From: Streptomyces marispadix
GTDB taxonomy: Bacteria; Actinomycetota; Actinomycetes; Streptomycetales; Streptomycetaceae
DNA length: 64,000 nt
Assembly (NCBI RefSeq): GCF_022524345.1
Contig: NZ_JAKWJU010000002.1
Coordinates: forward strand, 3,100,001-3,164,000
Direction of reading: 5' to 3'
The stretch's first letter is position 1. Each line of letters starts with the position of its first letter. Under the pieces are notes generated by a model. The model made no database searches. It had not been told where the DNA came from and saw only the letters and a program-made list of their open reading frames with translations. Positions 1-64,000 of the stretch are shown piece after piece. The position numbers were made by a program, and so were the translations under genes.

Positions 1-424
1 CGCTGGAGACGAAGTGCTCCAGTGAGACGCCCGTGCCGATCAGCAGTTGGGCCTCGCCGATCAGCCGGACCGTGCCGTCGTCGTGCGTGTGGCTGTAGAC
101 CTTCGGCCACAGCGTCCGCCGGTTCCAGTCGTCGATGGACTCCAGCAGCTTGGGCTTGTCCTCGATCGGGTGGGGCCGGTCGTAGAACGTACGGACCGAG
201 AAGACCTGCTGCTCCTCCTCGCCCCGGAACATGAAGTACGTGCGGAAGTCCTCCCACGGCGCCGCGAGGTCACCCTCTTCGTCGACGACGTACTTCAGCT
301 CCATCTGGTCCAGAAGCTGCTTGACCAGCTCCTGGTCGGGGATGACAGGGCCGGTCGGGCCGGATTCCTGCGGGTCGGGCTCCTGGCCCCCGAAGTTCGG
401 GATCGAGGACGGGTCGATGCTCAC
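1..424 (-). CDS. YbjN domain-containing protein (C-terminus beyond window)
   Basis: This frame runs off the left edge and gives about 141 residues. It opens with a Gln/Asp/Pro-rich stretch, followed by a YbjN-like fold (LVKQLLDQMELKYVVDEEG, then a YFMF strand and WNRRTLWPKVYS). YbjN proteins are small alpha/beta proteins similar to type III secretion chaperones; the actinobacterial function is unknown. The GTG start at 424 is preceded by an AAGGGAA ribosome site about 7 nt upstream. It lies downstream of clpB in the same direction with a gap of nearly 200 bp, so it probably has its own promoter. The family call rests on recognition of the sequence pattern. Confidence 0.75.
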   Translation of the reverse strand, partial: MSIDPSSIPNFGGQEPDPQESGPTGPVIPDQELVKQLLDQMELKYVVDEEGDLAAPWEDFRTYFMFRGEEEQQVFSVRTFYDRPHPIEDKPKLLESIDDWNRRTLWPKVYSHTHDDGTVRLIGEAQLLIGTGVSLEHFVSS

Positions 425-620
425 CTGTGTTTCCCTTCATACGGATTCCGCCATCCTCCCCCATGCCGGGCCGGTCCTGGCAAGCGACGCGGAGGCCGGG
501 TGACCCCGGCCCGCGTCGTCGCCGGTCAGAGCCCCGCGAGGCACGACGGCGGAGCCTCCCCGGACCGCGCCTGGCCTTCCTCACCCCGCCGGTCCTCCGT
601 CATTCCTCCGCCGGCCACCG

Positions 621-3281
<2,661 letters not shown>

Positions 3282-3383
3282 TGGCGTGCGTGCCTCCTTC
3301 GTATGCGGCTGTGTGCTGGGACCGCACCGGTCGTGCTGTGCCGGCGCTCCGGCCTCGGTACTGCTAAGTTCAGCATCCAGCAA

Positions 3384-3404
3384 GTTGAGTCTATTCCGCT
3401 CAAC
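3384..3404. promoter_or_regulatory. HAIR-type operator (probable HspR site) between clpB and PPOX gene
   Basis: The sequence is GTTGAGT, a 7-nt spacer, then GCTCAAC. The HspR consensus is CTTGAGT-N7-ACTCAAG, so each arm is close and the arms match each other at 6 of 7 positions. It lies in the 147-bp divergent gap, where one bound repressor could affect clpB (minus) and the PPOX-family gene (plus). HspR itself is encoded at 5089-5547. Confidence 0.85.
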
Positions 3405-3415
3405 TATTCGCGGGC

Positions 3416-3428
3416 TAGATTCGTTCCC
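3416..3428 (+). promoter_or_regulatory. -10 box of a probable leaderless transcript
   Basis: TAGATT at 3416-3421 fits the TANNNT -10 pattern and is followed by 7 nt and then the ATG at 3429. No Shine-Dalgarno sequence precedes that ATG, so transcription probably starts at or beside the start codon. No convincing -35 hexamer was seen. Confidence 0.4.
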
Positions 3429-3830
3429 ATGACAACCATGGAAACGACCGCGCTCACCGCGTTCTGGCAACAGGAGCGCCACTACGCGACCCTGACCACG
3501 CTGCGGCCCGACGGCACACCGCACGTGGTGCCCGTGAGCGTGACGTACGAACCCGGCGCGGAGACGGCGCGGGTGGTCACCCGCCGTACCAGCAGAAAGG
3601 TGCGGAACATCGCGGCGGCAGGCGAGGACGGCATGCGCGTGGCGCTCTGCCAGGTCGACCGCGGACGGTGGTCGACGCTGGAGGGCCGCGCCCGTATCCG
3701 CACGGACGCGGCGGCGGTCTCCGACGCCGAACGCCGCTACGAGGAACGCTACGGGCGGCGGCCGGAGCCCAATCCCGAGCGCGTACTGATCGAGATCAGC
3801 GTCGACCGGAAGCTCGGCAGCGTGGAGTGA
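3429..3830 (+). CDS. PPOX-family flavin/F420-dependent oxidoreductase
   Basis: A 133-residue protein with the split-barrel pattern of the pyridoxamine 5'-phosphate oxidase superfamily: [18 protein letters not shown], then [10 protein letters not shown], then [14 protein letters not shown], ending in a strand that carries [13 protein letters not shown]. Members of this size use F420 or FMN to reduce or oxidise small molecules, or bind heme; the substrate here is unknown. The start at 3429 lacks a ribosome site and looks leaderless. It is divergent from clpB and shares a regulatory gap containing an HspR-type operator, so heat-shock co-regulation is possible but not proven. Confidence 0.85.
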
Positions 3831-3946
3831 GGACGTCAGGCCCCGGGAGGCGCAGGGACAGGCGCGGCCAGTCGGCCCGTCGGGGCGGCGGCCCGCGCCG
3901 CCCGTCGACTCCCGTGCGCCGCGCGGGACTTCTCCTTCGCGCGGGA

Positions 3947-4801
3947 CTACCCCTTCGCCCGGGGCCCCTTCTCCGCGCCGAACTTCTTCAGCAGCCCCTT
4001 CGCCGACTCCGGGTACGGCCGCCCCAGCAGCTCGTCGTCGGAACCGACCGAGGTCACGGCCACCAGCGTCCCCGCACCCCGCTTCTTGTCGAAGTCCCGC
4101 AGCCACGGACCGCCGCTCACGCCCTGCGTCAGACGGCACGGCCGCAGCGACAGCGCCCCCACGTTGGCGGCCGGGATCTCTCCCTGCTGATACTGACGTG
4201 CGTCCCCCGCGCAGTAGTTGAGCGTCTCACCGTCGTACGGCGACGAGGCGGGATAGCCCAGCGTCGCCGTGTGCCCCTCGCCGACGGGCTCGGTACTCAG
4301 CTTGTTCGCCCCGTACACGTCCTGGATGGTGCGACCGCCCCGCTTCTCCATCCGCAGGAACGCCCAGTCGTAGGCGAGCACCGACTCAAGGCTCTTCTCC
4401 GTGTTCCAGCCGGGCGCCGTCTTCCACGCCGTCACCTTCCAGCCGTGCGCGAGCACGGACTTGGGGCCGTCGCCCTTGCCGCGCTTGCTGCGCTTCCCAC
4501 CCTCGTAGGCGGGCTGGAAGTACATGGCCTCCGGCTTGTGCGGCCGCTCCGGGCTGGCGATGCAGTGCGCCGCGGTGGCGACGACGCTCCCGCTCGGCGA
4601 GTCGACCACGGCCGCCGAGCAGGACTCGGCCTGGCGGTTCGGCAGCTTGGCGACGAGCTTCCCGACGGTCCTGACCGTTCCCTGCGGCCAGCGGTCACCC
4701 TTCGAGGCCGGCGGATAGGGCACGGGCGCGCTCGCACCCATGAGTGCCAACGCGGTGGTGCAGGTCATGAGAGCGGCGAGGGCCGCACGAGTCGACGTCA
4801 T
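3947..4801 (-). CDS. secreted trypsin-like (S1 family) serine peptidase
   Basis: A 284-residue exported protein. The start at 4801 opens a signal peptide ([20 protein letters not shown], then an Ala-X-Ala type site near residue 25). The catalytic triad is visible: His79 in ATAAHC, Asp145 in AYDWAF and Ser229 in GVSGGPW. The usual GDSGGP has Val in place of Asp before the serine, so specificity or zymogen activation may differ from classical trypsins. A Lys/Arg-rich insertion lies near residues 103-114. The frame is open upstream to 4987, but that part lacks a signal-like start. It sits between the PPOX gene and hspR and appears unlinked to heat shock. Confidence 0.85.
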
Positions 4802-5088
4802 GCACCCACGCTCTGCTCCCGCCGCCCCCGCGGCCAACCGCACACACCTGATCGGGTCAACGCCCGCGATTCCCGGCCCGGCGCCGTGCGACCCGGTGCA
4901 CAGTACGCCCAACGTCCTGAACCCGAAGGGGACGCCGCCGCCCTCAACGGGCCTGGGCAGCGAACGGCCCCTCCACGTCTGCCGCATGGAGGGGCCTGTC
5001 TTACGCGAACTTGTCTTACGCGATACGCGGCTACCCGACTACGCGAAGAGCCAGGCAGCAAACGGGGACCGGCCCGGGAGGCCCGGCG

Positions 5089-5547
5089 TCAGTCCCGCCG
5101 CTGCTTCTTCGGCCGCCACACCACCAGCGCACCCGACTGCGGATGGACGTCCTCGTAAGGGACGAGATCGCGGCGATAGGAGGCGTGGACCTGGGCCTCG
5201 CGCTGCTGCATGGCCGCCGCCGCGCCCTCGACCGCCTGCTGGAGCTCCACGACGCGGGCCTTCAGCGCCGCGACCTGGTTCTCCAGTTCGATGATGCGCT
5301 TGATGCCCGCGAGGTTGATCCCCTCGTCCTGGCTCAACTCCTGTACCTGGCGGAGAAGTTCGATGTCACGCGCCGAGTAGCGACGGCCGCGCCCGGCCGC
5401 GCGGTCGGGGGAGACCAGGCCGAGACGGTCGTACTGGCGCAACGTCTGCGGATGCAGACCTGAGAGCTGAGCAGCGACCGAGATGACGTACACCGGCGAG
5501 TCGTCGGTCAGCTGGTAAGGATTGCGTCGTCCGCCTCGGCCGTTCAC
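5089..5547 (-). CDS. hspR: heat-shock repressor HspR (MerR family)
   Basis: A 152-residue MerR-type regulator. The helix-turn-helix and wing occupy residues 19-57 (YVISVAAQLSGLHPQTLRQY, then RLGLVSPDR and GRGRRYS), followed by a long dimerisation helix (about 70-115) and a basic C-terminus (RPKKQRR). HspR binds HAIR repeats with DnaK as co-repressor and represses the dnaK operon, clpB and lon in Streptomyces. It is the last gene of the operon. Its GTG at 5547 begins one base after the dnaJ stop (TGAGGTG), indicating translational coupling. Candidate operators in this window lie at 3384, 9533 and 9585. Confidence 0.97.
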   Translation of the reverse strand: MNGRGGRRNPYQLTDDSPVYVISVAAQLSGLHPQTLRQYDRLGLVSPDRAAGRGRRYSARDIELLRQVQELSQDEGINLAGIKRIIELENQVAALKARVVELQQAVEGAAAAMQQREAQVHASYRRDLVPYEDVHPQSGALVVWRPKKQRRD

Positions 5548-5548
5548 C

Positions 5549-6745
5549 TCAGTCTCCCTTCGCGGCCTTGAACAGAGCCGCCCGCGGATCCTCCGCGGCG
5601 GTCGCGTCGCGGTAGGTCTCCAGGATGCCCTTCGCCTTCTCGCTCAAATCCTTGGGAACCGATACGTCGATGGTGACCAGCAGATCGCCACGTGTCCCGT
5701 CCTTGCGCACGGCGCCCTTGCCGCGGGCCCGCATCGTACGGCCGCTCGGCGTGCCCGGAGGCAGCTTCAGCGTGACGGGCGGCCCGCCGAGGGTGGGCAC
5801 CTTGATCTCGCCGCCGAGCGCCGCCTCCGGATAGGTCACGGGCACGGTGACCGTCAGGTTGTCCCCGCGGCGGCCGAAGACGGGATGCGCGTCGACGTGG
5901 ACGACCACGTACAGATCGCCGTTCGGGCCGCCGCGCTCGCCCGGTGCGCCCTTGCCGCGCAGCCTGATGCGCTGCCCGTCGCTGACGCCCGCGGGAATCC
6001 GGACCTGCATGGTGCGCGAACTCGTCGCCCTGCCCGACCCCTTGCACGTGTCGCAGGGGTCCTGGGCGATGAGCCCGCGGCCCTTGCAGTCGACGCAGGG
6101 ATCGGTGAGGGAGAAGCCGCCTCCACCGCCGCGCGAGACCTGGCCCGTGCCGACACACGTCGGGCAGACGCGCGGCGAGCCGTTCTTGTCGCCCGTGCCC
6201 GCGCACGCCTTGCACGCCGCCGAAGAGGACATCCGCAGCGGGACCGTGGCACCGTCCACCGCCTCGGTGAAGCTGAGCGTCACCTCCGACTCGATGTCCT
6301 GTCCGCGCCGCGGCTGTGTACGCGTACCGGCGCCGCCGCGGTTGAACAGCCCGCCGAACACGTCGCCGAGACCGCCGCCGAAGCCGCCCGCACCTCCGGG
6401 GCCGCCGGTGCCTCCGGGCTGACCGCCTCCGAAGAGGTCGCTCAGATCGAAGTTGAAGCCGCCCGGCCCTCCCGGGCCACCGGGACCGCCGGTCCTGATG
6501 CCGCCGTTGCCGAACAGGGCGCGGGCCTCGTCGTACTCCTTGCGGCGCTTGGCGTCACCGAGCACGTCGTACGCCTCGGAGGCGTCCTTGAAGCGCTCCT
6601 CGGCCTTGGCGTCGCCCCTGTTGGCGTCGGGGTGGTTCTCCCTGGCGAGCTTGCGGTAGGCCTTCTTGATCTCGGCCTCGGTGGCGTCCTTCGGGACGCC
6701 GAGGACCTTGTAGTAGTCCTTCTCGATGAAGTCCTTCGTACTCAT
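5549..6745 (-). CDS. dnaJ: co-chaperone DnaJ
   Basis: A 398-residue Hsp40 of the full-length type. It has a J-domain (residues 10-75) with the HPD triad in ENHPDANRG, a Gly/Phe/Pro-rich linker (about 80-145, with GGPGGPGG and FGGG runs) and four CxxCxGxG zinc repeats (CKACAGTG, CPTCVGTG, CVDCKGRG, CDTCKGSG), then the C-terminal substrate-binding domains. It stimulates DnaK ATPase activity and delivers substrates. The ATG at 6745 has a GGAGGAGGGA ribosome site. It is the third gene of dnaK-grpE-dnaJ-hspR, with a 147-bp gap after grpE that could hold a secondary promoter. The N-terminal MSTKDFIEKDYY extension is typical of the actinobacterial DnaJ1 type. Confidence 0.97.
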   Translation of the reverse strand: MSTKDFIEKDYYKVLGVPKDATEAEIKKAYRKLARENHPDANRGDAKAEERFKDASEAYDVLGDAKRRKEYDEARALFGNGGIRTGGPGGPGGPGGFNFDLSDLFGGGQPGGTGGPGGAGGFGGGLGDVFGGLFNRGGAGTRTQPRRGQDIESEVTLSFTEAVDGATVPLRMSSSAACKACAGTGDKNGSPRVCPTCVGTGQVSRGGGGGFSLTDPCVDCKGRGLIAQDPCDTCKGSGRATSSRTMQVRIPAGVSDGQRIRLRGKGAPGERGGPNGDLYVVVHVDAHPVFGRRGDNLTVTVPVTYPEAALGGEIKVPTLGGPPVTLKLPPGTPSGRTMRARGKGAVRKDGTRGDLLVTIDVSVPKDLSEKAKGILETYRDATAAEDPRAALFKAAKGD

Positions 6746-6892
6746 CCGCGGCGTCCCTCCTCCCCGGTGCCGTGTGCATGTGTTCTGCCGTCACCGGCGT
6801 GACCGGAGATCCCGGTCAGGCCGGCGTGCTCAGTCGGATCGGCGCGGCCGGTCCGGACGGCGTGAACTCTCCGGCCGTCCCGGCCACCCTGG

Positions 6893-7635
6893 TCAGCCCT
6901 GGTCGGGGCCACCGCTCTCCTCTTCGTCGGCGGACTCCTCGCCTGCCGCGCCCTGCGCCCCCGGCTGCGGCTCGGCGACTCCGACCCGAGCGGGCCGGAT
7001 CGTCCGTTCGCCGATTCGGTACCCGGGCTGGAGGATCTGCACGCACGTCGTCTCCGTGACGTCGGGCGAGTACGAGTGCATGAGCGCCTCGTGCACCGTC
7101 GGGTCGAAGGGCTCGCCCTCCTTGCCGAACTGCATCAGGCCCATCTTCGCCGCGACCATCTCCAGCGACTCGGCCACCGACTTGAAGCCGCCGACCAGTT
7201 CGCCGTGGTCACGGGCGCGCCCGATGTCGTCGAGCACCGGCAGCAGCTCGGTGAGCAGATTCGCTACGGCGACTTCCTTCACGGCCGCACGGTCACGCTC
7301 GACCCTTCGGCGGTAGTTCTGGAACTCCGCCTGGAGCCGCTGGAGATCCTGCGTCCGCTCGTGCAGCGCCGTACGCGTCTGGTCGAGCTGAGCGGTGAGG
7401 GCCGCCTCCTGTGCGTTCTGGCCCGCGCTCTGACCGCCCTGGGTGTCACCGGCGAAGGCGGCGTCCTGCGCGGACAGGCTCTCCTGCTCGTTCTCGGATA
7501 CGTCCCCGGCCGGGTCCGCCGGACCCCCCGCCTCCTCGGCGGGGACGGGTCCGGCGGCCTGCGCCGCAGCGTCATCGGGCTGTACGGCGTCGGCGGGGAC
7601 GTCGGGCTTCTGATCGAAGCCCGGAGTCTCCTCCG

Positions 7636-7639
<4 letters not shown>
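6893..7639 (-). CDS. grpE: nucleotide exchange factor GrpE
   Basis: A 248-residue GrpE that releases ADP from DnaK. It has a long acidic, Ala/Gln-rich N-terminus (residues 1-85), a coiled coil starting near [20 protein letters not shown], then the GrpE core ([20 protein letters not shown]) and the beta-wing ([15 protein letters not shown]). The GTG at 7639 overlaps the dnaK stop in a 4-nt GTGA, so the two are translationally coupled. The C-terminal acidic tail ([11 protein letters not shown]) is common in this family. Confidence 0.96.
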
Positions 7640-9510
<1,871 letters not shown>

Positions 9511-9532
9511 TTCGGTTTCCTCCAGCTGATGT

Positions 9533-9553
9533 CTTGAGTGAAGCTGACTCAAG
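9533..9553. promoter_or_regulatory. perfect HAIR operator upstream of dnaK
   Basis: CTTGAGT, 7-nt spacer, ACTCAAG: an exact match to the published HspR consensus, starting 23 bp upstream of the dnaK ATG. Its position between promoter and start codon fits repression. Confidence 0.93.
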
Positions 9554-9584
9554 AGTGCCCGGCCGATCCCATAACGTCAAACGA

Positions 9585-9605
9585 CCTGAGCGGACTCCAC
9601 TCAAC
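9585..9605. promoter_or_regulatory. second, weaker HAIR-like operator upstream of dnaK
   Basis: CCTGAGC, 7-nt spacer, ACTCAAC. It keeps 5 of 7 and 6 of 7 consensus arm bases and lies 52 bp (centre to centre) beyond the perfect copy. Streptomyces dnaK promoters are known to carry several HspR sites. Confidence 0.75.
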
Positions 9606-9826
9606 TCTTATGCACTCTTTATGCGCACCCGCCTCCGACCAGCAACGGAGCAGACGTACGGGAAGGCCGGGGCGGCGCCGCGTCTCCGCCGGGCGCCCCG
9701 CGACGCAGATCACCGCGCGCCCGGGTACCAGCACCCCCCGGCGAGTGGGTAGTCTCGTACGGATCCGAAAAGTTACCGCTTAGTAAGCCGATCAGGTCTC
9801 GGCCGAAGGCCGCCCGAGGAGCCCTC

Positions 9827-12127
9827 ATGCAACTCGCCGCGATCGTCGTTTCGTTGGTGCTGGCCGCGGTCGGCATCGCGCTGTTCGCGCGCGCCATCGC
9901 GCAGATCTACCGCTTCGTCAGGCTGGGGCAGCCGGTGCCCGCCGGAACGCGCTCCGACGACCCGGGCGCCCGCACGCTCACCGTGGCGCGCGAGTTCTTC
10001 GGGCACACCAGGATGAACCGGTGGGGCGTCATCGGCTTCGCGCACTGGTTCGTCGCCGTGGGCTTCTTCGCACTCGTACTGACGCTGGTGCATGCGCTCG
10101 GGCAGCTCTTCAAGGCGGACTGGACGCTGCCGCTGATCGGGACGTGGGCGCCTTACGAGGTGTTCACGGAGTTCCTGGGGCTGATGACCACGCTGGGCAT
10201 CGCGACGCTCATCGTGATCCGGCTGCTGAGCCTGCCGTCGCGTGCGGGACGCAAGTCTCGGTTCGCCGGGTCCAAGGCGGGTCAGGCGTACTTCGTCGAG
10301 TACGTCATCCTCACCATCGGCGTGGCCATCCTGGTGCTGCGGGGGCTGGAGGGCGCGCTGCACGGCGTGGACGGCTACGAGGCCGCCTACTTCGTGTCGT
10401 ACCCGCTGGTCGCGGCCTTCGACGGGCTGAGCGTGAGCGCGCTTCAGAACCTGGTGTACCTCGTCGCCCTGATCAAGATCGGCACCTCGTTCGTGTGGAT
10501 GATCGTGGTCGGGCTCAACACCAACATGGGCGTTGCCTGGCACCGCTTCCTCGCCTTCCCCAACATCTGGTTCAAGAGGAACGCCGACGGCGGCACCGCG
10601 CTGGGCGAGCTGAAGCCGATGGTCTCCGGCGGCAAGGAGATCGACTTCGAGACGGCCCTCGACGACGACAACGAGGAAGAGGTCCGCTTCGGCGCCTCGC
10701 AGGTCGAGGACTTCTCCTGGAAGGGCATCCTCGACTTCTCCACCTGCACCGAGTGCGGCCGCTGCCAGTCGCAGTGCCCGGCCTGGAACACCGGCAAGCC
10801 GCTGTCGCCGAAGCTGCTGGTCATGTCGCTGCGCGACCACGCGCACGCCAAGGCCCCGTACCTCCTCGCAGGCGGCGGCAAGACCATGGAGGGCGAGGAG
10901 AAGGCCACCGAGGAGCAGCTCAAGGACGTACCCAAGGCGGCGCTGGAGGAAGCGGAGCGGCCGCTGATCGGCACCGCCGAAGAGGGCGGCGTGATCGACC
11001 CGGACGTGCTGTGGTCGTGCACGACCTGCGGCGCGTGCGTCGAGCAGTGCCCCGTCGACATCGAGCACATCGACCACATCGTCGACATGCGCCGCTACCA
11101 GGTGATGATCGAGAGCGCCTTCCCGAGCGAGGCCGGGACGATGCTGAAGAACCTGGAGAAGAAGGGCAACCCCTGGGGCCTGGCCAAGAAGCAGCGGCTG
11201 GAGTGGACGAAGGAACTCGCCCAGGAGACGGGCTTCGAGGTGCCCGTCGTCGGCAAGACCGTCGAGGACCTCACCGAGGTCGACTACCTCTACTGGGTCG
11301 GCTGCGCGGGCGCCCTGGAGGACCGGGCGAAGAAGACCACCAAGGCCTTCGCGGAGCTGCTGCACATCGCGGGCGTCAACTTCGCGATCATGGGCGGCGA
11401 CGAGAAGTGCACCGGCGACTCCCCCCGGCGCCTGGGCAACGAGTTCCTCTTCCAGCAGCTCGGCGAGGAGAACGTCGCCACGCTGAACGCCGCCTTCGGC
11501 GAGGACGACGACGATGAGAGCACCAAGCTCCCCGCCTCGAAGAAGAAGATCGTCGCGACGTGCCCGCACTGCTTCAACACCCTCGCCAACGAATATCCGC
11601 AGCTCGGCGGCCACTACGAGGTCATCCACCACACGCAGTTGCTCCAGCACCTCGTCGACGAGGGCAAGTTGGTGCCGGTGACCCCGGTCGAGGGCCTGAT
11701 CACCTACCACGACCCGTGCTACCTGGGCCGCCACAACAAGGTCTACACACCGCCGCGCGAGATCATCGGCAAGGTGCCCGGGCTCCGCAACGAGGAGATG
11801 CACCGCCACAAGGAGCGCGGCTTCTGCTGCGGCGCGGGCGGCGCCCGTATGTGGATGGAAGAGCGCATCGGCAAGCGCATCAACAACGAGCGCGTCGACG
11901 AGGCCCTGTCGCTCGACCCCGACATCGTCTCCACGGCCTGCCCGTTCTGCCTCGTCATGCTGACGGACTCCGTCAACGGCAAGAAGAACGAGGAGAAGGC
12001 CAAGGAGGACCTGCGCGTCGTGGACGTCGCCCAGCTCCTCCTCGACTCCGTACGTACGCCGCGGGACGACGGCCCGTCGGACGAGCCGGAGACGGAGGCG
12101 AGCCCGGAGCCGGAGCCCGCGAAGTAG
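9827..12127 (+). CDS. EtfD-like membrane iron-sulfur oxidoreductase (heterodisulfide reductase-related)
   Basis: A 766-residue membrane protein. About five transmembrane helices fall in residues 1-235 (TM1 from the N-terminus, others near 68-92, 112-134, 155-175 and 190-230) and resemble a nitrate-reductase gamma fold. Two 4Fe-4S motifs follow: CTECGRCQSQCP (307-318) and CTTCGACVEQCP (about 398-409). The C-terminal half has two CCG-type cysteine-rich domains (TCPHCFNT, then GFCCGAGGARMW). The architecture matches Mycobacterium tuberculosis Rv0338c (EtfD), which passes electrons from ETF to the quinone pool during fatty-acid oxidation; that role is inferred here. The ATG at 9827 has a GAGGAG site. 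A strong hairpin follows the gene. Confidence 0.85.
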   Translation: MQLAAIVVSLVLAAVGIALFARAIAQIYRFVRLGQPVPAGTRSDDPGARTLTVAREFFGHTRMNRWGVIGFAHWFVAVGFFALVLTLVHALGQLFKADWTLPLIGTWAPYEVFTEFLGLMTTLGIATLIVIRLLSLPSRAGRKSRFAGSKAGQAYFVEYVILTIGVAILVLRGLEGALHGVDGYEAAYFVSYPLVAAFDGLSVSALQNLVYLVALIKIGTSFVWMIVVGLNTNMGVAWHRFLAFPNIWFKRNADGGTALGELKPMVSGGKEIDFETALDDDNEEEVRFGASQVEDFSWKGILDFSTCTECGRCQSQCPAWNTGKPLSPKLLVMSLRDHAHAKAPYLLAGGGKTMEGEEKATEEQLKDVPKAALEEAERPLIGTAEEGGVIDPDVLWSCTTCGACVEQCPVDIEHIDHIVDMRRYQVMIESAFPSEAGTMLKNLEKKGNPWGLAKKQRLEWTKELAQETGFEVPVVGKTVEDLTEVDYLYWVGCAGALEDRAKKTTKAFAELLHIAGVNFAIMGGDEKCTGDSPRRLGNEFLFQQLGEENVATLNAAFGEDDDDESTKLPASKKKIVATCPHCFNTLANEYPQLGGHYEVIHHTQLLQHLVDEGKLVPVTPVEGLITYHDPCYLGRHNKVYTPPREIIGKVPGLRNEEMHRHKERGFCCGAGGARMWMEERIGKRINNERVDEALSLDPDIVSTACPFCLVMLTDSVNGKKNEEKAKEDLRVVDVAQLLLDSVRTPRDDGPSDEPETEASPEPEPAK

Positions 12128-12162
12128 CCGCGGCGGTGCCCGGAACGTACGGGCACAAGTGA

Positions 12163-12207
12163 ACGGGCGGGGTCCGCTGTCCTCTGTGGACGGCGGGCCC
12201 CGCCCGT
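12163..12207. terminator. strong GC hairpin after the EtfD-like gene
   Basis: ACGGGCGGGG at 12163-12172 pairs perfectly with CCCCGCCCGT at 12198-12207, with partial inner pairing (GTCC/GGAC). It lies 36 bp after the stop codon. There is no T-tract, which is common for Streptomyces terminators. Confidence 0.75.
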
Positions 12208-12430
12208 GCTGCTGCTCGATTTACGGTTGACCGTCTGGCCGGTTGCCGACGTATTGCGCCCCGATTACGCACGTATGGCGCCCGTTTGCGGCAACCTCCG
12301 TTCGGAATCGGTCACTTAGCGTTCTTCACACGTCAATCCCCTTCGGGGGATACCCAACCGGCACCCGGCGCCTTAGCCTCGCTGACCAGCGGCAGCAGAA
12401 GCGCGCGAACAGAGAGGGAGGCGAACACGC
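12208..12430. other. intergenic region with small hairpin
   Basis: No gene is seen. ATCCCC-TTCG-GGGGAT at 12336-12351 forms a tight tetraloop hairpin about 80 bp before the next ORF and could be a 5' leader element. A GAGGGAGG ribosome site sits at the right end and serves the small ORF at 12431. Confidence 0.4.
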
Positions 12431-12703
12431 TTGCTGGACGGCGGCGGCATGGTGGCGGAGACCCGTCCGGTGTCCCCGGCCACTCCCGTCTCCCCGCCCG
12501 CGGCGAGAAGTGACGCGCCGCCCGGCCCCGGCACCCGCCCAGGCCGTACGACGGTCAGGGAAGCCAGGCGCTTAGGCCGCTGCGAACACCGCAGATCGCC
12601 GAACGACGTGCGGGGCAACAGCGACCGGGCCCGCACGCCGCGCAGGCAGGGGGAAGACCCGGTCCTTACGCCGACCACCGTCGAGGAGATGGGCGCATGC
12701 TGA
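12431..12703 (+). CDS. small hypothetical protein overlapping the downstream ATPase
   Basis: A possible 90-residue protein starting at TTG 12431 (or ATG 12449). It is Pro/Arg/Thr-rich at the N-terminus and ends RRSPNDVRG, then EEMGAC. A good GAGGGAGG ribosome site precedes the TTG, and the stop overlaps the ATPase start as ATGCTGA, which suggests translational coupling. No family was recognised. It could instead be a fortuitous open frame upstream of the ATPase; codon statistics would decide. Confidence 0.4.
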   Translation: MLDGGGMVAETRPVSPATPVSPPAARSDAPPGPGTRPGRTTVREARRLGRCEHRRSPNDVRGNSDRARTPRRQGEDPVLTPTTVEEMGAC

Positions 12704-13104
12704 CCAACGAGCGCCTGTGCCGGCTGCATTTCACCTCGCGCGATCTCCCGCGCATCCGTATCGAGGTCGAGGAGTGCGCGGCCTCTGCCGGGCTCGCCGA
12801 ACCGCGCAGAGGTGAATTCGTGGTGGCCGTCGACGCCGTGGCGACGAACGCCGTAGAACACGCGGGAGGCACCGGCCGGTTGGTGATGCGTCACCTCGCG
12901 GGCGAACTGGAGTGCCGCGTCGAGGACTCCGGCCCCGGCTTCTCGGAGGACGTCATTCCGGAGCTGGCCCCCGGGGTCGCGGGAGCAACCGCGGGACGCG
13001 GTCTGTGGCTCGCCCGGCTGGTCACCGACAGGCTGAGCGTCGAACCCGCCGGACCGGAGTCCGGGGCAGTGGTGACCCTCGCGGTCAGGCTCCCGGGCGG
13101 CTGA
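12697..13104 (+). CDS. RsbW/SpoIIAB-like ATP-binding anti-sigma-type protein
   Basis: A 135-residue GHKL ATPase (HATPase_c_2 type). The N-box is DAVATNAVEHAGG (about 50-62), the G1 box VEDSGPGF (about 76-83) and the G2 region GRGLWLARLVTDRL (about 101-114). Such stand-alone domains are numerous in Streptomyces; some are serine kinases that bind sigma factors or anti-anti-sigma (STAS) proteins. No STAS or sigma gene is adjacent, so its partner is unknown. Its start overlaps the preceding small ORF by 7 nt. Confidence 0.85.
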   Translation: MLTNERLCRLHFTSRDLPRIRIEVEECAASAGLAEPRRGEFVVAVDAVATNAVEHAGGTGRLVMRHLAGELECRVEDSGPGFSEDVIPELAPGVAGATAGRGLWLARLVTDRLSVEPAGPESGAVVTLAVRLPGG

Positions 13105-13474
13105 CTCTTCACCCTCTTCACCGGGACCGACCGACCGCCGGAACCGCTCGCCGGAACCGCTCGCCGGGCGGCGATCGGGCGCGGACGGACGGCAGTCGGG
13201 CTGCGCCCGGGCTGGCGCTGAGCGCCCGCGGGTCTCAACTGAGCGGCTCTGTACGGGAGTTGCCGCGTGCGGGGCGCTGCGAAGGGGATGCCGCCACCTC
13301 ACCGAAATTGGTACGTACCAAATACCCGGACATCGGAACCGCCCATCTCCCAGGGATGTCTTCCACTCCCAGTCCAGGGTCCTGACCCTCGCCCCTTGAG
13401 CCGCGCCCCGACCAGGCACCGGCTCGCCCCCACAAGGGGCAGGACCTCCTTGGTCGCATCTCTAGGGAGGATTC
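13105..13474. other. intergenic region with a 14-bp palindrome
   Basis: No gene is seen. A near-direct repeat CCGGAACCGCTCG occurs twice at about 13139-13164. A perfect 14-bp palindrome, TTGGTACGTACCAA, lies at 13308-13321, about 155 bp before the FG-GAP gene, and may be an operator. An AGGGAGG ribosome site ends the region. Confidence 0.5.
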
Positions 13475-14974
13475 GTGCGCAAGCGCACACTCACCACGGG
13501 CACCGCCCTCGCGGTCGCCCTCGGCACCGCCGTGGCCGGTGCCCTCGCTCTCGACGCCGGCGCCGCCGAGCCGTCGCACACGGGCGCCGCCGCTCACAAG
13601 CCGGACCGTGTGGCGGACGGGAAGCGGAAGGTGAAGGAGGACTTCAACGGCGACGGCTTCCAGGACCTCGCGGTCGGCGCCCCCGAGAACGCGGAGTCCA
13701 CCGGCTACATCACCGTCGTCTACGGCTCCGAGAAGGGCCTCGACCCGTCCACCCGTACCGTCGTCGACCAGAACACCCCCGGCGTCCCCGGCGACGCCAC
13801 GGACGGCGACCTCTTCGGCGGCGCTCTGGCCGCCGCCGACCTCGACGGCGACGGCCTCACCGACCTCGCGGTCGCCGCGGAGGGCGACGAACGGCAGTCA
13901 CCGGCCGGGTCCGGCAGCGTGACCCTGCTCTGGGGCGCGAAGGACGGGCTGAGCGGCAAGGACGCGACCCTCCTCGACCCGGGCACGAAGGAGACCTACG
14001 GCCTCGGCAGGAATCTGACCGCGGGGGACTTCGACGGCGACGGCAAGCAGGACCTGGCCATGCAGCGCGACGACTACGGCGTGCTGAGCGGCCCGTTCAC
14101 CCGTGACGGCAAGTTCGCGGACGAGCAGCGGCTGAAGCTGACCGCCGACGGCGCGGACGTCATGGCACTGGTCCCGGGCGACATCACCGGCGACGGTGCC
14201 GACGACCTCGTCGTGATGCGGGCCTTCGAAGAGGCGTCGCGCGAGGCGCTGTTCTTCAAGGGAGGCGAGGACGGCCTGAAGCCCGGTTCCGGGCTGAAGG
14301 GGCAGGAGGGCGCCACCGGCACGATCGGCGACTTCGACGGCGACGGCTACGGCGACCTCGCCTACCGCGACGTACCGGAGGGCATCATCGAGAACCTGCC
14401 CTTCGACTCCGGCACCGTGCGGATCGTCTACGGCAGCAAGAGCGGCCCGAGCAAGCGGAACGCGACCTTCACACAGGCCACTTCGGGGGTGCCGGGCGCG
14501 AACGAGAAGAACGACCAGTTCGGCGGCACCCTCTCGGCCGGAGACGTCGACGGGGACGGTTACGACGACCTCGCGGCCGGAGTCCCGTTCGAGGCGATCG
14601 GCAGCAAGAAGGAAGCCGGTTCGTTCGTGGTGCTCGACGGCAGCGCCAAGGGCCTCACCGGCAAGGGCGCACAGGCGATGAGCCAGGACTTCGAGGGCGT
14701 ACCGGGAGACGCCGCGGCAGGCGAACTCCTCGGCGCGGCAGTCCGGTTGAACGACCACGACAAGGACGGCAAGGCCGAGCTGTCCGTCGCAGCCCCGGGC
14801 GAGGGCAAGGGGAACGGTGCCGTGTGGTCCTTCCCCGGCGGCGCGGACGGCGTCGAGACCGACGGCGCACGCACCTTCGCGCCCGGCGACGTAGGAGCAC
14901 CGGCGAAGGGCGCCCGCTTCGGCAAGACCTTCGGCAATGCGGCGGGAGCGCCGCTGTGGGGGGTCGACGACTGA
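13475..14974 (+). CDS. secreted FG-GAP / integrin-alpha-like repeat protein
   Basis: A 499-residue exported protein. The signal peptide spans about residues 1-30 (RKRTLTTGTALAVALGTAVA). About seven FG-GAP-type calcium-binding loops follow, including DFNGDGFQDLAVGAP, DLDGDGLTDLAVAA, DFDGDGKQDLAM, DFDGDGYGDLAY and DVDGDGYDDLAAGVP, consistent with a seven-bladed beta-propeller. These proteins are common in streptomycete secretomes; the ligand is unknown. The GTG at 13475 follows an AGGGAGG site. A clear paralogue of similar length is encoded at 32994-34463 on the other strand. Confidence 0.9.
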   Translation: MRKRTLTTGTALAVALGTAVAGALALDAGAAEPSHTGAAAHKPDRVADGKRKVKEDFNGDGFQDLAVGAPENAESTGYITVVYGSEKGLDPSTRTVVDQNTPGVPGDATDGDLFGGALAAADLDGDGLTDLAVAAEGDERQSPAGSGSVTLLWGAKDGLSGKDATLLDPGTKETYGLGRNLTAGDFDGDGKQDLAMQRDDYGVLSGPFTRDGKFADEQRLKLTADGADVMALVPGDITGDGADDLVVMRAFEEASREALFFKGGEDGLKPGSGLKGQEGATGTIGDFDGDGYGDLAYRDVPEGIIENLPFDSGTVRIVYGSKSGPSKRNATFTQATSGVPGANEKNDQFGGTLSAGDVDGDGYDDLAAGVPFEAIGSKKEAGSFVVLDGSAKGLTGKGAQAMSQDFEGVPGDAAAGELLGAAVRLNDHDKDGKAELSVAAPGEGKGNGAVWSFPGGADGVETDGARTFAPGDVGAPAKGARFGKTFGNAAGAPLWGVDD

Positions 14975-15292
14975 GGCTGCGGCGGGCGCAGGCAAGGGCA
15001 CCGTGCCGCGGACGGGGCCGAGGCGCGGTGCGGGGTGCCGAGTGCCGGGGCGGGTGACGGTACCGGTGCCGGTGCCGCGTGGACGGTGCCGAGTGCCGGT
15101 GCCGGTCTCGGTGCCGCGTTGACGGTGGCCGTAAGGGCCGGGGGCCGTATGGCCGGGGCCGGTGCCCGGCGGTGGCGCCGTCGCCGGTGCCCTAGGGGCG
15201 AGCCCTACGGGTTGTACCGGATCGGCCACAAAGCCCGGTCCAATCCCCCGGGCCCGGCCTCGGCGCCTCGCGGACAAGGTACGTTCGAAGGC
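14975..15292. other. low-complexity intergenic stretch
   Basis: The stretch is dominated by degenerate repeats of GCCGGTGCCG and GGTGCCGAGTGCC. No ribosome site or coding pattern supports a gene, although a plus frame stays open into the next gene. TACGTT at 15280-15285 is a possible -10 box for that gene. Confidence 0.45.
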
Positions 15293-16297
15293 GTGGCTGG
15301 TTTCAGGATCGGACGCGGCCGGGGCTCCCGGGGCGCGCAGCAGCAAGGGCAGTACGGCGGACCGCAGGGCTCGGGTCGAGGCGCACCCGGCTCCGGCCCG
15401 GGGGGTCCCGGGCCGGGACCCGGAGCGTACGGGCAGCGCCCGCCGCAGCAGTGGCCCCACGGCGGCCGTGGCGAACCCGAGTACTTCGGAGACCAGCACG
15501 GCGCTCACCCGCAGCAAGGGCGAGGCGGAGGGCCGCAGTTCGGCCCCGGCCCCTACGCTGCCGGTCCCGGTCAGGGCGCCCAGGCACGAGGCGGCGGCCC
15601 GGCCGGAGACCCGTATGCGAACTCGGCCGGCCACACCCGCTCCTTCACCGTGCCCGACCCGTACGGCCCCGCCGGCGGCCACGGCCCGGACGACGGCTAC
15701 GGCCCCGGCGGCACCTACGGCGACTACGACTACTCCCGCCCGGCCCCTCCCCCCGGCCCGCGCCTGCACTGGAAGGAACTGCTGAGCGGCGTCCTGCTGC
15801 GCCCCAGCGCGACCTTCTGGCAGATGCGCGACCACAGCGTGTGGGCCCCGGCGATCATCGTCACCTTCCTCTACGGGCTGCTCGCCATATTCGGCCTCGA
15901 CCAGGCGCGCGAGGAGGTCATCCACGCGACGCTCTCCAGCGCCATCCCGTACGTGCTGAGCACGGGCATCGCCGTCGTACTCGTCGGCCTGATCCTGGGT
16001 GCCGTGACGCACACCCTGGCCCGCCAGTTCGGCGGCGACGGTGCGTGGGCCCCGACGGTCGGCCTCTCCATGCTGATCATGTCGCTGACGGACGCACCGC
16101 GCCTGCTCGTCGCCCTCTTCCTCGGCGGTACGGCTCCGATCGTGCAGGTACTGGGCTGGGTGACATGGGTCGCGGCAGGCGCCCTCTTCACGATGATGGT
16201 CAGCCGATCCCACGACATCCGCTGGCCCCGGGCGCTGGGCGCCTCCGCGGTTCAACTCGTGGCACTGCTGGTGCTGATCAAGCTGGGGACGTTGTAG
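15293..16297 (+). CDS. Yip1-domain integral membrane protein
   Basis: A 334-residue protein with a Gly/Pro/Gln/Tyr-rich cytoplasmic N-terminus (residues 1-155), then a Yip1-type membrane domain with five predicted helices (starting RLHWKELLSGVLLRPSATFW). The WQMRDHSVWAPAIIV motif after the first segment is typical of actinobacterial Yip1 proteins. The function is unknown. The frame is open upstream to 15035, but GTG at 15293 begins VAGFRIGRGRG and lies 7 nt after TACGTT, so a leaderless start is preferred. A cluster of short palindromes follows the stop. Confidence 0.8.
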   Translation: MAGFRIGRGRGSRGAQQQGQYGGPQGSGRGAPGSGPGGPGPGPGAYGQRPPQQWPHGGRGEPEYFGDQHGAHPQQGRGGGPQFGPGPYAAGPGQGAQARGGGPAGDPYANSAGHTRSFTVPDPYGPAGGHGPDDGYGPGGTYGDYDYSRPAPPPGPRLHWKELLSGVLLRPSATFWQMRDHSVWAPAIIVTFLYGLLAIFGLDQAREEVIHATLSSAIPYVLSTGIAVVLVGLILGAVTHTLARQFGGDGAWAPTVGLSMLIMSLTDAPRLLVALFLGGTAPIVQVLGWVTWVAAGALFTMMVSRSHDIRWPRALGASAVQLVALLVLIKLGTL

Positions 16298-16325
16298 GAA
16301 AGCCAGGAAAACCAGGAAAACGGGG

Positions 16326-16672
16326 TGCGGTGCTTCCCGCCGAGAGCGGCGCTCTCTGAGCGGCCGAGAGCGGTGCTCACGTTGCGGTGACCGGGGGCCG
16401 GGGCGGCGGAGCAGTGCTTCGCCCCGAGAGCGGCGCTCTCCGAACGGCTGAGGGCGGTGCTCCGAACGTAGAGCGGTGCTCAACTGCCCGGCGCAGAGCG
16501 GTGCTTCACAAGGAGAGCGCCGAACACATCACGGAGCAGTGCTCACGCACCACCACCACCACCACCCAGACACGGTCAGGACGCGCCCCCGGAGCACCCG
16601 CCACGTCACGGAGCAGCGCTACGCAACGAGAGCACCGCTCACGGAAGGGCCCCGGCCCGCCTGAGCACCGCA
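16326..16672. repeat. cluster of about 12 copies of an 11-bp palindromic motif GAGCRGYGCTY
   Basis: Copies, exact or with one or two changes, occur at 16326, 16342 (GAGAGCGGCGCTCTC), 16366, 16409, 16426 (GAGAGCGGCGCTCTC again), 16450, 16471, 16496, 16534 and 16611, with inverted copies at 16628 and near 16662. Spacing is irregular (about 15-75 bp). They occupy the 385-bp gap between the convergent Yip1 and small membrane-protein genes and no ORF explains them. They could be a protein-binding array, a run of mini-hairpins or a decayed satellite. Confidence 0.85.
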
Positions 16673-16682
16673 CAGCCCCCGC

Positions 16683-16913
16683 CTAAGCATCGCCTTCGCG
16701 GCGTGGCGGTCCGCCGCCCGCGTCCGGCTTTCCCTCACGGTTCCCGGCGGAATCGCTTTCGCTCCTGGATTCCGGCGGGTCCCCCGGATGGAACCGCTCG
16801 TAGTCGGCGGTGGCGACGTCCTGCCGCTGATGCGTGTTGATCAGATGCAGCAGCAGCGCCGCCAGCGCGATCAGCACGAGGATGACGCCGACGGTCACGA
16901 GGATGTCCAGCAT
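16683..16913 (-). CDS. small single-pass membrane protein
   Basis: A 76-residue protein starting at ATG 16913 after a GGAGGAGGGA ribosome site. It has one N-terminal transmembrane helix (MLDILVTVGVILVLIALAAL) followed by a hydrophilic, charged tail (NTHQRQDVATADYERFHPG, then Ser/Glu/Gly-rich). No family was recognised. It is convergent with the Yip1 gene across the palindrome cluster. Confidence 0.7.
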   Translation of the reverse strand: MLDILVTVGVILVLIALAALLLHLINTHQRQDVATADYERFHPGDPPESRSESDSAGNREGKPDAGGGPPRREGDA

Positions 16914-17426
16914 GGTCCCTCCTCCCTCCGGCACGTGGGCCCACTCCGTACGGATGCGGCACGCTCATCCGCCGTACCGCGCTGTACGCAGTGAGGGCGC
17001 ACGAGAGGCGAGTGCCCGTTTCCCGCGGGAAACACAGGCTGCGCCCTCGAACAGCACCCCCGCGTCCCGTCGAGCCCCGAAGCGATCCGCCCCGCCCCGC
17101 ACAGCCCCTGCCGAACTCCCCGCCGGAAGCGGCCACTTCAGAGGCGCGACGAGTCAGCCGAAGCCGGCCGGAGCGAGTCCGAATCTCCGGAAACAAAGTA
17201 TTCTCAGTATTTCCAGCTCCTCCCTGTCGGAGCCCGGTCACTGCCGGTCAAGGCCGTACACGGTCGATCGCCGCAGATCGCTACGAGTCGCGTCCGTTCG
17301 CGACTGGTCGCCACGGCATCGCACCCACCGGCACGCGCAAGGCCCGTAACCGGTCTCGCGCGGCCCGGAGGCAGGGCCGGACGGGCCCGACGGAGGAGCG
17401 GACGGGGCAGGGAGGGGGCGGAGGAG
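16914..17426. other. gene-free upstream region
   Basis: This region lies upstream of both the small membrane protein (minus) and the acetyltransferase (plus). It is less GC-rich around 17185-17215, where TATTCT and a nearby AGTATTTCC offer -10-like elements. The open frames through it lack ribosome sites and family matches. A purine-rich GGGAGGGGGCGGAGGAG at 17409-17425 is the ribosome site of the next gene. Confidence 0.4.
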
Positions 17427-17972
17427 ATGGCAGAGGTGTTCCTGCGGCGGCTCAGCCGATGGCAGGCGGACCGGGAGCGGGAGGCCGTCGCGGACCTGTA
17501 CGTCGAGGCGTACCGGGGCACGGCGGGCGAGGAGTTCCACGACCGCGCGGAGTATCTGCGCCGCCTCGGCGAACACGTCGAGCGCACCGGCTTCGAGCTG
17601 GTGACCGCGAGCGCCGCCGGGGTACTGGCCGGCGCCGTCTACGGCTACCGCGCGGAGCGTACCGACGAGTGGTGGTCCGGGCTCCACGGTGAGCTGCCGC
17701 CGGCGATGGCCGAACTCACCGCCGCCGGACGGGCGTTCGTGATGACCGAACTGATGGTGCTGCCGTCCTTCCGGCGACGTGGAATCGCGACCCGCCTCCA
17801 GGATCATCTGCTGACCCCCTCTGGCATCGCCCTCGCCGTCACGCTGATCGACCAGGACGACATGCCCGCCCGCGCCGCGCTCACCTCGTGGGGCTGGGAG
17901 AGCCTCGGCAAGATCACACCATTCCCCGACCGTCCGCCGCTGGAGGCCTGGACCCGGCGTCTTCCCAGGTAG
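17427..17972 (+). CDS. GNAT-family N-acetyltransferase
   Basis: A 181-residue protein with the GNAT acetyl-CoA site: strand MTELMVLPSFRRRGIATRLQ (about 105-124), where RRRGIA fits the Q/RxxGxG/A pyrophosphate loop. An N-terminal receptor half (ADLYVEAYRGTAGEEFHDRA) and a C-terminal SWGWESLGKITPFPD strand complete the fold. It transfers an acetyl group from acetyl-CoA to an amine of unknown identity. The ATG at 17427 has a GGAGGAG site. It stands alone. Confidence 0.85.
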   Translation: MAEVFLRRLSRWQADREREAVADLYVEAYRGTAGEEFHDRAEYLRRLGEHVERTGFELVTASAAGVLAGAVYGYRAERTDEWWSGLHGELPPAMAELTAAGRAFVMTELMVLPSFRRRGIATRLQDHLLTPSGIALAVTLIDQDDMPARAALTSWGWESLGKITPFPDRPPLEAWTRRLPR

Positions 17973-18187
17973 AGGGGCTGCCGAGCAGGCTCCGTAGGCC
18001 GCGGTGCACCGGGAGTACGCTGGGAAAAAATGGGGCGAATCACCCATCCAGGGCGTCCCCAACGCAGCAGGGCATCCCGGCATCCCGGGGTCATGGCACC
18101 AGGGCACCAGGGCACCAAGGCGGCGACGGTTCCACCGTCGGCCGGCTGTCGTTCCCACAGCTCCCGGGCGACAGAGGGGCGGACACC

Positions 18188-18820
18188 ATGAGGGCTGAAT
18201 ACGGCAATCCGGAACTGACACCCCGCACATCCGGCACGCCCCGCGCACCCACGGCGCCCCCGTCCTCGGCGCCTGCCCCTGCCCCCGCCCCCGCGGTGCA
18301 CATCGCGGGCAGCACGGACACTGAACCCAACATGCCGGTCGTGGACCTCTCCGCGCTGAGCGCCCTCCATCTCCCCGTGGAACCGGGCCTGTTGGCGCTG
18401 CGCCTGAAGTCCGAACCCTCCGGCCAGGGCCTCTTCGACGGTGCCTGGTGGCCCCACTCGCGCAACGTCCACGCGGAACTGCCGGGGCTGGTGAGCGTAC
18501 TGAGCGAGCACCTGGGCCCGATCGACCACATCGGCCTGGACGCGGACGCATGGGACGGCCTGGGCGAGCCCCTCTACGTGGAGGGCAGGTACATACAGAT
18601 CGACTGGTTCCCGCTGGGGGAGGACACGATCCTCGTCAGCCGCGGCGAACTGGGCAGCTTCTCACTGCTCGCCGTGCCGCCCGACGCCGGAGTCGACGAG
18701 GCGCATGCCGCCATGACCATGGCCACCCATATCGGCAACACGGAGACCGGCCAGCAGATCCTCGTGGCCACTGGCATCGCCGCACCCGCCTGGCACGAGA
18801 CCCCCGCTGACGCCGGTTGA
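18188..18820 (+). CDS. DUF5994 family protein
   Basis: A 210-residue protein with a Pro/Ala/Thr-rich N-terminus (1-55) and a conserved core beginning LRLKSEPSGQGLFDGAWWPH, the hallmark of DUF5994, a family that is abundant in Streptomyces and of unknown function. Start ATG 18188 follows AGGGGCGGACACC. The frame is open to 17888, but that part is antisense to or overlaps the acetyltransferase end and lacks a ribosome site. The leader contains CACCAGGG triplications at about 18095-18120. Confidence 0.85.
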   Translation: MRAEYGNPELTPRTSGTPRAPTAPPSSAPAPAPAPAVHIAGSTDTEPNMPVVDLSALSALHLPVEPGLLALRLKSEPSGQGLFDGAWWPHSRNVHAELPGLVSVLSEHLGPIDHIGLDADAWDGLGEPLYVEGRYIQIDWFPLGEDTILVSRGELGSFSLLAVPPDAGVDEAHAAMTMATHIGNTETGQQILVATGIAAPAWHETPADAG

Positions 18821-18920
18821 CGCGCCTCGCACGCCCGTTGACCGCATGCACGCATGCCGACGCCGGTTGCCGCAGGCTGTCGCCCGCTGACACCGAGGCG
18901 CACCGACCGCCTCGCGCCCC

Positions 18921-19421
18921 TCAGGCGTCGAGGACCTGCCCGTCCCGCCGTACGACCGGCGGCTCCACGCTCCAGGGGAAGTTGATCCACTGGTCCGTAC
19001 GCCGCCACACGTACTCGCACTTCACCTCTGACTGCGACTTCTCGTAGATGACCGCGCTCCGCACCTCGGCGACGTGCTCCGCGCAGAAGTCCTGCACCAG
19101 CTTCAACGTCCGCCCCGTGTCCGCGACATCATCGGCGATGAGCACCTTCTTCTCGCTCAGATCGACGACATTGGGCACGGGCGGCAGCATCACGGGCATG
19201 TCCAGCGTCTGGCCGACGCCGGTGTAGAACTCGACGTTCATCACATGGAGGTTCTTCACGTCCAGGGCGTAGCCGAGGCCGCCCGCGACGAAGAGGCCGC
19301 CGCGTGCGATGGACAGGATGATGTCCGGGTCGTATCCGTCGTCCGCGACGGCCTGCGCCAACTCCCGTACCGCCTGCCCGAAAAGCGGATACGTCAGGTT
19401 CTCGCGCTCTTCACCGCTCAC
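18921..19421 (-). CDS. purine-type phosphoribosyltransferase
   Basis: A 166-residue PRTase with the PRPP-binding loop VLIADDVADTGRTL (about 93-106) and an upstream IARGGLFVAGGLGYAL segment (about 38-53). It resembles xanthine/hypoxanthine-guanine transferases that convert a base plus PRPP into a nucleotide. The base specificity cannot be read from the sequence. The GTG at 19421 follows GAGAGGGAG. It lies downstream of dcd in the same direction, 116 bp away across a tandem repeat, so both nucleotide-salvage genes could be co-transcribed. Confidence 0.88.
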   Translation of the reverse strand: MSGEERENLTYPLFGQAVRELAQAVADDGYDPDIILSIARGGLFVAGGLGYALDVKNLHVMNVEFYTGVGQTLDMPVMLPPVPNVVDLSEKKVLIADDVADTGRTLKLVQDFCAEHVAEVRSAVIYEKSQSEVKCEYVWRRTDQWINFPWSVEPPVVRRDGQVLDA

Positions 19422-19461
19422 GCCGGCGACTCCCTCTCGTTCGGACCGGACAGATCCTCTT

Positions 19462-19506
19462 CTGCATCTGCTGCATCTGCTGCATCTGCTGCATCTGCTG
19501 CATCGG
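19462..19506. repeat. 9-bp tandem repeat (CTGCATCTG), four perfect copies plus one
   Basis: Four exact copies of CTGCATCTG run from 19462 to 19497, followed by a CTGCATCGG variant to 19506 and an outlying TTGCATCTG near 19508. It lies between the dcd stop and the phosphoribosyltransferase start and is non-coding. Confidence 0.95.
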
Positions 19507-19537
19507 ATTGCATCTGATCAGGCCGGATCTGCTCGGA

Positions 19538-20113
19538 TCAGACCTGTGTCCGGTGGAAGTTCAGATACGAACGCGAGGGCGTCGGCCCCCGCTGCCCCTG
19601 ATAACGCGAACCGTGCAGCGCCGACCCGTACGGATGCTCAGCGGGCGACGTCAGCCGGAACATGCACAACTGCCCGATCTTCATGCCGGGCCACAACTTC
19701 ATCGGCAGCGTAGCGACGTTGGAAAGCTCCAGCGTCACATGGCCGGAGAAGCCGGGATCGATGAAGCCCGCGGTCGAATGCGTCAGCAGCCCCAGCCGCC
19801 CCAGCGAACTCTTCCCCTCCAGGCGGGAGGCGAGGTCGTCCGGCAGCGTCACCACTTCATACGTCGACGCGAGCACGAACTCGCCGGGGTGAAGGATGAA
19901 GGGCTCGTCGCCCTGCGCTTCGATCAGCCGCGTCAGATCGGGCTGTTCGACGGCGGGGTCGATGTGCGGGTACCGGTGGTTCTCGAACACCCGGAAATAG
20001 CGGTCCAGTCGGACATCGATGCTGGAGGGCTGCACCATCGCGGGATCGAACGGATCGATCCGCACCCGGCCGTTGTCGATCTCCGCCCGGATGTCCTTGT
20101 CAGAGAGAAGCAC
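19538..20113 (-). CDS. dcd: dCTP deaminase
   Basis: A 191-residue enzyme that deaminates dCTP to dUTP; actinobacterial forms can be bifunctional and release dUMP. Recognisable segments are [47 protein letters not shown] and the C-terminal [15 protein letters not shown]. The Ser and Glu catalytic residues lie in GKSSLGR and HVTLELSN. The GTG at 20113 has no ribosome site; TAGTCT (20120-20125 on the minus strand) sits 6 nt upstream, so the transcript is probably leaderless. It is the first gene of a likely two-gene nucleotide unit. Confidence 0.96.
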
Positions 20114-20304
20114 GGCCAGAGACTACGCGTACGGCAAAGGGCCGGCCCAATCGCACCGGCCCCGCGCCAACGCGCCTGCCGAACTGCCCACGCCTGTCCG
20201 CTTCTTCGTACGGAACCTCGCCCGGGTCTCCGTCTGGGGCTTCGTCCGGGCGGCTCACCCTCGTGCGGGATCACCGTGCCGGATCACCGCCCTCACCTAC
20301 CGCG

Positions 20305-20538
20305 TCACCGTTCGTACTTGGCGGGGCGCGGCACCGCCGGAGTGTCGGCCCCCGGCTCCCGCCCCCGCCCGCGAACCTGCCCGGGCACCGGGACCGGCAC
20401 CGCCTGCCGCAGACGCGCACACCTCGGACACCTCAACAACCGGCCAGGCCCGATGCGCCCGCTCCGCAAGTTCTGCATCGGGAACGTCGAGGTACTGAAC
20501 ACATGCCCCTCGGCACACTGAACGACGGTGGCCCCCAT
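20305..20538 (-). CDS. small conserved protein with Cys pair (zinc-ribbon-like)
   Basis: A 77-residue protein: MGATVVQCAEGHVFSTSTFP, then LLRCPRCARLRQAVPV and a Pro/Gly/Arg-rich tail. The arrangement Cys-X4-His, then CPRC, suggests a single zinc site. Similar short proteins are widespread in Streptomyces without an assigned role. ATG 20538 follows GGAGAGGAGAGCG. An in-frame extension to 20577 lacks a ribosome site. Confidence 0.7.
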   Translation of the reverse strand: MGATVVQCAEGHVFSTSTFPMQNLRSGRIGPGRLLRCPRCARLRQAVPVPVPGQVRGRGREPGADTPAVPRPAKYER

Positions 20539-20759
20539 CGCTCTCCTCTCCCCAAGTACGTGGTCGACGAAAGCCACATTAAGGGATCAAACCGACAACC
20601 CACCGCCCGACTCCCCACCACCCACGCTACGCCCCAACTCCCTTGCCCCGAGGGCCCCTACCCCGTCCCGGAGCAGCAAAAAGACCCCTCGGCCTATGCG
20701 GCGGGGGTCGGCGATGAGGTAGAGTATCGGCGTCGAAGCCGACGATCGGACGGCTCCTC

Positions 20760-20833
20760 GCGGGTGTAGTTTAATGGTAGAACATGAGCTTCCCAAGCTC
20801 AGAGCGCGGGTTCGATTCCCGTCACCCGCTCCA
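20760..20833 (+). tRNA. tRNA-Gly (CCC anticodon)
   Basis: A complete cloverleaf: acceptor stem GCGGGTG/CACCCGC, D-arm with TTTAATGGTAGAA, anticodon stem TGAGC/GCTCA enclosing TTCCCAA (anticodon CCC), T-arm GCGGG-TTCGATT-CCCGT and an encoded 3' CCA (20831-20833). A hairpin terminator follows. The last 42 nt recur at 23116-23157 and, in decayed form, at 34707-34741, marking it as the integration target of one or more elements. Confidence 0.97.
20792..20833 (+). repeat. attachment-site copy 1 (3' end of tRNA-Gly)
   Basis: These 42 nt, from the anticodon CCC to the terminal CCA, are identical to 23116-23157. Integrative elements commonly recombine into a tRNA 3' half and restore it, leaving a partial copy at the far end. 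Confidence 0.85.
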
Positions 20834-20837
20834 GCAC

Positions 20838-20888
20838 AAAGCCCCAGGCCAGAGGCCGCCAGGCCAGAGGCCCGGGGCTTCTTTGTTG
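20838..20888 (+). terminator. tRNA-Gly transcription terminator
   Basis: AAGCCCCAGGCC pairs with GGCCCGGGGCTT around an internal repeat (AGGCCAGAGGCC) and is followed by CTTTGTTGT. It is a typical intrinsic terminator directly after the tRNA. Confidence 0.8.
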
Positions 20889-21114
20889 TGCGGGGACGGT
20901 ATCGCCGATGAGCTGCCTTGCAGAGCTCTTCCGGACAGATGTCTGTCAGTCCATTCCGTGCTGCACATCTGCGCAGTACGGCAACGTTGCCCTCAGCATC
21001 CGGTACACCAACTCCGGTAGACCCCGACACTTGCCCGCCTGCCATCGCGTGCCCCACGCCGTTCCCGTAGCGCGGGTAAACCCCGGTCAACAGCAGGTCG
21101 TTGAGAGCCGCGCC

Positions 21115-21315
21115 AGCCTGGCGCGTCTGCGGCGGTTCGAGCGGGCTGCCCACGTGACTGTGGACGGCAGGCTGCCGCTGGCGGAAGTGGCGTTGCGCAC
21201 CGGCTACAGCGATCAGGCCCACTTCAACCGGGAGTTCCGGCGGAGTGCGGGCACTGCTCCTAGGGAGCATCTGCGGCCGCGCCGCTCGGAGTCCTCCGAC
21301 GGCACACTGCCCTGA
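21115..21315 (+). pseudogene. AraC-family regulator remnant (C-terminal HTH only)
   Basis: Only the last 60 or so residues of an AraC/XylS DNA-binding domain remain: RLRRFERA, then LPLAEVALRTGYSDQAHFNR and EFRRSAGTAPREHL. Upstream the frame loses all similarity, and no start codon with a ribosome site precedes it. The remnant lies 280 bp inside the first interval of the tRNA island. It probably belonged with the VOC remnant just downstream, as such pairs are often adjacent. Confidence 0.75.
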
Positions 21316-21435
21316 ACGGGACGGCCCAGGAGCGGACAAACGTCCAATACGGGCCAGCCGCACGTTCGTACGCTGACGAGGTCAGCAACTGCGCATGGTG
21401 GACGAGTTCGTGATGCTCAGTCGAACGCGGGCGTC

Positions 21436-21600
21436 ATGGACTACATCGACGATGTGGACGCGCACTTCGAGCAGGCCAGGTCGGCTGGGGTGACGATCTG
21501 GTATGAGCCGCAGGAGATGCCCTACGGGCAGCGGGGATACGGCGTCCGGGACCCGGAAGCGGATTCTGGTGCTTCAGGGCGCTTCACCAGCACGTGCACG
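21436..21600 (+). pseudogene. VOC/glyoxalase-family remnant with frameshift
   Basis: The plus frame reads DVDAHFEQARSAGVTIWYEP and then PYGQRGYGVRDPE, the C-terminal half of a VOC domain. At about 21556 a single-base deletion is inferred: in the next frame the text continues GFWCFR, as intact homologues do after RDPEG. The N-terminal half is missing. It is probably inactive. Confidence 0.7.
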
Positions 21601-21708
21601 ATCCCGCACGTGATGAGTGAGCCCGCTCCGGCCCCGGACCAGACAGCCATCTGATCCTTACAAGACCCGAGACCTGTCTCTGCCAGGGAGGGCAGTAGCC
21701 TGCGCGCC

Positions 21709-22029
21709 ATGACTGATCGCAAACCCCTCGAGGGCGCCCCGTCCACGCCCCCTGCGCCCCGCAGCGCGGGGCGGATACTGGGCGCCGTCGTCCTGGTCTG
21801 CCTCGCGGCAGGTCTCTTCTACATCGGAGTCGACGCCCTCGCCAGCCCCGGCCGGGTGGTGGCCGAGTCCTCAGGCACCGGGCGCAGCCCGGACTCCGAG
21901 TCCGAGGCCAAGATCGGAGGACTGCTGATGTGCCTCTTCGGGGTCTCGGTCCTCTGCGGGGCGATCGCACTGTTGCAGAAGCCAGGGAAAGGCAAGCCGT
22001 CCGTCGGCGCAACGCCGCCACGTCCATGA
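21709..22029 (+). CDS. hypothetical two-helix membrane protein
   Basis: A 106-residue protein: Pro-rich N-terminus, helix 1 GRILGAVVLVCLAAGLFYIG (about 21-40), a polar loop and helix 2 IGGLLMCLFGVSVLCGAIAL (about 69-88). No family was recognised. TAGCCT at 21696-21701 lies 7 nt before the ATG and no ribosome site is present, so the mRNA is probably leaderless. It lies inside the first island interval. Confidence 0.6.
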   Translation: MTDRKPLEGAPSTPPAPRSAGRILGAVVLVCLAAGLFYIGVDALASPGRVVAESSGTGRSPDSESEAKIGGLLMCLFGVSVLCGAIALLQKPGKGKPSVGATPPRP

Positions 22030-22139
22030 GCGAAACGCGCGTACGCGGGAATGGGCTCCCCTCGGCATGGCGAGGAGCGAGCACGCCTGGAGGAAGAAGC
22101 GGTGGGCGATGATCGCCCGTTCTCGGAGGAGGTAGATGT

Positions 22140-22640
22140 ATGACGCGGCAGAACAAGCCGTGGACGGTCCAGTGGCACATCGTTGCGGACGGCACGGTGA
22201 TCCGACAGCGTTCAAAAGGGGATCAACCCCACGAGCAGCTGTTCGGGACGCACGCCACGAACCAGAAGCTGGAACTCGCCGACCTGGAGGCGCTCGACTA
22301 TCGCATCGCTCGGAACCAGCGCTTCTTCAACGTGCTTGCCGCTGTTCTGGTGGGTGTCGGCGTGATCGACGTGGTGGCGCTAGCGGCCGGCATGGTCCTC
22401 GCCTGGGTCGGCGTCGACGCAGGTGGCGCGCTCGTGATGCCGGCGCTGTTGCTGCTTGTCGGGCTGCTGATCGCCATCGGCGCAGCTCAAGGGCTCATGC
22501 TCAGGCGCTTCAATCGGGCCTGGACCGATGCCGGCTTCGCATCGTCAAATCAGGTGACGATGGCAGCTTCCGAGGCGCGTTCGCTGATCGCAGCGCCCGG
22601 AGCGGTCTCGGGACGCCCGGTCAGAGTCAAAAACGCTTGA
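22140..22640 (+). CDS. hypothetical two-helix membrane protein
   Basis: A 166-residue protein with a soluble N-terminal part (PWTVQWHIVADGTVIRQ), two transmembrane helices (about 62-85 and 95-118) and a polar C-terminus. GGAGGAGGTAG precedes the ATG at 22140. No family was recognised. It lies inside the first island interval, 111 bp after the previous small membrane protein. Confidence 0.6.
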   Translation: MTRQNKPWTVQWHIVADGTVIRQRSKGDQPHEQLFGTHATNQKLELADLEALDYRIARNQRFFNVLAAVLVGVGVIDVVALAAGMVLAWVGVDAGGALVMPALLLLVGLLIAIGAAQGLMLRRFNRAWTDAGFASSNQVTMAASEARSLIAAPGAVSGRPVRVKNA

Positions 22641-23115
22641 TCACTCCCCTCGACGTGACGGACTCGGCTTCCGCGACGGGTTCGGCTCTCGTCAAAGGAC
22701 GAGACGGAGTCAGGCACCCGTCACGGTGAGTGGTCTCTTTGGTGTCCGGCCACCGGCAGGCGCTATCACTGACCTCTGCGCGTCAAGGGGATGTTGGTTC
22801 GTCGAGGGCCGGGCCGGTGCCCACCAAGAAACCGTCGAGGATGCCGGACCGGTACTGAAGGCGCTTGAGCCGGTCGCGTATGAGTGCTTCGAGATAGTCG
22901 AAGGCGACGATGACCTTGGTCGCACCAAGACTGGTCGGTTTCACGTTGAACACCGCGGCGACAGCCTCGTGTTCGCCGCACGACTGCCGCACCACATGCG
23001 CACCAGAACAGGCCAAACCACGGTCATCAGAGGGCCGTTGGAAGAGCCGTTCGACGACTGGACAAGTCCCCTCTGCGCAGGTCAGGCGCCAACTGGCCCG
23101 ATCTGCACGGTGATC
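22641..23115. other. no confident gene; possible decayed coding sequence
   Basis: Frames are open on both strands but none has a ribosome site plus a recognisable family. The minus frame ending at 22783 reads VFNVKPTSLGATKVIVAFDY and LEALIRDRLKRLQYRSGILD, which looks protein-like and may be a remnant. This stretch abuts the second tRNA copy, where an integrase or excisionase would be expected, but no tyrosine or serine recombinase motif is visible. Confidence 0.4.
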
Positions 23116-23157
23116 CCCAAGCTCAGAGCGCGGGTTCGATTCCCGTCACCCGCTCCA
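23116..23157 (+). repeat. attachment-site copy 2 (42-nt tRNA-Gly 3' fragment)
   Basis: Identical over 42 nt to the tRNA-Gly end at 20792-20833, including the CCA. The 5' half of the tRNA is absent here. It marks the right end of a 2.3-kb interval. Confidence 0.92.
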
Positions 23158-23162
23158 CGACG

Positions 23163-23196
23163 AAGGCCCAGGTCAAAGACCCGGGCCTTGTTTGTT
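23163..23196 (+). terminator. hairpin after the second tRNA fragment
   Basis: AAGGCCC at 23163-23169 pairs with GGGCCTT at 23183-23189 and is followed by GTTTGTT. It mirrors the terminator after the intact tRNA, as expected if this was once the original tRNA 3' flank. Confidence 0.8.
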
Positions 23197-23339
23197 GGCT
23201 GGGCCTCTCTAAAGGTCTTGCACCAGATCGGCAGCCGGAAGGCACGTCGAGACCGCCAACGAAGCCCGTCAACGCCGCACCGGACACGGTCAGGTCCTCG
23301 ACTGCCATGAGGAACCGCGCTGATGAGACATGGGGCGCC

Positions 23340-23558
23340 TCATGCCAGCTGGTTGGGCTCCAGAGAGAAGAAGCACACGTTCGCGACGCTCCTCATCCTG
23401 CTGGACAGCATTTGCAGGTGGTCTTCACGGACCTTGAGGAACACCTCATGCCGGGTCATGCCAGGCGGCGGTACGTACGTGCCCGAGTACGACACGACCT
23501 GTGTGTGGGCAGCGAAACTGATGATGTAGCAGTACTCCCTGGGCGACTGGTGTTGCAC
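23340..23558 (-). CDS. small conserved hypothetical protein
   Basis: A 72-residue protein read from GTG 23558: REYCYIISFAAHTQ, then YSGTYVPPPGMTRHEVFLKV and a C-terminal VANVCFFSLEPNQL. The pattern of an N-terminal strand pair, a PPPGMTR helix start and a terminal FFSLEPN resembles short orphan proteins common near Streptomyces mobile regions; no function is known. An AGGA lies about 9 nt upstream of the GTG; the frame stays open to 23699. Confidence 0.55.
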   Translation of the reverse strand: MQHQSPREYCYIISFAAHTQVVSYSGTYVPPPGMTRHEVFLKVREDHLQMLSSRMRSVANVCFFSLEPNQLA

Positions 23559-23721
23559 CGTGCTTGGTCCTCTCGTGACCGTCCTCAGCACGCCGTTCGG
23601 CGGCACGCTCCTCGTACCCAGGACGGCGGCCCGGGCCTTGCGGTTTCGTGCGGCGGACCCTGGCGAGTCCTGAGTCAGGGGCCAGTGAAGCGTTCCCACG
23701 GGACGGCGCGGATCTTGAGTA

Positions 23722-24510
23722 TCAGGCCGGCTTGCGACCCCATGCGGTGATCATCGGGGCGAGCATGAGGTCCAGTTCCCCGTGCGCGAGGTTCGCGAGA
23801 TGCGTCTCGATCTCCTCGGGCGTGGCCAGTTCCGCGGCCAGGAGTTGGTCGCGGACGTGCTGGACCGTGGACGCCTCCAGGATCGTGCACGCGCGTGACG
23901 CGATGGGGAAGTAGGCCTCGGCGCCTACGTCCGTCAGGTCTGACTCACGCAGTAGCCGGGGCAGCGTGCGACCGTATGCGAGGTCCGCGCCGCGCTCGGC
24001 CATCAGCGTTCGGATCCGGGATCGCAGCCGGTTCGCCAGCGCTTCGTCGGGGCCGCGTTCGTCCGGGCACGCGAGTGGTTGCAGGGCTGGGTCGCCGTCC
24101 TCGATCACCAGCCATCCGCCCGGCCGGAGCGCATCGACCATGACTCGCATCGCGGCCGCGCGATCCTTCAGGTGGACCAGGACCAGGCGGGCGTGGACCA
24201 GGTCGAACGTCTCCGCCGGCGGTGGGTCGCGGATCACGTCGTGCCGCCGTACCTCGAGGGCGCCGCCGGCCGCGGGCTCCGCCCACGACACGTCGATGTC
24301 TGTGGCCAGCACCCGGCCGCCGGCCCCCACGCGCTCCGCCAGGCCGCGCGGCACCGAGACGCCGCCTGCGCCGACCTCCCAGCACCGCCACCCTTCACCC
24401 AGCCCCAGGTCGTCGAGGTGACGAAAGGTCCACGGGTCGAACAACTCGGCGAGCGCCGCGAACCGTTCGCCGGCTTCCGGGCGACGGTTGTCGAGCAGAT
24501 AGCGGTTCAC
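23722..24510 (-). CDS. class I SAM-dependent methyltransferase
   Basis: A 262-residue protein starting VNRYLLDNRRPEAGERFAAL. The SAM-binding motif I is CWEVGAGGVSVPRGLAERVG, followed by LATDIDVSW (acidic loop), FDLVHARLVLVHL and LRPGGWLVIED. The substrate is unknown. GTG 24510 has CATACT 6 nt upstream and no ribosome site, so it may be leaderless; an upstream extension to 24639 is not supported. It lies in the second island interval. Confidence 0.8.
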   Translation of the reverse strand: MNRYLLDNRRPEAGERFAALAELFDPWTFRHLDDLGLGEGWRCWEVGAGGVSVPRGLAERVGAGGRVLATDIDVSWAEPAAGGALEVRRHDVIRDPPPAETFDLVHARLVLVHLKDRAAAMRVMVDALRPGGWLVIEDGDPALQPLACPDERGPDEALANRLRSRIRTLMAERGADLAYGRTLPRLLRESDLTDVGAEAYFPIASRACTILEASTVQHVRDQLLAAELATPEEIETHLANLAHGELDLMLAPMITAWGRKPA

Positions 24511-24651
24511 CGCATCAGTATGGCCGGTCAACGTCGTGCAGATACCGGGCCGTTGACGAACGTCACGGTCGGGAGGCTCGCAGGTCTCACCCACAACTCC
24601 CTCATGGAGCCGAGGCGACCTCTGCTCTTCACGGGCCACAGGCGTGCCGGT

Positions 24652-25071
24652 CTAAGCGTCGCGTCCGCCGTCCGGCAGGTGCGAAGTGGCCAGGCGTGAC
24701 GGGGGCGTTGCCGCGGTGCCGTTCGTCAGCGCTGCTTGGACGATGCGGATGGCCTCGTCGGTGTCGATGCCGACGCCGGCGATGACCTCGGCGTACTCGG
24801 CGGCGGCGCGGCGTGCCCGTTCGCGTCCCTGCTCGCCGGATGCGGAGACGAACGAGCCTGCCGGTCCACGGGTCTCGATGAGCCCCGCTTCCTCCAACTG
24901 CCGGTAGGCGCGGCCGACGGTGTTGACGGCCAGGTTGAGGTCCGCGGCCAGGCGGCGGATGGTCGGCAGCTTGGTGCCCACGGCCAGTGTGTTGTCCTGG
25001 ATCTGACGGGCGAGTTGGGCGCGTAGCTGCTCGAACGGTGGGACGGGCGAGGCCGAGTCGATGACGATCAT
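24652..25071 (-). CDS. GntR-family regulator, YtrA-like
   Basis: A 139-residue regulator with an N-terminal winged HTH: PVPPFEQLRAQLARQIQ, KLPTIRRLAADLNLAVNTVG and YRQLEEAGLIETRGPAGSFV. The short C-terminal part (about 70 residues) is the small YtrA-type rather than the FadR or HutC type. YtrA regulators usually control an adjacent transporter or membrane operon. It starts 4 nt after the stop of the upstream membrane-protein gene, so the two form an operon and probably an autoregulated pair. Confidence 0.88.
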   Translation of the reverse strand: MIVIDSASPVPPFEQLRAQLARQIQDNTLAVGTKLPTIRRLAADLNLAVNTVGRAYRQLEEAGLIETRGPAGSFVSASGEQGRERARRAAAEYAEVIAGVGIDTDEAIRIVQAALTNGTAATPPSRLATSHLPDGGRDA

Positions 25072-25075
25072 CGGT

Positions 25076-25888
25076 TCACCGGGGTGCGAGTGGCGTGCCG
25101 CGCCGCCGTGCCGCCAGTCCGGTCCACACGGTGATCAGGGCGAGCGAGACGGCGCTCAGGGCGACGAAGAGACACCAGGCGAAGACCCACCAGCCAGGCA
25201 CGGTGTCGAGCACCGAGGCGACAGGCAGGCACCACACCAAGCTCGGCGTAGTGACCTCGCGGGCGTCCTCGACGCGCATGACGACGTCGGTGGTCAGCGA
25301 AGCCTCGTCCTCGGCCACGACCGGGTGCGTCAGAACGTGGCGCAGCTGGACGACCGTCACGACCGCGGCCCCGCACAGCCCGATGAGCAGGACGAGTGCC
25401 GCATACCGCGCGGTGGAGTCCAGCACGGTCAGGGCACCGATCGCCAGCAGCATCGCCCCCGCGAACGTGGCGACCGCGAACGCGGCACGCGCCCGGCCGA
25501 GCACGGTGCGCCAGCCGGGCCGGACCGGGTGGGCCGCCCGTCGCGGCAACGTCGCGCCGACCCGCCGGTCTACCTGCCGCACCCGCCGGTCCAGCAGCGA
25601 CTGGGCCAGCACCAACCCCGCCACCACCGCCGTCAAGACCAGCAGCGACCAGTGCCGGTACGACCCGGAGCCGTCGGCCGCGGGGCCGTGAGGCCGGGCG
25701 AAGGTGTAGACAAGGGCGACCGCGATGATGAACGCGGCCAGCAGGACAGCAGCGGCCAGACGGGCACGTTGCCGGACCGCCAGACGCGTGGCCAGCAACG
25801 GTGTCGGCTGGACGTCGGTCAGGCCGTGCACGGCCAACCACTCGCCGGCGCCCTTCAATTCCGCCGGACTCACCGACTGGTCAGTCAT
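25076..25888 (-). CDS. multi-pass membrane protein co-transcribed with GntR regulator
   Basis: A 270-residue protein beginning MTDQSVSPAELKGAGEWLAV, then about six hydrophobic helices in the order AAAVLLAAFIIAVALVYTFA, SLLVLTAVVAGLVLAQSLL, a basic loop, FAVATFAGAMLLAIGAL, ALVLLIGLCGAAVVTVV and a C-terminal pair. The start at 25888 follows AAGGAGGGCTGGCGG. Similar two-gene units (GntR plus a DUF1648/SdpI-like membrane protein) occur in actinobacteria, but no diagnostic motif was confirmed here. It lies in the second island interval. Confidence 0.7.
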   Translation of the reverse strand: MTDQSVSPAELKGAGEWLAVHGLTDVQPTPLLATRLAVRQRARLAAAVLLAAFIIAVALVYTFARPHGPAADGSGSYRHWSLLVLTAVVAGLVLAQSLLDRRVRQVDRRVGATLPRRAAHPVRPGWRTVLGRARAAFAVATFAGAMLLAIGALTVLDSTARYAALVLLIGLCGAAVVTVVQLRHVLTHPVVAEDEASLTTDVVMRVEDAREVTTPSLVWCLPVASVLDTVPGWWVFAWCLFVALSAVSLALITVWTGLAARRRGTPLAPR

Positions 25889-25937
25889 CCGCCAGCCCTC
25901 CTTCGTCATGAGGCTCCATGCGCTCCATGTCTTAAGC

Positions 25938-25973
25938 CTTGTCTCAAGATGGTGCGTCAAGCGTTGGGACAAG
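25938..25973 (-). promoter_or_regulatory. candidate operator/promoter of the membrane protein-GntR operon
   Basis: CTTGTC (25938-25943) and GACAAG (25968-25973) form a perfect 6-bp inverted repeat. On the minus strand, TTGACG (25955-25960) lies inside it and could be the -35 hexamer, with TTAAGA-like bases as a weak -10 near 25932-25937. The GntR protein encoded by the operon is the obvious candidate ligand. Confidence 0.35.
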
Positions 25974-26229
25974 TCAACGGCGGAGCGGCGCATCGGTCTT
26001 GCATCGGCTGCGTGCCGTTCGCGTACCGCTGCCGTGCGTCGACGGTGTGTAGTCAAGGTCGGCTCCTGCGGATGCCGCTGATCACGAGCACACCGCTCGC
26101 TGGCAAGTGCCGGGTTCGGATGGTTCGGGGTCGCGGGCAGCGTCGCCGGTGGGCAGGGCGCTTCTGCGGCCGCAGGGCGTCGTTGCAGTCGTCTGGCAGC
26201 GGCTCACGGCTGCCGATAATCTCCCTGCC
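25974..26229. other. divergent upstream region
   Basis: No gene is seen. TAATCT at 26217-26222 is a good -10 box 7 nt before the ATG of the plus-strand hypothetical gene. Confidence 0.45.
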
Positions 26230-26700
26230 ATGTCATCTCAGGGGCGTGGGGCCGCAGTTGTCGTCTGCATCGTGTTGGCGATGCTCGGCATATCAACGGC
26301 GCTGATCTTGTCGGCGGTGGCGCTGGACGCGAGTTCTCAGGTATCCAGCAAGCCGATGGACGAATTCAAGAACGAGGAGCACCTGTTCGAGGAATCCAGG
26401 TGCGACCCCGACAGCGAATCTCCGCCCGACCAGCCCTTCTTGTCCTGTCTGACCGAGCACGAGGCGAACATGCAGGAGGACGCGGCGAATTGGGCGGCCG
26501 AGATCGAAGGGCGTCAGGCGGACATCGAAACGAAGGGCAACTTGGCCGTCATCTTCGGCCTGGCCGGGGTGACATTCGCGGTCTGCGCCGTCGCGTCCAG
26601 CAGGAGCAGCCGAACCATGCCGCAGACCACCGGCTCGTCTGCCGTGCCTCCTGCCCCAGGCGGCGCCCCCATGCCTGTCCAACCACCCTCGCAGTCATAG
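26230..26700 (+). CDS. hypothetical membrane-anchored protein
   Basis: A 156-residue protein with an N-terminal helix (VVVCIVLAMLGISTALILSA), an acidic extracytoplasmic segment containing a Cys pair (RCDPDSESPPDQPFLSC), a second helix (LAVIFGLAGVTFAVCAVA) and a Pro-rich tail. No family was recognised. It is probably leaderless, with TAATCT 7 nt before the ATG. It lies in the second island interval. Confidence 0.6.
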   Translation: MSSQGRGAAVVVCIVLAMLGISTALILSAVALDASSQVSSKPMDEFKNEEHLFEESRCDPDSESPPDQPFLSCLTEHEANMQEDAANWAAEIEGRQADIETKGNLAVIFGLAGVTFAVCAVASSRSSRTMPQTTGSSAVPPAPGGAPMPVQPPSQS

Positions 26701-26762
26701 CCTCGGCCACCAAGACGACCGCCGCATGCTTGCGTGAGCACTCGACCGACCCGCCTGGAGGC

Positions 26763-28358
26763 TCAGTGGCGAAGCGTGGCAGTGGCCGGGTGGCCGTACT
26801 CGTTGCCGCTCGCTGCGTCCTTGTCGGGCTGTGAACGCCGGCTGAGAGCGCGGCAGATCAGGAATCCGGTCGGCACGCTCAGAATGCTCGGCGAGGTCAG
26901 CGGCCACATGCTCCAGTCGGCGTGCGGGAAGAGCGCGTGGGCGGCGCCCGAGGTCAATGGCGAGAAGAAGATCAGGACCAGGTTGATCGCGGTGGTCGAC
27001 AGGACGCAGTACTTGATCGCCGCGGCCGTCATCGTCCGCTTGCCCAGGCTGAACACGAGCAGCGGCAGCAGCGTCGATACCGTCTCCGTGTAGGTGAGGA
27101 CCAGCCAGAACTGCGGGCTCACGTCGATCGTCAGCGCCGCGATCAGGATGCTGAAGACGCCCAGGCCCACCATGGCCAGCCGGGCCCGAACTGCTCCTCT
27201 GTCGCGGCGGGCGTCCGGTTCCACCTCGACGTCGCCGCCGCGGCCCAGGTCGTGCACGATCGACGCGGCTCCGGACAGCAGCAGTACGGAGGCGGAGGCG
27301 AGGATGGTGAGGAAGACGGAGCACATGATGAAGAACATGAGCTTGCCCACGTCGCCTGACTCGCTGCCGTCCAAAGCCATGGCGAGCAGTGCCAGGTTCA
27401 CGCCGCCGAACGGCCCCTCCTGGGCCAGCTCCTCGCGCCCGATCAGAGCGGCGATGCCGAATCCGAGGAACATGGCGGTGCCGACGAGGAAGCCCAGAGC
27501 GGCCGCCCCCACGCCCGCCGCCCTCCGGGCACTGCGGGCATCGGGTGATCCGGCCAGGCGTACGGCGATGTGCGGCAGGAAGGCCGCGCCGACCAGCACG
27601 CAGCCGGCGTAGCTGAGGAGATCCAGGTGCCCGGCGATTCCCCCTCCGAAGAGGCCGCCGGTGCCGAGATATTCGCCGGTGCCCCCCTGCTGCCGCTCGG
27701 CGGTCTCCAACAGGGTGCCGATGTCACCGTGGAAGCGAAGCAGCACCATCGCCGCCATCACCGGGGCGATCACCAGGAAGGAAGCGGCCGTGCCGATCTG
27801 GTGCATGGTCGCGCCGCGGGCGGCGCCGATCGTGGCACAGGCGAGAATCAATCCGCCGGCGAGTACGACGACCAGCCGACGGCTGAACGGATCGCTCAGC
27901 CCGATCAGTTGGGCGGCATGGCCGAGCGGCTGAAGCTGCCCGATGAGCAGGGGCACCACGGCCACCAGGCACGCGATCCCCACCCAGCGCTTGGCGGACC
28001 CGTGTGGCAGGTGGCGGGTAACCATCGCGCCGAAGGTCCGACCTCTGGCCGCGGGCAGTCTGCCCGCAAGCCAGCTCCGCATCAGCACGGGAGACGCGGC
28101 CGCGCACAACAAGAGGATGACTCCGTCGAGCCCGCTGAAGGCGACGGTGCCCAGCAGATAGAGCACGGCGGCGGTGGGCATGACTTCGCTGGCGACGGCC
28201 AGGCCGGTCGGCACGGCGCCGAGTTGCTTGCCCTCGCGGAAGAAGCCGTCGCCGATGCGCAGATCCGGGCTGACCCACATGGCCAGGAACAGGCAGGCGG
28301 CGATGAACAACATGAACAGGCACACGACGAGGAAACGTGGTTCGAGGAAGTCATTCAT
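26763..28358 (-). CDS. sodium:solute symporter (SSS family, ActP-like)
   Basis: A 531-residue integral membrane protein with about 13 helices. The N-terminus (LRIGDGFFREGKQLGAVPTG), the discontinuous helix region (TAAVLYLLGTVAFSGLDG), the TMHQIGTAASFLV segment and FLTILASASVLLLSGAASIV match the acetate/monocarboxylate branch of sodium-solute symporters. The usual partner DUF485 protein is not adjacent. The ATG at 28358 has only a weak GAGCAGG site. The substrate is unknown. Confidence 0.82.
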   Translation of the reverse strand: MNDFLEPRFLVVCLFMLFIAACLFLAMWVSPDLRIGDGFFREGKQLGAVPTGLAVASEVMPTAAVLYLLGTVAFSGLDGVILLLCAAASPVLMRSWLAGRLPAARGRTFGAMVTRHLPHGSAKRWVGIACLVAVVPLLIGQLQPLGHAAQLIGLSDPFSRRLVVVLAGGLILACATIGAARGATMHQIGTAASFLVIAPVMAAMVLLRFHGDIGTLLETAERQQGGTGEYLGTGGLFGGGIAGHLDLLSYAGCVLVGAAFLPHIAVRLAGSPDARSARRAAGVGAAALGFLVGTAMFLGFGIAALIGREELAQEGPFGGVNLALLAMALDGSESGDVGKLMFFIMCSVFLTILASASVLLLSGAASIVHDLGRGGDVEVEPDARRDRGAVRARLAMVGLGVFSILIAALTIDVSPQFWLVLTYTETVSTLLPLLVFSLGKRTMTAAAIKYCVLSTTAINLVLIFFSPLTSGAAHALFPHADWSMWPLTSPSILSVPTGFLICRALSRRSQPDKDAASGNEYGHPATATLRH

Positions 28359-28820
28359 GGGCCGAACAACCTGCTCGGTGTGGGGAGGTCATCCTGGTCG
28401 CTCCGGTGATGGAACGGGGCCCGCGAGGCCCGCGCTCTCGGGGATTCGGCATGGCTCGTCGAGGTTACCGGAGGTCATCTGATGTCTCGTGAGTTTGGTT
28501 TTCCGTTACACCGTCCTCACGTGGGGTTATGGGCAGGGCCGAGGGAAACCGGGGCTGCGTTGTGAGCATCTGACGGACGAGATGGCGAACTGGCAGGCAA
28601 ATGTGGAGTCCACGGTCATACGTGCGCATCAACGTCCTGCCGGTGCGCCGAGGCCCCGCTTCGGCCGGTGGTCGGCGAGGCGACTCTCGCGGTCCGCGAA
28701 GTCCTCTTCCCCTCGACGTGGAGGGAGCGCGGACGGCCCGACGGCCGCGCGACCGGTGACCTCAGGGTCTCCGGTACGCAGCGAGCCGAGGGGCCGCCCG
28801 ATCGCCGGCCGGCGTCCGTG
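28359..28820. other. gene-free region
   Basis: This region lies upstream of the symporter and downstream of the M23 peptidase. The open frames have no ribosome site and read as arginine-rich noise. It is slightly AT-richer near 28480-28520. Nothing else was recognised. Confidence 0.4.
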
Positions 28821-29396
28821 TCAGCAGGAGTTGTTGCTCTTGACGTTCCGCCAGGTCTTGTTGCTTCCGGCGTACTCGACTCCGTTGAACGAAGCCTTGA
28901 CCCGCTCCGAGTCGGATGTGCCCCAGGAGGCCTTCCCGTCGCCGTTGGCGTCGACGCCGTGCTCGAAGTGGAGGTGGGGGTGGCCGTTGGAGGTCGGGCC
29001 TGTCTTTCCGACGGCGCCGATCCCCTGGCCCTGAGCGACGGTGTCGCCCTCCTTGACGGACCGCGACTTCATGTGGAGGTACGTGGTGAAGTGGCCGCCG
29101 CCGTGGTTGATCTGAACCACGTTGCCGGCGTTGTCGTGCCAGAAGGACATGTTGACCGTGCCGGCCTCCGGCGCGACGATCTGCGCGCCCTCGGTCCCGT
29201 GCTGGTCCGGCTCCTTGACCATGTCCAGCGCGGGGTTGTGGGCCCAGGTGTCGAGTCGCCAGGAGTCCCCGCACTTGAAGGGAAGCTGGAAGTTCGTCGC
29301 CCGCGGCTCCTCCTCCGCGGCGGACGCCGCGACCGGTGTCACCGCTGCCCCCGCCACCAGGATCATGCCCAGCATGATGCCGGTTTTCTTCTTCAT
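28821..29396 (-). CDS. secreted M23-family (LytM) peptidase
   Basis: A 191-residue exported protein. The signal peptide covers residues 1-27 (KKKTGIMLGMILVAGAAVTP, then ASA). Metal ligands of M23 are recognisable: His53 and Asp58 in AHNPALDM, His108 in YLHMKS and the HPHLHFE motif (139-145). Such enzymes cut peptidoglycan cross-bridges or act as degenerate LytM domains; spacing of the first motif (HxxxxD rather than HxxxD) differs from the classical form. Short insertions near DANGDGKASW resemble a calcium loop. ATG 29396 follows GGAGAGACC. Confidence 0.88.
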   Translation of the reverse strand: MKKKTGIMLGMILVAGAAVTPVAASAAEEEPRATNFQLPFKCGDSWRLDTWAHNPALDMVKEPDQHGTEGAQIVAPEAGTVNMSFWHDNAGNVVQINHGGGHFTTYLHMKSRSVKEGDTVAQGQGIGAVGKTGPTSNGHPHLHFEHGVDANGDGKASWGTSDSERVKASFNGVEYAGSNKTWRNVKSNNSC

Positions 29397-30025
29397 GGTC
29401 TCTCCGAATCTGAGTTTGTCGTGATCACTGCATTCCCCGCGGCGGCACAGTAGCGCGAGCAGTTCACCCGCGGTGGCACGTTCAGTTGTCCGACAAATGG
29501 CGAGACGAATTGCTGCCTCTGCTCGCGGAATAACGCCAGCGAGAGCCCTCGCGCTCTCCCCGCCGTCGGCGCGGTGGCGGCATGCACCCGTTGAACAGGC
29601 GCCTCAGCGGACCGACTTGAGCTTCGCGTCCACCAAATCCGCCTGGTCACACGCCTCCAGCCGGCACCGGGGGGCCGCGTCGTTGCTGCGCACCTCGCCG
29701 CGCGACGCCGTCCGTGGAGCGTCGAAGTACGCGCGTACCTCGTCGGGAAAGCGAAGAATGTAGAGGACCGCGCCGCTGTGGAAGACGCAGGAAAAGCAAG
29801 GACGTTGACGCGGCAGGACAATTGAAAAAGGGGATGCCCCCTGGCTCTCACGATGGGCGAGTCGGTCGAATACAGCGATCTCGATGCTTTTTCGGCGGTC
29901 TCTACGATTGGAACGCCGAGCGCAAACCGTCCGGGCAACGGACTTCGCCAAGTGGGCCCGCGGGGCTTTTCGTTGTGCCGGATGTTGCGGCCCTGTCCGG
30001 CCGTGCAGGACCTAGGCTCCTCCCC
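29397..30025. other. long region with one doubtful minus-strand ORF
   Basis: A minus frame at 29604-29951 reads LYILRFPDEVRAYFDAPRTA near its middle and RCRLEACDQADLVDAKLKSV at its end. This looks partly protein-like, but it has no ribosome site or known family and may be a fragment. TAGGCT at 30013-30018 is a -10 box for the next plus-strand gene. Nothing else was recognised. Confidence 0.35.
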
Positions 30026-30280
30026 ATGACTGATGGGGATATGCGCTACGGACGCTGTGGGGCGTGCGGCGGCGGCGAGGTGTACCGGGGCGAGTACGTG
30101 GCGCAGGCCGGGCTCCGCAAGCCGGGCGGAGGCAAGTTCCGGGCGAAGCAGCCGGTGTTCGACGCCTACGTCTGCGCGGCCTGCGGGAATACCCAACTGC
30201 ACGTGCAGCTCGACGCGAAGATGGCGTCGCACATCCGGCACGAACTCGAGTGGATACCGCCGCAGAAGAGACTGGGCTAA
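30026..30280 (+). CDS. small zinc-ribbon-like protein
   Basis: An 84-residue protein: RYGRCGACGGGEVYRGEYVA, then VFDAYVCAACGNTQLHVQLD. The two CxxC pairs, 36 residues apart, form a likely four-Cys zinc site, as in nucleic-acid-binding small ribbons. TAGGCT lies 7 nt before the ATG with no ribosome site, so it is probably leaderless. Confidence 0.7.
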   Translation: MTDGDMRYGRCGACGGGEVYRGEYVAQAGLRKPGGGKFRAKQPVFDAYVCAACGNTQLHVQLDAKMASHIRHELEWIPPQKRLG

Positions 30281-30322
30281 CTCCCCGAGCGGGGGGATCA
30301 GCGGATCAGTGGTCCCGGCGAG

Positions 30323-30790
30323 TCACCGGGACGTGTCGATCCCGGCCCAGTCGGACTCGGCACGCCGGCGACTCCGCTGGGCCGACCGGAACGACCGCCG
30401 GCAGACGAACGTCACGACGAGCAGCGGGAAGTTGATCGCCAGCAACGGAAGCGCCCACAGGCCCGCGTGCCGGATCAGAAGGGCCGCACACGCGGCCACG
30501 AGCACCGCGCACACGAGTGCCAGGACGAGGAAGGCCGCACCCGCGAGTCCCGGCCGACGCCTCGCCGTCCGGCCCGAGAAGGCGAGGGAAGCCCCGCAGA
30601 AGGACAGCACCATCAGGAGCGGCGAGGAGTACGTCACCACCCTGAGCGCCTCGGTCGTCGAGCCGGCCGTCGGACCCGTCGTCAACGCCAGGGCGGTGAG
30701 CCCCGCGTGCAGCAGTGTCCAGGCGAGCCCGGCGACCCCGAGGACCACCATGCCTCGCCTGACGGTGGCCTCGGGGACGCTGGTTTTCAT
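30323..30790 (-). CDS. hypothetical four-helix membrane protein (T7SS-like cassette)
   Basis: A 155-residue protein with four predicted helices (about 13-37, 50-70, 80-105 and 108-128) and a basic C-terminus (CRRSFRSAQRSRRRAESDW). It starts 15 bp after the WxG-transmembrane gene stop, so it is the last gene of that unit. No family was recognised. An immunity or accessory role in the cassette is speculation. Confidence 0.65.
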   Translation of the reverse strand: MKTSVPEATVRRGMVVLGVAGLAWTLLHAGLTALALTTGPTAGSTTEALRVVTYSSPLLMVLSFCGASLAFSGRTARRRPGLAGAAFLVLALVCAVLVAACAALLIRHAGLWALPLLAINFPLLVVTFVCRRSFRSAQRSRRRAESDWAGIDTSR

Positions 30791-30805
30791 CTGCGCACCG
30801 TCCGA

Positions 30806-31510
30806 TCAGCCGAGGGCGAAGCTGGGCCACTTGTCGCTGTAGTTGTTCATGTTGCGCAGCGCCGAGGCGGAGTCGCTGGCGGCGAAGTTCAGCGCCACCG
30901 TGGCGCCCCCGGCAGCGAGCAGGAAGCCGACCACCGCGGAGATCTGCGCCAGCAGTCCCGCCGGGATGCCGATGATGGTGCCCTCCGCGCCGATCCCGGC
31001 GACGAACGCCAGGGCGGCCACGACCAACGCGCTCACGATCGCGATCCAGAAGATCCAGATCCCGGTCTTCATGGTGTTGAGGGCGGACGAGACACCGGAC
31101 GCATAGATACGCCCGACCGCGTTGAGCGCGTCCTTCTGGCCGCCGATCTTGGACTTGTAGGCGCTGGCCGCGCTTCCCGTCCAGTTGTCGTCCACCATCA
31201 GGTCGTCCGAATCCACCTCACCCGCCCGTTTATGGGCGGGGCCGCCGAGATCGTTGTTCCATCTCTCCCCGGTGTCCTTGAGGAGGAACGGGTCGCCGAC
31301 GTAGGCGAGTTTGTCGGTGAACCAGTCCCAGAACTCCGACATCTTGTCGCAGAACTTGCCCCAGAGGTCCTCGACCTTCGAGATGACCCAGTGCAGGAAC
31401 GGAGGTACATGGGACAGCAGTCCGTTGATCTTGGACTTGATCTGGTTGACCAGGTCACGGATGTGGTCGAGCTTGTCGACGATCTTCTGGATGAGTTCGT
31501 TGATGTCCAT
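30806..31510 (-). CDS. WxG-motif protein with C-terminal membrane helices
   Basis: A 234-residue protein. An amphipathic helical N-terminus (MDINELIQKIVDKLDHIRDL, then Trp/Phe-rich HWVISKVEDLWGKF) is followed by a WXG100-like hairpin with WTG at 110-112 (DDNWTGSAASAYKS), then two or three transmembrane segments (about 151-172 and 176-210). WXG100 proteins are type VII secretion substrates; fusion to membrane helices suggests an effector or a membrane-anchored partner. ATG 31510 has GGAGAC upstream. The next gene up encodes an ESX-like protein. Confidence 0.75.
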   Translation of the reverse strand: MDINELIQKIVDKLDHIRDLVNQIKSKINGLLSHVPPFLHWVISKVEDLWGKFCDKMSEFWDWFTDKLAYVGDPFLLKDTGERWNNDLGGPAHKRAGEVDSDDLMVDDNWTGSAASAYKSKIGGQKDALNAVGRIYASGVSSALNTMKTGIWIFWIAIVSALVVAALAFVAGIGAEGTIIGIPAGLLAQISAVVGFLLAAGGATVALNFAASDSASALRNMNNYSDKWPSFALG

Positions 31511-31567
31511 CGTGCTGTCTCCGTCTCCCGTGAAAGTGCTGGTCGGTGGGCCTCTGGCTGGTAGGGC

Positions 31568-31876
31568 TCAGTGCCATTCCCACGACGACTTGAGGCGCTG
31601 TATCGCCGCCTCGTCGCTGCCTTGGTATGTGTTGTGCACCTTGCGGAGCGCGTCCGCGGCTCCGGAGGTCTCGCGCTCGCCGTCGCGGAGGTAGTCCTCC
31701 ATGAACGAGCGCACCTCCTCGTACTGCTTGTGGACGTCGCCCCCCATGAAGGAGAAGTCCTGGGCGCGCAGGGTCATGTCCGCGCAGTCGGCCCGGGCTC
31801 TCTGCAACATCGCGGCCGTGTCGTCCCAGCGCTTGGCATCCTTGGTCAACGCCTCCATGGACGCTTTGAAAGTCAT
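31568..31876 (-). CDS. ESX/WXG100-like small helical protein with YxxxD signal
   Basis: A 102-residue, almost entirely helical protein: ASMEALTKDAKRWDDTAAML, then a turn with FMGGD (43-47, in place of WxG), then a second helix and YQGSDEA. Tyr84-X3-Asp88 fits the general type VII export motif YxxxD/E, followed by a short C-terminal helix. ATG 31876 follows AGGAGCCACCG. It is the middle gene of a minus-strand unit (YbaB-like, ESX-like, WxG-membrane, four-helix membrane). Confidence 0.75.
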   Translation of the reverse strand: MTFKASMEALTKDAKRWDDTAAMLQRARADCADMTLRAQDFSFMGGDVHKQYEEVRSFMEDYLRDGERETSGAADALRKVHNTYQGSDEAAIQRLKSSWEWH

Positions 31877-31902
31877 CGGTGGCTCCTGATTCGTCTGCGG
31901 TC

Positions 31903-32673
31903 TCAGCGGGCGGGGCCCGGGTGCGGGGAGTCGTCGAGCCCGAGGTACGTGGCCAGGTCGGAAGGGTTCTCGGCGAGAGCCGCGAGTGTGGTGAGCCGCG
32001 CGAACGGCGGGCTCTCCTCGGTCCTCTCGGCGAGCCGGCGGCGGGCCTGCTCCAGTGCCTCCACGGCCTCGCGGCCGATGTTGAAGGCGTGGGCGCGTCC
32101 GAGCCAGCGCAGGTCGAAGTCCAGTCCGACCGGGTCGCCCGATCCTGAGACGGTGGCGGTGACGTGCCCCGAGCCGCTCCGGCCGGTGACCTCGGTCGAA
32201 GAAATCGCGTCCGCCTCGGAACTGGCCTCCTGCATTGCGCCGTCGAGCTCTTCGAGCATGTCCATCAGCCGGTTCAGGGTCCGCGTATCGTCGATCGTCG
32301 CCCCGGCCTGCTCGAAGCGTTCAAAAAGCTGACCGGCCACGGTGTCGGACATCCCGGGCCGGGGCCTGGGCCGCGGCGGGTCCGCCTCGGCACGCTCGAG
32401 GGCCTCCCCCCATGCCTCCAGGCGCTGCGTCACGGCCTGTTGGTATGCGCTGAGCACGGCGGAGCCCAGCTCGGTGTCCCGGAGGGACCGCTGCCAGTCG
32501 GGGTCGACCCGGATACCGGCGAGCTTTCCTTCCGTATCCAGGTCGACCGTCACCGAGCGGGTGTCGTCGAAGCCCTGGCTGGGACCGGCGTTCTTCATCT
32601 GCTCAAAAACTTGCGCGTCCACATCGGCACGGTCCCGGATGTCGTCGATATGGTCGCGGGCGTCGTCAGGCAT
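31903..32673 (-). CDS. tandem YbaB/EbfC-like protein (T7SS-associated)
   Basis: A 256-residue protein with two YbaB-like units: residues 38-86 (SVTVDLDTEGKLAGIRVDPD plus helix) and about 158-215 (VTGRSGSGHVTATVSGSGDP, then GLDFDLRW and a long helix EAVEALEQARRRLAE), joined by an Arg/Pro-rich linker (100-107) and a helix. In actinobacteria YbaB-fold proteins recur beside WXG100 genes (EspG/EspC-type neighbourhoods). Chaperone or DNA-binding roles are possible. ATG 32673 follows GGGGAGGG. It is the first gene of the cassette. Confidence 0.7.
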   Translation of the reverse strand: MPDDARDHIDDIRDRADVDAQVFEQMKNAGPSQGFDDTRSVTVDLDTEGKLAGIRVDPDWQRSLRDTELGSAVLSAYQQAVTQRLEAWGEALERAEADPPRPRPRPGMSDTVAGQLFERFEQAGATIDDTRTLNRLMDMLEELDGAMQEASSEADAISSTEVTGRSGSGHVTATVSGSGDPVGLDFDLRWLGRAHAFNIGREAVEALEQARRRLAERTEESPPFARLTTLAALAENPSDLATYLGLDDSPHPGPAR

Positions 32674-32993
32674 GGGCCCTCCCCGTTGTTGTCGCCGGCA
32701 GATCTGGGGTGGGAGTGGCCAGCCAGCGGGCCACGAGTCACCCCGGACGCGGCAACCACACGCCGACGCCGCGAATGCCCTGGTCAGCCCGACCAGAACC
32801 GCAGTGGCGCGCCCCCTGAGTCAGGGTGCCTCCCTAGCCGCCGAGGCTATGCGAAACACACCAGACCTTGCGCACTCCTACACCCCAACTACACGCCGAT
32901 CCTGTCAGGTTGGGAACGGCTCAATGGCCAACTTGCCCAACCTGAGTGCAGCCGGGGGCGAGCACGACGTCCGAGGGCGTGCCCAGCGGCTGC
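32674..32993. other. intergenic region with 10-bp perfect inverted repeat
   Basis: TCAGGTTGGG (32905-32914) and CCCAACCTGA (32936-32945) form a perfect 10-bp stem with a 21-nt loop. It is about 50 bp past the stop of the minus-strand FG-GAP gene and 230 bp upstream of the YbaB-like gene, so it could be the FG-GAP terminator or an operator of the cassette. No gene is seen. Confidence 0.55.
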
Positions 32994-34463
32994 TCAGCGG
33001 GTGCTCAGCGGCTTTCCGTACTTCTGGGCCGTGGACGGGTACGGGAGGCCGAGCGTGCGAGGGGAGAAGGCCGCCGAGCCCCTGGCCGAGCCGCCGGGGA
33101 GGTACCACACGGCGCCCAGGGACGCGTTCTCGCCGGGGGACCCGGCCGTCACGTCCGGTATGCCGTCGGCGTTGAAGTCACCCGAGGCGACCGCCGCGCC
33201 GAAGGTGTCGCCCGCCTCGGCGACGCCGGGGACGCCCGACGTGTCCTGGTTCCAGGCGACGGACGTGGCAGCGCCCGCGGCGTCGAGCAGCCCCTTGGCG
33301 CCGCCGTGGAGCAGCCAGGCGGCGCCCGCCCCCGTCCTGCTTCCGATGGCCTCACCTAGAGCGCCCGCGATCAGGTCGTCGCGGCCGTCGCGGTCGACGT
33401 CGGCGGCGGCGAGGGCGGCGCCGAAGCGGTCGCCGTCCTCGGCAACGCCCGGGACGCCCGCCGTGTCCTGGTTGAGGGTCTGGGCGCGGCTGCCGAACGG
33501 GCCGCCCGCGGGGCTTCCGTAGTGGATGTGGACGCCGCCGCCCTTGGCGAGTTCTTCGGGGCCGCACGGGTCGTCGATGTTCTCGTCGGCGATCTCACGG
33601 CATTCGCCGAGCGCCAGGTCGTCGTGGCCGTCGCCGTCGAAGTCGCCGGCGGCCAAGGCCGTGACACCGGCGTTGTCCGTGTTCCAGAAGTTGGCCATCG
33701 CGGACCGGTCGGCGTCCCACTTCCACAGGCGCACGTGGGACTGCGTGTTGGGGTCGCTCTCGGTCCAGTACGCCACGGCCAGGTCCGCCGTGCCGTCGCT
33801 GTCGAAGTCGCCGGTGGCCAGGACGGGGGCGCGGCCGCCCATGGGGGCGGCGACGACGGTGGTGACCATGCTGTCCTCGCCCTGGATGACGCGGGCGACG
33901 ACCTTGTCCTTGCCGCCGATCACGATCGCCTTGTTGCCGCCGCCGGTCAGGTCGGCCGCCGCGACCGATCTGCCGTACGCGGCCGACGGCGACGGCCCGG
34001 TGAGCACCGTCGACCCCGGTCCCGGCCCGCCCTTCGAGCCGCCTACGGCGGTGACCATGCCCGCGTCCGTACCGCGGTCGGTGACGTCCTCGCCCGGGAC
34101 ACCGGCGAGGAGTTCCGCGATGCCGTCGCCGTTGAGGTCCACCAGGGCCACGGACGCGCCGAAGCGGTCGCCCGCCTCCGGGGTGCCGGGCAGCTCGGGA
34201 GTGGCCTGGGTGATGCGGATGCTCCCGTGGGCTCCGGCGCCCTTCGGGCCGCCCCAGACGACGTTCACGTACCCGGCCTTGGCCTGACCGCCGACGGTCC
34301 CGTCCGGGACGCCGACGGCGACGTCCGCGTAGCCGTCGCCGTTGAAGTCGCTCGCGACGGTACGGGGTGCGGCAGCGGTGGCCCCGGACGGGACCACGAA
34401 CCCGGCGGCGGCCACGGCGGCGGCCGCGACGGCGCACATCAGCATGCGGCGGTTGTGTGGCAC
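32994..34463 (-). CDS. secreted FG-GAP / integrin-alpha-like repeat protein (paralogue)
   Basis: A 489-residue exported protein. From GTG 34463 it reads VPHNRRMLMCAVAAAAVAAA, a signal peptide ending near ATAAAP. About seven FG-GAP blades follow (DFNGDGYADVAVGVP, DLNGDGIAELLAGVPG, DFDSDGTADLAVAY, DFDGDGHDDLALG, DVDRDGRDDLIAGA, DFNADGIPDVTAGSPG). It resembles the protein at 13475-14974, with the same NQDT-GVPG inter-blade signature. The frame is open to 34550, but the GGGGGT before the GTG and the signal peptide favour this start. It is the last complete gene before the third tRNA fragment. Confidence 0.88.
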   Translation of the reverse strand: MPHNRRMLMCAVAAAAVAAAGFVVPSGATAAAPRTVASDFNGDGYADVAVGVPDGTVGGQAKAGYVNVVWGGPKGAGAHGSIRITQATPELPGTPEAGDRFGASVALVDLNGDGIAELLAGVPGEDVTDRGTDAGMVTAVGGSKGGPGPGSTVLTGPSPSAAYGRSVAAADLTGGGNKAIVIGGKDKVVARVIQGEDSMVTTVVAAPMGGRAPVLATGDFDSDGTADLAVAYWTESDPNTQSHVRLWKWDADRSAMANFWNTDNAGVTALAAGDFDGDGHDDLALGECREIADENIDDPCGPEELAKGGGVHIHYGSPAGGPFGSRAQTLNQDTAGVPGVAEDGDRFGAALAAADVDRDGRDDLIAGALGEAIGSRTGAGAAWLLHGGAKGLLDAAGAATSVAWNQDTSGVPGVAEAGDTFGAAVASGDFNADGIPDVTAGSPGENASLGAVWYLPGGSARGSAAFSPRTLGLPYPSTAQKYGKPLSTR

Positions 34464-35070
34464 GGGGACCCCCACTCGGTCGACGGCGTGGGGGGGGTAT
34501 CTGGTGTGACCGTCGAAGGGCGGAGCTGGTTGTACGGGATTCACATTCACAGGCGGTTGGCGCCGAGTTCACGCTGGGCGGGATCGGCCGCCGGGCGAGA
34601 CGCTGAGCGTCGGGGACGCCGGAGACCGTGACGCGGTCATCGCCCGGCTGGCCCCGCGCTGGAACTCCGGTGTCGTCGAAGGGCATGCCGACCGGCAACT
34701 CACGGACTCAGAGCGCGGGTTCGACTCCCTTCACCCGCTCCGGTACACGGCCCCCAGGCCAACTGCCCCGGGTTCCTTGGTCGTACGGACCTACCGCACG
34801 GCCCGTCCCGACGCCCCAGTAGGTCTCGTGCCGGTCTCGCGCTCCCGGCCCGTACGTCGGCGGACGGCGGCGTAGGCGGACGGCCGCGTCGGCGGCCGTG
34901 CGTCGAGCGGGCGAGAAATCAGGCGAGATCCGCGCCACATTGCGGAACACTCGGGACCACCGATGAGTTCTGCCAGGCGTGCCGGTCTTCAGCGGTGCCC
35001 ACACCCACGTCCGTGCCGACAGCCGGCGGCTGCCAGGCGACCGTGACCTGAACCCCGATGAGGTGCTGCG
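34464..35070. other. region between FG-GAP gene and MFS gene, with tRNA fragment
   Basis: No convincing gene is present. The decayed tRNA-Gly copy lies at 34707-34741, followed by a GC-rich stretch (CCCCCAGGCC, then GCCCCGGG) that recalls the terminators after the other two copies. Open frames crossing it are tRNA-derived. Confidence 0.5.
34707..34741 (+). repeat. attachment-site copy 3 (decayed tRNA-Gly 3' fragment)
   Basis: Thirty-three of 35 nt match the tRNA-Gly end: CTCAGAGCGCGGGTTCGA, then two substitutions (T to C, G to T), then TCACCCGCTCC. The terminal CCA reads CCG here. It probably marks the old right end of an 11.6-kb interval starting at 23158. Confidence 0.8.
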
Positions 35071-36597
35071 ATGACCGCTGCGATCCAGGAACGACCTGCC
35101 GTGAGAGCGGGCCGTACACCGACGGTGGTGCGGTTGCTGGTGCTGGCCACGTTCGTGGTGATACTCAACGAGACCATCATGATCAACGCGATTCCGCGGT
35201 TGATGGTGTCGTTCCGTATCACCGAGCAGTCTGCGCAGTGGGTGACCACCGCGTTCATGCTCTCCATGGCCGCTGTGATTCCGATCACCGGCTGGTTCCT
35301 CCAGCGGGTCACCACCCGCCAGGCCTACGCGATAGCCATGGGCGTGTTCCTCGCGGGCACCGCCCTGTCGGCCGCCGCGCCGTCCTTCGAGGTGCTGCTG
35401 CTGGGGCGGATCGTGCAGGCCGCGGGCACAGCCGTGATGATGCCGCTGCTGATGACGTCTTTGATGATCGTGGTGCCCGAGCATGACCGGGGCCGGGTGA
35501 TGGGCAACGTCACCCTGGCGATCTCGGTGGCGCCCGCGCTCGGGCCCGCCGTGTCAGGGCTGATTCTCCAAGTCGGCTCCTGGCGGCTGCTGTTCCTGGC
35601 CGTTCTGCCCATCGCGGCTCTGGTGACCCTGTACGGGCTGCGCAAGGTGGACAACATCAGCGAGCCGCAGGTGAGTTCGATCGACTGGCTCAGCGTGGGT
35701 GTGGCGGCGCTCGGCTTCGGCGGCCTGGTGTACGGACTGAGCCTGTTCGGCGACAGCGACGGCCGTGTCGGGCTCGGCGTCGGCATCGTCGTCGCAGGGA
35801 TCGCGACGATCACGGTCTTCGTGCTCCGACAGCTCAAGCTGCAACGCACCGGTGCGCCGCTGATGGACATGCGCATCCTCGGGCACCGCACGTACACCCT
35901 GTCCTTGATCCTGATGTCCATCGGCTTCCTGGCGATGCTCGGTTCGATGATCCTGCTGCCGCTGTACTTGCAGAACTTGCGCGGGCTCAGCCCGCTGGAG
36001 ACCGGCCTGCTGGTCATGCCGGGCGGTCTGGCCATGGGCCTTCTGGGGCCGACGGTCGGGAAGATCTTCGACCGGTTCGGCAGTCGCCCGCTGGTGATGC
36101 CCGGCTCGATCGCCACGTTCCTCGCCCTCGGCGGGCTCACTCAGGTGTCGATGACGATGCCGTACTGGCAGGTGCTGGGACTGCACGCACTGCTGATGGT
36201 CAGCCTGGCGGTGACGTTCACCCCGGTCTTCACGCTCGGCCTGGGCGGGCTTCCCGCGCATCTGTACTCACACGGAAGCTCGATGCTCGGGACGTTGCAG
36301 CAGGTGGCGGCGGCGTTCGGCACCGCGCTTGTGGTGACCGTGATGTCCGCGCGCACCAGCCACTTGGTCGCCGAGGGCGTCGCCGCCGTGCCCGCGCAGG
36401 TGAGCGGGATGAAGCTGGCGTTCGCCGTCGCGACCGCCCTCTCCGTTGTGACGATCGTCGTCGCGGCGAAGCTGCCGCACCGCGTCGCGGACGCCGGTAC
36501 GCAGGACCACGGCAGCTCCGGCACGGTCCCACCGGCCGAGGGGGCCGCGGTGGGGCAGCCCAGTGCGAAGGTCGCCGACGGCGAAGAGGGTGCCTGA
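35071..36597 (+). CDS. MFS drug exporter, DHA2 (EmrB/QacA) type
   Basis: A 508-residue transporter with about 13-14 helices. Motif A-like GWFLQRVTTRQAYAIAMG, motif B LLLGRIVQAAGTAVMMPLL and motif C APALGPAVSGLI are visible, which places it with proton-coupled multidrug exporters. ATG 35071 follows GATGAGGTGCTGCG. No regulator is adjacent, so the substrate and control are unknown. It is the first gene to the right of the tRNA-anchored island. Confidence 0.9.
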   Translation: MTAAIQERPAVRAGRTPTVVRLLVLATFVVILNETIMINAIPRLMVSFRITEQSAQWVTTAFMLSMAAVIPITGWFLQRVTTRQAYAIAMGVFLAGTALSAAAPSFEVLLLGRIVQAAGTAVMMPLLMTSLMIVVPEHDRGRVMGNVTLAISVAPALGPAVSGLILQVGSWRLLFLAVLPIAALVTLYGLRKVDNISEPQVSSIDWLSVGVAALGFGGLVYGLSLFGDSDGRVGLGVGIVVAGIATITVFVLRQLKLQRTGAPLMDMRILGHRTYTLSLILMSIGFLAMLGSMILLPLYLQNLRGLSPLETGLLVMPGGLAMGLLGPTVGKIFDRFGSRPLVMPGSIATFLALGGLTQVSMTMPYWQVLGLHALLMVSLAVTFTPVFTLGLGGLPAHLYSHGSSMLGTLQQVAAAFGTALVVTVMSARTSHLVAEGVAAVPAQVSGMKLAFAVATALSVVTIVVAAKLPHRVADAGTQDHGSSGTVPPAEGAAVGQPSAKVADGEEGA

Positions 36598-36838
36598 CAT
36601 GCGGACCTGAGAATCCGTGTCAGCGGGCGGCGGATCTCGGGCAGCGGCCGTCGGGATGTGCGGGGCAGCCCTTCGTCGGTCATCGCCTCGGGCAGGGGCC
36701 GTTCGGCGGTACGCCAGGTGAGGCGTCTGCGTCTGCGGCTACGAGTAAGAGGTCACTTCATCACCAGCTTGATCGGTCCCGGCCGACGCATGGCCGGTGA
36801 TGTGCCGTCTTACTCTCCAGACCCGAGGAGTCGCAGCG

Positions 36839-37891
36839 ATGAAGACCCTTACGCGGCCCGGCGCCGTAAGCGTCGTGGTAGGCGTCGGACTGTCCTTCGC
36901 CGTCGTGCCGGCCGGGCCTGCCGGCGCTGCCGGGGAGACTCACGTGCGGTGCAACGACGTCGCCGGCCTGATCGCCGCGATCAACCGCGCCAACTCCGGC
37001 GGCGGTCGTATCACCCTCGCCCCCCACTGCACCTACACCCTCACCACACGGGACAACGCGGACGACGGACTCCCGGAGATCACCGGGAACGTGACCATCA
37101 CCGGCCGCGACACCACCGTTCGGCGCGCTCCGAACGCGGCACAGGACTTCCGCATCCTGCACGTAGCGCCCGAGGGCAGACTCACTGTGAACTCGCTTAC
37201 GATCAGCGGCGGCAGGCTCCCCGACTTCGCCGGCGGGGGAATCTGGAACAGCGGCACGCTGAAACTGAATCGCACGGCCGTCGAGGCCAACCGCGCTGAG
37301 ACGAGCGGCGGCATCCACAACGTCGGCGGGCAGCTCGAACTCGCCGGCAGCACGGTCGAGCGCAACACCGCCACCCTCAACGGCGGCGGGATCCACAACG
37401 GGCGCAATCAACTCCTCGACCGTCCCGGCAGGTTGACCATGAAAGGCGGGTCTCTGCTGAAGAACCGGGCGCTCAACGACGCCGGCGGCGGTCTGGAGAA
37501 CCTCAGAAGTACGGCGCATCTGGCCTCGGTCACGGTCAAGGGCAACACCGCTCCGCGCGGCGGCGGCATCAACCAGTTCGCCGGCACCTTGCGCCTGAAG
37601 TCGACCACTCTCAGCGGCAACATCGCCGTGACGGGCGGTGGCCTCAGAAACTCCTTCAGCACCGCCTCGCTCGTACGGAGCTCGGTCACGCGCAACACCG
37701 CCATCACGGCCGGCGGCGGAATCTTCAACGAGAACTCCAGCTCGGTCACGCTCGACGCCGGCAGGGTCGTCCGCAACAGCCCGGACAACTGCTCACCCGA
37801 AGGCAGCGTCCCCGGCTGCACCAACCCCACCGGCACCGGCACGCCGCAGAATTCGGCCTCGCCTTCCAAGGGCGGCAAGGGCCGCAAGTAG
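36839..37891 (+). CDS. secreted right-handed beta-helix protein (PMP-like repeats)
   Basis: A 350-residue exported protein. A signal peptide spans residues 1-31 (AVSVVVGVGLSFAVVPAGPA, then GAAG). The body is built of about nine repeats with GGGI-N signatures (FAGGGIWNSGTLKLNRTAVE, TSGGIHNVGGQLELAGSTVE, LNGGGIHNG, AGGGLENL, GGGINQF, AGGGIFNE), the pattern of polymorphic outer-membrane-protein or pectate-lyase-like helices. The C-terminus is Ser/Gly/Lys-rich. Roles include adhesion or polysaccharide binding; no catalytic residues were identified. ATG 36839 follows a GAGGAG site. Confidence 0.85.
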   Translation: MKTLTRPGAVSVVVGVGLSFAVVPAGPAGAAGETHVRCNDVAGLIAAINRANSGGGRITLAPHCTYTLTTRDNADDGLPEITGNVTITGRDTTVRRAPNAAQDFRILHVAPEGRLTVNSLTISGGRLPDFAGGGIWNSGTLKLNRTAVEANRAETSGGIHNVGGQLELAGSTVERNTATLNGGGIHNGRNQLLDRPGRLTMKGGSLLKNRALNDAGGGLENLRSTAHLASVTVKGNTAPRGGGINQFAGTLRLKSTTLSGNIAVTGGGLRNSFSTASLVRSSVTRNTAITAGGGIFNENSSSVTLDAGRVVRNSPDNCSPEGSVPGCTNPTGTGTPQNSASPSKGGKGRK

Positions 37892-38322
37892 CGCCTGGTG
37901 GCACACGGCTGCCTTGGCTGCCTCTGCCGCTCGGAGTTGAGGCCTACGGGGCAGCCAACGCGGGTGTCCGGCGGACGAGTCGGTCGGCGAGAGACGGGGG
38001 CGGGCACGGCGCGCATGGGCCCTGCTCCCGCTCTTCGGCGACTCCCGCCGCCTGGCGGCGAGTTCGGCCAGGTCAGCCCAGCGTTGCGATACGCCCGCGA
38101 GGGACGTGCCTCCGCGAGAACGCCGTCGATCAAACCGAGCCCGCGAGACACCGTTGTTCCGCTTCGGGATCTCGCGTGCACAGTGCGTGAAGAGAGGGGT
38201 ATTCGGCTCACCGTGCCGCACGCGAGTCGGCAGCCTGTCGCATGGCGTGAGCGATTCATGGTTCCCGCCGCAGTGCGTCCTGCGCTGCGACCTACCACTA
38301 GTGAAGAAGGACCCTCATCATC
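37892..38322. other. upstream region of the small GG-leader gene
   Basis: No gene was accepted; both strands have open but arginine-rich frames. An AAGAAGGA ribosome-like element lies at 38303-38310, about 13 nt before the start of the peptide gene. No clear promoter hexamers were seen. Confidence 0.4.
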
Positions 38323-38532
38323 ATGAGCGACACCTCCCGAATTGAGACCCGCGAGATTGCCGACGCCGAACTCGACGCCGTCTCGGGTGGCCTCTCCGTC
38401 GGTGGCTCCGTCGAGGGCCTGAAGGCCACGTTCGAGCCGGGCCCCAACGGGGTGCCCGTACTGACCGACGGTTCCGTGGAGTCCGTCAGCGTCACCGTCT
38501 CGGACATCCCCCTGGGCCCGAACGCCGGCTGA
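38323..38532 (+). CDS. small peptide with double-glycine leader (candidate RiPP/bacteriocin precursor)
   Basis: A 69-residue peptide. The first 27 or so residues (SDTSRIETREIADAELDAVSG, then G) end in the ELDAVSGG motif of leaders cut by C39-type ABC transporters and by class II lanthipeptide systems. The 42-residue core begins LSVGGSVEGLKATFEPGPNG and contains no Cys, so lanthionine or disulfide chemistry is excluded; it is rich in Ser, Thr, Val, Gly and Pro. No modification enzyme or exporter is adjacent. A convergent P450-hydrolase pair follows. It could be a stand-alone bacteriocin, a signal peptide-like factor or a relic. Confidence 0.7.
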   Translation: MSDTSRIETREIADAELDAVSGGLSVGGSVEGLKATFEPGPNGVPVLTDGSVESVSVTVSDIPLGPNAG

Positions 38533-38894
38533 GACATCTCTCCGGCACGGTGACCAGCCACCGGGCCGTGGCACAACCCCCGGGCAGCGTGGGGTAGTTC
38601 CCGGCTCTGGAAAAGCGTCGGCCTTCAGGACCCGTTCGTGGTCGGGAGGCCGGCGTCGTCGTTTCGAGGCGTCGTCGTATTCGAGGCGCTGTCCCGTACG
38701 GGGTGACGCCGTACGGGGCGACGCTGTACGGGGTGACGCCGTATCACCGGCACCTCCTCGGTCGACCGCTCACGCCGCCCGCTCGCGTTTCGCCTCGCCG
38801 GTTCATCGTGCTCGCGAGCCCCTACGACGGCTGTCCCGGCCGGGCCCGGAAGTCGCAGGTGCCTCCTTCCCCTTTCCGTTCAGCCGTGCCCCGT
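38533..38894. other. convergent gap with 15-bp tandem repeat
   Basis: No gene is seen. Three copies of a 15-bp unit, GTACGGGGTGACGCC (the middle copy with two changes), run from 38696 to 38740, followed by a fading partial copy. The gap separates the GG-leader peptide (plus) from the P450 gene (minus). Confidence 0.7.
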
Positions 38895-40160
38895 TCAGCC
38901 CTGCCGCGCCGCCCAGCGCACCGGCAGATGCGTAATGCCGTTGATGAAGTTGGAGACCAGGCGGACCGGCGGTCCGGCGAGTTCCAGTTCCGGCAGGCGG
39001 GTGAGCAACTGCTCGAAGAACAGCCGCATTTGGAGGCGTCCGAAGTGCGCGCCGAGGCACATGTGGGGGCCCTGGCCGAAGGCGAGGTGGTCGTTGGGCC
39101 TGCGGGTGATGTCGAAGCGGTACGGGTCGGGGAAGGCACGCTCGTCGAAGTGGGCGGAGGCGTGGTAGACGACGACCTTGTCGCCCTCTTCGATCCGCTG
39201 CCCGGCGAGTTCGGTGTCCCGGGTGGCGGTGCGGCGGAAGCTGAGCACCGGCGGATGCCAGCGCAGCATCTCCTCCACGGCGCTGGGCAGAAGGCCCGGG
39301 TCCGCGCGCAACCGCCGGTAGGCGTCGGGGTGTTCCAGGAGGGCCAGGACGCCACCGGGGAGGGCGCTGCGCACGGTGTCGTTGCCCGCGATCACGACGA
39401 GGAAGAAGAACATCGCCAACTCGTCGCCGGTCAGGGGGCGTCCGTCGTCGAGGGTTGCGGTGGCCAGCGCGGTCATCAGGTCGTCGGCGGGGTGGCTGCG
39501 CTTGTGCCGGGCGAGTTCGTGTGCGTAGTCGAACATGTCGCGCAGCATCGCGGGGGAGCGCGGGTTGACGGGGCGTCCGTCGGCGTCGCGTACGACCTCG
39601 GCGTGTTCGGGGTCCTGGTAGCCGATGACGCGATTGGTCCACTTCAGCAGCAGGCCCCGGTCGGCGGCGGGGACGCCGAGCAGTTCGGCGAGGTTGGCGA
39701 GGGGGAAATCGTCGGTGACCTCGGCGGGAAGGTCGCAACTGCCCTGCCCGGCAACGGAGTCCAGCAGGGCGGTGGCACGTGCGGTGATCTGTTCGGTGAA
39801 GCGTTCCAGGCGCCGCCTGGTGAACACGGCGGCGGCCAGGCGGCGGATCCGGCTGTGCTCGGGCGGGTCCATGTTGAGGATCATGCGCCTGATGAAGTCG
39901 AGGTCGCCGGGGGCGGGGTCGCGGATCTGAGTGGCGCCGAGCCAGGACGAGTACACCGTGGGGTCGCGCAGCACGTGGCGGACGTCCTGGTAGCGGGTGA
40001 CGGCCCAATAGCCGGGCCCCGCAGGCCAGTCGAGCACTTCGCGCTCGTGCTGCCAGCAGACGGGGGCCTCGTCGCGGAGCCGGCGGAAGCCGTCGTGCGG
40101 GATGCCGCGTGCGAACACGCGGGGATCGAACACGTCTGGTGTGCCCGTGGGGGCGGCCAT
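38895..40160 (-). CDS. cytochrome P450
   Basis: A 421-residue bacterial class P450. The heme loop is FGQGPHMCLGAHFGR with the thiolate Cys near residue 366; the K-helix ExxR is EEMLRW; the I-helix oxygen motif is VIAGNDTVRSA (AGxDT). The N-terminus MAAPTGTPDVFDPRVFARG lacks a membrane anchor. It inserts one oxygen atom from O2 into an unknown substrate and needs ferredoxin partners, none of which is adjacent. Its ATG shares one base with the hydrolase stop (TGATG), so the two are translationally coupled. Confidence 0.95.
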   Translation of the reverse strand: MAAPTGTPDVFDPRVFARGIPHDGFRRLRDEAPVCWQHEREVLDWPAGPGYWAVTRYQDVRHVLRDPTVYSSWLGATQIRDPAPGDLDFIRRMILNMDPPEHSRIRRLAAAVFTRRRLERFTEQITARATALLDSVAGQGSCDLPAEVTDDFPLANLAELLGVPAADRGLLLKWTNRVIGYQDPEHAEVVRDADGRPVNPRSPAMLRDMFDYAHELARHKRSHPADDLMTALATATLDDGRPLTGDELAMFFFLVVIAGNDTVRSALPGGVLALLEHPDAYRRLRADPGLLPSAVEEMLRWHPPVLSFRRTATRDTELAGQRIEEGDKVVVYHASAHFDERAFPDPYRFDITRRPNDHLAFGQGPHMCLGAHFGRLQMRLFFEQLLTRLPELELAGPPVRLVSNFINGITHLPVRWAARQG

Positions 40161-40912
40161 CAGTGCCTTCCGAGGAAGCGCTCGACGCTGGTGGCGAGGG
40201 TCACCGGGGACTCGTCCATCGCGTAGTGCCCGGCGTCGGGGAAGGTCTGAAGTTCCAGGTTGGGGTACCAGGCCCCGAACGTGGCCCGCATGGTCTCGGG
40301 GCCCAGCGCCGGGTCGTGCTGCCCGGCGATGACCTGTATCGGCACGTCGGCGCCCTGGATCTCGGTGTGGAAGTCGGTGCGCGCCCAGGCAGGCAGATAG
40401 GCGGCGAACGCGTCGCGGTCGGAGTGCTCCATGGAGTGCCGCACCATGGCGTCCAGCCAGGTGCCGGTGAGCCGGTTCCCGGTGGTGAAGTCGATGATGG
40501 CGCGGCGGCTGCCGGGGCTGTCGGCGGCGCTGGAGAACAACTGCCAGCTCTGCTCGTCGAACGGTACGCCGCCTGCGGGCACCGGCGACACCCCGACCAG
40601 TGCCCGTATCCGCTGGGGCGCGTCGGCGTACACGCGTTGCATCACGGACCCGCCCATGGAGTGCCCGAGCAACGAGAAGCGCTCCGCGCCGAGTTGATCG
40701 GCTGCCGTCAGTACGTCGGCTGCCGCCTCGGCGATCGAGTACTGCCCCGTCTCGCCGCGACGCTCCCCGTAGCCGCGGTAGTCCAGGAACACATAGCCGA
40801 ACCGCTCCCGGTCGAGGTGCGGCAGCAGGGCCTGCCACGACCGCGACGAGCCGAACCAGCCGTGCAGAACCAGCACGGTGTGCGCTCCTGTGCCGACACG
40901 CTGAAAGTCCAT
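40160..40912 (-). CDS. alpha/beta hydrolase
   Basis: A 250-residue hydrolase with VLVLHGWFGSSRSW (oxyanion hole), nucleophile Ser85 in LLGHSMGGSV, the acid in VIAGQHDPALG and the His in AGHYAMDES. It may be an esterase, lactonase or thioesterase-like enzyme acting before or after the P450 reaction. ATG 40912 follows GGAGGACGGGAC. It is the promoter-proximal gene of a two-gene unit with the P450; their joint role is an inference. Confidence 0.9.
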   Translation of the reverse strand: MDFQRVGTGAHTVLVLHGWFGSSRSWQALLPHLDRERFGYVFLDYRGYGERRGETGQYSIAEAAADVLTAADQLGAERFSLLGHSMGGSVMQRVYADAPQRIRALVGVSPVPAGGVPFDEQSWQLFSSAADSPGSRRAIIDFTTGNRLTGTWLDAMVRHSMEHSDRDAFAAYLPAWARTDFHTEIQGADVPIQVIAGQHDPALGPETMRATFGAWYPNLELQTFPDAGHYAMDESPVTLATSVERFLGRH

Positions 40913-41141
40913 GTCCCGTCCTCCGCAGCCGAGTTGGTGAGCTCGGCGAGCTTAGGACCGGGGGCACCGGCCGGGGAACACGGCATCGTTCGCGCAGCGG
41001 CCAGGAATGCCGGTGGCACGGGGTACCAGTGGAACTCGGTGCCCGGGCCTGCCGTTCTCGTAGCGCCGGGCGAAACGGAGCGGCCCTCCGGCGGACGGGC
41101 GTCCTGCCGGAGGGCCGAGAACATCACGGGTCTGCTTGCTG

Positions 41142-41477
41142 CTACACGTTCCCCGACCAGATGAACCTGGGCGAGTCCTCGATGTCACCGGTGATCTCGT
41201 ACCAGATGCTGCCCGAGGAGTTGGTGCACCGGTAATAGGCCCGGACCCTCTCGCCCTTGGCGATGTGGCCGACGACCTTCGAGCCGGCGCTCATGCCCAC
41301 ATGGACCGCGGTGCGACGATCGGTCACCCCGTAGCGCCCCCACTCCTCGCACTTGAACGGGCCCTTCGTGGCCACTTCGCCGGACCGCCCCGCCGAGTCG
41401 GCTACGGCCACGCCTCCACCGGCGAGTGCAGTGCCGAAGGCAACGAGCGCGGCAACGCATGCGATTTGACGCCGCAT
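41142..41477 (-). CDS. small secreted SH3-like protein
   Basis: A 111-residue exported protein. The signal peptide runs to about residue 27 (RRQIACVAALVAFGTALAGG, then VAVADS). The mature part resembles a bacterial SH3 domain: TAVHVGMSAGSKVVGHIAKG, then VRAYYRCTNSSGSIWYEIT. Two cysteines (in FKCEEW and YRCTNS) may form a disulfide. It probably binds the cell wall. ATG 41477 follows GGGGGAAGGAG; the frame is open to 41579. Confidence 0.8.
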   Translation of the reverse strand: MRRQIACVAALVAFGTALAGGGVAVADSAGRSGEVATKGPFKCEEWGRYGVTDRRTAVHVGMSAGSKVVGHIAKGERVRAYYRCTNSSGSIWYEITGDIEDSPRFIWSGNV

Positions 41478-41651
41478 GGTTCTCCTTCCCCCTGTATAGC
41501 GACGCCCCGGGGCTTTCGGCCCCAAGTGGGCGTCAGATCGGTCGAGTTCATTGTCGCTCACCTTGCGGCTCCCTCTCACCTGGAAATCGGCCCGCGACGG
41601 GCGGGACCGCTGAGACGCCTTCGCTTCGGACGCCTGCGCCGTATGTCTCCG

Positions 41652-42143
41652 TCACTCGTCGGCGAGCGTTCCGCCGGGGCGGTCCGAGACCGGCCACACA
41701 TAGGGCAGGTCCTCCGGGACGCCGGGGAAGAGCGGTGCGTAGACGGCGGGGTCCTTGCGGAGCAGTGCCGAGCGGTGGCTGCGGTGGAAGGCCTCGTCGC
41801 CGAGCCAAGGGGGCAGTTCGCCGTCGGCCGCCAGCCGGGGCTGGTCGCGTACGGGCGGGGGCGGGCCGCTGCGGAGTGCGGCGAGGTCGGCGGTCAATGT
41901 GGCGGCGACGGTGTCCCCATGGCCCAGTGCCTGCCATGCGCGGCAGATCTCCAGGCCGTAGCGGACCAGCGCCTCCTCGTAGCCCGCCCACATGCGTACG
42001 GCCGGATGCCGGCGCCAGCCGTAGCCCGGGACGGTCAGGCCACGCAGCACCTGGAGTGCCTCGACTCGCTGCTTGCCGAGGCGGCGGGGGTCGAGGGCGA
42101 GGGCCGACGCGTCGAAGTCCGGGTAGGGAAGGAAGGTCTGCAT
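41652..42143 (-). CDS. MSMEG_6728-family protein (pyrimidine-dimer glycosylase-like)
   Basis: A 163-residue protein: MQTFLPYPDFDASALALDPR, then RRLGKQRVEALQVLRGL and HPAVRMWAGYEEALVRYGLE, then HRSHRSALLRKDP. This matches an actinobacterial family related to T4-type pyrimidine-dimer DNA glycosylases (PF03013). The conserved early Arg/Lys and Glu residues of that fold are present, but the activity has not been proven for the family. The ribosome site is weak. It is a single gene. Confidence 0.82.
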   Translation of the reverse strand: MQTFLPYPDFDASALALDPRRLGKQRVEALQVLRGLTVPGYGWRRHPAVRMWAGYEEALVRYGLEICRAWQALGHGDTVAATLTADLAALRSGPPPPVRDQPRLAADGELPPWLGDEAFHRSHRSALLRKDPAVYAPLFPGVPEDLPYVWPVSDRPGGTLADE

Positions 42144-42524
42144 GCTGTCGTCTGTCGTCCCTGGGGCGTTGGAGGAGGCGCCAAGCGGGGCGGGCGCAAG
42201 TGGCCGTGGCAGACGGGCCGTTGGCCGTGCCCCGGGCACGTGGGGTCCATCTTCCGTACGACGGCGTGTCCATGGAACGCGACGTGCCGCAGGCCCCGTG
42301 CCCGTCCGAGTGCGTCCGTCAGGGCGGCGGCTCCGGAACGGCGGAGCGGACCTCGGCCCGGCGGCGGGGGCGTGGCCCGGGGCGGGGGCGTCACCGCGGT
42401 GGCGGGAGCGCGGGGCCGGGGGCACGGGCAGGGAGCGCGGGCCAGGGCACGTACGACGGGTTCTCCGACGCGAGGGTTCAGCGCGACCCCCGGCGGTCAG
42501 GAGGCCGGCTGCTCATGGCGGAGT
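42144..42524. other. GC-rich upstream region
   Basis: No supported gene. Runs of GGGGCGGGGGCG and long Arg/Pro/Gly frames on all strands occur, as expected for very GC-rich spacer. It contains the promoter of the MSMEG_6728-type gene, which was not resolved. Confidence 0.35.
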
Positions 42525-43757
42525 TCACGAGCCCTGATCGTCCGGCGGCCTGTGTCCCTCCGCCCGGGGTCTGTGCTGCACGGCCATCAGCGCCATGTCG
42601 TCCGCCGTGGCACCGCTCGTGTGCGCCTGTACGTCCTCGAGTACCGCGTCGAGCATCGCCTCGGGGTCGTCGAAGGAGCGGCCCGTCAGCGCGGCGTCCG
42701 GCTCGAAGAACGCGCCGTCGCCGTCCCGGGCCTCCGAGAGGCCGTCCGTGTAGAGCAGAAGCTGGCTCCCGTAAGGGAAGGGGACCTCCTCGATGAGGTC
42801 CGGCTTCCGGCCCAGGTCCGGCTGCCCCAGGGGCAGGGCCGCCACGGCGGGGTCGAGGAAGCGGCACTCGCCGTCGGCGAGCAGCAGCGGCGACGGGTGG
42901 CCGCGATTGACGATGCGCAGGCGCTCCGGGCTCTCCGCCGGGATCTCGGCGATCGCGGCCGTGGTGAAGTCCTCGCCGAAGTCGGGGTCGCGCCGCCGGG
43001 GGCCCTCCCGGAGCAGGGCCCGCTCCAGGCGATCGGCGACCGCCTCCAGGGTCGGCTCCTGATCGGCCGCCTCCCGGAAGGCCCCGATCAGCAGCACCAC
43101 CGTCTGCACCGCGCCCATGCCCTTGCCGCGTACGTCTCCGATCAGCAGACGTACGCCGTAACGCGTCTCCTGCACGGCGTACAGGTCCCCGCCGATACGT
43201 GCGCCGATCTGCGCGGCCCGGTAGCGCGCCGCGACCTGGACGCCGTCGAGCAGTGCGGGAGGCACCGGCAGCACCGCGAACTGGGCGGCCTCCGCGATGG
43301 TACGGGCGGAGGAGAGAGCGGCACCGCTGCGTCGCAGGTGGCGGTTGATGGCGATCGCGAGAGCGGACACGACGGCGGTGGAGGCGGTCTCGGAGATGTC
43401 CATGAGGCCGTTGGACATCTCGTCGAGCACGCGCATGAGTGCGACGGCCGCGACGGAGACCATGCCGACCAGTGCCGTGCCGCCCATCGTGAAGAAGGGC
43501 GCGGCGGCGAGCGGGGCCGCGCAGAAGAAGGCGGAGCCTGTCAGCGTGGGAGCGGTCACCAGGTCGAGGACGACGCCGAGGGCGATCAGCAGCAGAGGCA
43601 GGACGCCGGCGACGCGGCGCAGCTCCATCGAGCCGAAGGCGTGGGCGCCGCGCATCACCGGGCCGTCGCGCCCGTCCGGCCCGTCACGCCCGTCGGACCC
43701 GGCGCGCCCGTCCGGCCCGTCGCGTCCATCCGTGTGCCGCTCTCTCGATCGCAGCAT
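42525..43757 (-). CDS. membrane-anchored PP2C/SpoIIE-type serine phosphatase
   Basis: A 410-residue protein. After a basic start it has a 10-codon DGRDGP-type repeat (about residues 10-33), then four hydrophobic helices (about 50-130), then the SpoIIE/RsbU phosphatase: ARIGGDLYAVQETRYGVRLL, IGDVRGKGMGA (metal-binding Asp), NRGHPSPLLL and LLLYTDGLSEARDGDG. Such enzymes dephosphorylate anti-anti-sigma (STAS) proteins. The ATG at 43757 has GGTGGAGGAG upstream; GTG 43817 in frame is an alternative. A second SpoIIE phosphatase is encoded at 58989-61694. Confidence 0.88.
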   Translation of the reverse strand: MLRSRERHTDGRDGPDGRAGSDGRDGPDGRDGPVMRGAHAFGSMELRRVAGVLPLLLIALGVVLDLVTAPTLTGSAFFCAAPLAAAPFFTMGGTALVGMVSVAAVALMRVLDEMSNGLMDISETASTAVVSALAIAINRHLRRSGAALSSARTIAEAAQFAVLPVPPALLDGVQVAARYRAAQIGARIGGDLYAVQETRYGVRLLIGDVRGKGMGAVQTVVLLIGAFREAADQEPTLEAVADRLERALLREGPRRRDPDFGEDFTTAAIAEIPAESPERLRIVNRGHPSPLLLADGECRFLDPAVAALPLGQPDLGRKPDLIEEVPFPYGSQLLLYTDGLSEARDGDGAFFEPDAALTGRSFDDPEAMLDAVLEDVQAHTSGATADDMALMAVQHRPRAEGHRPPDDQGS

Positions 43758-44092
43758 CAGCTCCTCCACCTCCCAAGGTGGCCAATGCCCCCGGGGGCGG
43801 CCAGCCGGGGCGTCCACTCACCAGGGGTGAACGGCCGCTTCGCGAGAGTGACCGTAATCCACAGCCGCCTCCGCGCGCACGGGGTCGTACGGGGCAGAAA
43901 GGCGCGCGGCTTCGGTCGCGGTACGGCGTTGCCGGCGGTCGTCGTGAACGATGGGACGTCACCGCGACGATCGGATGCGCTGCGCCTTCGGTGGTGGTCA
44001 CCGGTTCGGCCCCAGGCTCAGGTGGGGTGCCCGGACTTCTCCAAGAGACCGGCGGGCCAAGTCGGTCGCTCCCGGCGGCGGCCGTAGTCGGG
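43758..44092. other. gap with possible N-terminal extension of the phosphatase
   Basis: The phosphatase frame stays open to a GTG at 43817, but the extra residues have no fold. The remainder shows no ribosome site or family. No terminator was recognised. Confidence 0.3.
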
Positions 44093-44818
44093 TCACTGCC
44101 GCCTGCGGGCCAGTACCAGGCGGCAGCGGGGGCTGCCGTCCGGGAGGCGGCCGAGGGAGTCCAGGGCGAGGGTGGTGATCTCGAAGCCCGCGGCGGTCAG
44201 GTCGCGACGCACCTCGGGCAGGGCGAACTGCCGGTAGTACATGACGAATCGGGGGCGCCAGACCGCGTTGCGCACCCGCATCGCGGTGTCGAATCCCCAC
44301 AGCACCCAGTACGGAAGCGAGCCGACGCGGGGTGGCGCCGCGACGGGGAAGGCGAACAGGCCGCCGGGGCGCAGGGCCGCGTGGACCTGTGCGAAGAGCG
44401 TGGGCCGTTCATGCGGCAGGAAGTGGCCGAACGCCCCGAAGCTGACTGCCAGATCGAACGCGTCGCGGAACGGCAGCGCACGGGCGTCGGCACGCACCCA
44501 CCGCGCCTCGGGCACGGCACGGCGGGCCGGCGCGAGCATGCCCTCGCTGAAGTCGGCCCCGGTGAGGGGGCCGGTGCACACGCGCCGCAGCACGCGTTCG
44601 ACACCGGCCCCCGTGCCGCAGCAGAGGTCGAGCCCCGGCCCGAACGGCCCCAGCGGGCGCAGCGCTTGGGCGGTGGCGTCCAGCACTTCGTCCGGTGTAC
44701 GGAACGGGCTGCCGTCGAACTTCGGCGCGAGCAGGTCGTAACCGCGCTGCGTGGACGACAGCGCCTGACGGGCGAGCTCGGCGAGGCCCGGTCCTTCCGG
44801 GGAGATGAACAGCGTCAC
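44093..44818 (-). CDS. class I SAM-dependent methyltransferase
   Basis: A 241-residue protein with motif I LDLCCGTGAGVERVL, the acidic residue in TGADFSEGML, motif II RADARALPF and FDLAVSFGAFGHF, then LRPGGLFAFPV. The substrate is unknown. GTG 44818 is preceded by TAGCGT (44825-44830 on the minus strand) 6 nt upstream without a ribosome site, suggesting a leaderless transcript. Confidence 0.85.
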   Translation of the reverse strand: MTLFISPEGPGLAELARQALSSTQRGYDLLAPKFDGSPFRTPDEVLDATAQALRPLGPFGPGLDLCCGTGAGVERVLRRVCTGPLTGADFSEGMLAPARRAVPEARWVRADARALPFRDAFDLAVSFGAFGHFLPHERPTLFAQVHAALRPGGLFAFPVAAPPRVGSLPYWVLWGFDTAMRVRNAVWRPRFVMYYRQFALPEVRRDLTAAGFEITTLALDSLGRLPDGSPRCRLVLARRRQ

Positions 44819-44918
44819 GCCCTCACGCTAGCCCGGGGGCACGTGGACGGGCTCCGCCGGTCCGCCGGGATCTTTCGAATCCGGCACCTCTCGAATCCGG
44901 AAACGTTCGAGAGGCGCT

Positions 44919-45326
44919 TCAGGACCCGGTGATGTCGACCATCCACGGGATGCCGAAGCGGTCCGTGCACATGCCGAAGACGTCGCCCCACATCTGCTTC
45001 TCCAACGGGACCGAGACCGTGCCGTCCTTGGACAACTTGCTCCAGTAGCCGCGCAGTTCGGAGTCATCGTCGCCGCTGAGGCTCACCGCGAAGTTGGTGC
45101 CGGCGGAGTGTTCCATTCCCGGCGGGGTGTCGGCGGCCATCAGGGTGAAGCCGCTCGACGTCTCCAGCATCGCGTGCATGATCTTGTCGGCGTGCTCGGC
45201 GCCGGGCTGGCCGAACTCTCCGAAGGTGTTCACCGCCAGGGTGCCGCCGAAGACCTCCTTGTAGAACTCCATCGCCTGCCGGGCGTCGCCGTCGAAGCTG
45301 AGATACGGGTTGAGACGCGATGTCAT
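44919..45326 (-). CDS. VOC/PhnB-like protein
   Basis: A 135-residue glyoxalase-superfamily protein of the PhnB (3-demethylubiquinone methyltransferase-like) type: RLNPYLSFDGDARQAMEFYK, then FGGTLAVNTFGEFG, KIMHAMLETSSGFTLMAADT and a C-terminal WGDVFGMCTDRFGIPWMVDI. The function of this branch is not known. ATG 45326 has a GGAGG site. Confidence 0.88.
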   Translation of the reverse strand: MTSRLNPYLSFDGDARQAMEFYKEVFGGTLAVNTFGEFGQPGAEHADKIMHAMLETSSGFTLMAADTPPGMEHSAGTNFAVSLSGDDDSELRGYWSKLSKDGTVSVPLEKQMWGDVFGMCTDRFGIPWMVDITGS

Positions 45327-45548
45327 GCCAAGCCTCCATGGCTCGAAACGATTCGAACAGTCGGATTCCGCACACTAGTCGGGGGCACTGACAGCGGCAT
45401 CTCGGCCTCGGGGAGCCCGACGGCGGGATCTCCGGCCGAGTTCCGGCGGAGATTTCCGGAGAAGGGGCGCTCACGGAGGAGTCGGCCGGGGCTGAGAGGG
45501 CATCAACCCGCCGACACTTGAAGCTCTGTCCCCCACCAGGAGGCTGAT

Positions 45549-46112
45549 GTGTTGGTCCGTAACGCCATACGGGCGGCCCTCGTCGGGACGTCGTTGACGC
45601 TCGCCCTGCTGGGCGGTCAGGCAGTGGCCGCCCCCACGGAATCCCCCCACGACACTGCCGCACCCGAGGTCCTCACCTATGACGCCGGCGGTTCCGCCGA
45701 GTTCGCCGACGCGGTGGACAGCGGCGTGAACGTATGGAACGAGAGCGTCAAGGCCGTACGGCTCGAACCGGTGAAGGACGGTGAGCAGGCCAACGTACGC
45801 ATCGTCGCCGACGACGGATGGCCGCGCGCCGAGACCACCAGCCTCGGCAACGGCACCGTCTACATGGGCCGCGAGGCCGTGCAGGAGGGCCACGACACCA
45901 TCCGCATCGCCTCCCACGAGCTGGGGCACATCCTCGGTCTGCCCGACGTCAAGCCGGGTCCGTGCTCCAGCCTGATGTCCGGCGCCAGTGCCGGAACGTC
46001 GTGTACGAACGCCAAGCCGGACGCCTCGGAGAAGGCGGAGGTCGAGGAGAACTTCGCCCAGGGGTCCGCGGCCACGGAGAAGTTCGAGCGGACCCTGGTC
46101 TTCCAGGACTGA
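45549..46112 (+). CDS. snapalysin-type secreted zinc metalloprotease
   Basis: A 187-residue exported protease. The signal peptide runs to about residue 28 (RNAIRAALVGTSLTLALLGG, then AVAA). The zinc site is SHELGHILGLPD: His123, Glu124, His127 and Asp133 fit HExxHxxGxxD, the hallmark of snapalysin (M7), which uses Asp as third ligand. Four residues before it TIRIA completes the strand, and CSSLMSG after it is the Met-turn. Two Cys (139 and 152) can pair. GTG 45549 follows AGGAGG. The LysR activator usual for snpA is absent here. Confidence 0.9.
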   Translation: MLVRNAIRAALVGTSLTLALLGGQAVAAPTESPHDTAAPEVLTYDAGGSAEFADAVDSGVNVWNESVKAVRLEPVKDGEQANVRIVADDGWPRAETTSLGNGTVYMGREAVQEGHDTIRIASHELGHILGLPDVKPGPCSSLMSGASAGTSCTNAKPDASEKAEVEENFAQGSAATEKFERTLVFQD

Positions 46113-46129
46113 GGCCGGTCGCCGCTGAA

Positions 46130-46185
46130 CCTGCCGGGACCGACCGCCCGGCGGCCTCCCCGGCCCCGGCGGTCCTCCCGGCAGG
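46130..46185. terminator. bidirectional GC hairpin
   Basis: CCTGCCGGGA (46130-46139) pairs perfectly with TCCCGGCAGG (46176-46185), with further inner pairing (ACCGCC/GGCGGT). It sits between the converging ends of the snapalysin gene and the deaminase gene. Confidence 0.75.
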
Positions 46186-46224
46186 CTCGCGTCACATCAC
46201 GTCACGTACGCCACGTGCCCGCGT

Positions 46225-46707
46225 TCACGCCTCGCCGTGGAAGCGGCCGTGCAACTCCCGTACCTGTTCCGCGAATTCGGGGAACGGGCCCTCGACCACG
46301 GCACCGGGGACGACCTCCCGGATCGGAAGGGTGCGCACGGGAGGTGCGGGGACGCCCAACTCCGTAAGCCAGCCTGCCAGTTGCTCGGACGAACTCGCGT
46401 AGACGATGCGGCCCAGGCCGACCCAGCCGTGGGCGGCGGCGCACATCGGGCAGTGCTCGCCGGAGGTGTAGACGGTGGCGCGCGCCCGTGCCTCCGGGGT
46501 CATGTTCTCCGCGGCCCAGCGGGCGAGTTGGAACTCCGGATGGCGGGTGCGGTCGCCGAAGGCCACGCGGTTGCGGTCCTCGCCGAGGACCGTCCCGTCG
46601 GCCGCGACGAGGACGGAGCCGAAGGGCTCGTCGCCCGCCTCCAGGGCCTCGGCCGCCAGTTCCACACAGCGGCGCAGATGCCGCCGGTCTACGTCGTCCA
46701 TGGTCAT
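46225..46707 (-). CDS. cytidine/deoxycytidylate-type nucleoside deaminase
   Basis: A 160-residue zinc deaminase. RHPEFQLARWA holds the first zinc ligand and catalytic Glu (HPE in place of HAE), and GEHCPMCAAAHGWVGL is the PCxxC-type ligand pair. It hydrolytically removes an amino group from a base or nucleoside (guanine-, cytosine- or tRNA-adenosine-type members exist); the substrate cannot be fixed. Its start is ATG 46707 or 46701 with no clear ribosome site. The frame continues upstream as the shadow of the next gene. Confidence 0.85.
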   Translation of the reverse strand: MTMDDVDRRHLRRCVELAAEALEAGDEPFGSVLVAADGTVLGEDRNRVAFGDRTRHPEFQLARWAAENMTPEARARATVYTSGEHCPMCAAAHGWVGLGRIVYASSSEQLAGWLTELGVPAPPVRTLPIREVVPGAVVEGPFPEFAEQVRELHGRFHGEA

Positions 46708-46799
46708 GGAGGCAGTCTGCTCGCGGCACCCGGCGCATGGACAGCGGATTTCCGCGGCGGCTGCCGAACCCCCGGCGCCCAGACCCCCGTTCGGGATTC

Positions 46800-48113
46800 T
46801 CAGGACTCCGAGGCTCCGTTCTCCAAGGTCTTCTGGACGTCGACGAAGCCGTCGTGCACCGGCGTCAAACGGCCGTTCCTGACCCGCTGGTACGTCACCG
46901 TCGTATTGACTATGCGCGGGAAGTCGCGCGCCGCCAGCATGTTGTCGTAGTTCCAGTTCAGCTTGGGCGTGAGGCCGCCGGTGCCGACCGGTTCGCCCTG
47001 GTCGAGGGCGCGGCGTACGGACTTGGCGGTGACGGACTCGTCCTCGTCCATGGACTTCAGCACCTGGCGCAGCACCGTGTAGGCGATCCAGGTCGTCTGT
47101 ACGCCCGGGTCCGAGCCGTCGACGCGGTTGTCGCCGAAGGCGTGCTCCTCGATGACGCGCTTCATGGGTTTCCAGCGGGCGTCGCCGTCGGCGGGGTACC
47201 AGCCCGTCGCGAACGCGCCCTCCAGGGGGCTGCGCGGTCCGCCGGACTGGTCTACGAGGGACTGCTGCACGCTGCCCAGCACCGACGCGGTCCGTACGTA
47301 CGGGCTGTCCTTCCTGAGCTGCCTGAACGAGTCGAAGAAGGTGTCGGTGCGTCCGCCGAGCACGGCCGTGACGCATGGCCCTCGCGCGGCGGCGCTGCGC
47401 AGCGCCGTGCCCGCGCGGGCGGCGGCGTAGGTCTTGGCGTCGGCCAGGGCCTTGTGTGCCTGACGTGAGTAGGCGGAGGCGTCCTCCGGGGCGCGCACGT
47501 CCGTGACGGGGCCCGAACCGCCCGCCGCCAGACCGGCGTTGATGAGCCTCGGAAGCTGGTCCCCGACGGTGGTGTCGGGACGCACCAGCGAGACGTGGGA
47601 GCAGGAACCCGCCGCGAGCTGGCGGCCGTTGCCCGCGACGAGTGCGGGGAGCCCGCCGTTGACGGGGTAGGAGTACGGACTGGTGAACTCCTGGTCGGCG
47701 ACGCCGTAGCCGCCGATGTAGGGGATGCCGGCGCTCTCCAGGGCGGGCATGAACGAGCGGCCGTGCTGGCTGTAGGAGCCGACGACCGCGACGACGCCTT
47801 CCCTCTTGGCGCGTCCCGCGCAACGGGCCGCGCGCACCGTGTCGTTGTGGTCGTTGCAGGTGAGCACCCGGATCCGGTGGCCGTTGACGCCGCCTTCGGA
47901 GTTGACCCAGCGTGCGTACGCCTGTGCCATCGCGGGCATGCCCGGCATGTTGGTGGCCTCGGTGCCCTGCGGTGCCCACGTCATCACCGTGACCGTGTCC
48001 TTGTCGGCCCCGGCCGTGCCGGGTATCGCCCCGCAGCCCGCCAGCAGCGCGGTGCAGGCGGCGACGGAGACGACATCGGCAAGGCGTGCGGTACGACGGC
48101 GACTTGCGGTCAT
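46800..48113 (-). CDS. ABC-type solute-binding lipoprotein (branched-chain amino-acid type)
   Basis: A 437-residue exported protein. The signal ends in a lipobox (CTALLAGCGAIPG, Cys near residue 27). The mature part follows the Peripla_BP_6 pattern: MAQAYARWVNSEGGVNGHRI, VVAVVGSYSQHGRSFMPALE, IPYIGGYGVADQEF and GWYPADGDARW. It would capture a small ligand for an ABC importer or act as a receptor, but no permease or ATPase gene is in the neighbourhood. The ATG at 48113 lacks a strong ribosome site; upstream GTGs exist. Confidence 0.85.
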   Translation of the reverse strand: MTASRRRTARLADVVSVAACTALLAGCGAIPGTAGADKDTVTVMTWAPQGTEATNMPGMPAMAQAYARWVNSEGGVNGHRIRVLTCNDHNDTVRAARCAGRAKREGVVAVVGSYSQHGRSFMPALESAGIPYIGGYGVADQEFTSPYSYPVNGGLPALVAGNGRQLAAGSCSHVSLVRPDTTVGDQLPRLINAGLAAGGSGPVTDVRAPEDASAYSRQAHKALADAKTYAAARAGTALRSAAARGPCVTAVLGGRTDTFFDSFRQLRKDSPYVRTASVLGSVQQSLVDQSGGPRSPLEGAFATGWYPADGDARWKPMKRVIEEHAFGDNRVDGSDPGVQTTWIAYTVLRQVLKSMDEDESVTAKSVRRALDQGEPVGTGGLTPKLNWNYDNMLAARDFPRIVNTTVTYQRVRNGRLTPVHDGFVDVQKTLENGASES

Positions 48114-48207
48114 GCCGTGGAGGCTGCCGTCTGCCAACCAACGGGAGGGCCCCAGTACGTCAACTCTCGGTGACACGAGCGTGAACACCCGCGGCGATGG
48201 GCCACGG

Positions 48208-48263
48208 CGTCGACGGCCGGACCGTCGCGTCGACGGCCGCACCGTTGCGTCGACGGCCGCCGG
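48208..48263. repeat. 20-bp tandem repeat, about 2.8 copies
   Basis: Unit CGTCGACGGCCGGACCGTCG at 48208, a second copy with two changes at 48228 and a partial third at 48248. It is intergenic, in the divergent gap between the lipoprotein gene and the hypothetical operon. Confidence 0.85.
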
Positions 48264-48333
48264 ACCGCACGGCCGCCCCCCATGCGGGCTGCCTGACCCT
48301 GCGGGCCGCCGCCGGGCGTGCTGGACTGGTCTT

Positions 48334-49365
48334 GTGAAGCGCAAGCGCACTCCGGCGCCGGTCCGTCGCGCCGGTAGATCCCGCAAGGCGGGCGCCGGGG
48401 ACGTACGAGGCCGGCGGCGCGACGCACGTGCCGCCGACGCCGAGCTGGAGCGCCGAAGGGTCCGGCTCATGATCGAGATCACCGCGAGGGCAGGACCGTA
48501 CCGCAAGGGCCTGCTGACGGCGGTCCGCCGCCTCGGACCGGGCGAAGCGCTGATCCTCTCGGACCTGGAACGCAACGGGCTACAGGTGCCGCAGCTCCAC
48601 GACGTGCTGTGCGGCGGCCATGTGCTCGTCGACGACCCGCAGTTGTACGAGGACTGGCGGTCCGCGAAAGGCAGCCGCCCGCGGCTGTCCAGTCACCACC
48701 GGGACATCGACAAGACGCGCTATCCGGACATCGGGATGCGGGGCCAGGTCGTGCGGGAGAAGCTGCACGGCCGAACGGCGCAGGGCACCTGGGTGCAGTT
48801 GGAGAAGACACCGGCGGCCTTCGGGGAGCGGAAGCTGCCCGGCCCGAACGACCTGCGCCATCTCATGGACTACGTCGTCTACCGGGTCACCCGCAGCAAC
48901 GTGGGCCCTTGGGGCCTGTCGCGGATGACCGAGCGGCGCCCGATGTATCTCTCTCCCGCGCTGGCGGTGCCGACGTCCCTGACGCCTCCGGTCGCGCGGT
49001 CGCTGACGCGGGCGTTGCGCCGTATCGAGGAGGACGACGATCTCACCGCCGTCTCACGGGACTTGGCGTCCCGCTTCCCTCCCCCGGACCGAACGGATCT
49101 GGCGGGTGAACTGGGGTGCGCGCTCTCCGGCCGGGCCGGGCGTGGGCTGTTCGGCGACTCCGACGTCTGGGTCGCGCAGACGGCGTCGAGCGTCGCCGCC
49201 GCGGTCCTACGGGAGACTCCCCGGCCGCCGGCGGCGGTCAGGACATGGCTGGACGAGGGACGGCCGGAGGGGCGACGGGCAGGCAGGCAGCCGCAGGGCG
49301 GGCGGTCTCAAGGAGTTCACGGGGGACGGCCGGGAAGGCAGCGGCCGGAGGGAGAGGCGGCATGA
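48334..49365 (+). CDS. hypothetical protein, first gene of an unrecognised two-gene operon
   Basis: A 343-residue soluble protein with a very basic N-terminus (KRKRTPAPVRRAGRSRKAG). The core reads LGPGEALILSDLERNGLQVP, then HDVLCGGHVLVDDPQLYEDW and DKTRYPDIGMRGQVVREKLH. The C-terminal half is helical and ends in a Gly/Arg-rich tail. No family was recognised and no signal or membrane helix is present. The start could be GTG 48334 or ATG 48469. Its stop overlaps the next start as ATGA, so the two proteins are made together. Confidence 0.6.
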   Translation: MKRKRTPAPVRRAGRSRKAGAGDVRGRRRDARAADAELERRRVRLMIEITARAGPYRKGLLTAVRRLGPGEALILSDLERNGLQVPQLHDVLCGGHVLVDDPQLYEDWRSAKGSRPRLSSHHRDIDKTRYPDIGMRGQVVREKLHGRTAQGTWVQLEKTPAAFGERKLPGPNDLRHLMDYVVYRVTRSNVGPWGLSRMTERRPMYLSPALAVPTSLTPPVARSLTRALRRIEEDDDLTAVSRDLASRFPPPDRTDLAGELGCALSGRAGRGLFGDSDVWVAQTASSVAAAVLRETPRPPAAVRTWLDEGRPEGRRAGRQPQGGRSQGVHGGRPGRQRPEGEAA

Positions 49366-50171
49366 GCGACGCCGGGCGCGAAGAGCCATCGGACCCGCAC
49401 GGATCACCTGACGGAGCACGGCAGGCCCCGCGGGAGAGCGGCGAAGGGCCGGGCGAAGCGTCCGTTCCGGAGGGGCTCGTCCCGGCCGTGCTGAACCTGG
49501 TGGACACGGGACCGGTGCTGCTGGGTGCGTACACCGTGGCCGAACTCACCGCCGTGGACGCGATCGTGGACTTCCTGGAGGCACGGCCGGACGACGACGT
49601 GCTGGCGGAGGCCGTACGTTCGCTGGCCGCACGCCAACTGCTTCTGGCCGGGTCCTCGGGTGAACAGGTCCAGGTGCGGGGGGACTTGGGCATCGTGGTG
49701 GCGTTCCAGCGGAGGGCCCGCAAGGTGCTCGACGCCCGGACGACCGGCACGGAGCCCGGGGAGCCCTGGCGCATCCTGCTGCTGCCGCAGCCCGAGGAGA
49801 TCTGCCTGATGGTGCGGATCGACGCGCTCGGCGTACACCAGATCGGCCTGCACAAGATCGACGAGGCGCTGCGGACGCTCACCGACTGGCTGCCACGGGG
49901 CCGTAAGGCGGAGCAGGCCCCGGAGGACGTCGACGCCGAAGCGGTGCTCGCAGAGGCGGAACGTTCCGCGCTGATCACCGTCACCCACTACACCGCGCAG
50001 GGTTCGGCGGAGGTCGCCGACGCCAGCACCGATCTGGTGCTCGCTCGCACCGACGGACGGCTGCACATCCTCGCCAGAGACCCCGGCGACCGGGACAGGC
50101 TGGTGCCGAGCCGGGCGGCGGGCCGTGGGGACGACGTGGACGACAGGCTCACGGAACTGCTGCGGGCGTAG
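49362..50171 (+). CDS. hypothetical protein, second gene of the operon
   Basis: A 269-residue soluble protein with a disordered N-terminus (Glu/Gly/Pro-rich, 1-36), a helical domain (PAVLNLVDTGPVLLGAYTVA, then AVRSLAARQLLLAGSSGEQ), a beta-rich middle (WRILLLPQPEEICLMVRIDA) and a C-terminal sandwich (ITVTHYTAQGSAEVADASTD). No family was recognised. ATG 49362 overlaps the preceding stop by 4 nt. Confidence 0.6.
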   Translation: MSDAGREEPSDPHGSPDGARQAPRESGEGPGEASVPEGLVPAVLNLVDTGPVLLGAYTVAELTAVDAIVDFLEARPDDDVLAEAVRSLAARQLLLAGSSGEQVQVRGDLGIVVAFQRRARKVLDARTTGTEPGEPWRILLLPQPEEICLMVRIDALGVHQIGLHKIDEALRTLTDWLPRGRKAEQAPEDVDAEAVLAEAERSALITVTHYTAQGSAEVADASTDLVLARTDGRLHILARDPGDRDRLVPSRAAGRGDDVDDRLTELLRA

Positions 50172-50225
50172 CGGGCAGGAGCGTTGAACGGCGCGGGCGG
50201 CGGGCACGCTGAGCGCACGGATCTC

Positions 50226-50293
50226 GGGCACGCGGGCGTCGGGCTCACGGGCACCGGGCTCACGGGCACCGGGCGCACGGGCACCGGGCTCGT
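50226..50293. repeat. 15-bp tandem repeat, about 4.5 copies
   Basis: GGGCTCACGGGCACC repeats exactly at 50241 and 50256, with one change at 50271 and partial or degenerate copies on both sides. It is intergenic, between the hypothetical operon and the AraC gene. Confidence 0.9.
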
Positions 50294-50393
50294 AAGCCGA
50301 GGACACGGGCCGAGACCCCGGCCCATGCACGCGAGCCGGACACGTGAGCCGGGGGTGTCTCCGCACCCGACGGTCGGGAACCCGCTGTCCGTG

Positions 50394-51362
50394 TCAGGTG
50401 CGGAGGGTGTGGCCGGGCAGTTGCCCGTACGTCTGCTGGTACACGGTGGTGAAGCGGCTCGGGTTGGGGAAACCCCAGCGGGTGGCGACCGAGTCGACGG
50501 CCACGCCCGTCTTGGGGTCGGCGGCCTGGAGGTCACGGCGGGCGCGTTCCAGGCGGACGCGGTGGAGGTAGCCGAGCGGGCTCGTGCCGTACTCCCGGAC
50601 GAAGCCGTGCTGGAGGGCACGCGGTGACACCGACACCGCGGCGGCGATGTCGATGAGCGAGAGCGGACGGTCCGCCCGGGCCTCGATGAAGGCGACCGCC
50701 CGGCGCAGCACGGCAGCGGAGACCCGGCCGGGGCCCGGCTGGTAGTCGGCCTCCATGGTGGTGTTCGGGAACGTCTTCACCGCGGCCGTCGCGAGCAGGT
50801 TCAGCGTCTGCGCATAGACCAGCGGCTCGCCGAGCGGAGTGTCCGGAGACTCCAGCCGGCTGGCGACGAAGCCGACCGTGGAGCGCCAGAACCGGTCCAT
50901 CGCCGGGGAGACCGGCGTGGTCCCTACGAAGCGCAGATCGCCGTCTGCTCCGTACTCGACGGCGGCGTCCTGGGCGGCCTTCATGGGAATCGATATGACT
51001 TCCTTGCTGAGCCGGTCCCAGCTGATGGTCAGGGGAACGTGCATGGGGCTCACTGCCGTGTCGCCGATACGCAGCCGGGTCTCGGAGTCGCCTGCCGTGA
51101 ACGTCAGCGTGCCGCCCCTGACGAAGGTGAACATCAGGTAGTCGAGCGGGGCGCACTCGATGCTCATCCTCGAATGCACGAGGTGGTCGAGGCTCATGTC
51201 CCCGGCGGTCGTACGCCTGCCCCCGAAGGTGAACTCCTCGGACTGGGCGTAGCGCGGCTGAAAGGAACCGAACATCTCGGCGCTCAGGGCCTCCCCCGTG
51301 CCCGGATCCGATGTGGTGAACTCCGAGTGTTCGACTGGCAGCCGCTCCATCTCCACCGTCAT
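50394..51362 (-). CDS. AraC-family transcriptional regulator
   Basis: A 322-residue regulator. The N-terminal 200 residues form an AraC-binding-like domain similar to the TetR-unrelated AraC_binding_2 type (FTFVRGGTLTFTAGDSETRL). The C-terminal double HTH spans about 222-322: RPLSLIDIAAAVSVSPRALQ and VDSVATRWGFPNPSRFTTVY. The inducer and targets are unknown; candidate neighbours are the divergent hypothetical operon and the VanZ-RDD gene. ATG 51362 follows GGAGGCGACC. Confidence 0.92.
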   Translation of the reverse strand: MTVEMERLPVEHSEFTTSDPGTGEALSAEMFGSFQPRYAQSEEFTFGGRRTTAGDMSLDHLVHSRMSIECAPLDYLMFTFVRGGTLTFTAGDSETRLRIGDTAVSPMHVPLTISWDRLSKEVISIPMKAAQDAAVEYGADGDLRFVGTTPVSPAMDRFWRSTVGFVASRLESPDTPLGEPLVYAQTLNLLATAAVKTFPNTTMEADYQPGPGRVSAAVLRRAVAFIEARADRPLSLIDIAAAVSVSPRALQHGFVREYGTSPLGYLHRVRLERARRDLQAADPKTGVAVDSVATRWGFPNPSRFTTVYQQTYGQLPGHTLRT

Positions 51363-51504
51363 GGTCGCCTCCGAACTCAGCGGTGGCCGGGATCTCGTAC
51401 AAGGTTCTTCTTTCGACCGTACTCCTCGGCCGCCGAAGCACGAGACCGTCGGCGTGAGCAGCTCAGAACCCTCTGACCTGCGACTTCGTGAACGTGGGCC
51501 GCGC

Positions 51505-53148
51505 TCAGACGGGCTCCTTGACGGGCCCTTTCCGGAACTGTTCCGGGGGCTGCTTCACGGGCTCCGCCGTGGCCGCCGCGGTCGCGGTGTCACGCGGCGT
51601 GCGCCGCCAGGGGCGAGGGCCGCCCGGCGGGGTCGGCGGCACGGAGAGCGTGAAGGACGACCGGGGACGGGCGTGACGGGGGCGGTGGACCCTCACGCTC
51701 CGGTGGGGGTGCCGCGCCTCCCGGACCTGCCGGACCAGCCGACGAAGTTCGTCGAGCTGCCGGACGAACGAGCGGATGCCGTACGCGCCGGACCGGGGAG
51801 CCCGCACGCCCATACCGGTCCCGCCCGTCCCAGCGGTCACGCCGCTCCACGTGAACTGCCGCCGTACATCGCCCACTTGGGCTCCCCCGGCAGCCCGCTC
51901 CCTCCATACGACGCCATCGGGCTGCACCGGACGGTCCCCGGACACCGCCGCCCCCGCCGTCGGCGGCAGCGCCGCGTTCCGTACGCCCGAGAGCCGCTCG
52001 TGGAGCCCGAGCCCAGGGCCCCCGGGGCGGCGGAGCAACGTAAGGGGAAGCAGGACACTGAGGCCGGCGGCCGCGGCCGCCGCGGCGATCTCCCGTGAGT
52101 ACGCCTCCGCCCGTGCCGCCGCGTCCGCGAGGTCTCCCGGCCAGGCCGACGGCGACAGCGCGAGGGGCGAGGGATGTTCGGCGAGCGTCAGGGCGGCGAG
52201 CAGCAGCAGTGAGAACAGCGGCAGCAGTACGCCGCCGAGCAGTGCCGCCCGCAGCGTCAGCCGCCAGACGACTCCAGGCCCGGCGTGGTCCGTCACGAGC
52301 CGCAGCCGCAGCAGCCGCTTGCCGGGCGTCGCACCGCCCGTCGCGTAGGGCAGCACCACGAACCAGACGGCGCACACCGCGAGCGGCACCGCGAGGAGCG
52401 TCCCGGAATCGTCCGCGCCGCCGCCGTAGGCGACCACGAGCAGACAGAACGGTGTGGTCAGCGAGACGCCGATCAGATCGACGAGCAGCGCGGTCAGCCG
52501 CCTGCCGAGGGGCACGGGCACGCGGGAGAGCGCCTTGCCGTCGAGCGCGTCGAGGGCGGGCAGCAGCCTTGCGACCGGGCCGGTCAGTGCCCAGCCGAGT
52601 ACGGCGCCGGAGGTGTTGATCGCCAGGTCGTCGACGTCGAAGAGGCGGTACGGGCAGTCGTAGAGGCCCCACACGCCCGTCCACTGCGTCAGTTCGAAGG
52701 TGAGGGAGAGGGCGAATCCGGCGCAGGCGGTGCCGCGCAGGCCGCGCCGGAAGTGATAGCGGAGGAAGACGCCGAGGGGGAGGAGCAGCAGGAGGTTGAA
52801 GGCGGCTCCGGCGACTGCCGGGTTGTGGATCAGCAGCGGACCCAGGCCGGTCCGGTGGTGTGCCTCCTTCCAGATGTCGCCGAAGGTGTTGCCGGGCATG
52901 AGCTGCGGCGCGGCCATCTGCGCGTAGCGGGCGCACACGTCCACCGCCTCGCCCGGCAGCGGCACGACGGTCATGCAGGCGGCGGTGAGCAGGTAGTGGA
53001 CGAAGGCGAAGAGGGAGAGGAAGCGGCCCGAGGTCATCACACCGTGGCGCCGGTAGAGGGCGACGGCCGTGGGGAGCAGCAGTAAGAGCGCGAGCAGCGG
53101 GAAGAGCGCCGCGGCCGTCTTGATCGGCAGCAGATAGGTGTACGTCAT
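51505..53148 (-). CDS. VanZ-RDD fusion membrane protein
   Basis: A 547-residue membrane protein with an N-terminal VanZ-like domain (residues about 1-195; LLTAACMTVVPLPGEAVDVC, HNPAVAGAAFNLLLLLPLGV, FELTQWTGVWG, then FDVDDLAINTSGAVLGW) and a C-terminal RDD domain (about 210-400; GRRLTALLVDLIGVSLTTPF, GGATPGKRLLRLRLVTDHAG). The last 150 residues are Arg/Pro/Gly-rich and may be disordered. VanZ proteins are linked to glycopeptide resistance; the fusion is known in actinobacteria. Start 53148 follows GGGAGACCCC. An AT-rich operator lies upstream. Confidence 0.88.
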   Translation of the reverse strand: MTYTYLLPIKTAAALFPLLALLLLLPTAVALYRRHGVMTSGRFLSLFAFVHYLLTAACMTVVPLPGEAVDVCARYAQMAAPQLMPGNTFGDIWKEAHHRTGLGPLLIHNPAVAGAAFNLLLLLPLGVFLRYHFRRGLRGTACAGFALSLTFELTQWTGVWGLYDCPYRLFDVDDLAINTSGAVLGWALTGPVARLLPALDALDGKALSRVPVPLGRRLTALLVDLIGVSLTTPFCLLVVAYGGGADDSGTLLAVPLAVCAVWFVVLPYATGGATPGKRLLRLRLVTDHAGPGVVWRLTLRAALLGGVLLPLFSLLLLAALTLAEHPSPLALSPSAWPGDLADAAARAEAYSREIAAAAAAAGLSVLLPLTLLRRPGGPGLGLHERLSGVRNAALPPTAGAAVSGDRPVQPDGVVWRERAAGGAQVGDVRRQFTWSGVTAGTGGTGMGVRAPRSGAYGIRSFVRQLDELRRLVRQVREARHPHRSVRVHRPRHARPRSSFTLSVPPTPPGGPRPWRRTPRDTATAAATAEPVKQPPEQFRKGPVKEPV

Positions 53149-53242
53149 GGGGTCTCCCGGCGTGGTGACGGGTGCGGCGGGGGCGCGCAGGCCCTGATGC
53201 CGATACGCGCCGGGCACAGGGGCGGAGCCTTCACGGCAAGCA

Positions 53243-53274
53243 CTATACACACGATGTATACCTTGCATGTATAG
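53243..53274. promoter_or_regulatory. AT-rich operator with three TGTATA half-sites
   Basis: CTATACA (53243-53249), TGTATAC (53255-53261) and TGTATAG (53268-53274). The outer two form a perfect 7-bp inverted repeat, and the first two form a second (TATACA-5 nt-TGTATA). This AT-rich island stands out in GC-rich DNA. It lies about 95 bp before the VanZ-RDD start and 60 bp before the plus-strand gene. PadR- and MarR-type repressors bind comparable sites; no such regulator gene is adjacent. Confidence 0.6.
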
Positions 53275-53334
53275 CTTCCGATGGTGCTCCAACGGGCTTG
53301 ACTTGAACCGAAGTTGAAGTCGAAGACTCACCAC

Positions 53335-53838
53335 ATGGAGAACACCGCGACCACCGCGACCGAGACCACCGCTGAGACCGCTGAGACCACCGAGACCGCC
53401 GAGACCGCCGAGACCGCCGAGACGGCCGAGACGGCTGCCGAAGAATCCGCCGGCTCGGGACCCGTGCTGCTGCACAACACCATGAGGATCACCGAGGGCC
53501 ATCTGGACGGCTTCCGTGCGGCCGTCCGGCGCGCGGTCGAATTCGTGGAGGAGCACGGGCCGCAGCTCATGGTGCGCGTATTCATCGAGGAGGCCCGACT
53601 GCGGGCGCACAGCTTCCAGTTGTACGGCGACTCCGACGCGATCCGCACCCACTGGAGGCTGTCCGACCCCTATATCGCCGAGGTCATGGAGCACTGCTCC
53701 GTCGAACGGCTCGATGTGTACGGGAATCCGGACGCGGAAGTGCGGGCGGCTCTGGAGACGGGCACGCCGGGGCCGTTCCCGGTGAGCATCACCCCGCTGT
53801 TCACGGGCTTCGTACGCCTCGACGGCACCGGGGGATAA
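53335..53838 (+). CDS. hypothetical protein with TAE repeats and a conserved C-terminal domain
   Basis: A 167-residue protein. The N-terminus (1-38) is a low-complexity Thr-Ala-Glu repeat encoded by a 9-bp tandem repeat (GAGACCGCC units). The rest reads LLHNTMRITEGHLDGFRAAV, RAVEFVEEHGPQLMVRVFIE and AHSFQLYGDSDAIRTHWRLS, resembling antibiotic-biosynthesis-monooxygenase (ABM) dimeric alpha-beta barrels. Start ATG 53335 has no ribosome site; ATG 53482 would give just the folded domain. It is divergent from the VanZ gene across the TGTATA operator. Confidence 0.65.
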   Translation: MENTATTATETTAETAETTETAETAETAETAETAAEESAGSGPVLLHNTMRITEGHLDGFRAAVRRAVEFVEEHGPQLMVRVFIEEARLRAHSFQLYGDSDAIRTHWRLSDPYIAEVMEHCSVERLDVYGNPDAEVRAALETGTPGPFPVSITPLFTGFVRLDGTGG

Positions 53839-54102
53839 CGCCTCGGAGGCCGCCTCGGGAAGCCTCGGCGCGTGCGGCGTTCCACGGTGAAGCGGAGCCC
53901 GCGCCCGAAGACCGAGTAGTGACTACTCATGCGTACGCACCGGTTCCGTCCAAGAATCCTCAACGGTCGTACGGATGCCGCACGGCAGGCCGTACGCGCG
54001 TTCGCCCTCGCTCCGACCAGCGAGGCGCTGCTTCTTCCATGACCGCGTGCCCGGTGCCCCACCACCGCGGCGGCCGCGGTTCGAGCGAGGAATGGGGACC
54101 AG

Positions 54103-56010
54103 GTGCCGGTTTCACGTCGCAGGATGCTGACCTTCGCCGCCGCGGGCGTCGCCGCGGCAGCCATCGACGCGGGCGGCAAGGGCCGCGCCGCGCTCGCCGC
54201 GTCGAGGCTGTTCTCGTCGGGTGCCCCACACCCCGCGAACGGCGCAGGCACGACGCTGGAACGAACGGTGCTGCCAGGACCGCCCGACGGGAAGGGGTTC
54301 CGGAAGCTGGTCGAGGGCGAGGGCGAGGGGCATCTGCTCCGGAGCGACATCACGTCCGTGCGCGCGGAGAAGCCCCGACCCCTCGCCGCCTTCGGGCACT
54401 TGAGCGATCTGCACATCATCGACGACCAGTCGCCGAGCCGCGTGGAGTTCCTCGACCGCTACAACGACAAGCCGGACTCGGGCTGGCCGTTCTCGGCGGG
54501 CTACCGGGCGCACGAGTTCCTGTCGCTGCATCTCGTCGACGCGATGTGCCGTTCGCTCAAGCAGCTCGGTTCGGGTCCGGCGACGGGACTGCCTCTGGCC
54601 TTCACGGTGGTCACGGGCGACGCCGTCGACAACGCGCAGCTCAACGAGACGCGTTGGTACATCGACCTCCTCGACGGCGGCAAGTCCGTACAGGCGGACT
54701 CGGGTTCGCCGGAGAAGGACGAGAGCTTCGCGAACGGCGCCTTCGGGCGCGACGAGCACTACTGGCGCCCCGAGGACCCGCAGGACCCCGCGAACCGCTA
54801 CGGCAGCCGCGGATTCCCGCAGATCCAGGGCCTGCTGGGCGCGGCACGCAAGCCCTTCACCGCGGACGGGCTCGGCATGCCCTGGTACGCCGTCTACGGC
54901 AACCACGACGTGATGGCGCAGGGGAACCTGCCCATCGACACCGACCTGCCCTTCGTCCACTCGCTGAAGCACCACACCGTCAACGGCTCCAAGTGGACCG
55001 AGGGCCCCGAACTCCCCGACGACATGGACGACTTGGACCTCCTCGACGTCATCAAGGCCGTATTCGACGGCATCGAGTCGCAGGACGTCACGGCCGATCC
55101 CGCACGGCGGCTGCTCAGCCCCGCGGAGTTCATCGAGGAGCATCAGCGCACCCAAGGGCTCCCCGCGGGCCATGGATTCACCGCCGGCAGCGACAAGGCG
55201 TACTACGTGATACCCGCGGGAGACGACGACCCCGTCCGGTACATCACCCTCGACTCGACCAACCCCGGCGGCCTCGACAACATCACTCGCAACGCCGACG
55301 GCGGCATCGACGAGGAGCAGTTCGGCTGGCTGGAGGAGCGGCTGAAGGAGTCCAGCGGCACGTACTTCGACGAGTCGGGCGAGGCCGTGACACAGCAGGG
55401 GGTGCGGGACCGGCTCATCGTCGTCTTCTGCCACCACCCGCTGCACACCATGGACAACACCGAGAACGACCACCGCTCCGGCGAGGACGTCGAGGCGCTG
55501 CTGCTGCGTTTCCCCAACGTCGTCCTGATGGCCAACGGCCACACCCACCGCAATGAGATCAGGCCGCACGCACGGCCCGAGGGCCATCCGAAGCCGGGCG
55601 GATTCTGGGAGGTCTCGGCCGCCGCGCACATCGACTGGCCCGTGCAGAGCCGGGTCATCGAGATCGGCGCGGGACGCGACGGCGAGGGCAGGGACGCCCT
55701 GTCGATCTTCACGACCGTGCTCGACATCGACGCGCCCCTCAGCAACGGCGGCGATCTGGACAGCCCCAAGGCCCTGGCGTCCCTGGCGAGGGAGCTGGCC
55801 GTCAACGACATCCAGGTCGACGAGAGCCACCGCGGCACCGAGAAGGACCGCAACGCGGAGCTGCTGCTGCCCGCGCCGTTCCCCGTCGCCGGGCTGAGGG
55901 CGCCGCGCGGCAAGCACCGTGCCGGCGCGGCACTCCGCGGGCAGGGACGCCCGGCGGCTGCGCGGACGCTCGCGCGCACACCTGCGCGGATGCCTGCGCA
56001 GACCCGCTGA
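54103..56010 (+). CDS. Tat-exported metallophosphoesterase (PPA1498-like)
   Basis: A 635-residue protein with a twin-arginine signal ([20 protein letters not shown]). Metallophosphoesterase motifs are in order: [11 protein letters not shown] (about 97-107), [31 protein letters not shown] and [10 protein letters not shown], giving the full two-metal site. It matches the TIGR03767-type actinobacterial family; the substrate is unknown, but nucleotides or phospholipids are plausible. GTG 54103 follows GGGGACCAG. The C-terminus ends in an Arg/Ala/Pro-rich tail. The LAL gene follows 30 bp later with its own -10 box. Confidence 0.9.
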
Positions 56011-56028
56011 CAGGCGCGTTCTCGTGCG

Positions 56029-56040
56029 TACAGTTACGGC
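56029..56040 (+). promoter_or_regulatory. -10 box of the probable leaderless LAL gene
   Basis: TACAGT at 56029-56034 is followed by 6 nt and the ATG at 56041; no ribosome site is present. Confidence 0.4.
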
Positions 56041-58914
56041 ATGGACCACTCGCGTGTGCCGGAGCCGGGGGCCGGCTGGCCTCTGCACGGGCGGGACGAG
56101 GAACTCGCCCGTCTCACACGTGCTTTGACCGAGGAACGCTGCAAGGGGCTGGTCGTCTTCGGGCAGGCCGGTGTCGGCAAGTCCCGGCTGGCGGAGGAGA
56201 TCCTGGCCGTCGCGGAGCGCTCCGGGTTCCGCACCGGGCGTGCCGTGGCGAGCACCGCCGCCGGGACTGTGCCGCTCGGTGCGATCGCCCATCTGCTGCC
56301 GACGGGGGTGGACCTCTCCGATCCGGTGAGGGGCTTCGCGGCGGTCGCCGACGCCTTGCGGGGCGTAAGCGGGGACGGTTCCCGGGGCGGTTCCGACGAG
56401 CGCCGGAGCGGTTCCGGAAGCGCAGCCCGGGGCGGCCCCGGAAGCAGCGGGCCCCGGAGCAGGCCGCGTCCCGGGCGCGACCGCCGTGCGCCGACCGCCG
56501 TGTTCGTCGACGACATCCATCTGCTCGACGCGACGTCCGCGATGCTGCTGCGCCAGCTCATGGACGCCGGTGTGATCACGCTCATCGCGACCATCCGCAC
56601 CGGCGAGGAGCCCAACGAAGCGGTGGAGGCGCTGACTTCGGGCGAGGCGATCCACCACGCCGAACTCGGAGTGTTCGATCTGCGCCGTACGGAGGGCCTG
56701 CTGGAGAAGGTGCTCGGCGGGCCCGTCGGCAGCACCACCGTCCGCGACCTCCACGAGGTCTCCGGCGGCAACGTCCTCTTCCTGCGCGAACTCGTGCGCG
56801 GCGCACTGGAGAACGGCGCCCTCACCAGCGACGGCGAGGTCTGGGAGGCACGCACCGAGACATGGGAGGAGGGCACCGGCGCCGCCCCGGCGACGCGCAC
56901 GGGAACGCACACCGCCGCTCAGCGCACGGCGCCCTGGACGACGCTGCGGCTGTCCGAACTCATCCGCGTCAAAGTGGACGCCGTGGCCGGACCCGGCCGT
57001 GACGCGCTCGAACTCCTCGCCTGCTGCGGGGCGCTCCCGCTCGCCGCCCTGGAGACCGCCGCCCCTCAGCATGTGCTGACGGACCTGGAACGCGACGGCC
57101 TCATCCGCTTCGGCACCGACGGGCGGCGCACCCGCGTCTCACTCGCCCACCCTCTCTACGAGGAGGTGCTGCGCAACGCGGTGCCGGCACTGCGGCACAG
57201 GGCGATCCAGCTCGAACAGGCCGCGAGAATCGAGGAGTTCGGTGCCCGCAGACGCGGAGACGCGCTGCGCATCGCGACCTGGCGGCTCGACGCGACCGGC
57301 AAGGCCGACCCTGCGCTGCTGCTGCGCGCCGCACACCTCGCCCACTACGCCCACGACCACCCCCGTACGCTCACGTTCCTCAACGCGCTGCCCGAGTCCC
57401 ACCACGACGCCGGCACCAGGCTCGTACAGGGCGAGGCGTACTTCCTCACGGGAAGCTGGGACCTGGCCGACGCCGTCCTCGCGCAGGCGGGCGAGACGGC
57501 ACGCGACGAGGCGGAACGAATAGCGATCACCGTCACCAGGACGACGAACCTCCTGGTGAGCAACGCGCCCCTCGACGAGATACTCGAGGTCAACGAGGCC
57601 GCGCGCACCGCCGCCTCCTTCGAGCCCGTACGCGAACTCCTCCTCGTCAACGAGGGGTTCATCAGGCTCGCCAGCGGACAGCCCGTCGCCGGCCTGAAGC
57701 TGCTGGAACTGCTGGAACCCGAGGCCTACCAGGCCCTCGACAGACGCATGTGGCTGTGCGCTGCGGCCGTGCGCACCCTCGCCCTCGTACTCGTGGGACG
57801 CGTCGGCGACGCCGTCGAATGGGCCGAACGCGCCCACGCCGCCCATGTGCTGACCGATGAAGAGTCACGCCCCGCGCACCCCGCCGTGCAGCAGGGAACG
57901 ATGGTGCTCGCACTGGCCGAGGGCGGGCGGCTGGCGGAGGCCGCGGCGCTCGGTGAGAGCGTGAGCAGCGAACTCGCCCGCCACAGCCCGCTGTTGCGGA
58001 TCTTCCCGGCGCTACTGAACGCCCGTACCCAGTGGCTCGCGGGGCATCCCGCCACGGCCCGCCGGATGTACGCCGAACTCGCCGCGCTCGCCCGCCGCGA
58101 GCGCCAGGCCAAGCTGCTGCGCATCGCACTCAGCGGGCTGGCCGCCTGTGCGGCGGTGCTCGGCGACCCCGAAGCGGCAGGCAACGCCCTCACCGAGCTG
58201 GACTCCATGGCCGGGGGTTCGCCCGGCTATCTCTCCGTCGGTGAGGAACGCCTCGGCGAGGCTTGGCTGTCGGCCTCCGGCGGCCACCGCAGCAAGGCAC
58301 GGAAGGTGCTGTTGGAGGCGGCGGAAGCGGCGCGTTCCACCGGGCACATCACCTCGGAGGGGCTGCTGCTGACCGATGTGGCACGACTCGGCGGCGCCGC
58401 GGACGTCGCCGCGCGGCTGGCGGAGATCGCGCAGCGGTGCGACGGGGCGCTGGCGTCGGTGCGTGCCCGGCTGGCCGCCGCGCTGGCCGCCGGGGAGCCG
58501 GAGCAACTCATGGAGGCGAGCGAGGAGTTGGAGGCCCTGGGCGCTCATCTTCCGGCCGCCGAGGCCGCCGCGGCAGCCGCACGTGTGTGGCTCCGTCGCG
58601 GTGAGCGCCGCCGTGCGACGGCGGCGTCCGTACGTTCCGGGACGGTCGCGGAGACGCACTGCGAGGGCGCGCGTACGCCGCTGCTGGAGACGGTGGGCGC
58701 CGCCGCTTCGCTGACCGACAGGGAGCGGGAGATCGCGGATCTGGCCGCCGCGGGCGAGCAGAGCAAGGAGATAGCGGCGGAGCTGGCGCTGTCGGTGCGT
58801 ACCGTCGACAACCACCTCCAGAAGGCGTACGCGAAACTCGGCATCGCCACCCGCCGTGAACTCGCCGCCCGGCTGGGGCACTTGGGGCAGGCTGGCCCGG
58901 GGCGGACGGCGTGA
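56041..58914 (+). CDS. LAL-type ATP-binding LuxR regulator
   Basis: A 957-residue regulator. An N-terminal AAA/NB-ARC-like ATPase has Walker A FGQAGVGKSRL (41-48) and Walker B AVFVDDIHLLD (about 153-163), with a Gly/Ser/Arg-rich insertion (about 112-145) before it. A long helical (TPR/MalT-like) middle follows, then a C-terminal LuxR HTH (about 890-945: LTDREREIADLAAAGEQSKE, then TVDNHLQKAYAKLGI). LAL regulators activate antibiotic or sugar-use gene clusters; no biosynthetic cluster lies beside it here. The start has a -10 box 6 nt upstream and is probably leaderless. Confidence 0.92.
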   Translation: MDHSRVPEPGAGWPLHGRDEELARLTRALTEERCKGLVVFGQAGVGKSRLAEEILAVAERSGFRTGRAVASTAAGTVPLGAIAHLLPTGVDLSDPVRGFAAVADALRGVSGDGSRGGSDERRSGSGSAARGGPGSSGPRSRPRPGRDRRAPTAVFVDDIHLLDATSAMLLRQLMDAGVITLIATIRTGEEPNEAVEALTSGEAIHHAELGVFDLRRTEGLLEKVLGGPVGSTTVRDLHEVSGGNVLFLRELVRGALENGALTSDGEVWEARTETWEEGTGAAPATRTGTHTAAQRTAPWTTLRLSELIRVKVDAVAGPGRDALELLACCGALPLAALETAAPQHVLTDLERDGLIRFGTDGRRTRVSLAHPLYEEVLRNAVPALRHRAIQLEQAARIEEFGARRRGDALRIATWRLDATGKADPALLLRAAHLAHYAHDHPRTLTFLNALPESHHDAGTRLVQGEAYFLTGSWDLADAVLAQAGETARDEAERIAITVTRTTNLLVSNAPLDEILEVNEAARTAASFEPVRELLLVNEGFIRLASGQPVAGLKLLELLEPEAYQALDRRMWLCAAAVRTLALVLVGRVGDAVEWAERAHAAHVLTDEESRPAHPAVQQGTMVLALAEGGRLAEAAALGESVSSELARHSPLLRIFPALLNARTQWLAGHPATARRMYAELAALARRERQAKLLRIALSGLAACAAVLGDPEAAGNALTELDSMAGGSPGYLSVGEERLGEAWLSASGGHRSKARKVLLEAAEAARSTGHITSEGLLLTDVARLGGAADVAARLAEIAQRCDGALASVRARLAAALAAGEPEQLMEASEELEALGAHLPAAEAAAAAARVWLRRGERRRATAASVRSGTVAETHCEGARTPLLETVGAAASLTDREREIADLAAAGEQSKEIAAELALSVRTVDNHLQKAYAKLGIATRRELAARLGHLGQAGPGRTA

Positions 58915-58988
58915 GGGGCTGGCTTTTTCGGGTGCCCGCATGCGACCGTCCGGGGTGACGTGCCTGCTTGTGCGGGGCGGCGCCGGTG

Positions 58989-61694
58989 TCAGAGCACGCC
59001 GGAGGCCAGGGACTGTTCCGTCCAGATGACCTTGCCGTCCTTCGTGTAGCGGGTGCCCCAGCGGTCGGCGAACTGGGCGACGAGGAAGAGCCCCCGCCCG
59101 CCCTCGTCCGTCGCGGCGGCATGCCGCAGATGCGGTGAGGTGCTGCTGCGGTCGGAGACCTCGCAGATGAGGGCGCGGTCGTGCAGCAGCCGCACCCTGA
59201 TGGGCCCGGTGGCGTGGCGGATGGCGTTGGTGATCAGCTCGCTGAGGATCAGCTCCGTGACGAAGTCCTGCTCCTCCAGGCCCCATCGGGCGAGCTGCGC
59301 GGTGACCTCGGCACGTACTCCGGCGACCGCCGAGGGGTCCGAGTCGACCTCCCACTCGGCGACCTGGCCGCTTCCCAGCCCCCGGGTACGGGCCACGAGC
59401 AGCGCGATGTCGTCGCCCTGCCGGTCCGGCATCAACGCGTCGAGCACGGCGTCGCAGCTCTCCTCCGGCGACTGGCCCGCGTGCGCCACGGCTTCGCGCA
59501 GCAACTCCAGCCCGGTGTCTATGTCCTTGTCGCGCCGCTCGACGAGACCGTCGGTGTAGAGGACGAGGCGGCTGCCCTCCTCCAGCTTCAACTCGACCGA
59601 CTCGAAGGGCAGTCCGCCGATGCCCAGCGGCAACCCCGAGGGTATTTCGGGGAATTCGACCGTGCCGTCGGGACGTGCCAGCGCGGGCGTCGGATGGCCC
59701 GCCCTGGCCATCACACAGGTACGGGAGGCCGGGTCGTAGACGGCGTAGAGGCAGGTGGCGCCGGTGATGGCGGTCTCGTCACCGGCCTCGATGGCGTCCT
59801 GGTCGACACGTGCGGCCAACTCGTCGAGGTGGCCGAGGAGTTCGTCGGGCGGCAGATCGAGGGCGGAGAAGTTGTGCACGGCGGTGCGCAGCCGCCCCAT
59901 GGTGGCCGCGGCATGCAGCCCATGGCCCACGACGTCTCCGACCGCGAGGGCCACACGGGCGCCGGGCAGCGGAATGACGTCGAACCAGTCGCCGCCGACC
60001 CCCGCCTGCGCCGGAAGATAGCGCGAGGCGACCTCGACGGCGCTCTGCTCGGGCAGGGCACGCGGCAGCAGGCTGCGCTGAAGGGCGACGGCCATGCCGT
60101 GTTCACGGGTGAAGCGGCGCGCGTTGTCGATGGAGACGGCGGCGCGGGCGGCCAGTTCGGACGCCAAGGACAGATCGTCGTCCTCGAACGGCTCCGGCTT
60201 CTCCGAACGCCAGAAGTTGACCACCCCGAGCAGTACGCCACGGGCACGCAGCGGAGCGGCTATCAGCGAGTGAATGCCGAACTCCAGTACGCGGTCCGTG
60301 CGTTCGGGGTCCTGTGCGCGCCATCCCGGCGACTCGCTCAGCCGGGGTTCCAGCACGGCCCGGCCGCTTTCGAAGCTGCGGGCCTGCGGCGACCGCGACG
60401 CGAAGGCTATGGACCTGCCCAGCGGATAGAGGGGCTGGTCGTCACGCACGCCGTGCACGGCGGTACGCCGCATCACCGGCTCCGAGCCGTTCGGACTCGG
60501 CTCGTCGCCGCGCAGCACCGGCTCCGCCAGATCGACGGTGACGAAGTCGGCGAACCGTGGCACGGGCACCTGCGCCAACTCCTCGGCCGTACGCGTCACA
60601 TCGAGCGTCGTACCGATGCCGCCGCCCGCCTCGTACAGCAACTCCAGCCGCTTACGGGCCGATTCGACCCTCGTGGAGAGAAGACGCAGCTCGGTGGTGT
60701 CGCGGAGGGTGGCGACCCAGCCCGGTGGCCCGCCGTTTCGGTCGGTGGAACGGTTGTTCACGGCCAGCAGCCGGTCCCCGGAGCGCAGCACCTCGTCGGT
60801 GGCGACACGTCCCGGATGCAGCAGGCCGCGCATCGGGGCTTCCAGGCCGAGTTCGGTGACATGTCTGCCCTGGGCGTCGGGCGGCAGGTCCAGCAGCCGC
60901 GAGGCCTCGTCGTTGGCGAGCAGCAGCCGCCCCTCGCCGCTGACGATGAGCACGCCCTCGTGTACGGAATGCAGCACCGCGTCGTGGTGCTCGTACATGC
61001 GCGTCATCTCCAGCGTGCCCAGACCGTGGGTCTGGCGCCGCAGACGGCGGCTGACCAGGGCGGTCCCGCCGGTGGCGAGAGCGAGCGCCACGGCCGCTGC
61101 CCCCAGCAGCAGCGGAAGCTGCCGGTCGACCACCCGGCCGACCTTGTCGACCTTTATTCCGGCGGAGACCAGGCCCACGATCCTGCCGTCGGAGTTCCTC
61201 ACGGGGACGACGACCTGGACGATCTCGCCGATCGTTCCCTCGACGGTCTCCCTGTGCACCTGCCCGCGCAGCGCGGGCCCGATGGTGCCGACGAACTTCT
61301 TCCCGATACGGTCCCGCGCCGGATGCGTATAGCGGACGCCCTTGGTGTTCATGACGACGACGAAGTCGACACCGGTCCGCTTACGGGCAGCCTCTGCCGG
61401 GCCCTGTAGCCGCGCCGTCGGATCGGGCGAACGGAGCCCGCTGAGCGTGCCCGGCGAATTCGCGAGGGTCTCGGCGACGGCGAGCGAACGGTCGCCCGCG
61501 GCGTCCGTGCTGTCGCGCCGCACCTGAAGCACGAGGGCCGCGACCGCCGCCACCACGAGGAGCAGGACCACCGCGACCTGGAGGACGAAGACCTGACCGG
61601 CGACGCTGCCCTCGCCGAGCCTTGGCCGCCGCAGGCGCCTGTCGGGGAGCAGCGGGGCAGCCAGAGCCCGAAGACGTGTCAGCGGTCCTGCCAT
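58989..61694 (-). CDS. multidomain sensor phosphatase: sCache-PAS-GAF-SpoIIE-HATPase
   Basis: A 901-residue membrane sensor. TM1 (about 33-58) and TM2 (about 192-212) bracket an extracytoplasmic sCache domain (VDFVVVMNTKGVRYTHPARD, then IGEIVQVVVPVRNSDGRIVG). The cytoplasmic part holds PAS (about 235-345), GAF (about 365-540), SpoIIE phosphatase (about 555-770; GVGGDWFDVIPL, AVGDVVGHGLHAAATMG, RLVLYTDGLVERRD) and an RsbW-like ATPase (about 790-895; SELITNAIRHATGPIRV). It couples a sensed ligand to both dephosphorylation of STAS proteins and a kinase-like switch. It is convergent with the LAL gene, with only 74 bp between stops. Confidence 0.92.
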   Translation of the reverse strand: MAGPLTRLRALAAPLLPDRRLRRPRLGEGSVAGQVFVLQVAVVLLLVVAAVAALVLQVRRDSTDAAGDRSLAVAETLANSPGTLSGLRSPDPTARLQGPAEAARKRTGVDFVVVMNTKGVRYTHPARDRIGKKFVGTIGPALRGQVHRETVEGTIGEIVQVVVPVRNSDGRIVGLVSAGIKVDKVGRVVDRQLPLLLGAAAVALALATGGTALVSRRLRRQTHGLGTLEMTRMYEHHDAVLHSVHEGVLIVSGEGRLLLANDEASRLLDLPPDAQGRHVTELGLEAPMRGLLHPGRVATDEVLRSGDRLLAVNNRSTDRNGGPPGWVATLRDTTELRLLSTRVESARKRLELLYEAGGGIGTTLDVTRTAEELAQVPVPRFADFVTVDLAEPVLRGDEPSPNGSEPVMRRTAVHGVRDDQPLYPLGRSIAFASRSPQARSFESGRAVLEPRLSESPGWRAQDPERTDRVLEFGIHSLIAAPLRARGVLLGVVNFWRSEKPEPFEDDDLSLASELAARAAVSIDNARRFTREHGMAVALQRSLLPRALPEQSAVEVASRYLPAQAGVGGDWFDVIPLPGARVALAVGDVVGHGLHAAATMGRLRTAVHNFSALDLPPDELLGHLDELAARVDQDAIEAGDETAITGATCLYAVYDPASRTCVMARAGHPTPALARPDGTVEFPEIPSGLPLGIGGLPFESVELKLEEGSRLVLYTDGLVERRDKDIDTGLELLREAVAHAGQSPEESCDAVLDALMPDRQGDDIALLVARTRGLGSGQVAEWEVDSDPSAVAGVRAEVTAQLARWGLEEQDFVTELILSELITNAIRHATGPIRVRLLHDRALICEVSDRSSTSPHLRHAAATDEGGRGLFLVAQFADRWGTRYTKDGKVIWTEQSLASGVL

Positions 61695-62011
61695 TGCCCC
61701 TGTTTACACTGCCGCTCCTCGTCAGTCGACAGCCCGTCGGCTTGTCCGTGCATATGACGGGGCGAGGTGCGGGCGCCATTTCCTCGTTTTGCGGGATCTT
61801 GCCGACGGGCGCGGGGGCACGGGGTGTTGGGGGGTGAGCCGGGGGGCCGGGGCCCGGGGGCGGCGGCCCGGGGCCCGGGGCGGGGCGGCGGCCCGGAGCG
61901 GGGACGGCGCCGGAGCCGGAGCCGCGGGCGGGCGGGCGGCTGACCAATGACGCATGGCGGACGACAGATATCAGGTAACGGGTGACAGATGACAGGTAAC
62001 GGGTGACAGAT
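61695..62011. other. very GC-rich spacer, then decayed repeats
   Basis: Positions 61835-61935 are almost pure G/C, with repeated GGCCCGGGGCC blocks. After about 61955 the base composition changes and the unit CAGGTAACGGGTGACAGATGA occurs twice in a row (about 61975-62016). No gene is seen. Confidence 0.7.
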
Positions 62012-62045
62012 GACGGATGACAGAAATCGTCTTCTGTCATCCGTC
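62012..62045. terminator. perfect 14-bp hairpin
   Basis: GACGGATGACAGAA (62012-62025) and TTCTGTCATCCGTC (62032-62045) are exact complements around a 6-nt loop. It lies about 190 bp past the minus-strand MFS stop and could terminate that transcript, but it is also the centre of a repeat array. Confidence 0.65.
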
Positions 62046-62150
62046 ATCCGTTAGTCGTCATCCGTTAGTCGTCACCCGTCAACCGTCAGTCCCTTAACCG
62101 TCAGGCGCCAGCCGTCAGTTGCCAGCCGTCACCCGCCAGCCGTCAGTTGC
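62046..62150. repeat. decayed direct repeats (GTCATCCGTTAGTC and GCCAGCCGTCAGTT units)
   Basis: GTCATCCGTTAGTC occurs twice in tandem near 62044-62071; GTCACCCGTC and GTCAACCGTCAG variants follow; then CGCCAGCCGTCAGTTGC and its relatives to about 62150. The left side of the hairpin carries the inverted versions (ACGGGTGACAGATGAC). All are non-coding. Confidence 0.75.
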
Positions 62151-62233
62151 AGCATCGGCCCGTCCCCCGGTCCTGCCTCGACCAGACTCCGCGGACCTCA
62201 ACTGCGAGTCTCAACTGCGGGCCTCAACCGGTC

Positions 62234-63574
62234 TCAGTCTGCCTTCGCCGACTCCGCTCCCGGCTTGGAGAGGCTGGTGCCGGGCTCGGTCCTGCCCTGG
62301 GGCATGAGCAGCAGCGCGCCCATGGCGAGTACGCAGCAGCCGATGATGTACCAGCTGATGCCGGTGCTGGAGTCCGTACTCTCCAGGATCGCCGCGGCGA
62401 TGAGCGGCGCGGGCCCTCCGGCGATCACCGAGGCGAGCTGGTAGCCGAGCCCGGCGCCGCTGTAGCGGACGTTCGCGCCGAAGCTCTCGGCGATCAGCGC
62501 GGCCTGCGGCCCGTACTGGATGTCGTGGAAGAACAGCGACAGCACGATCGCGGCCAGCACCAGCCCGTAGGAGCCCGAGTCGAGCATCGCGAAGTACGGG
62601 AAGGCGAAGATCCCGACGCAGGCGATGCCGATTCCGTATGTCAGCCGCCTTCCGATGAGGTCGGAGACATGGCCCCACAGCGGAACGCTGATCAGGCCGA
62701 CGGCGGCCGCGATGAGGGTGTCGTTGAGCAACTCCTCCTTCTCCAGGCCGACTTTCTCGGTGCCGTACGTCAGGACGAAGGTGATGAAGAGGTAGAACGG
62801 CGCCTGTTCCGAGAGGCGGACGAAGGCCGAGGTGAGGACCTCGCGGGGCTGTTCGCGCAGCACGCTCAGCACGGGCAGGCGCACCACCTCCCGCTCCAGC
62901 TTCACCTCCTGGAAGGCGGGGCTCTCCAGCACGCGCAGCCGTACGTACATGCCGATGCCGATGAGCACGATGCTGGCCAGGAACGGGACGCGCCAGCCCC
63001 AGCTCTCGAAGCCGTCCCCGGACACGGAACTCATCAGCTTGACCATGCCGGTCGAGGCGAGCAGGCCGAGCGGGACGCCCAGTTGAGGCCAGCTCGCCAT
63101 CAGCCCGCGCCGTCGCTTGGAGCCCCACTCCATGGACAGCAGTACGGACCCGCCCCACTCGCCGCCGACGCCGATGCCCTGAATGACGCGCAGCAGCACC
63201 AGGAGCAGCGGGGCGGCGAAGCCGATCGAGGCGTAGCCGGGCAGCAGCCCGATGAGGAAGGTGCTGACGCCCATCAGCACGAGCGTCATCACCAGGGTCG
63301 ACTTACGACCGACGCGGTCGCCGAAGTGGCCGAAAATCGCGGCGCCTATGGGACGGGCGGCGAAGCCGACGAACTGGGTGCCGAAGGACGCGAGCACCCC
63401 GACATACGCGGAGCTGCCGGGGAAGAAGAGATGCGGGAAGACGAGGGCGGCGGCGGTGCCGTAGAGGAAGAAGTCGTACCACTCGATGGCTGTGCCGACC
63501 GTGCTGGCGACGACCGCCCGGCGGCGCTGGCTGCGTACCGTCTCCGGCTCTTCCACGGGGGTGGACGTGGTCAT
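62234..63574 (-). CDS. MHS-family MFS transporter (ShiA/ProP-like)
   Basis: A 446-residue transporter with 12 helices. The metabolite-proton symporter (MHS) signature is complete: TAIEWYDFFLYGTAAALVFP, RPIGAAIFGHFGDRVGRKST and QGIGVGGEWGGSVLLSMEW, then the central loop (KLEREVVRLPVLSVLREQP). It imports an organic acid, osmolyte or shikimate-like compound with protons; the substrate is unknown. ATG 63574 follows CGAGGAGTCCGCC. Next on the left is the repeat array. Confidence 0.92.
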   Translation of the reverse strand: MTTSTPVEEPETVRSQRRRAVVASTVGTAIEWYDFFLYGTAAALVFPHLFFPGSSAYVGVLASFGTQFVGFAARPIGAAIFGHFGDRVGRKSTLVMTLVLMGVSTFLIGLLPGYASIGFAAPLLLVLLRVIQGIGVGGEWGGSVLLSMEWGSKRRRGLMASWPQLGVPLGLLASTGMVKLMSSVSGDGFESWGWRVPFLASIVLIGIGMYVRLRVLESPAFQEVKLEREVVRLPVLSVLREQPREVLTSAFVRLSEQAPFYLFITFVLTYGTEKVGLEKEELLNDTLIAAAVGLISVPLWGHVSDLIGRRLTYGIGIACVGIFAFPYFAMLDSGSYGLVLAAIVLSLFFHDIQYGPQAALIAESFGANVRYSGAGLGYQLASVIAGGPAPLIAAAILESTDSSTGISWYIIGCCVLAMGALLLMPQGRTEPGTSLSKPGAESAKAD

Positions 63575-63837
63575 GGCGGACTCCTCGGGGTGGACTGGCC
63601 AGTGATCCACTGAACGAAAGCTGACCGTGAGGTTCGAGCCATCGGGGCGAGCTGTCAAGGGAGTGCGCGAGGCGGACCACGGGACGGGACGCGGGGAGGA
63701 TCAGGGGACCGGATGCGGGCCCGCGCACCGCCCGGCCCGGCAAGGCCCGCCGACCCGGCCCGCCGTTCCGCTTTCGGCACGGCTCCGCACGGCTCGGCAC
63801 GTATCGGCACGTCAACTCGCGCCAGGCCAGGCGTGGT

Positions 63838-64000
63838 TCAGCGCTTCAGCTCTGCCCGTATCCCGTCGTAGCTCAGCCCGTCCCAGCCGAGGCGGGCGAG
63901 GGTGCGCCCGGTGCTGCGGTAGTCCTCGCCGCTCAGCGCGGAGAAGAGGCTGACCAGCGCATCGGTCATCGGGGTCGGTACGGCGGCCCGCTCGGCGAGC
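63838..64000 (-). CDS. C-terminus of a probable opine (octopine/nopaline) dehydrogenase-like protein
   Basis: Only the last 54 codons are inside the window: VPTPMTDALVSLFSALSGED, then STGRTLARLGWDGLSYDG and a short charged end. The PTP helix start and the GRTLARLG segment match the C-terminal domain of NAD(P)-dependent opine dehydrogenases. The Rossmann half lies beyond the right edge, so the call is tentative. Confidence 0.55.
   Translation of the reverse strand, partial: LAERAAVPTPMTDALVSLFSALSGEDYRSTGRTLARLGWDGLSYDGIRAELKR

Follow-up and report, generated by a model that had tools for sequence, protein, structure and literature searches.

A decayed two-unit tandem array behind tRNA-Gly(CCC) in Streptomyces marispadix, probably left by pSAM2-type insertions

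The tRNA-Gly(CCC) gene in the window, by which we mean the whole 64,000-nucleotide stretch of DNA analyzed here, is followed by what is very probably a decayed two-unit member of a genus-wide tandem array. This array would be anchored on the tRNA and would derive from insertions of pSAM2-type actinomycete integrative and conjugative elements (AICEs), with segment B arriving first and segment A later. The features of the locus are listed in Table 1.

Table 1. Coordinates of the tRNA-Gly(CCC) locus, its 3'-end copies and the two segments between them
Feature	Position	Strand	Basis or remark
dcd (dCTP deaminase), conserved flank 5' of tRNA	19538..20113	-	TIGR02274, 216 bits
tRNA-Gly(CCC), integration target	20760..20833	+	ARAGORN
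Segment A, ~2.3 kb, GC 66.0%, probably the younger insertion	20834..23115	.	integrase not found
Segment A left end: hairpin carrying two diverged copies of the arm motif (CCAGGCCA at 20844, 20859)	20834..20890	+	
ORF, C-terminal part of AraC-type HTH, probably a fragment	20908..21315	+	PF12833, profile positions 25-78 of 80
Small ORF, probably membrane protein	21709..22029	+	Pfam matches below cut-off only
ORF, probably membrane protein	22140..22640	+	DUF2207_C below cut-off
Segment A right arm GCAGGTCAG, exact motif	23077..23085	+	
Core copy 1, tRNA positions 33-74, exact	23116..23157	+	
Segment B, ~11.6 kb, probably older	23158..34706	.	int, rep, tra genes not found
Segment B left end: hairpin with arm motif CCAGGTCA at 23168, plus 3' end of integrase gene	23158..23243	+	
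Integrase gene stub of seven C-terminal codons (ADLVQDL) plus stop; frame lost beyond them	23209..23232	-	by eye from L119 alignment
Methyltransferase-like protein	23722..24639	-	PF08241
GntR-family regulator	24652..25071	-	PF00392
Sodium:solute symporter, monocarboxylate/acetate type	26763..28358	-	PF00474; NF058657 below cut-off
M23 peptidase	28821..29396	-	PF01551
ORF, sub-threshold WXG100 (E 0.014) / EspA-EspE (E 0.086)	30806..31510	-	
ORF, sub-threshold EspB family	31568..31876	-	E 0.006, far below cut-off
YbaB/EbfC-domain protein	31903..32673	-	PF02575
FG-GAP repeat protein	32994..34550	-	PF01839; near-identical second copy in same genome
Core copy 2, decayed	34707..34741	+	33/35 match to tRNA positions 39-73; upstream arm motif absent

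The tRNA 3'-end repeats are real and limited to three sites at the locus. Both copies reported by the initial annotation, an exact 42-nt repeat and a more distant 33/35 match, are present; in the rest of the window, exact matches to the tRNA do not exceed 13 nt. A 33-nt core pattern, allowing up to three mismatches, was found at three places in the 6.7-Mb genome, all of them at the locus and on the + strand, and the pattern read backwards had no occurrence in the whole genome. BLAST with the tRNA and its flank as a query recovered copy 1 (E 1.9e-18) and copy 2 (E 2.1e-11), the sole further match being a second full-length tRNA-Gly-like gene with 78% identity. The GC hairpin described earlier behind each copy was evident after the tRNA (-36.6 kcal/mol) and copy 1 (-22.1 kcal/mol) and weaker after copy 2 (-13.9 kcal/mol). 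Its description can be sharpened: the hairpin holds a conserved CAGGTCA motif and forms the integrase-side end of the elements.

In relatives, a pSAM2-type element encoding a tyrosine integrase, RepSA, and FtsK-like Tra occupies exactly this tRNA site. Such elements start ~50 nt behind the tRNA-Gly(CCC); in L071, 11.5 kb separates the tRNA from an exact 44-nt copy. Int, RepSA, and FtsK-like Tra of high similarity were found together in 7 of 73 named loci (L105, L111, L113, L119, L137, L145, and L179). A member of the Int family lay within 1.6 kb of the tRNA, in convergent orientation, in 31 of 99 distinct loci, reaching at least 350 aa in 17 of these. Of 36 relatives from the same genus, at least 24 carry copies of the tRNA end. 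Arrays of two to eight copies, some slots being occupied by full elements, occur in relatives, and most segments are devoid of the pSAM2-type integrase. No reverse-strand or upstream copies were present in the stretches analyzed (~10.6 kb upstream of the tRNA, 71 named loci). A few tail copies in relatives do not fit this arrangement: one was located ~146 kb upstream of the tRNA in G007, and some in G002, G024, G026, G028, and G030 were on other contigs. Together, the same-strand sites and the occupying element in relatives support the earlier proposal of integration at the tRNA 3' end.

The copies share a common anatomy consisting of a CAGGTCA arm, the tRNA core, a CAGGTCA hairpin, and the 3' end of an integrase gene, and 73 of the 82 counted start at tRNA position 29-31. 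With at most one mismatch, the right arm was detected in 73 and the left arm in 80 of 86 distinct segments, as compared to 5.6% and 1.9%, respectively, of 1960 random control stretches. Among 29 segments gathered after the motif was first noticed, 28 had the right and 29 the left arm; the corresponding numbers for 57 later segments were 47 and 40. In the window, copy 1 displays the full anatomy including the seven-codon integrase stub, and copy 2 lacks the arm.

We found that the left end of segment B matches the left end of the L119 element over 86 nt (score 105), and the part beyond the hairpin still scored 48, a value compared with a maximum of 36 for 200 stretches drawn at random from the window. 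The right end of this segment has decayed: at copy 2, the right arm has three mismatches, and the flank compared with the element left end scored 40 with the hairpin (control maximum 40) and 31, within the control range, beyond it. The outer boundary of segment B is thus placed by the 33/35 core only. The att ends of segment A comprise an exact right arm, a left arm with one mismatch, and an exact core. The tRNA's own 3' flank scored 43 against the element left end with the hairpin (control maximum 40) and 23, inside the control range, beyond it. Since the flank beyond the hairpin scores like controls, the left end of segment A is recognized by the hairpin only.

The two segments might never have been separate if one larger element had inserted once and a subsequent duplication or recombination within it had produced the internal copy. 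The present lack of an integrase in both segments is compatible with such a single event; however, copy 1 is preceded by a right arm and followed by a left end that includes the integrase stub, the pattern expected of two abutting elements. Moreover, relatives show multicopy arrays with full elements in some slots, and we regard a single insertion as very improbable. The initial annotation had proposed two successive insertions, the nearer being younger, which agrees with an exact, arm-flanked copy 1 and a decayed copy 2. As copy 1 is anatomically complete and copy 2 has lost its arm, the younger segment A would lie in front of the older, decayed segment B.

The sites, the anatomy of the ends, the occupant in relatives, and the failure to find a cognate integrase in the genome are observations, from which we infer how recombination proceeded, what the arms do, and which insertion came first. 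An AICE would carry a duplicate of the 3' half of the tRNA (the core) between CAGGTCA arms, and its tyrosine integrase would recombine this core with the tRNA. Insertion would rebuild the tRNA and push the former 3' half, together with everything behind it, outwards. Since each insertion would displace older units in this way, the unit adjoining the tRNA would be the youngest. Segment B would have entered first and subsequently lost int, rep, and tra, keeping the seven-codon stub, while segment A would have followed, with both ends still recognizable but without int.

That no recombinase gene remains in the interval was borne out, as the family HMM and tblastn gave nothing significant there. 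The suggested search for integrase fragments was likewise negative by these two methods but not by nucleotide alignment, which revealed the stub after copy 1. A cognate integrase was not found in the genome, where the best relative is 31% identical and 1.75 Mb away. Homologues of RepSA-type or other replication genes and of FtsK-like transfer genes were not detected in the 20-37 kb part of the window (E 1e-4), and none of the segment B genes resembled AICE genes in a homology search. The cassette in segment B previously described as T7SS-like yielded only YbaB/EbfC at the usual threshold, and the concordant sub-threshold matches to WXG100, EspA/EspE, and EspB weakly suggest such a cassette.

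Tyrosine integrases of phages likewise target the 3' ends of tRNA genes, and the copies could accordingly have been left by prophages or satellites using the same tRNA rather than by AICEs. Indeed, 134 phage records matched the tRNA region, the best 20 of the 134 being mostly tRNA genes or unannotated. In contrast, the integrase family in relatives is accompanied by RepSA and FtsK-like Tra, the L119 AICE end is the nearest match of the stub behind copy 1, and the ORFs covered by the Pfam scans included no phage gene. A phage origin is thus exceedingly unlikely, and the insertions are best attributed to pSAM2-type AICEs.

On the 5' side, dcd adjoins the tRNA in all 17 genomes compared, and behind the tRNA no gene is common to all relatives compared. 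The empty site expected from the initial annotation did not materialize, as none of the relatives examined carries, beside the tRNA, a sequence resembling the one that follows 34741. Because no empty-site relative was found, neither insertion was seen as an on/off difference. The sequence after 34741 was rejected as the ancestral flank, never lying beside the tRNA in the regions examined, and is not conserved chromosome. The contrary evidence named in the initial annotation did not appear either, as no genome searched displayed the gene order of the interval in the one or two candidate stretches scored per genome. Several genomes contain relatives of the MFS gene, with nucleotide identities of 78-88% over 1.4-1.7 kb and, in one case, of 85% over 0.6 kb; those of G001, G002, and G008 are located on a different contig from the tRNA. 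The terD/terB locus was dropped as the point where conserved gene order resumes, since terD copies occur elsewhere in many genomes.

Some segments in the relatives' arrays are 1-1.35-kb toxin-antitoxin modules that recur in many species and slots. When defense-system models were run on ten proteins, five from relatives' cassettes and five from the window, one cassette protein matched AbiEii, besides one weak mad1 match. With less than even confidence, we propose that small units without an integrase but with the arms of a pSAM2-type element, some of them single toxin-antitoxin modules, may be captured next to the tRNA by the integrase of that element acting in trans, accumulate one behind the other as they arrive, and be stabilized by their toxins. 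This would constitute an integron-like platform in Streptomyces and relatives, with the window as a counterpart of integrase-less integron cassette clusters.

The small segments without integrase could instead be dead, vertically inherited remnants, with slots differing through insertions and losses around them. Units inserting in front suffice to change slot numbers, and in only 3 of 28 pairs were the cassettes more alike than the dcd genes. However, 9 of 10 two-sided AbiEii cases keep a spacing of 1340-1352 bp, each arm has at most one mismatch in 8 of 9 AbiEii segments, and the order of two cassettes differs between G076 and G005 and others. Furthermore, the tree of one cassette conflicts with the core-gene tree with full support, the clades having been chosen after inspection of the trees. 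Because the identity comparison is weak evidence for transfer, the argument relies on this conflict. Vertical decay appears rather unlikely, and some small toxin-antitoxin cassettes seem to have moved between species.

Tandem accretion of pSAM2-type AICEs is described at tRNA-Arg in Streptomyces (PMC9513070, PMC3218068). The tRNA-Gly arrays share with them a tyrosine integrase, a tRNA 3'-end target, direct repeats, and tandem elements with decayed traces. They differ in using tRNA-Gly(CCC), in forming genus-wide arrays of up to eight copies mostly without this integrase, in their recurring toxin-antitoxin cassettes, and in that the window itself lacks int, rep, and tra. Of the AICE hallmarks, the window retains direct repeats of the tRNA 3' end but not recombinase, replication, and transfer genes, which are present in relatives including L071.

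Cis-mobilizable elements (CIMEs) are outlined as decay products that can move with a neighbor (PMC5704250), one of them, XSAM1, sitting beside pSAM2 (PMC4891641). In CIMEs, integration and transfer genes are missing and att ends are kept; both segments lack such genes, and segment A would fit. This description does not cover the finding at tRNA-Gly that a given small unit turns up again in several species with its length nearly fixed. The Dehalococcoides tandem ssrA islands (PMC3146451), which have Ccr-type recombinases and reductive dehalogenase cargo, likewise show many direct repeats of an RNA-gene 3' end up to 100 kb downstream, a conserved motif beside each repeat, and some units without integration genes, in contrast to the tyrosine integrase and toxin-antitoxin cargo at tRNA-Gly. 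Among the literature matches listed, no title or opening part of an abstract described a tRNA-Gly cassette array in Streptomyces. Tandem accretion is already known; recurring toxin-antitoxin cassettes on a tRNA look like a novel form of it.

Chromosomal integrons contain oriented arrays of one-module cassettes, some of them toxin-antitoxin, and some arrays lack a cognate integrase. The tRNA-Gly arrays resemble them in all these respects; however, their cassettes are bounded by 3' halves of tRNA-Gly that bear CAGGTCA arms rather than by attC, and the platform is a tRNA gene. If true, our interpretation would account for the repeats and hairpins of the window and explain why conserved gene order ends so abruptly past dcd and the tRNA. 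It would also provide a direct test of whether toxin-antitoxin modules stabilize direct-repeat arrays, to our knowledge still an open question for integrons. A conserved tRNA gene of a large antibiotic-producing genus would then serve as a platform that collects genes independently of integrons and records the order in which they arrived.

The tRNA-Gly(CCC) gene, its exact 42-nt copy and a 33/35 match were all found where the initial annotation had placed them (see table). A 33-nt core pattern with up to three mismatches occurred at three places in the 6.7-Mb genome of which the window forms part, all in the window and on one strand, and a control search of the genome with the pattern read backward gave no occurrence. 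Chance is excluded as the source of the copies. The closest records to the dcd gene of this genome were from Streptomyces.

Features of the tRNA-Gly(CCC) locus in the window
Feature	Position	Strand	Remark
tRNA-Gly(CCC)	20760-20833	+	integration target
Segment A	20834-23115		2.3 kb, GC 66.0%
GCAGGTCAG	23077		before copy 1
Copy 1	23116-23157		exact 42-nt copy
Segment B	23158-34706		11.6 kb, GC 69.0%
CCAGGTCA	23168		after copy 1
414-aa ORF	25061-26305	+	no Pfam or NCBIfam match
Three adjacent ORFs	30806-32673	-	matches to WXG100 and the EspB family (both below cut-off) and to YbaB/EbfC
FG-GAP repeat gene	32993-34580		
Copy 2	34707-34741		33/35 match

In relatives, a gene for a tyrosine integrase of about 387 aa often lies behind the same tRNA, typically about 50 nt past its end, and points toward it. 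In the fuller cases, it is accompanied by RepSA, DUF2637, and an FtsK-like transfer gene. At locus L071, the tRNA and an exact 44-nt copy enclose an 11.5-kb unit of the int/RepSA/FtsK-like type, and an occupant of this type is a pSAM2-type AICE. The integrase family was detected within 1.6 kb of the tRNA in 31 of the 99 distinct loci (101 minus two that appeared twice under different handles), with a length of at least 350 aa in 17 of these. Genome G248 (L338-L339) carries two tandem elements behind the tRNA, with an integrase in the first segment, an integrase, Rep and Tra in the second, and an AbiEii cassette in the fourth. A sister integrase, 55% identical, lies in genome G019 (L060, G019:C1:2821104-2821625), with another tRNA-Gly-like gene (2820863-2820939) about 165 bp away, and a comparable integrase (54%) was found in G009 at 3327027 (L054); a different glycine tRNA may be the target of one branch of this family.

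Among 36 same-genus relatives, at least 24 had a copy of the tRNA tail on the same contig and strand as the tRNA. Copies were present in 23 of the 73 named tRNA loci, usually with about 9.4 kb of DNA examined, and in 47 of 101 loci of the pooled set (46/99 with duplicates removed), a nonrandom sample in which ten genomes were chosen for having copies and the DNA examined behind the tRNA varied from 0.9 to 143 kb. A single array held up to eight copies (G190). In the stretches examined, which included about 10.6 kb upstream in 71 named loci, all copies lay downstream of the tRNA on the same strand; beyond these stretches, the matches listed included a tail copy about 146 kb upstream of the tRNA in G007 and several that lay on different contigs.

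The copies start at tRNA position 29-31, in the anticodon loop, in 73 of the 82 counted. The core is preceded by a CAGGTCA motif (right arm) and followed by a hairpin with CCAGGTCA (left arm), and the integrase stop codon, where the gene is present, lies about 52 nt behind it. With at most one mismatch, the right arm was found in 73, the left arm in 80, and both in 68 of 86 distinct segments, as compared to a background of 5.6% (right) and 1.9% (left) of 1960 random stretches. Two sets were gathered after the motif had been seen; the first gave 28/29 right and 29/29 left arms, while the second was weaker, mainly on the left (47/57 right, 40/57 left). We infer that the arms are integrase-binding sites.

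In the window, the 86 nt behind copy 1 aligned with the full element of locus L119 at its left end, stop codon included, and the integrase frame was lost seven codons after the stop codon. This flank scored 105 with the hairpin and 48 without it, as compared to maxima of 40 and 36 for 200 random window stretches. The corresponding scores were 43 and 23 for the tRNA 3' flank and 40 and 31 for the copy 2 flank; apart from the value with the tRNA hairpin, none of these exceeds the control range. Because of the arms and the L119 alignment, copy 1 represents a junction of two elements, at which segment A has its right end and segment B its left end. As accretion occurs next to the tRNA, A is younger than B, and the decayed state of copy 2 agrees with B being older; the older 11.6-kb and younger 2.3-kb insertions of the initial annotation are in line with both. 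The surrounding DNA has a GC content of 69.9% upstream and 70.9% downstream of the segments. Neither segment gave a homologue of the integrase, RepSA, or Tra; for the integrase, this agrees with the earlier statement that no recombinase gene remains. The nearest integrase in this genome lies 1.75 Mb away and shows 31% identity along part of its length. No toxin-antitoxin gene was found among the window ORFs scanned.

In the supposed T7SS-like cassette of segment B, the WXG100 and EspB-family matches are below the cut-off; together with the YbaB/EbfC match, they make the three ORFs possibly a T7SS-associated cassette. DNA at 24669-25980 had a 79% match in G244 and a partial 74% match in G111; therefore, something is conserved there. 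The FG-GAP repeat gene recurs 2.5 Mb away (G000:C2:5607630-5609215) with 98.9% identity over 1590 bp; the match ends at the gene edges, and the flanks are unrelated. This pair is a recent duplication or gene conversion.

All 17 genomes compared had dcd adjoining the tRNA, and no gene behind the tRNA was common to all of these; the most widely shared one over 91 loci was the integrase, in 27. In the genome searches with segments A and B, scoring covered the best one or two candidates in each genome. Segment A had no match longer than 177 bp in one piece in 150 genomes, the window genome aside, and the matches to segment B in 295 genomes each spanned one or two genes. The same gene order with a single tRNA copy was not found in the stretches scored, nor was the empty site that the initial annotation had predicted for relatives.

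Among the 86 distinct segments, an integrase of this family with at least 350 aa was present in 8, a fragment in 19, and none in 59 (E 1e-5); 48 of the 59 segments without an integrase of this family kept both arms. Other integrase families were looked for in eight genomes, and the fifth segment of G025 carried two such genes. Three cross-species pairs of short integrase-less segments, selected by eye from the comparison list, matched over most or the whole of their length: G005 slot 1 and G019 slot 3 (94.6%), G012 slot 5 and G025 slot 2 (90.5%), and G005 slot 3 and L182 slot 2 (83.5%), slots being counted from the tRNA. All three pairs carry what look like toxin-antitoxin modules: one AbiEii (PF08843) with a 147-aa neighbor without known family, one AbiEi_2 (PF09952) with a 259-aa protein lacking Pfam or NCBIfam matches, which, judged by a sequence motif, resembles a nucleotidyltransferase, and one a CcdA-type antitoxin (PF07362) paired with a PIN protein (PF01850, only just above the cut-off). 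Other short segments carried MarR and questin oxidase, a sigma factor and DUF998, DUF5994, or proteins without assigned family. A 246-aa ORF with no assigned family and no Pfam or NCBIfam match (L240:14440-15180, minus strand) was found in five arrays, including G003, G007, G009, and L141, in different slots and with 86-94% nucleotide identity.

Among the best 30 AbiEii loci in 295 genomes, all 13 with at least 82% identity were flanked by the tRNA tail, ten on both sides (spacing 1340-1352 bp in nine, 1209 bp in one) and three on one side, while none of the 17 with at most 80% identity was. The best 30 PIN loci had a tail within 1.5 kb on both sides in 7, on one side in 15, and on neither in 8. 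Cassette slots differ between genomes. The order of the two full-length cassette genes in G076 is reversed as compared to G005, G202, G203, G190, G081, and G139, and fragments of either gene also lie elsewhere in G202, G077, G228, and G269.

A core tree of eight species, built from an HGPRT-like gene and dcd, placed G005, G202, and G139 apart from G019, G106, G081, G077, and G076, while the AbiEii cassette tree united G019, G077, G005, and G202, both with full support. In AU tests with groups picked once the trees had been seen, each data set rejected the grouping obtained from the other (p 3e-53 and 2e-4). The core region could have been transferred instead, as it comprises no more than about 1.1 kb next to the tRNA. 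Of 28 pairs, only 3 had a higher identity in the cassette than in dcd. G005 carries cassettes, but its four PF00589 genes all fall outside this integrase family (best hits 24-31% identical).

Published accounts already describe the accretion of AICEs and remnants at tRNA genes and CIMEs (PMC9513070, PMC3218068, PMC5704250, PMC4891641), as well as an RNA-gene-anchored array in Dehalococcoides (PMC3146451); the literature searched yielded no account of the tRNA-Gly array or its recurring toxin-antitoxin units. The same tRNA with tandem copies was seen in Nonomuraea and Microtetraspora (L142, L154), where an integrase fragment followed the tRNA or a copy at three of four places (L142) and at all four (L154). 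Thus, the array also occurs outside Streptomyces. The window is a small, decayed member of this class.
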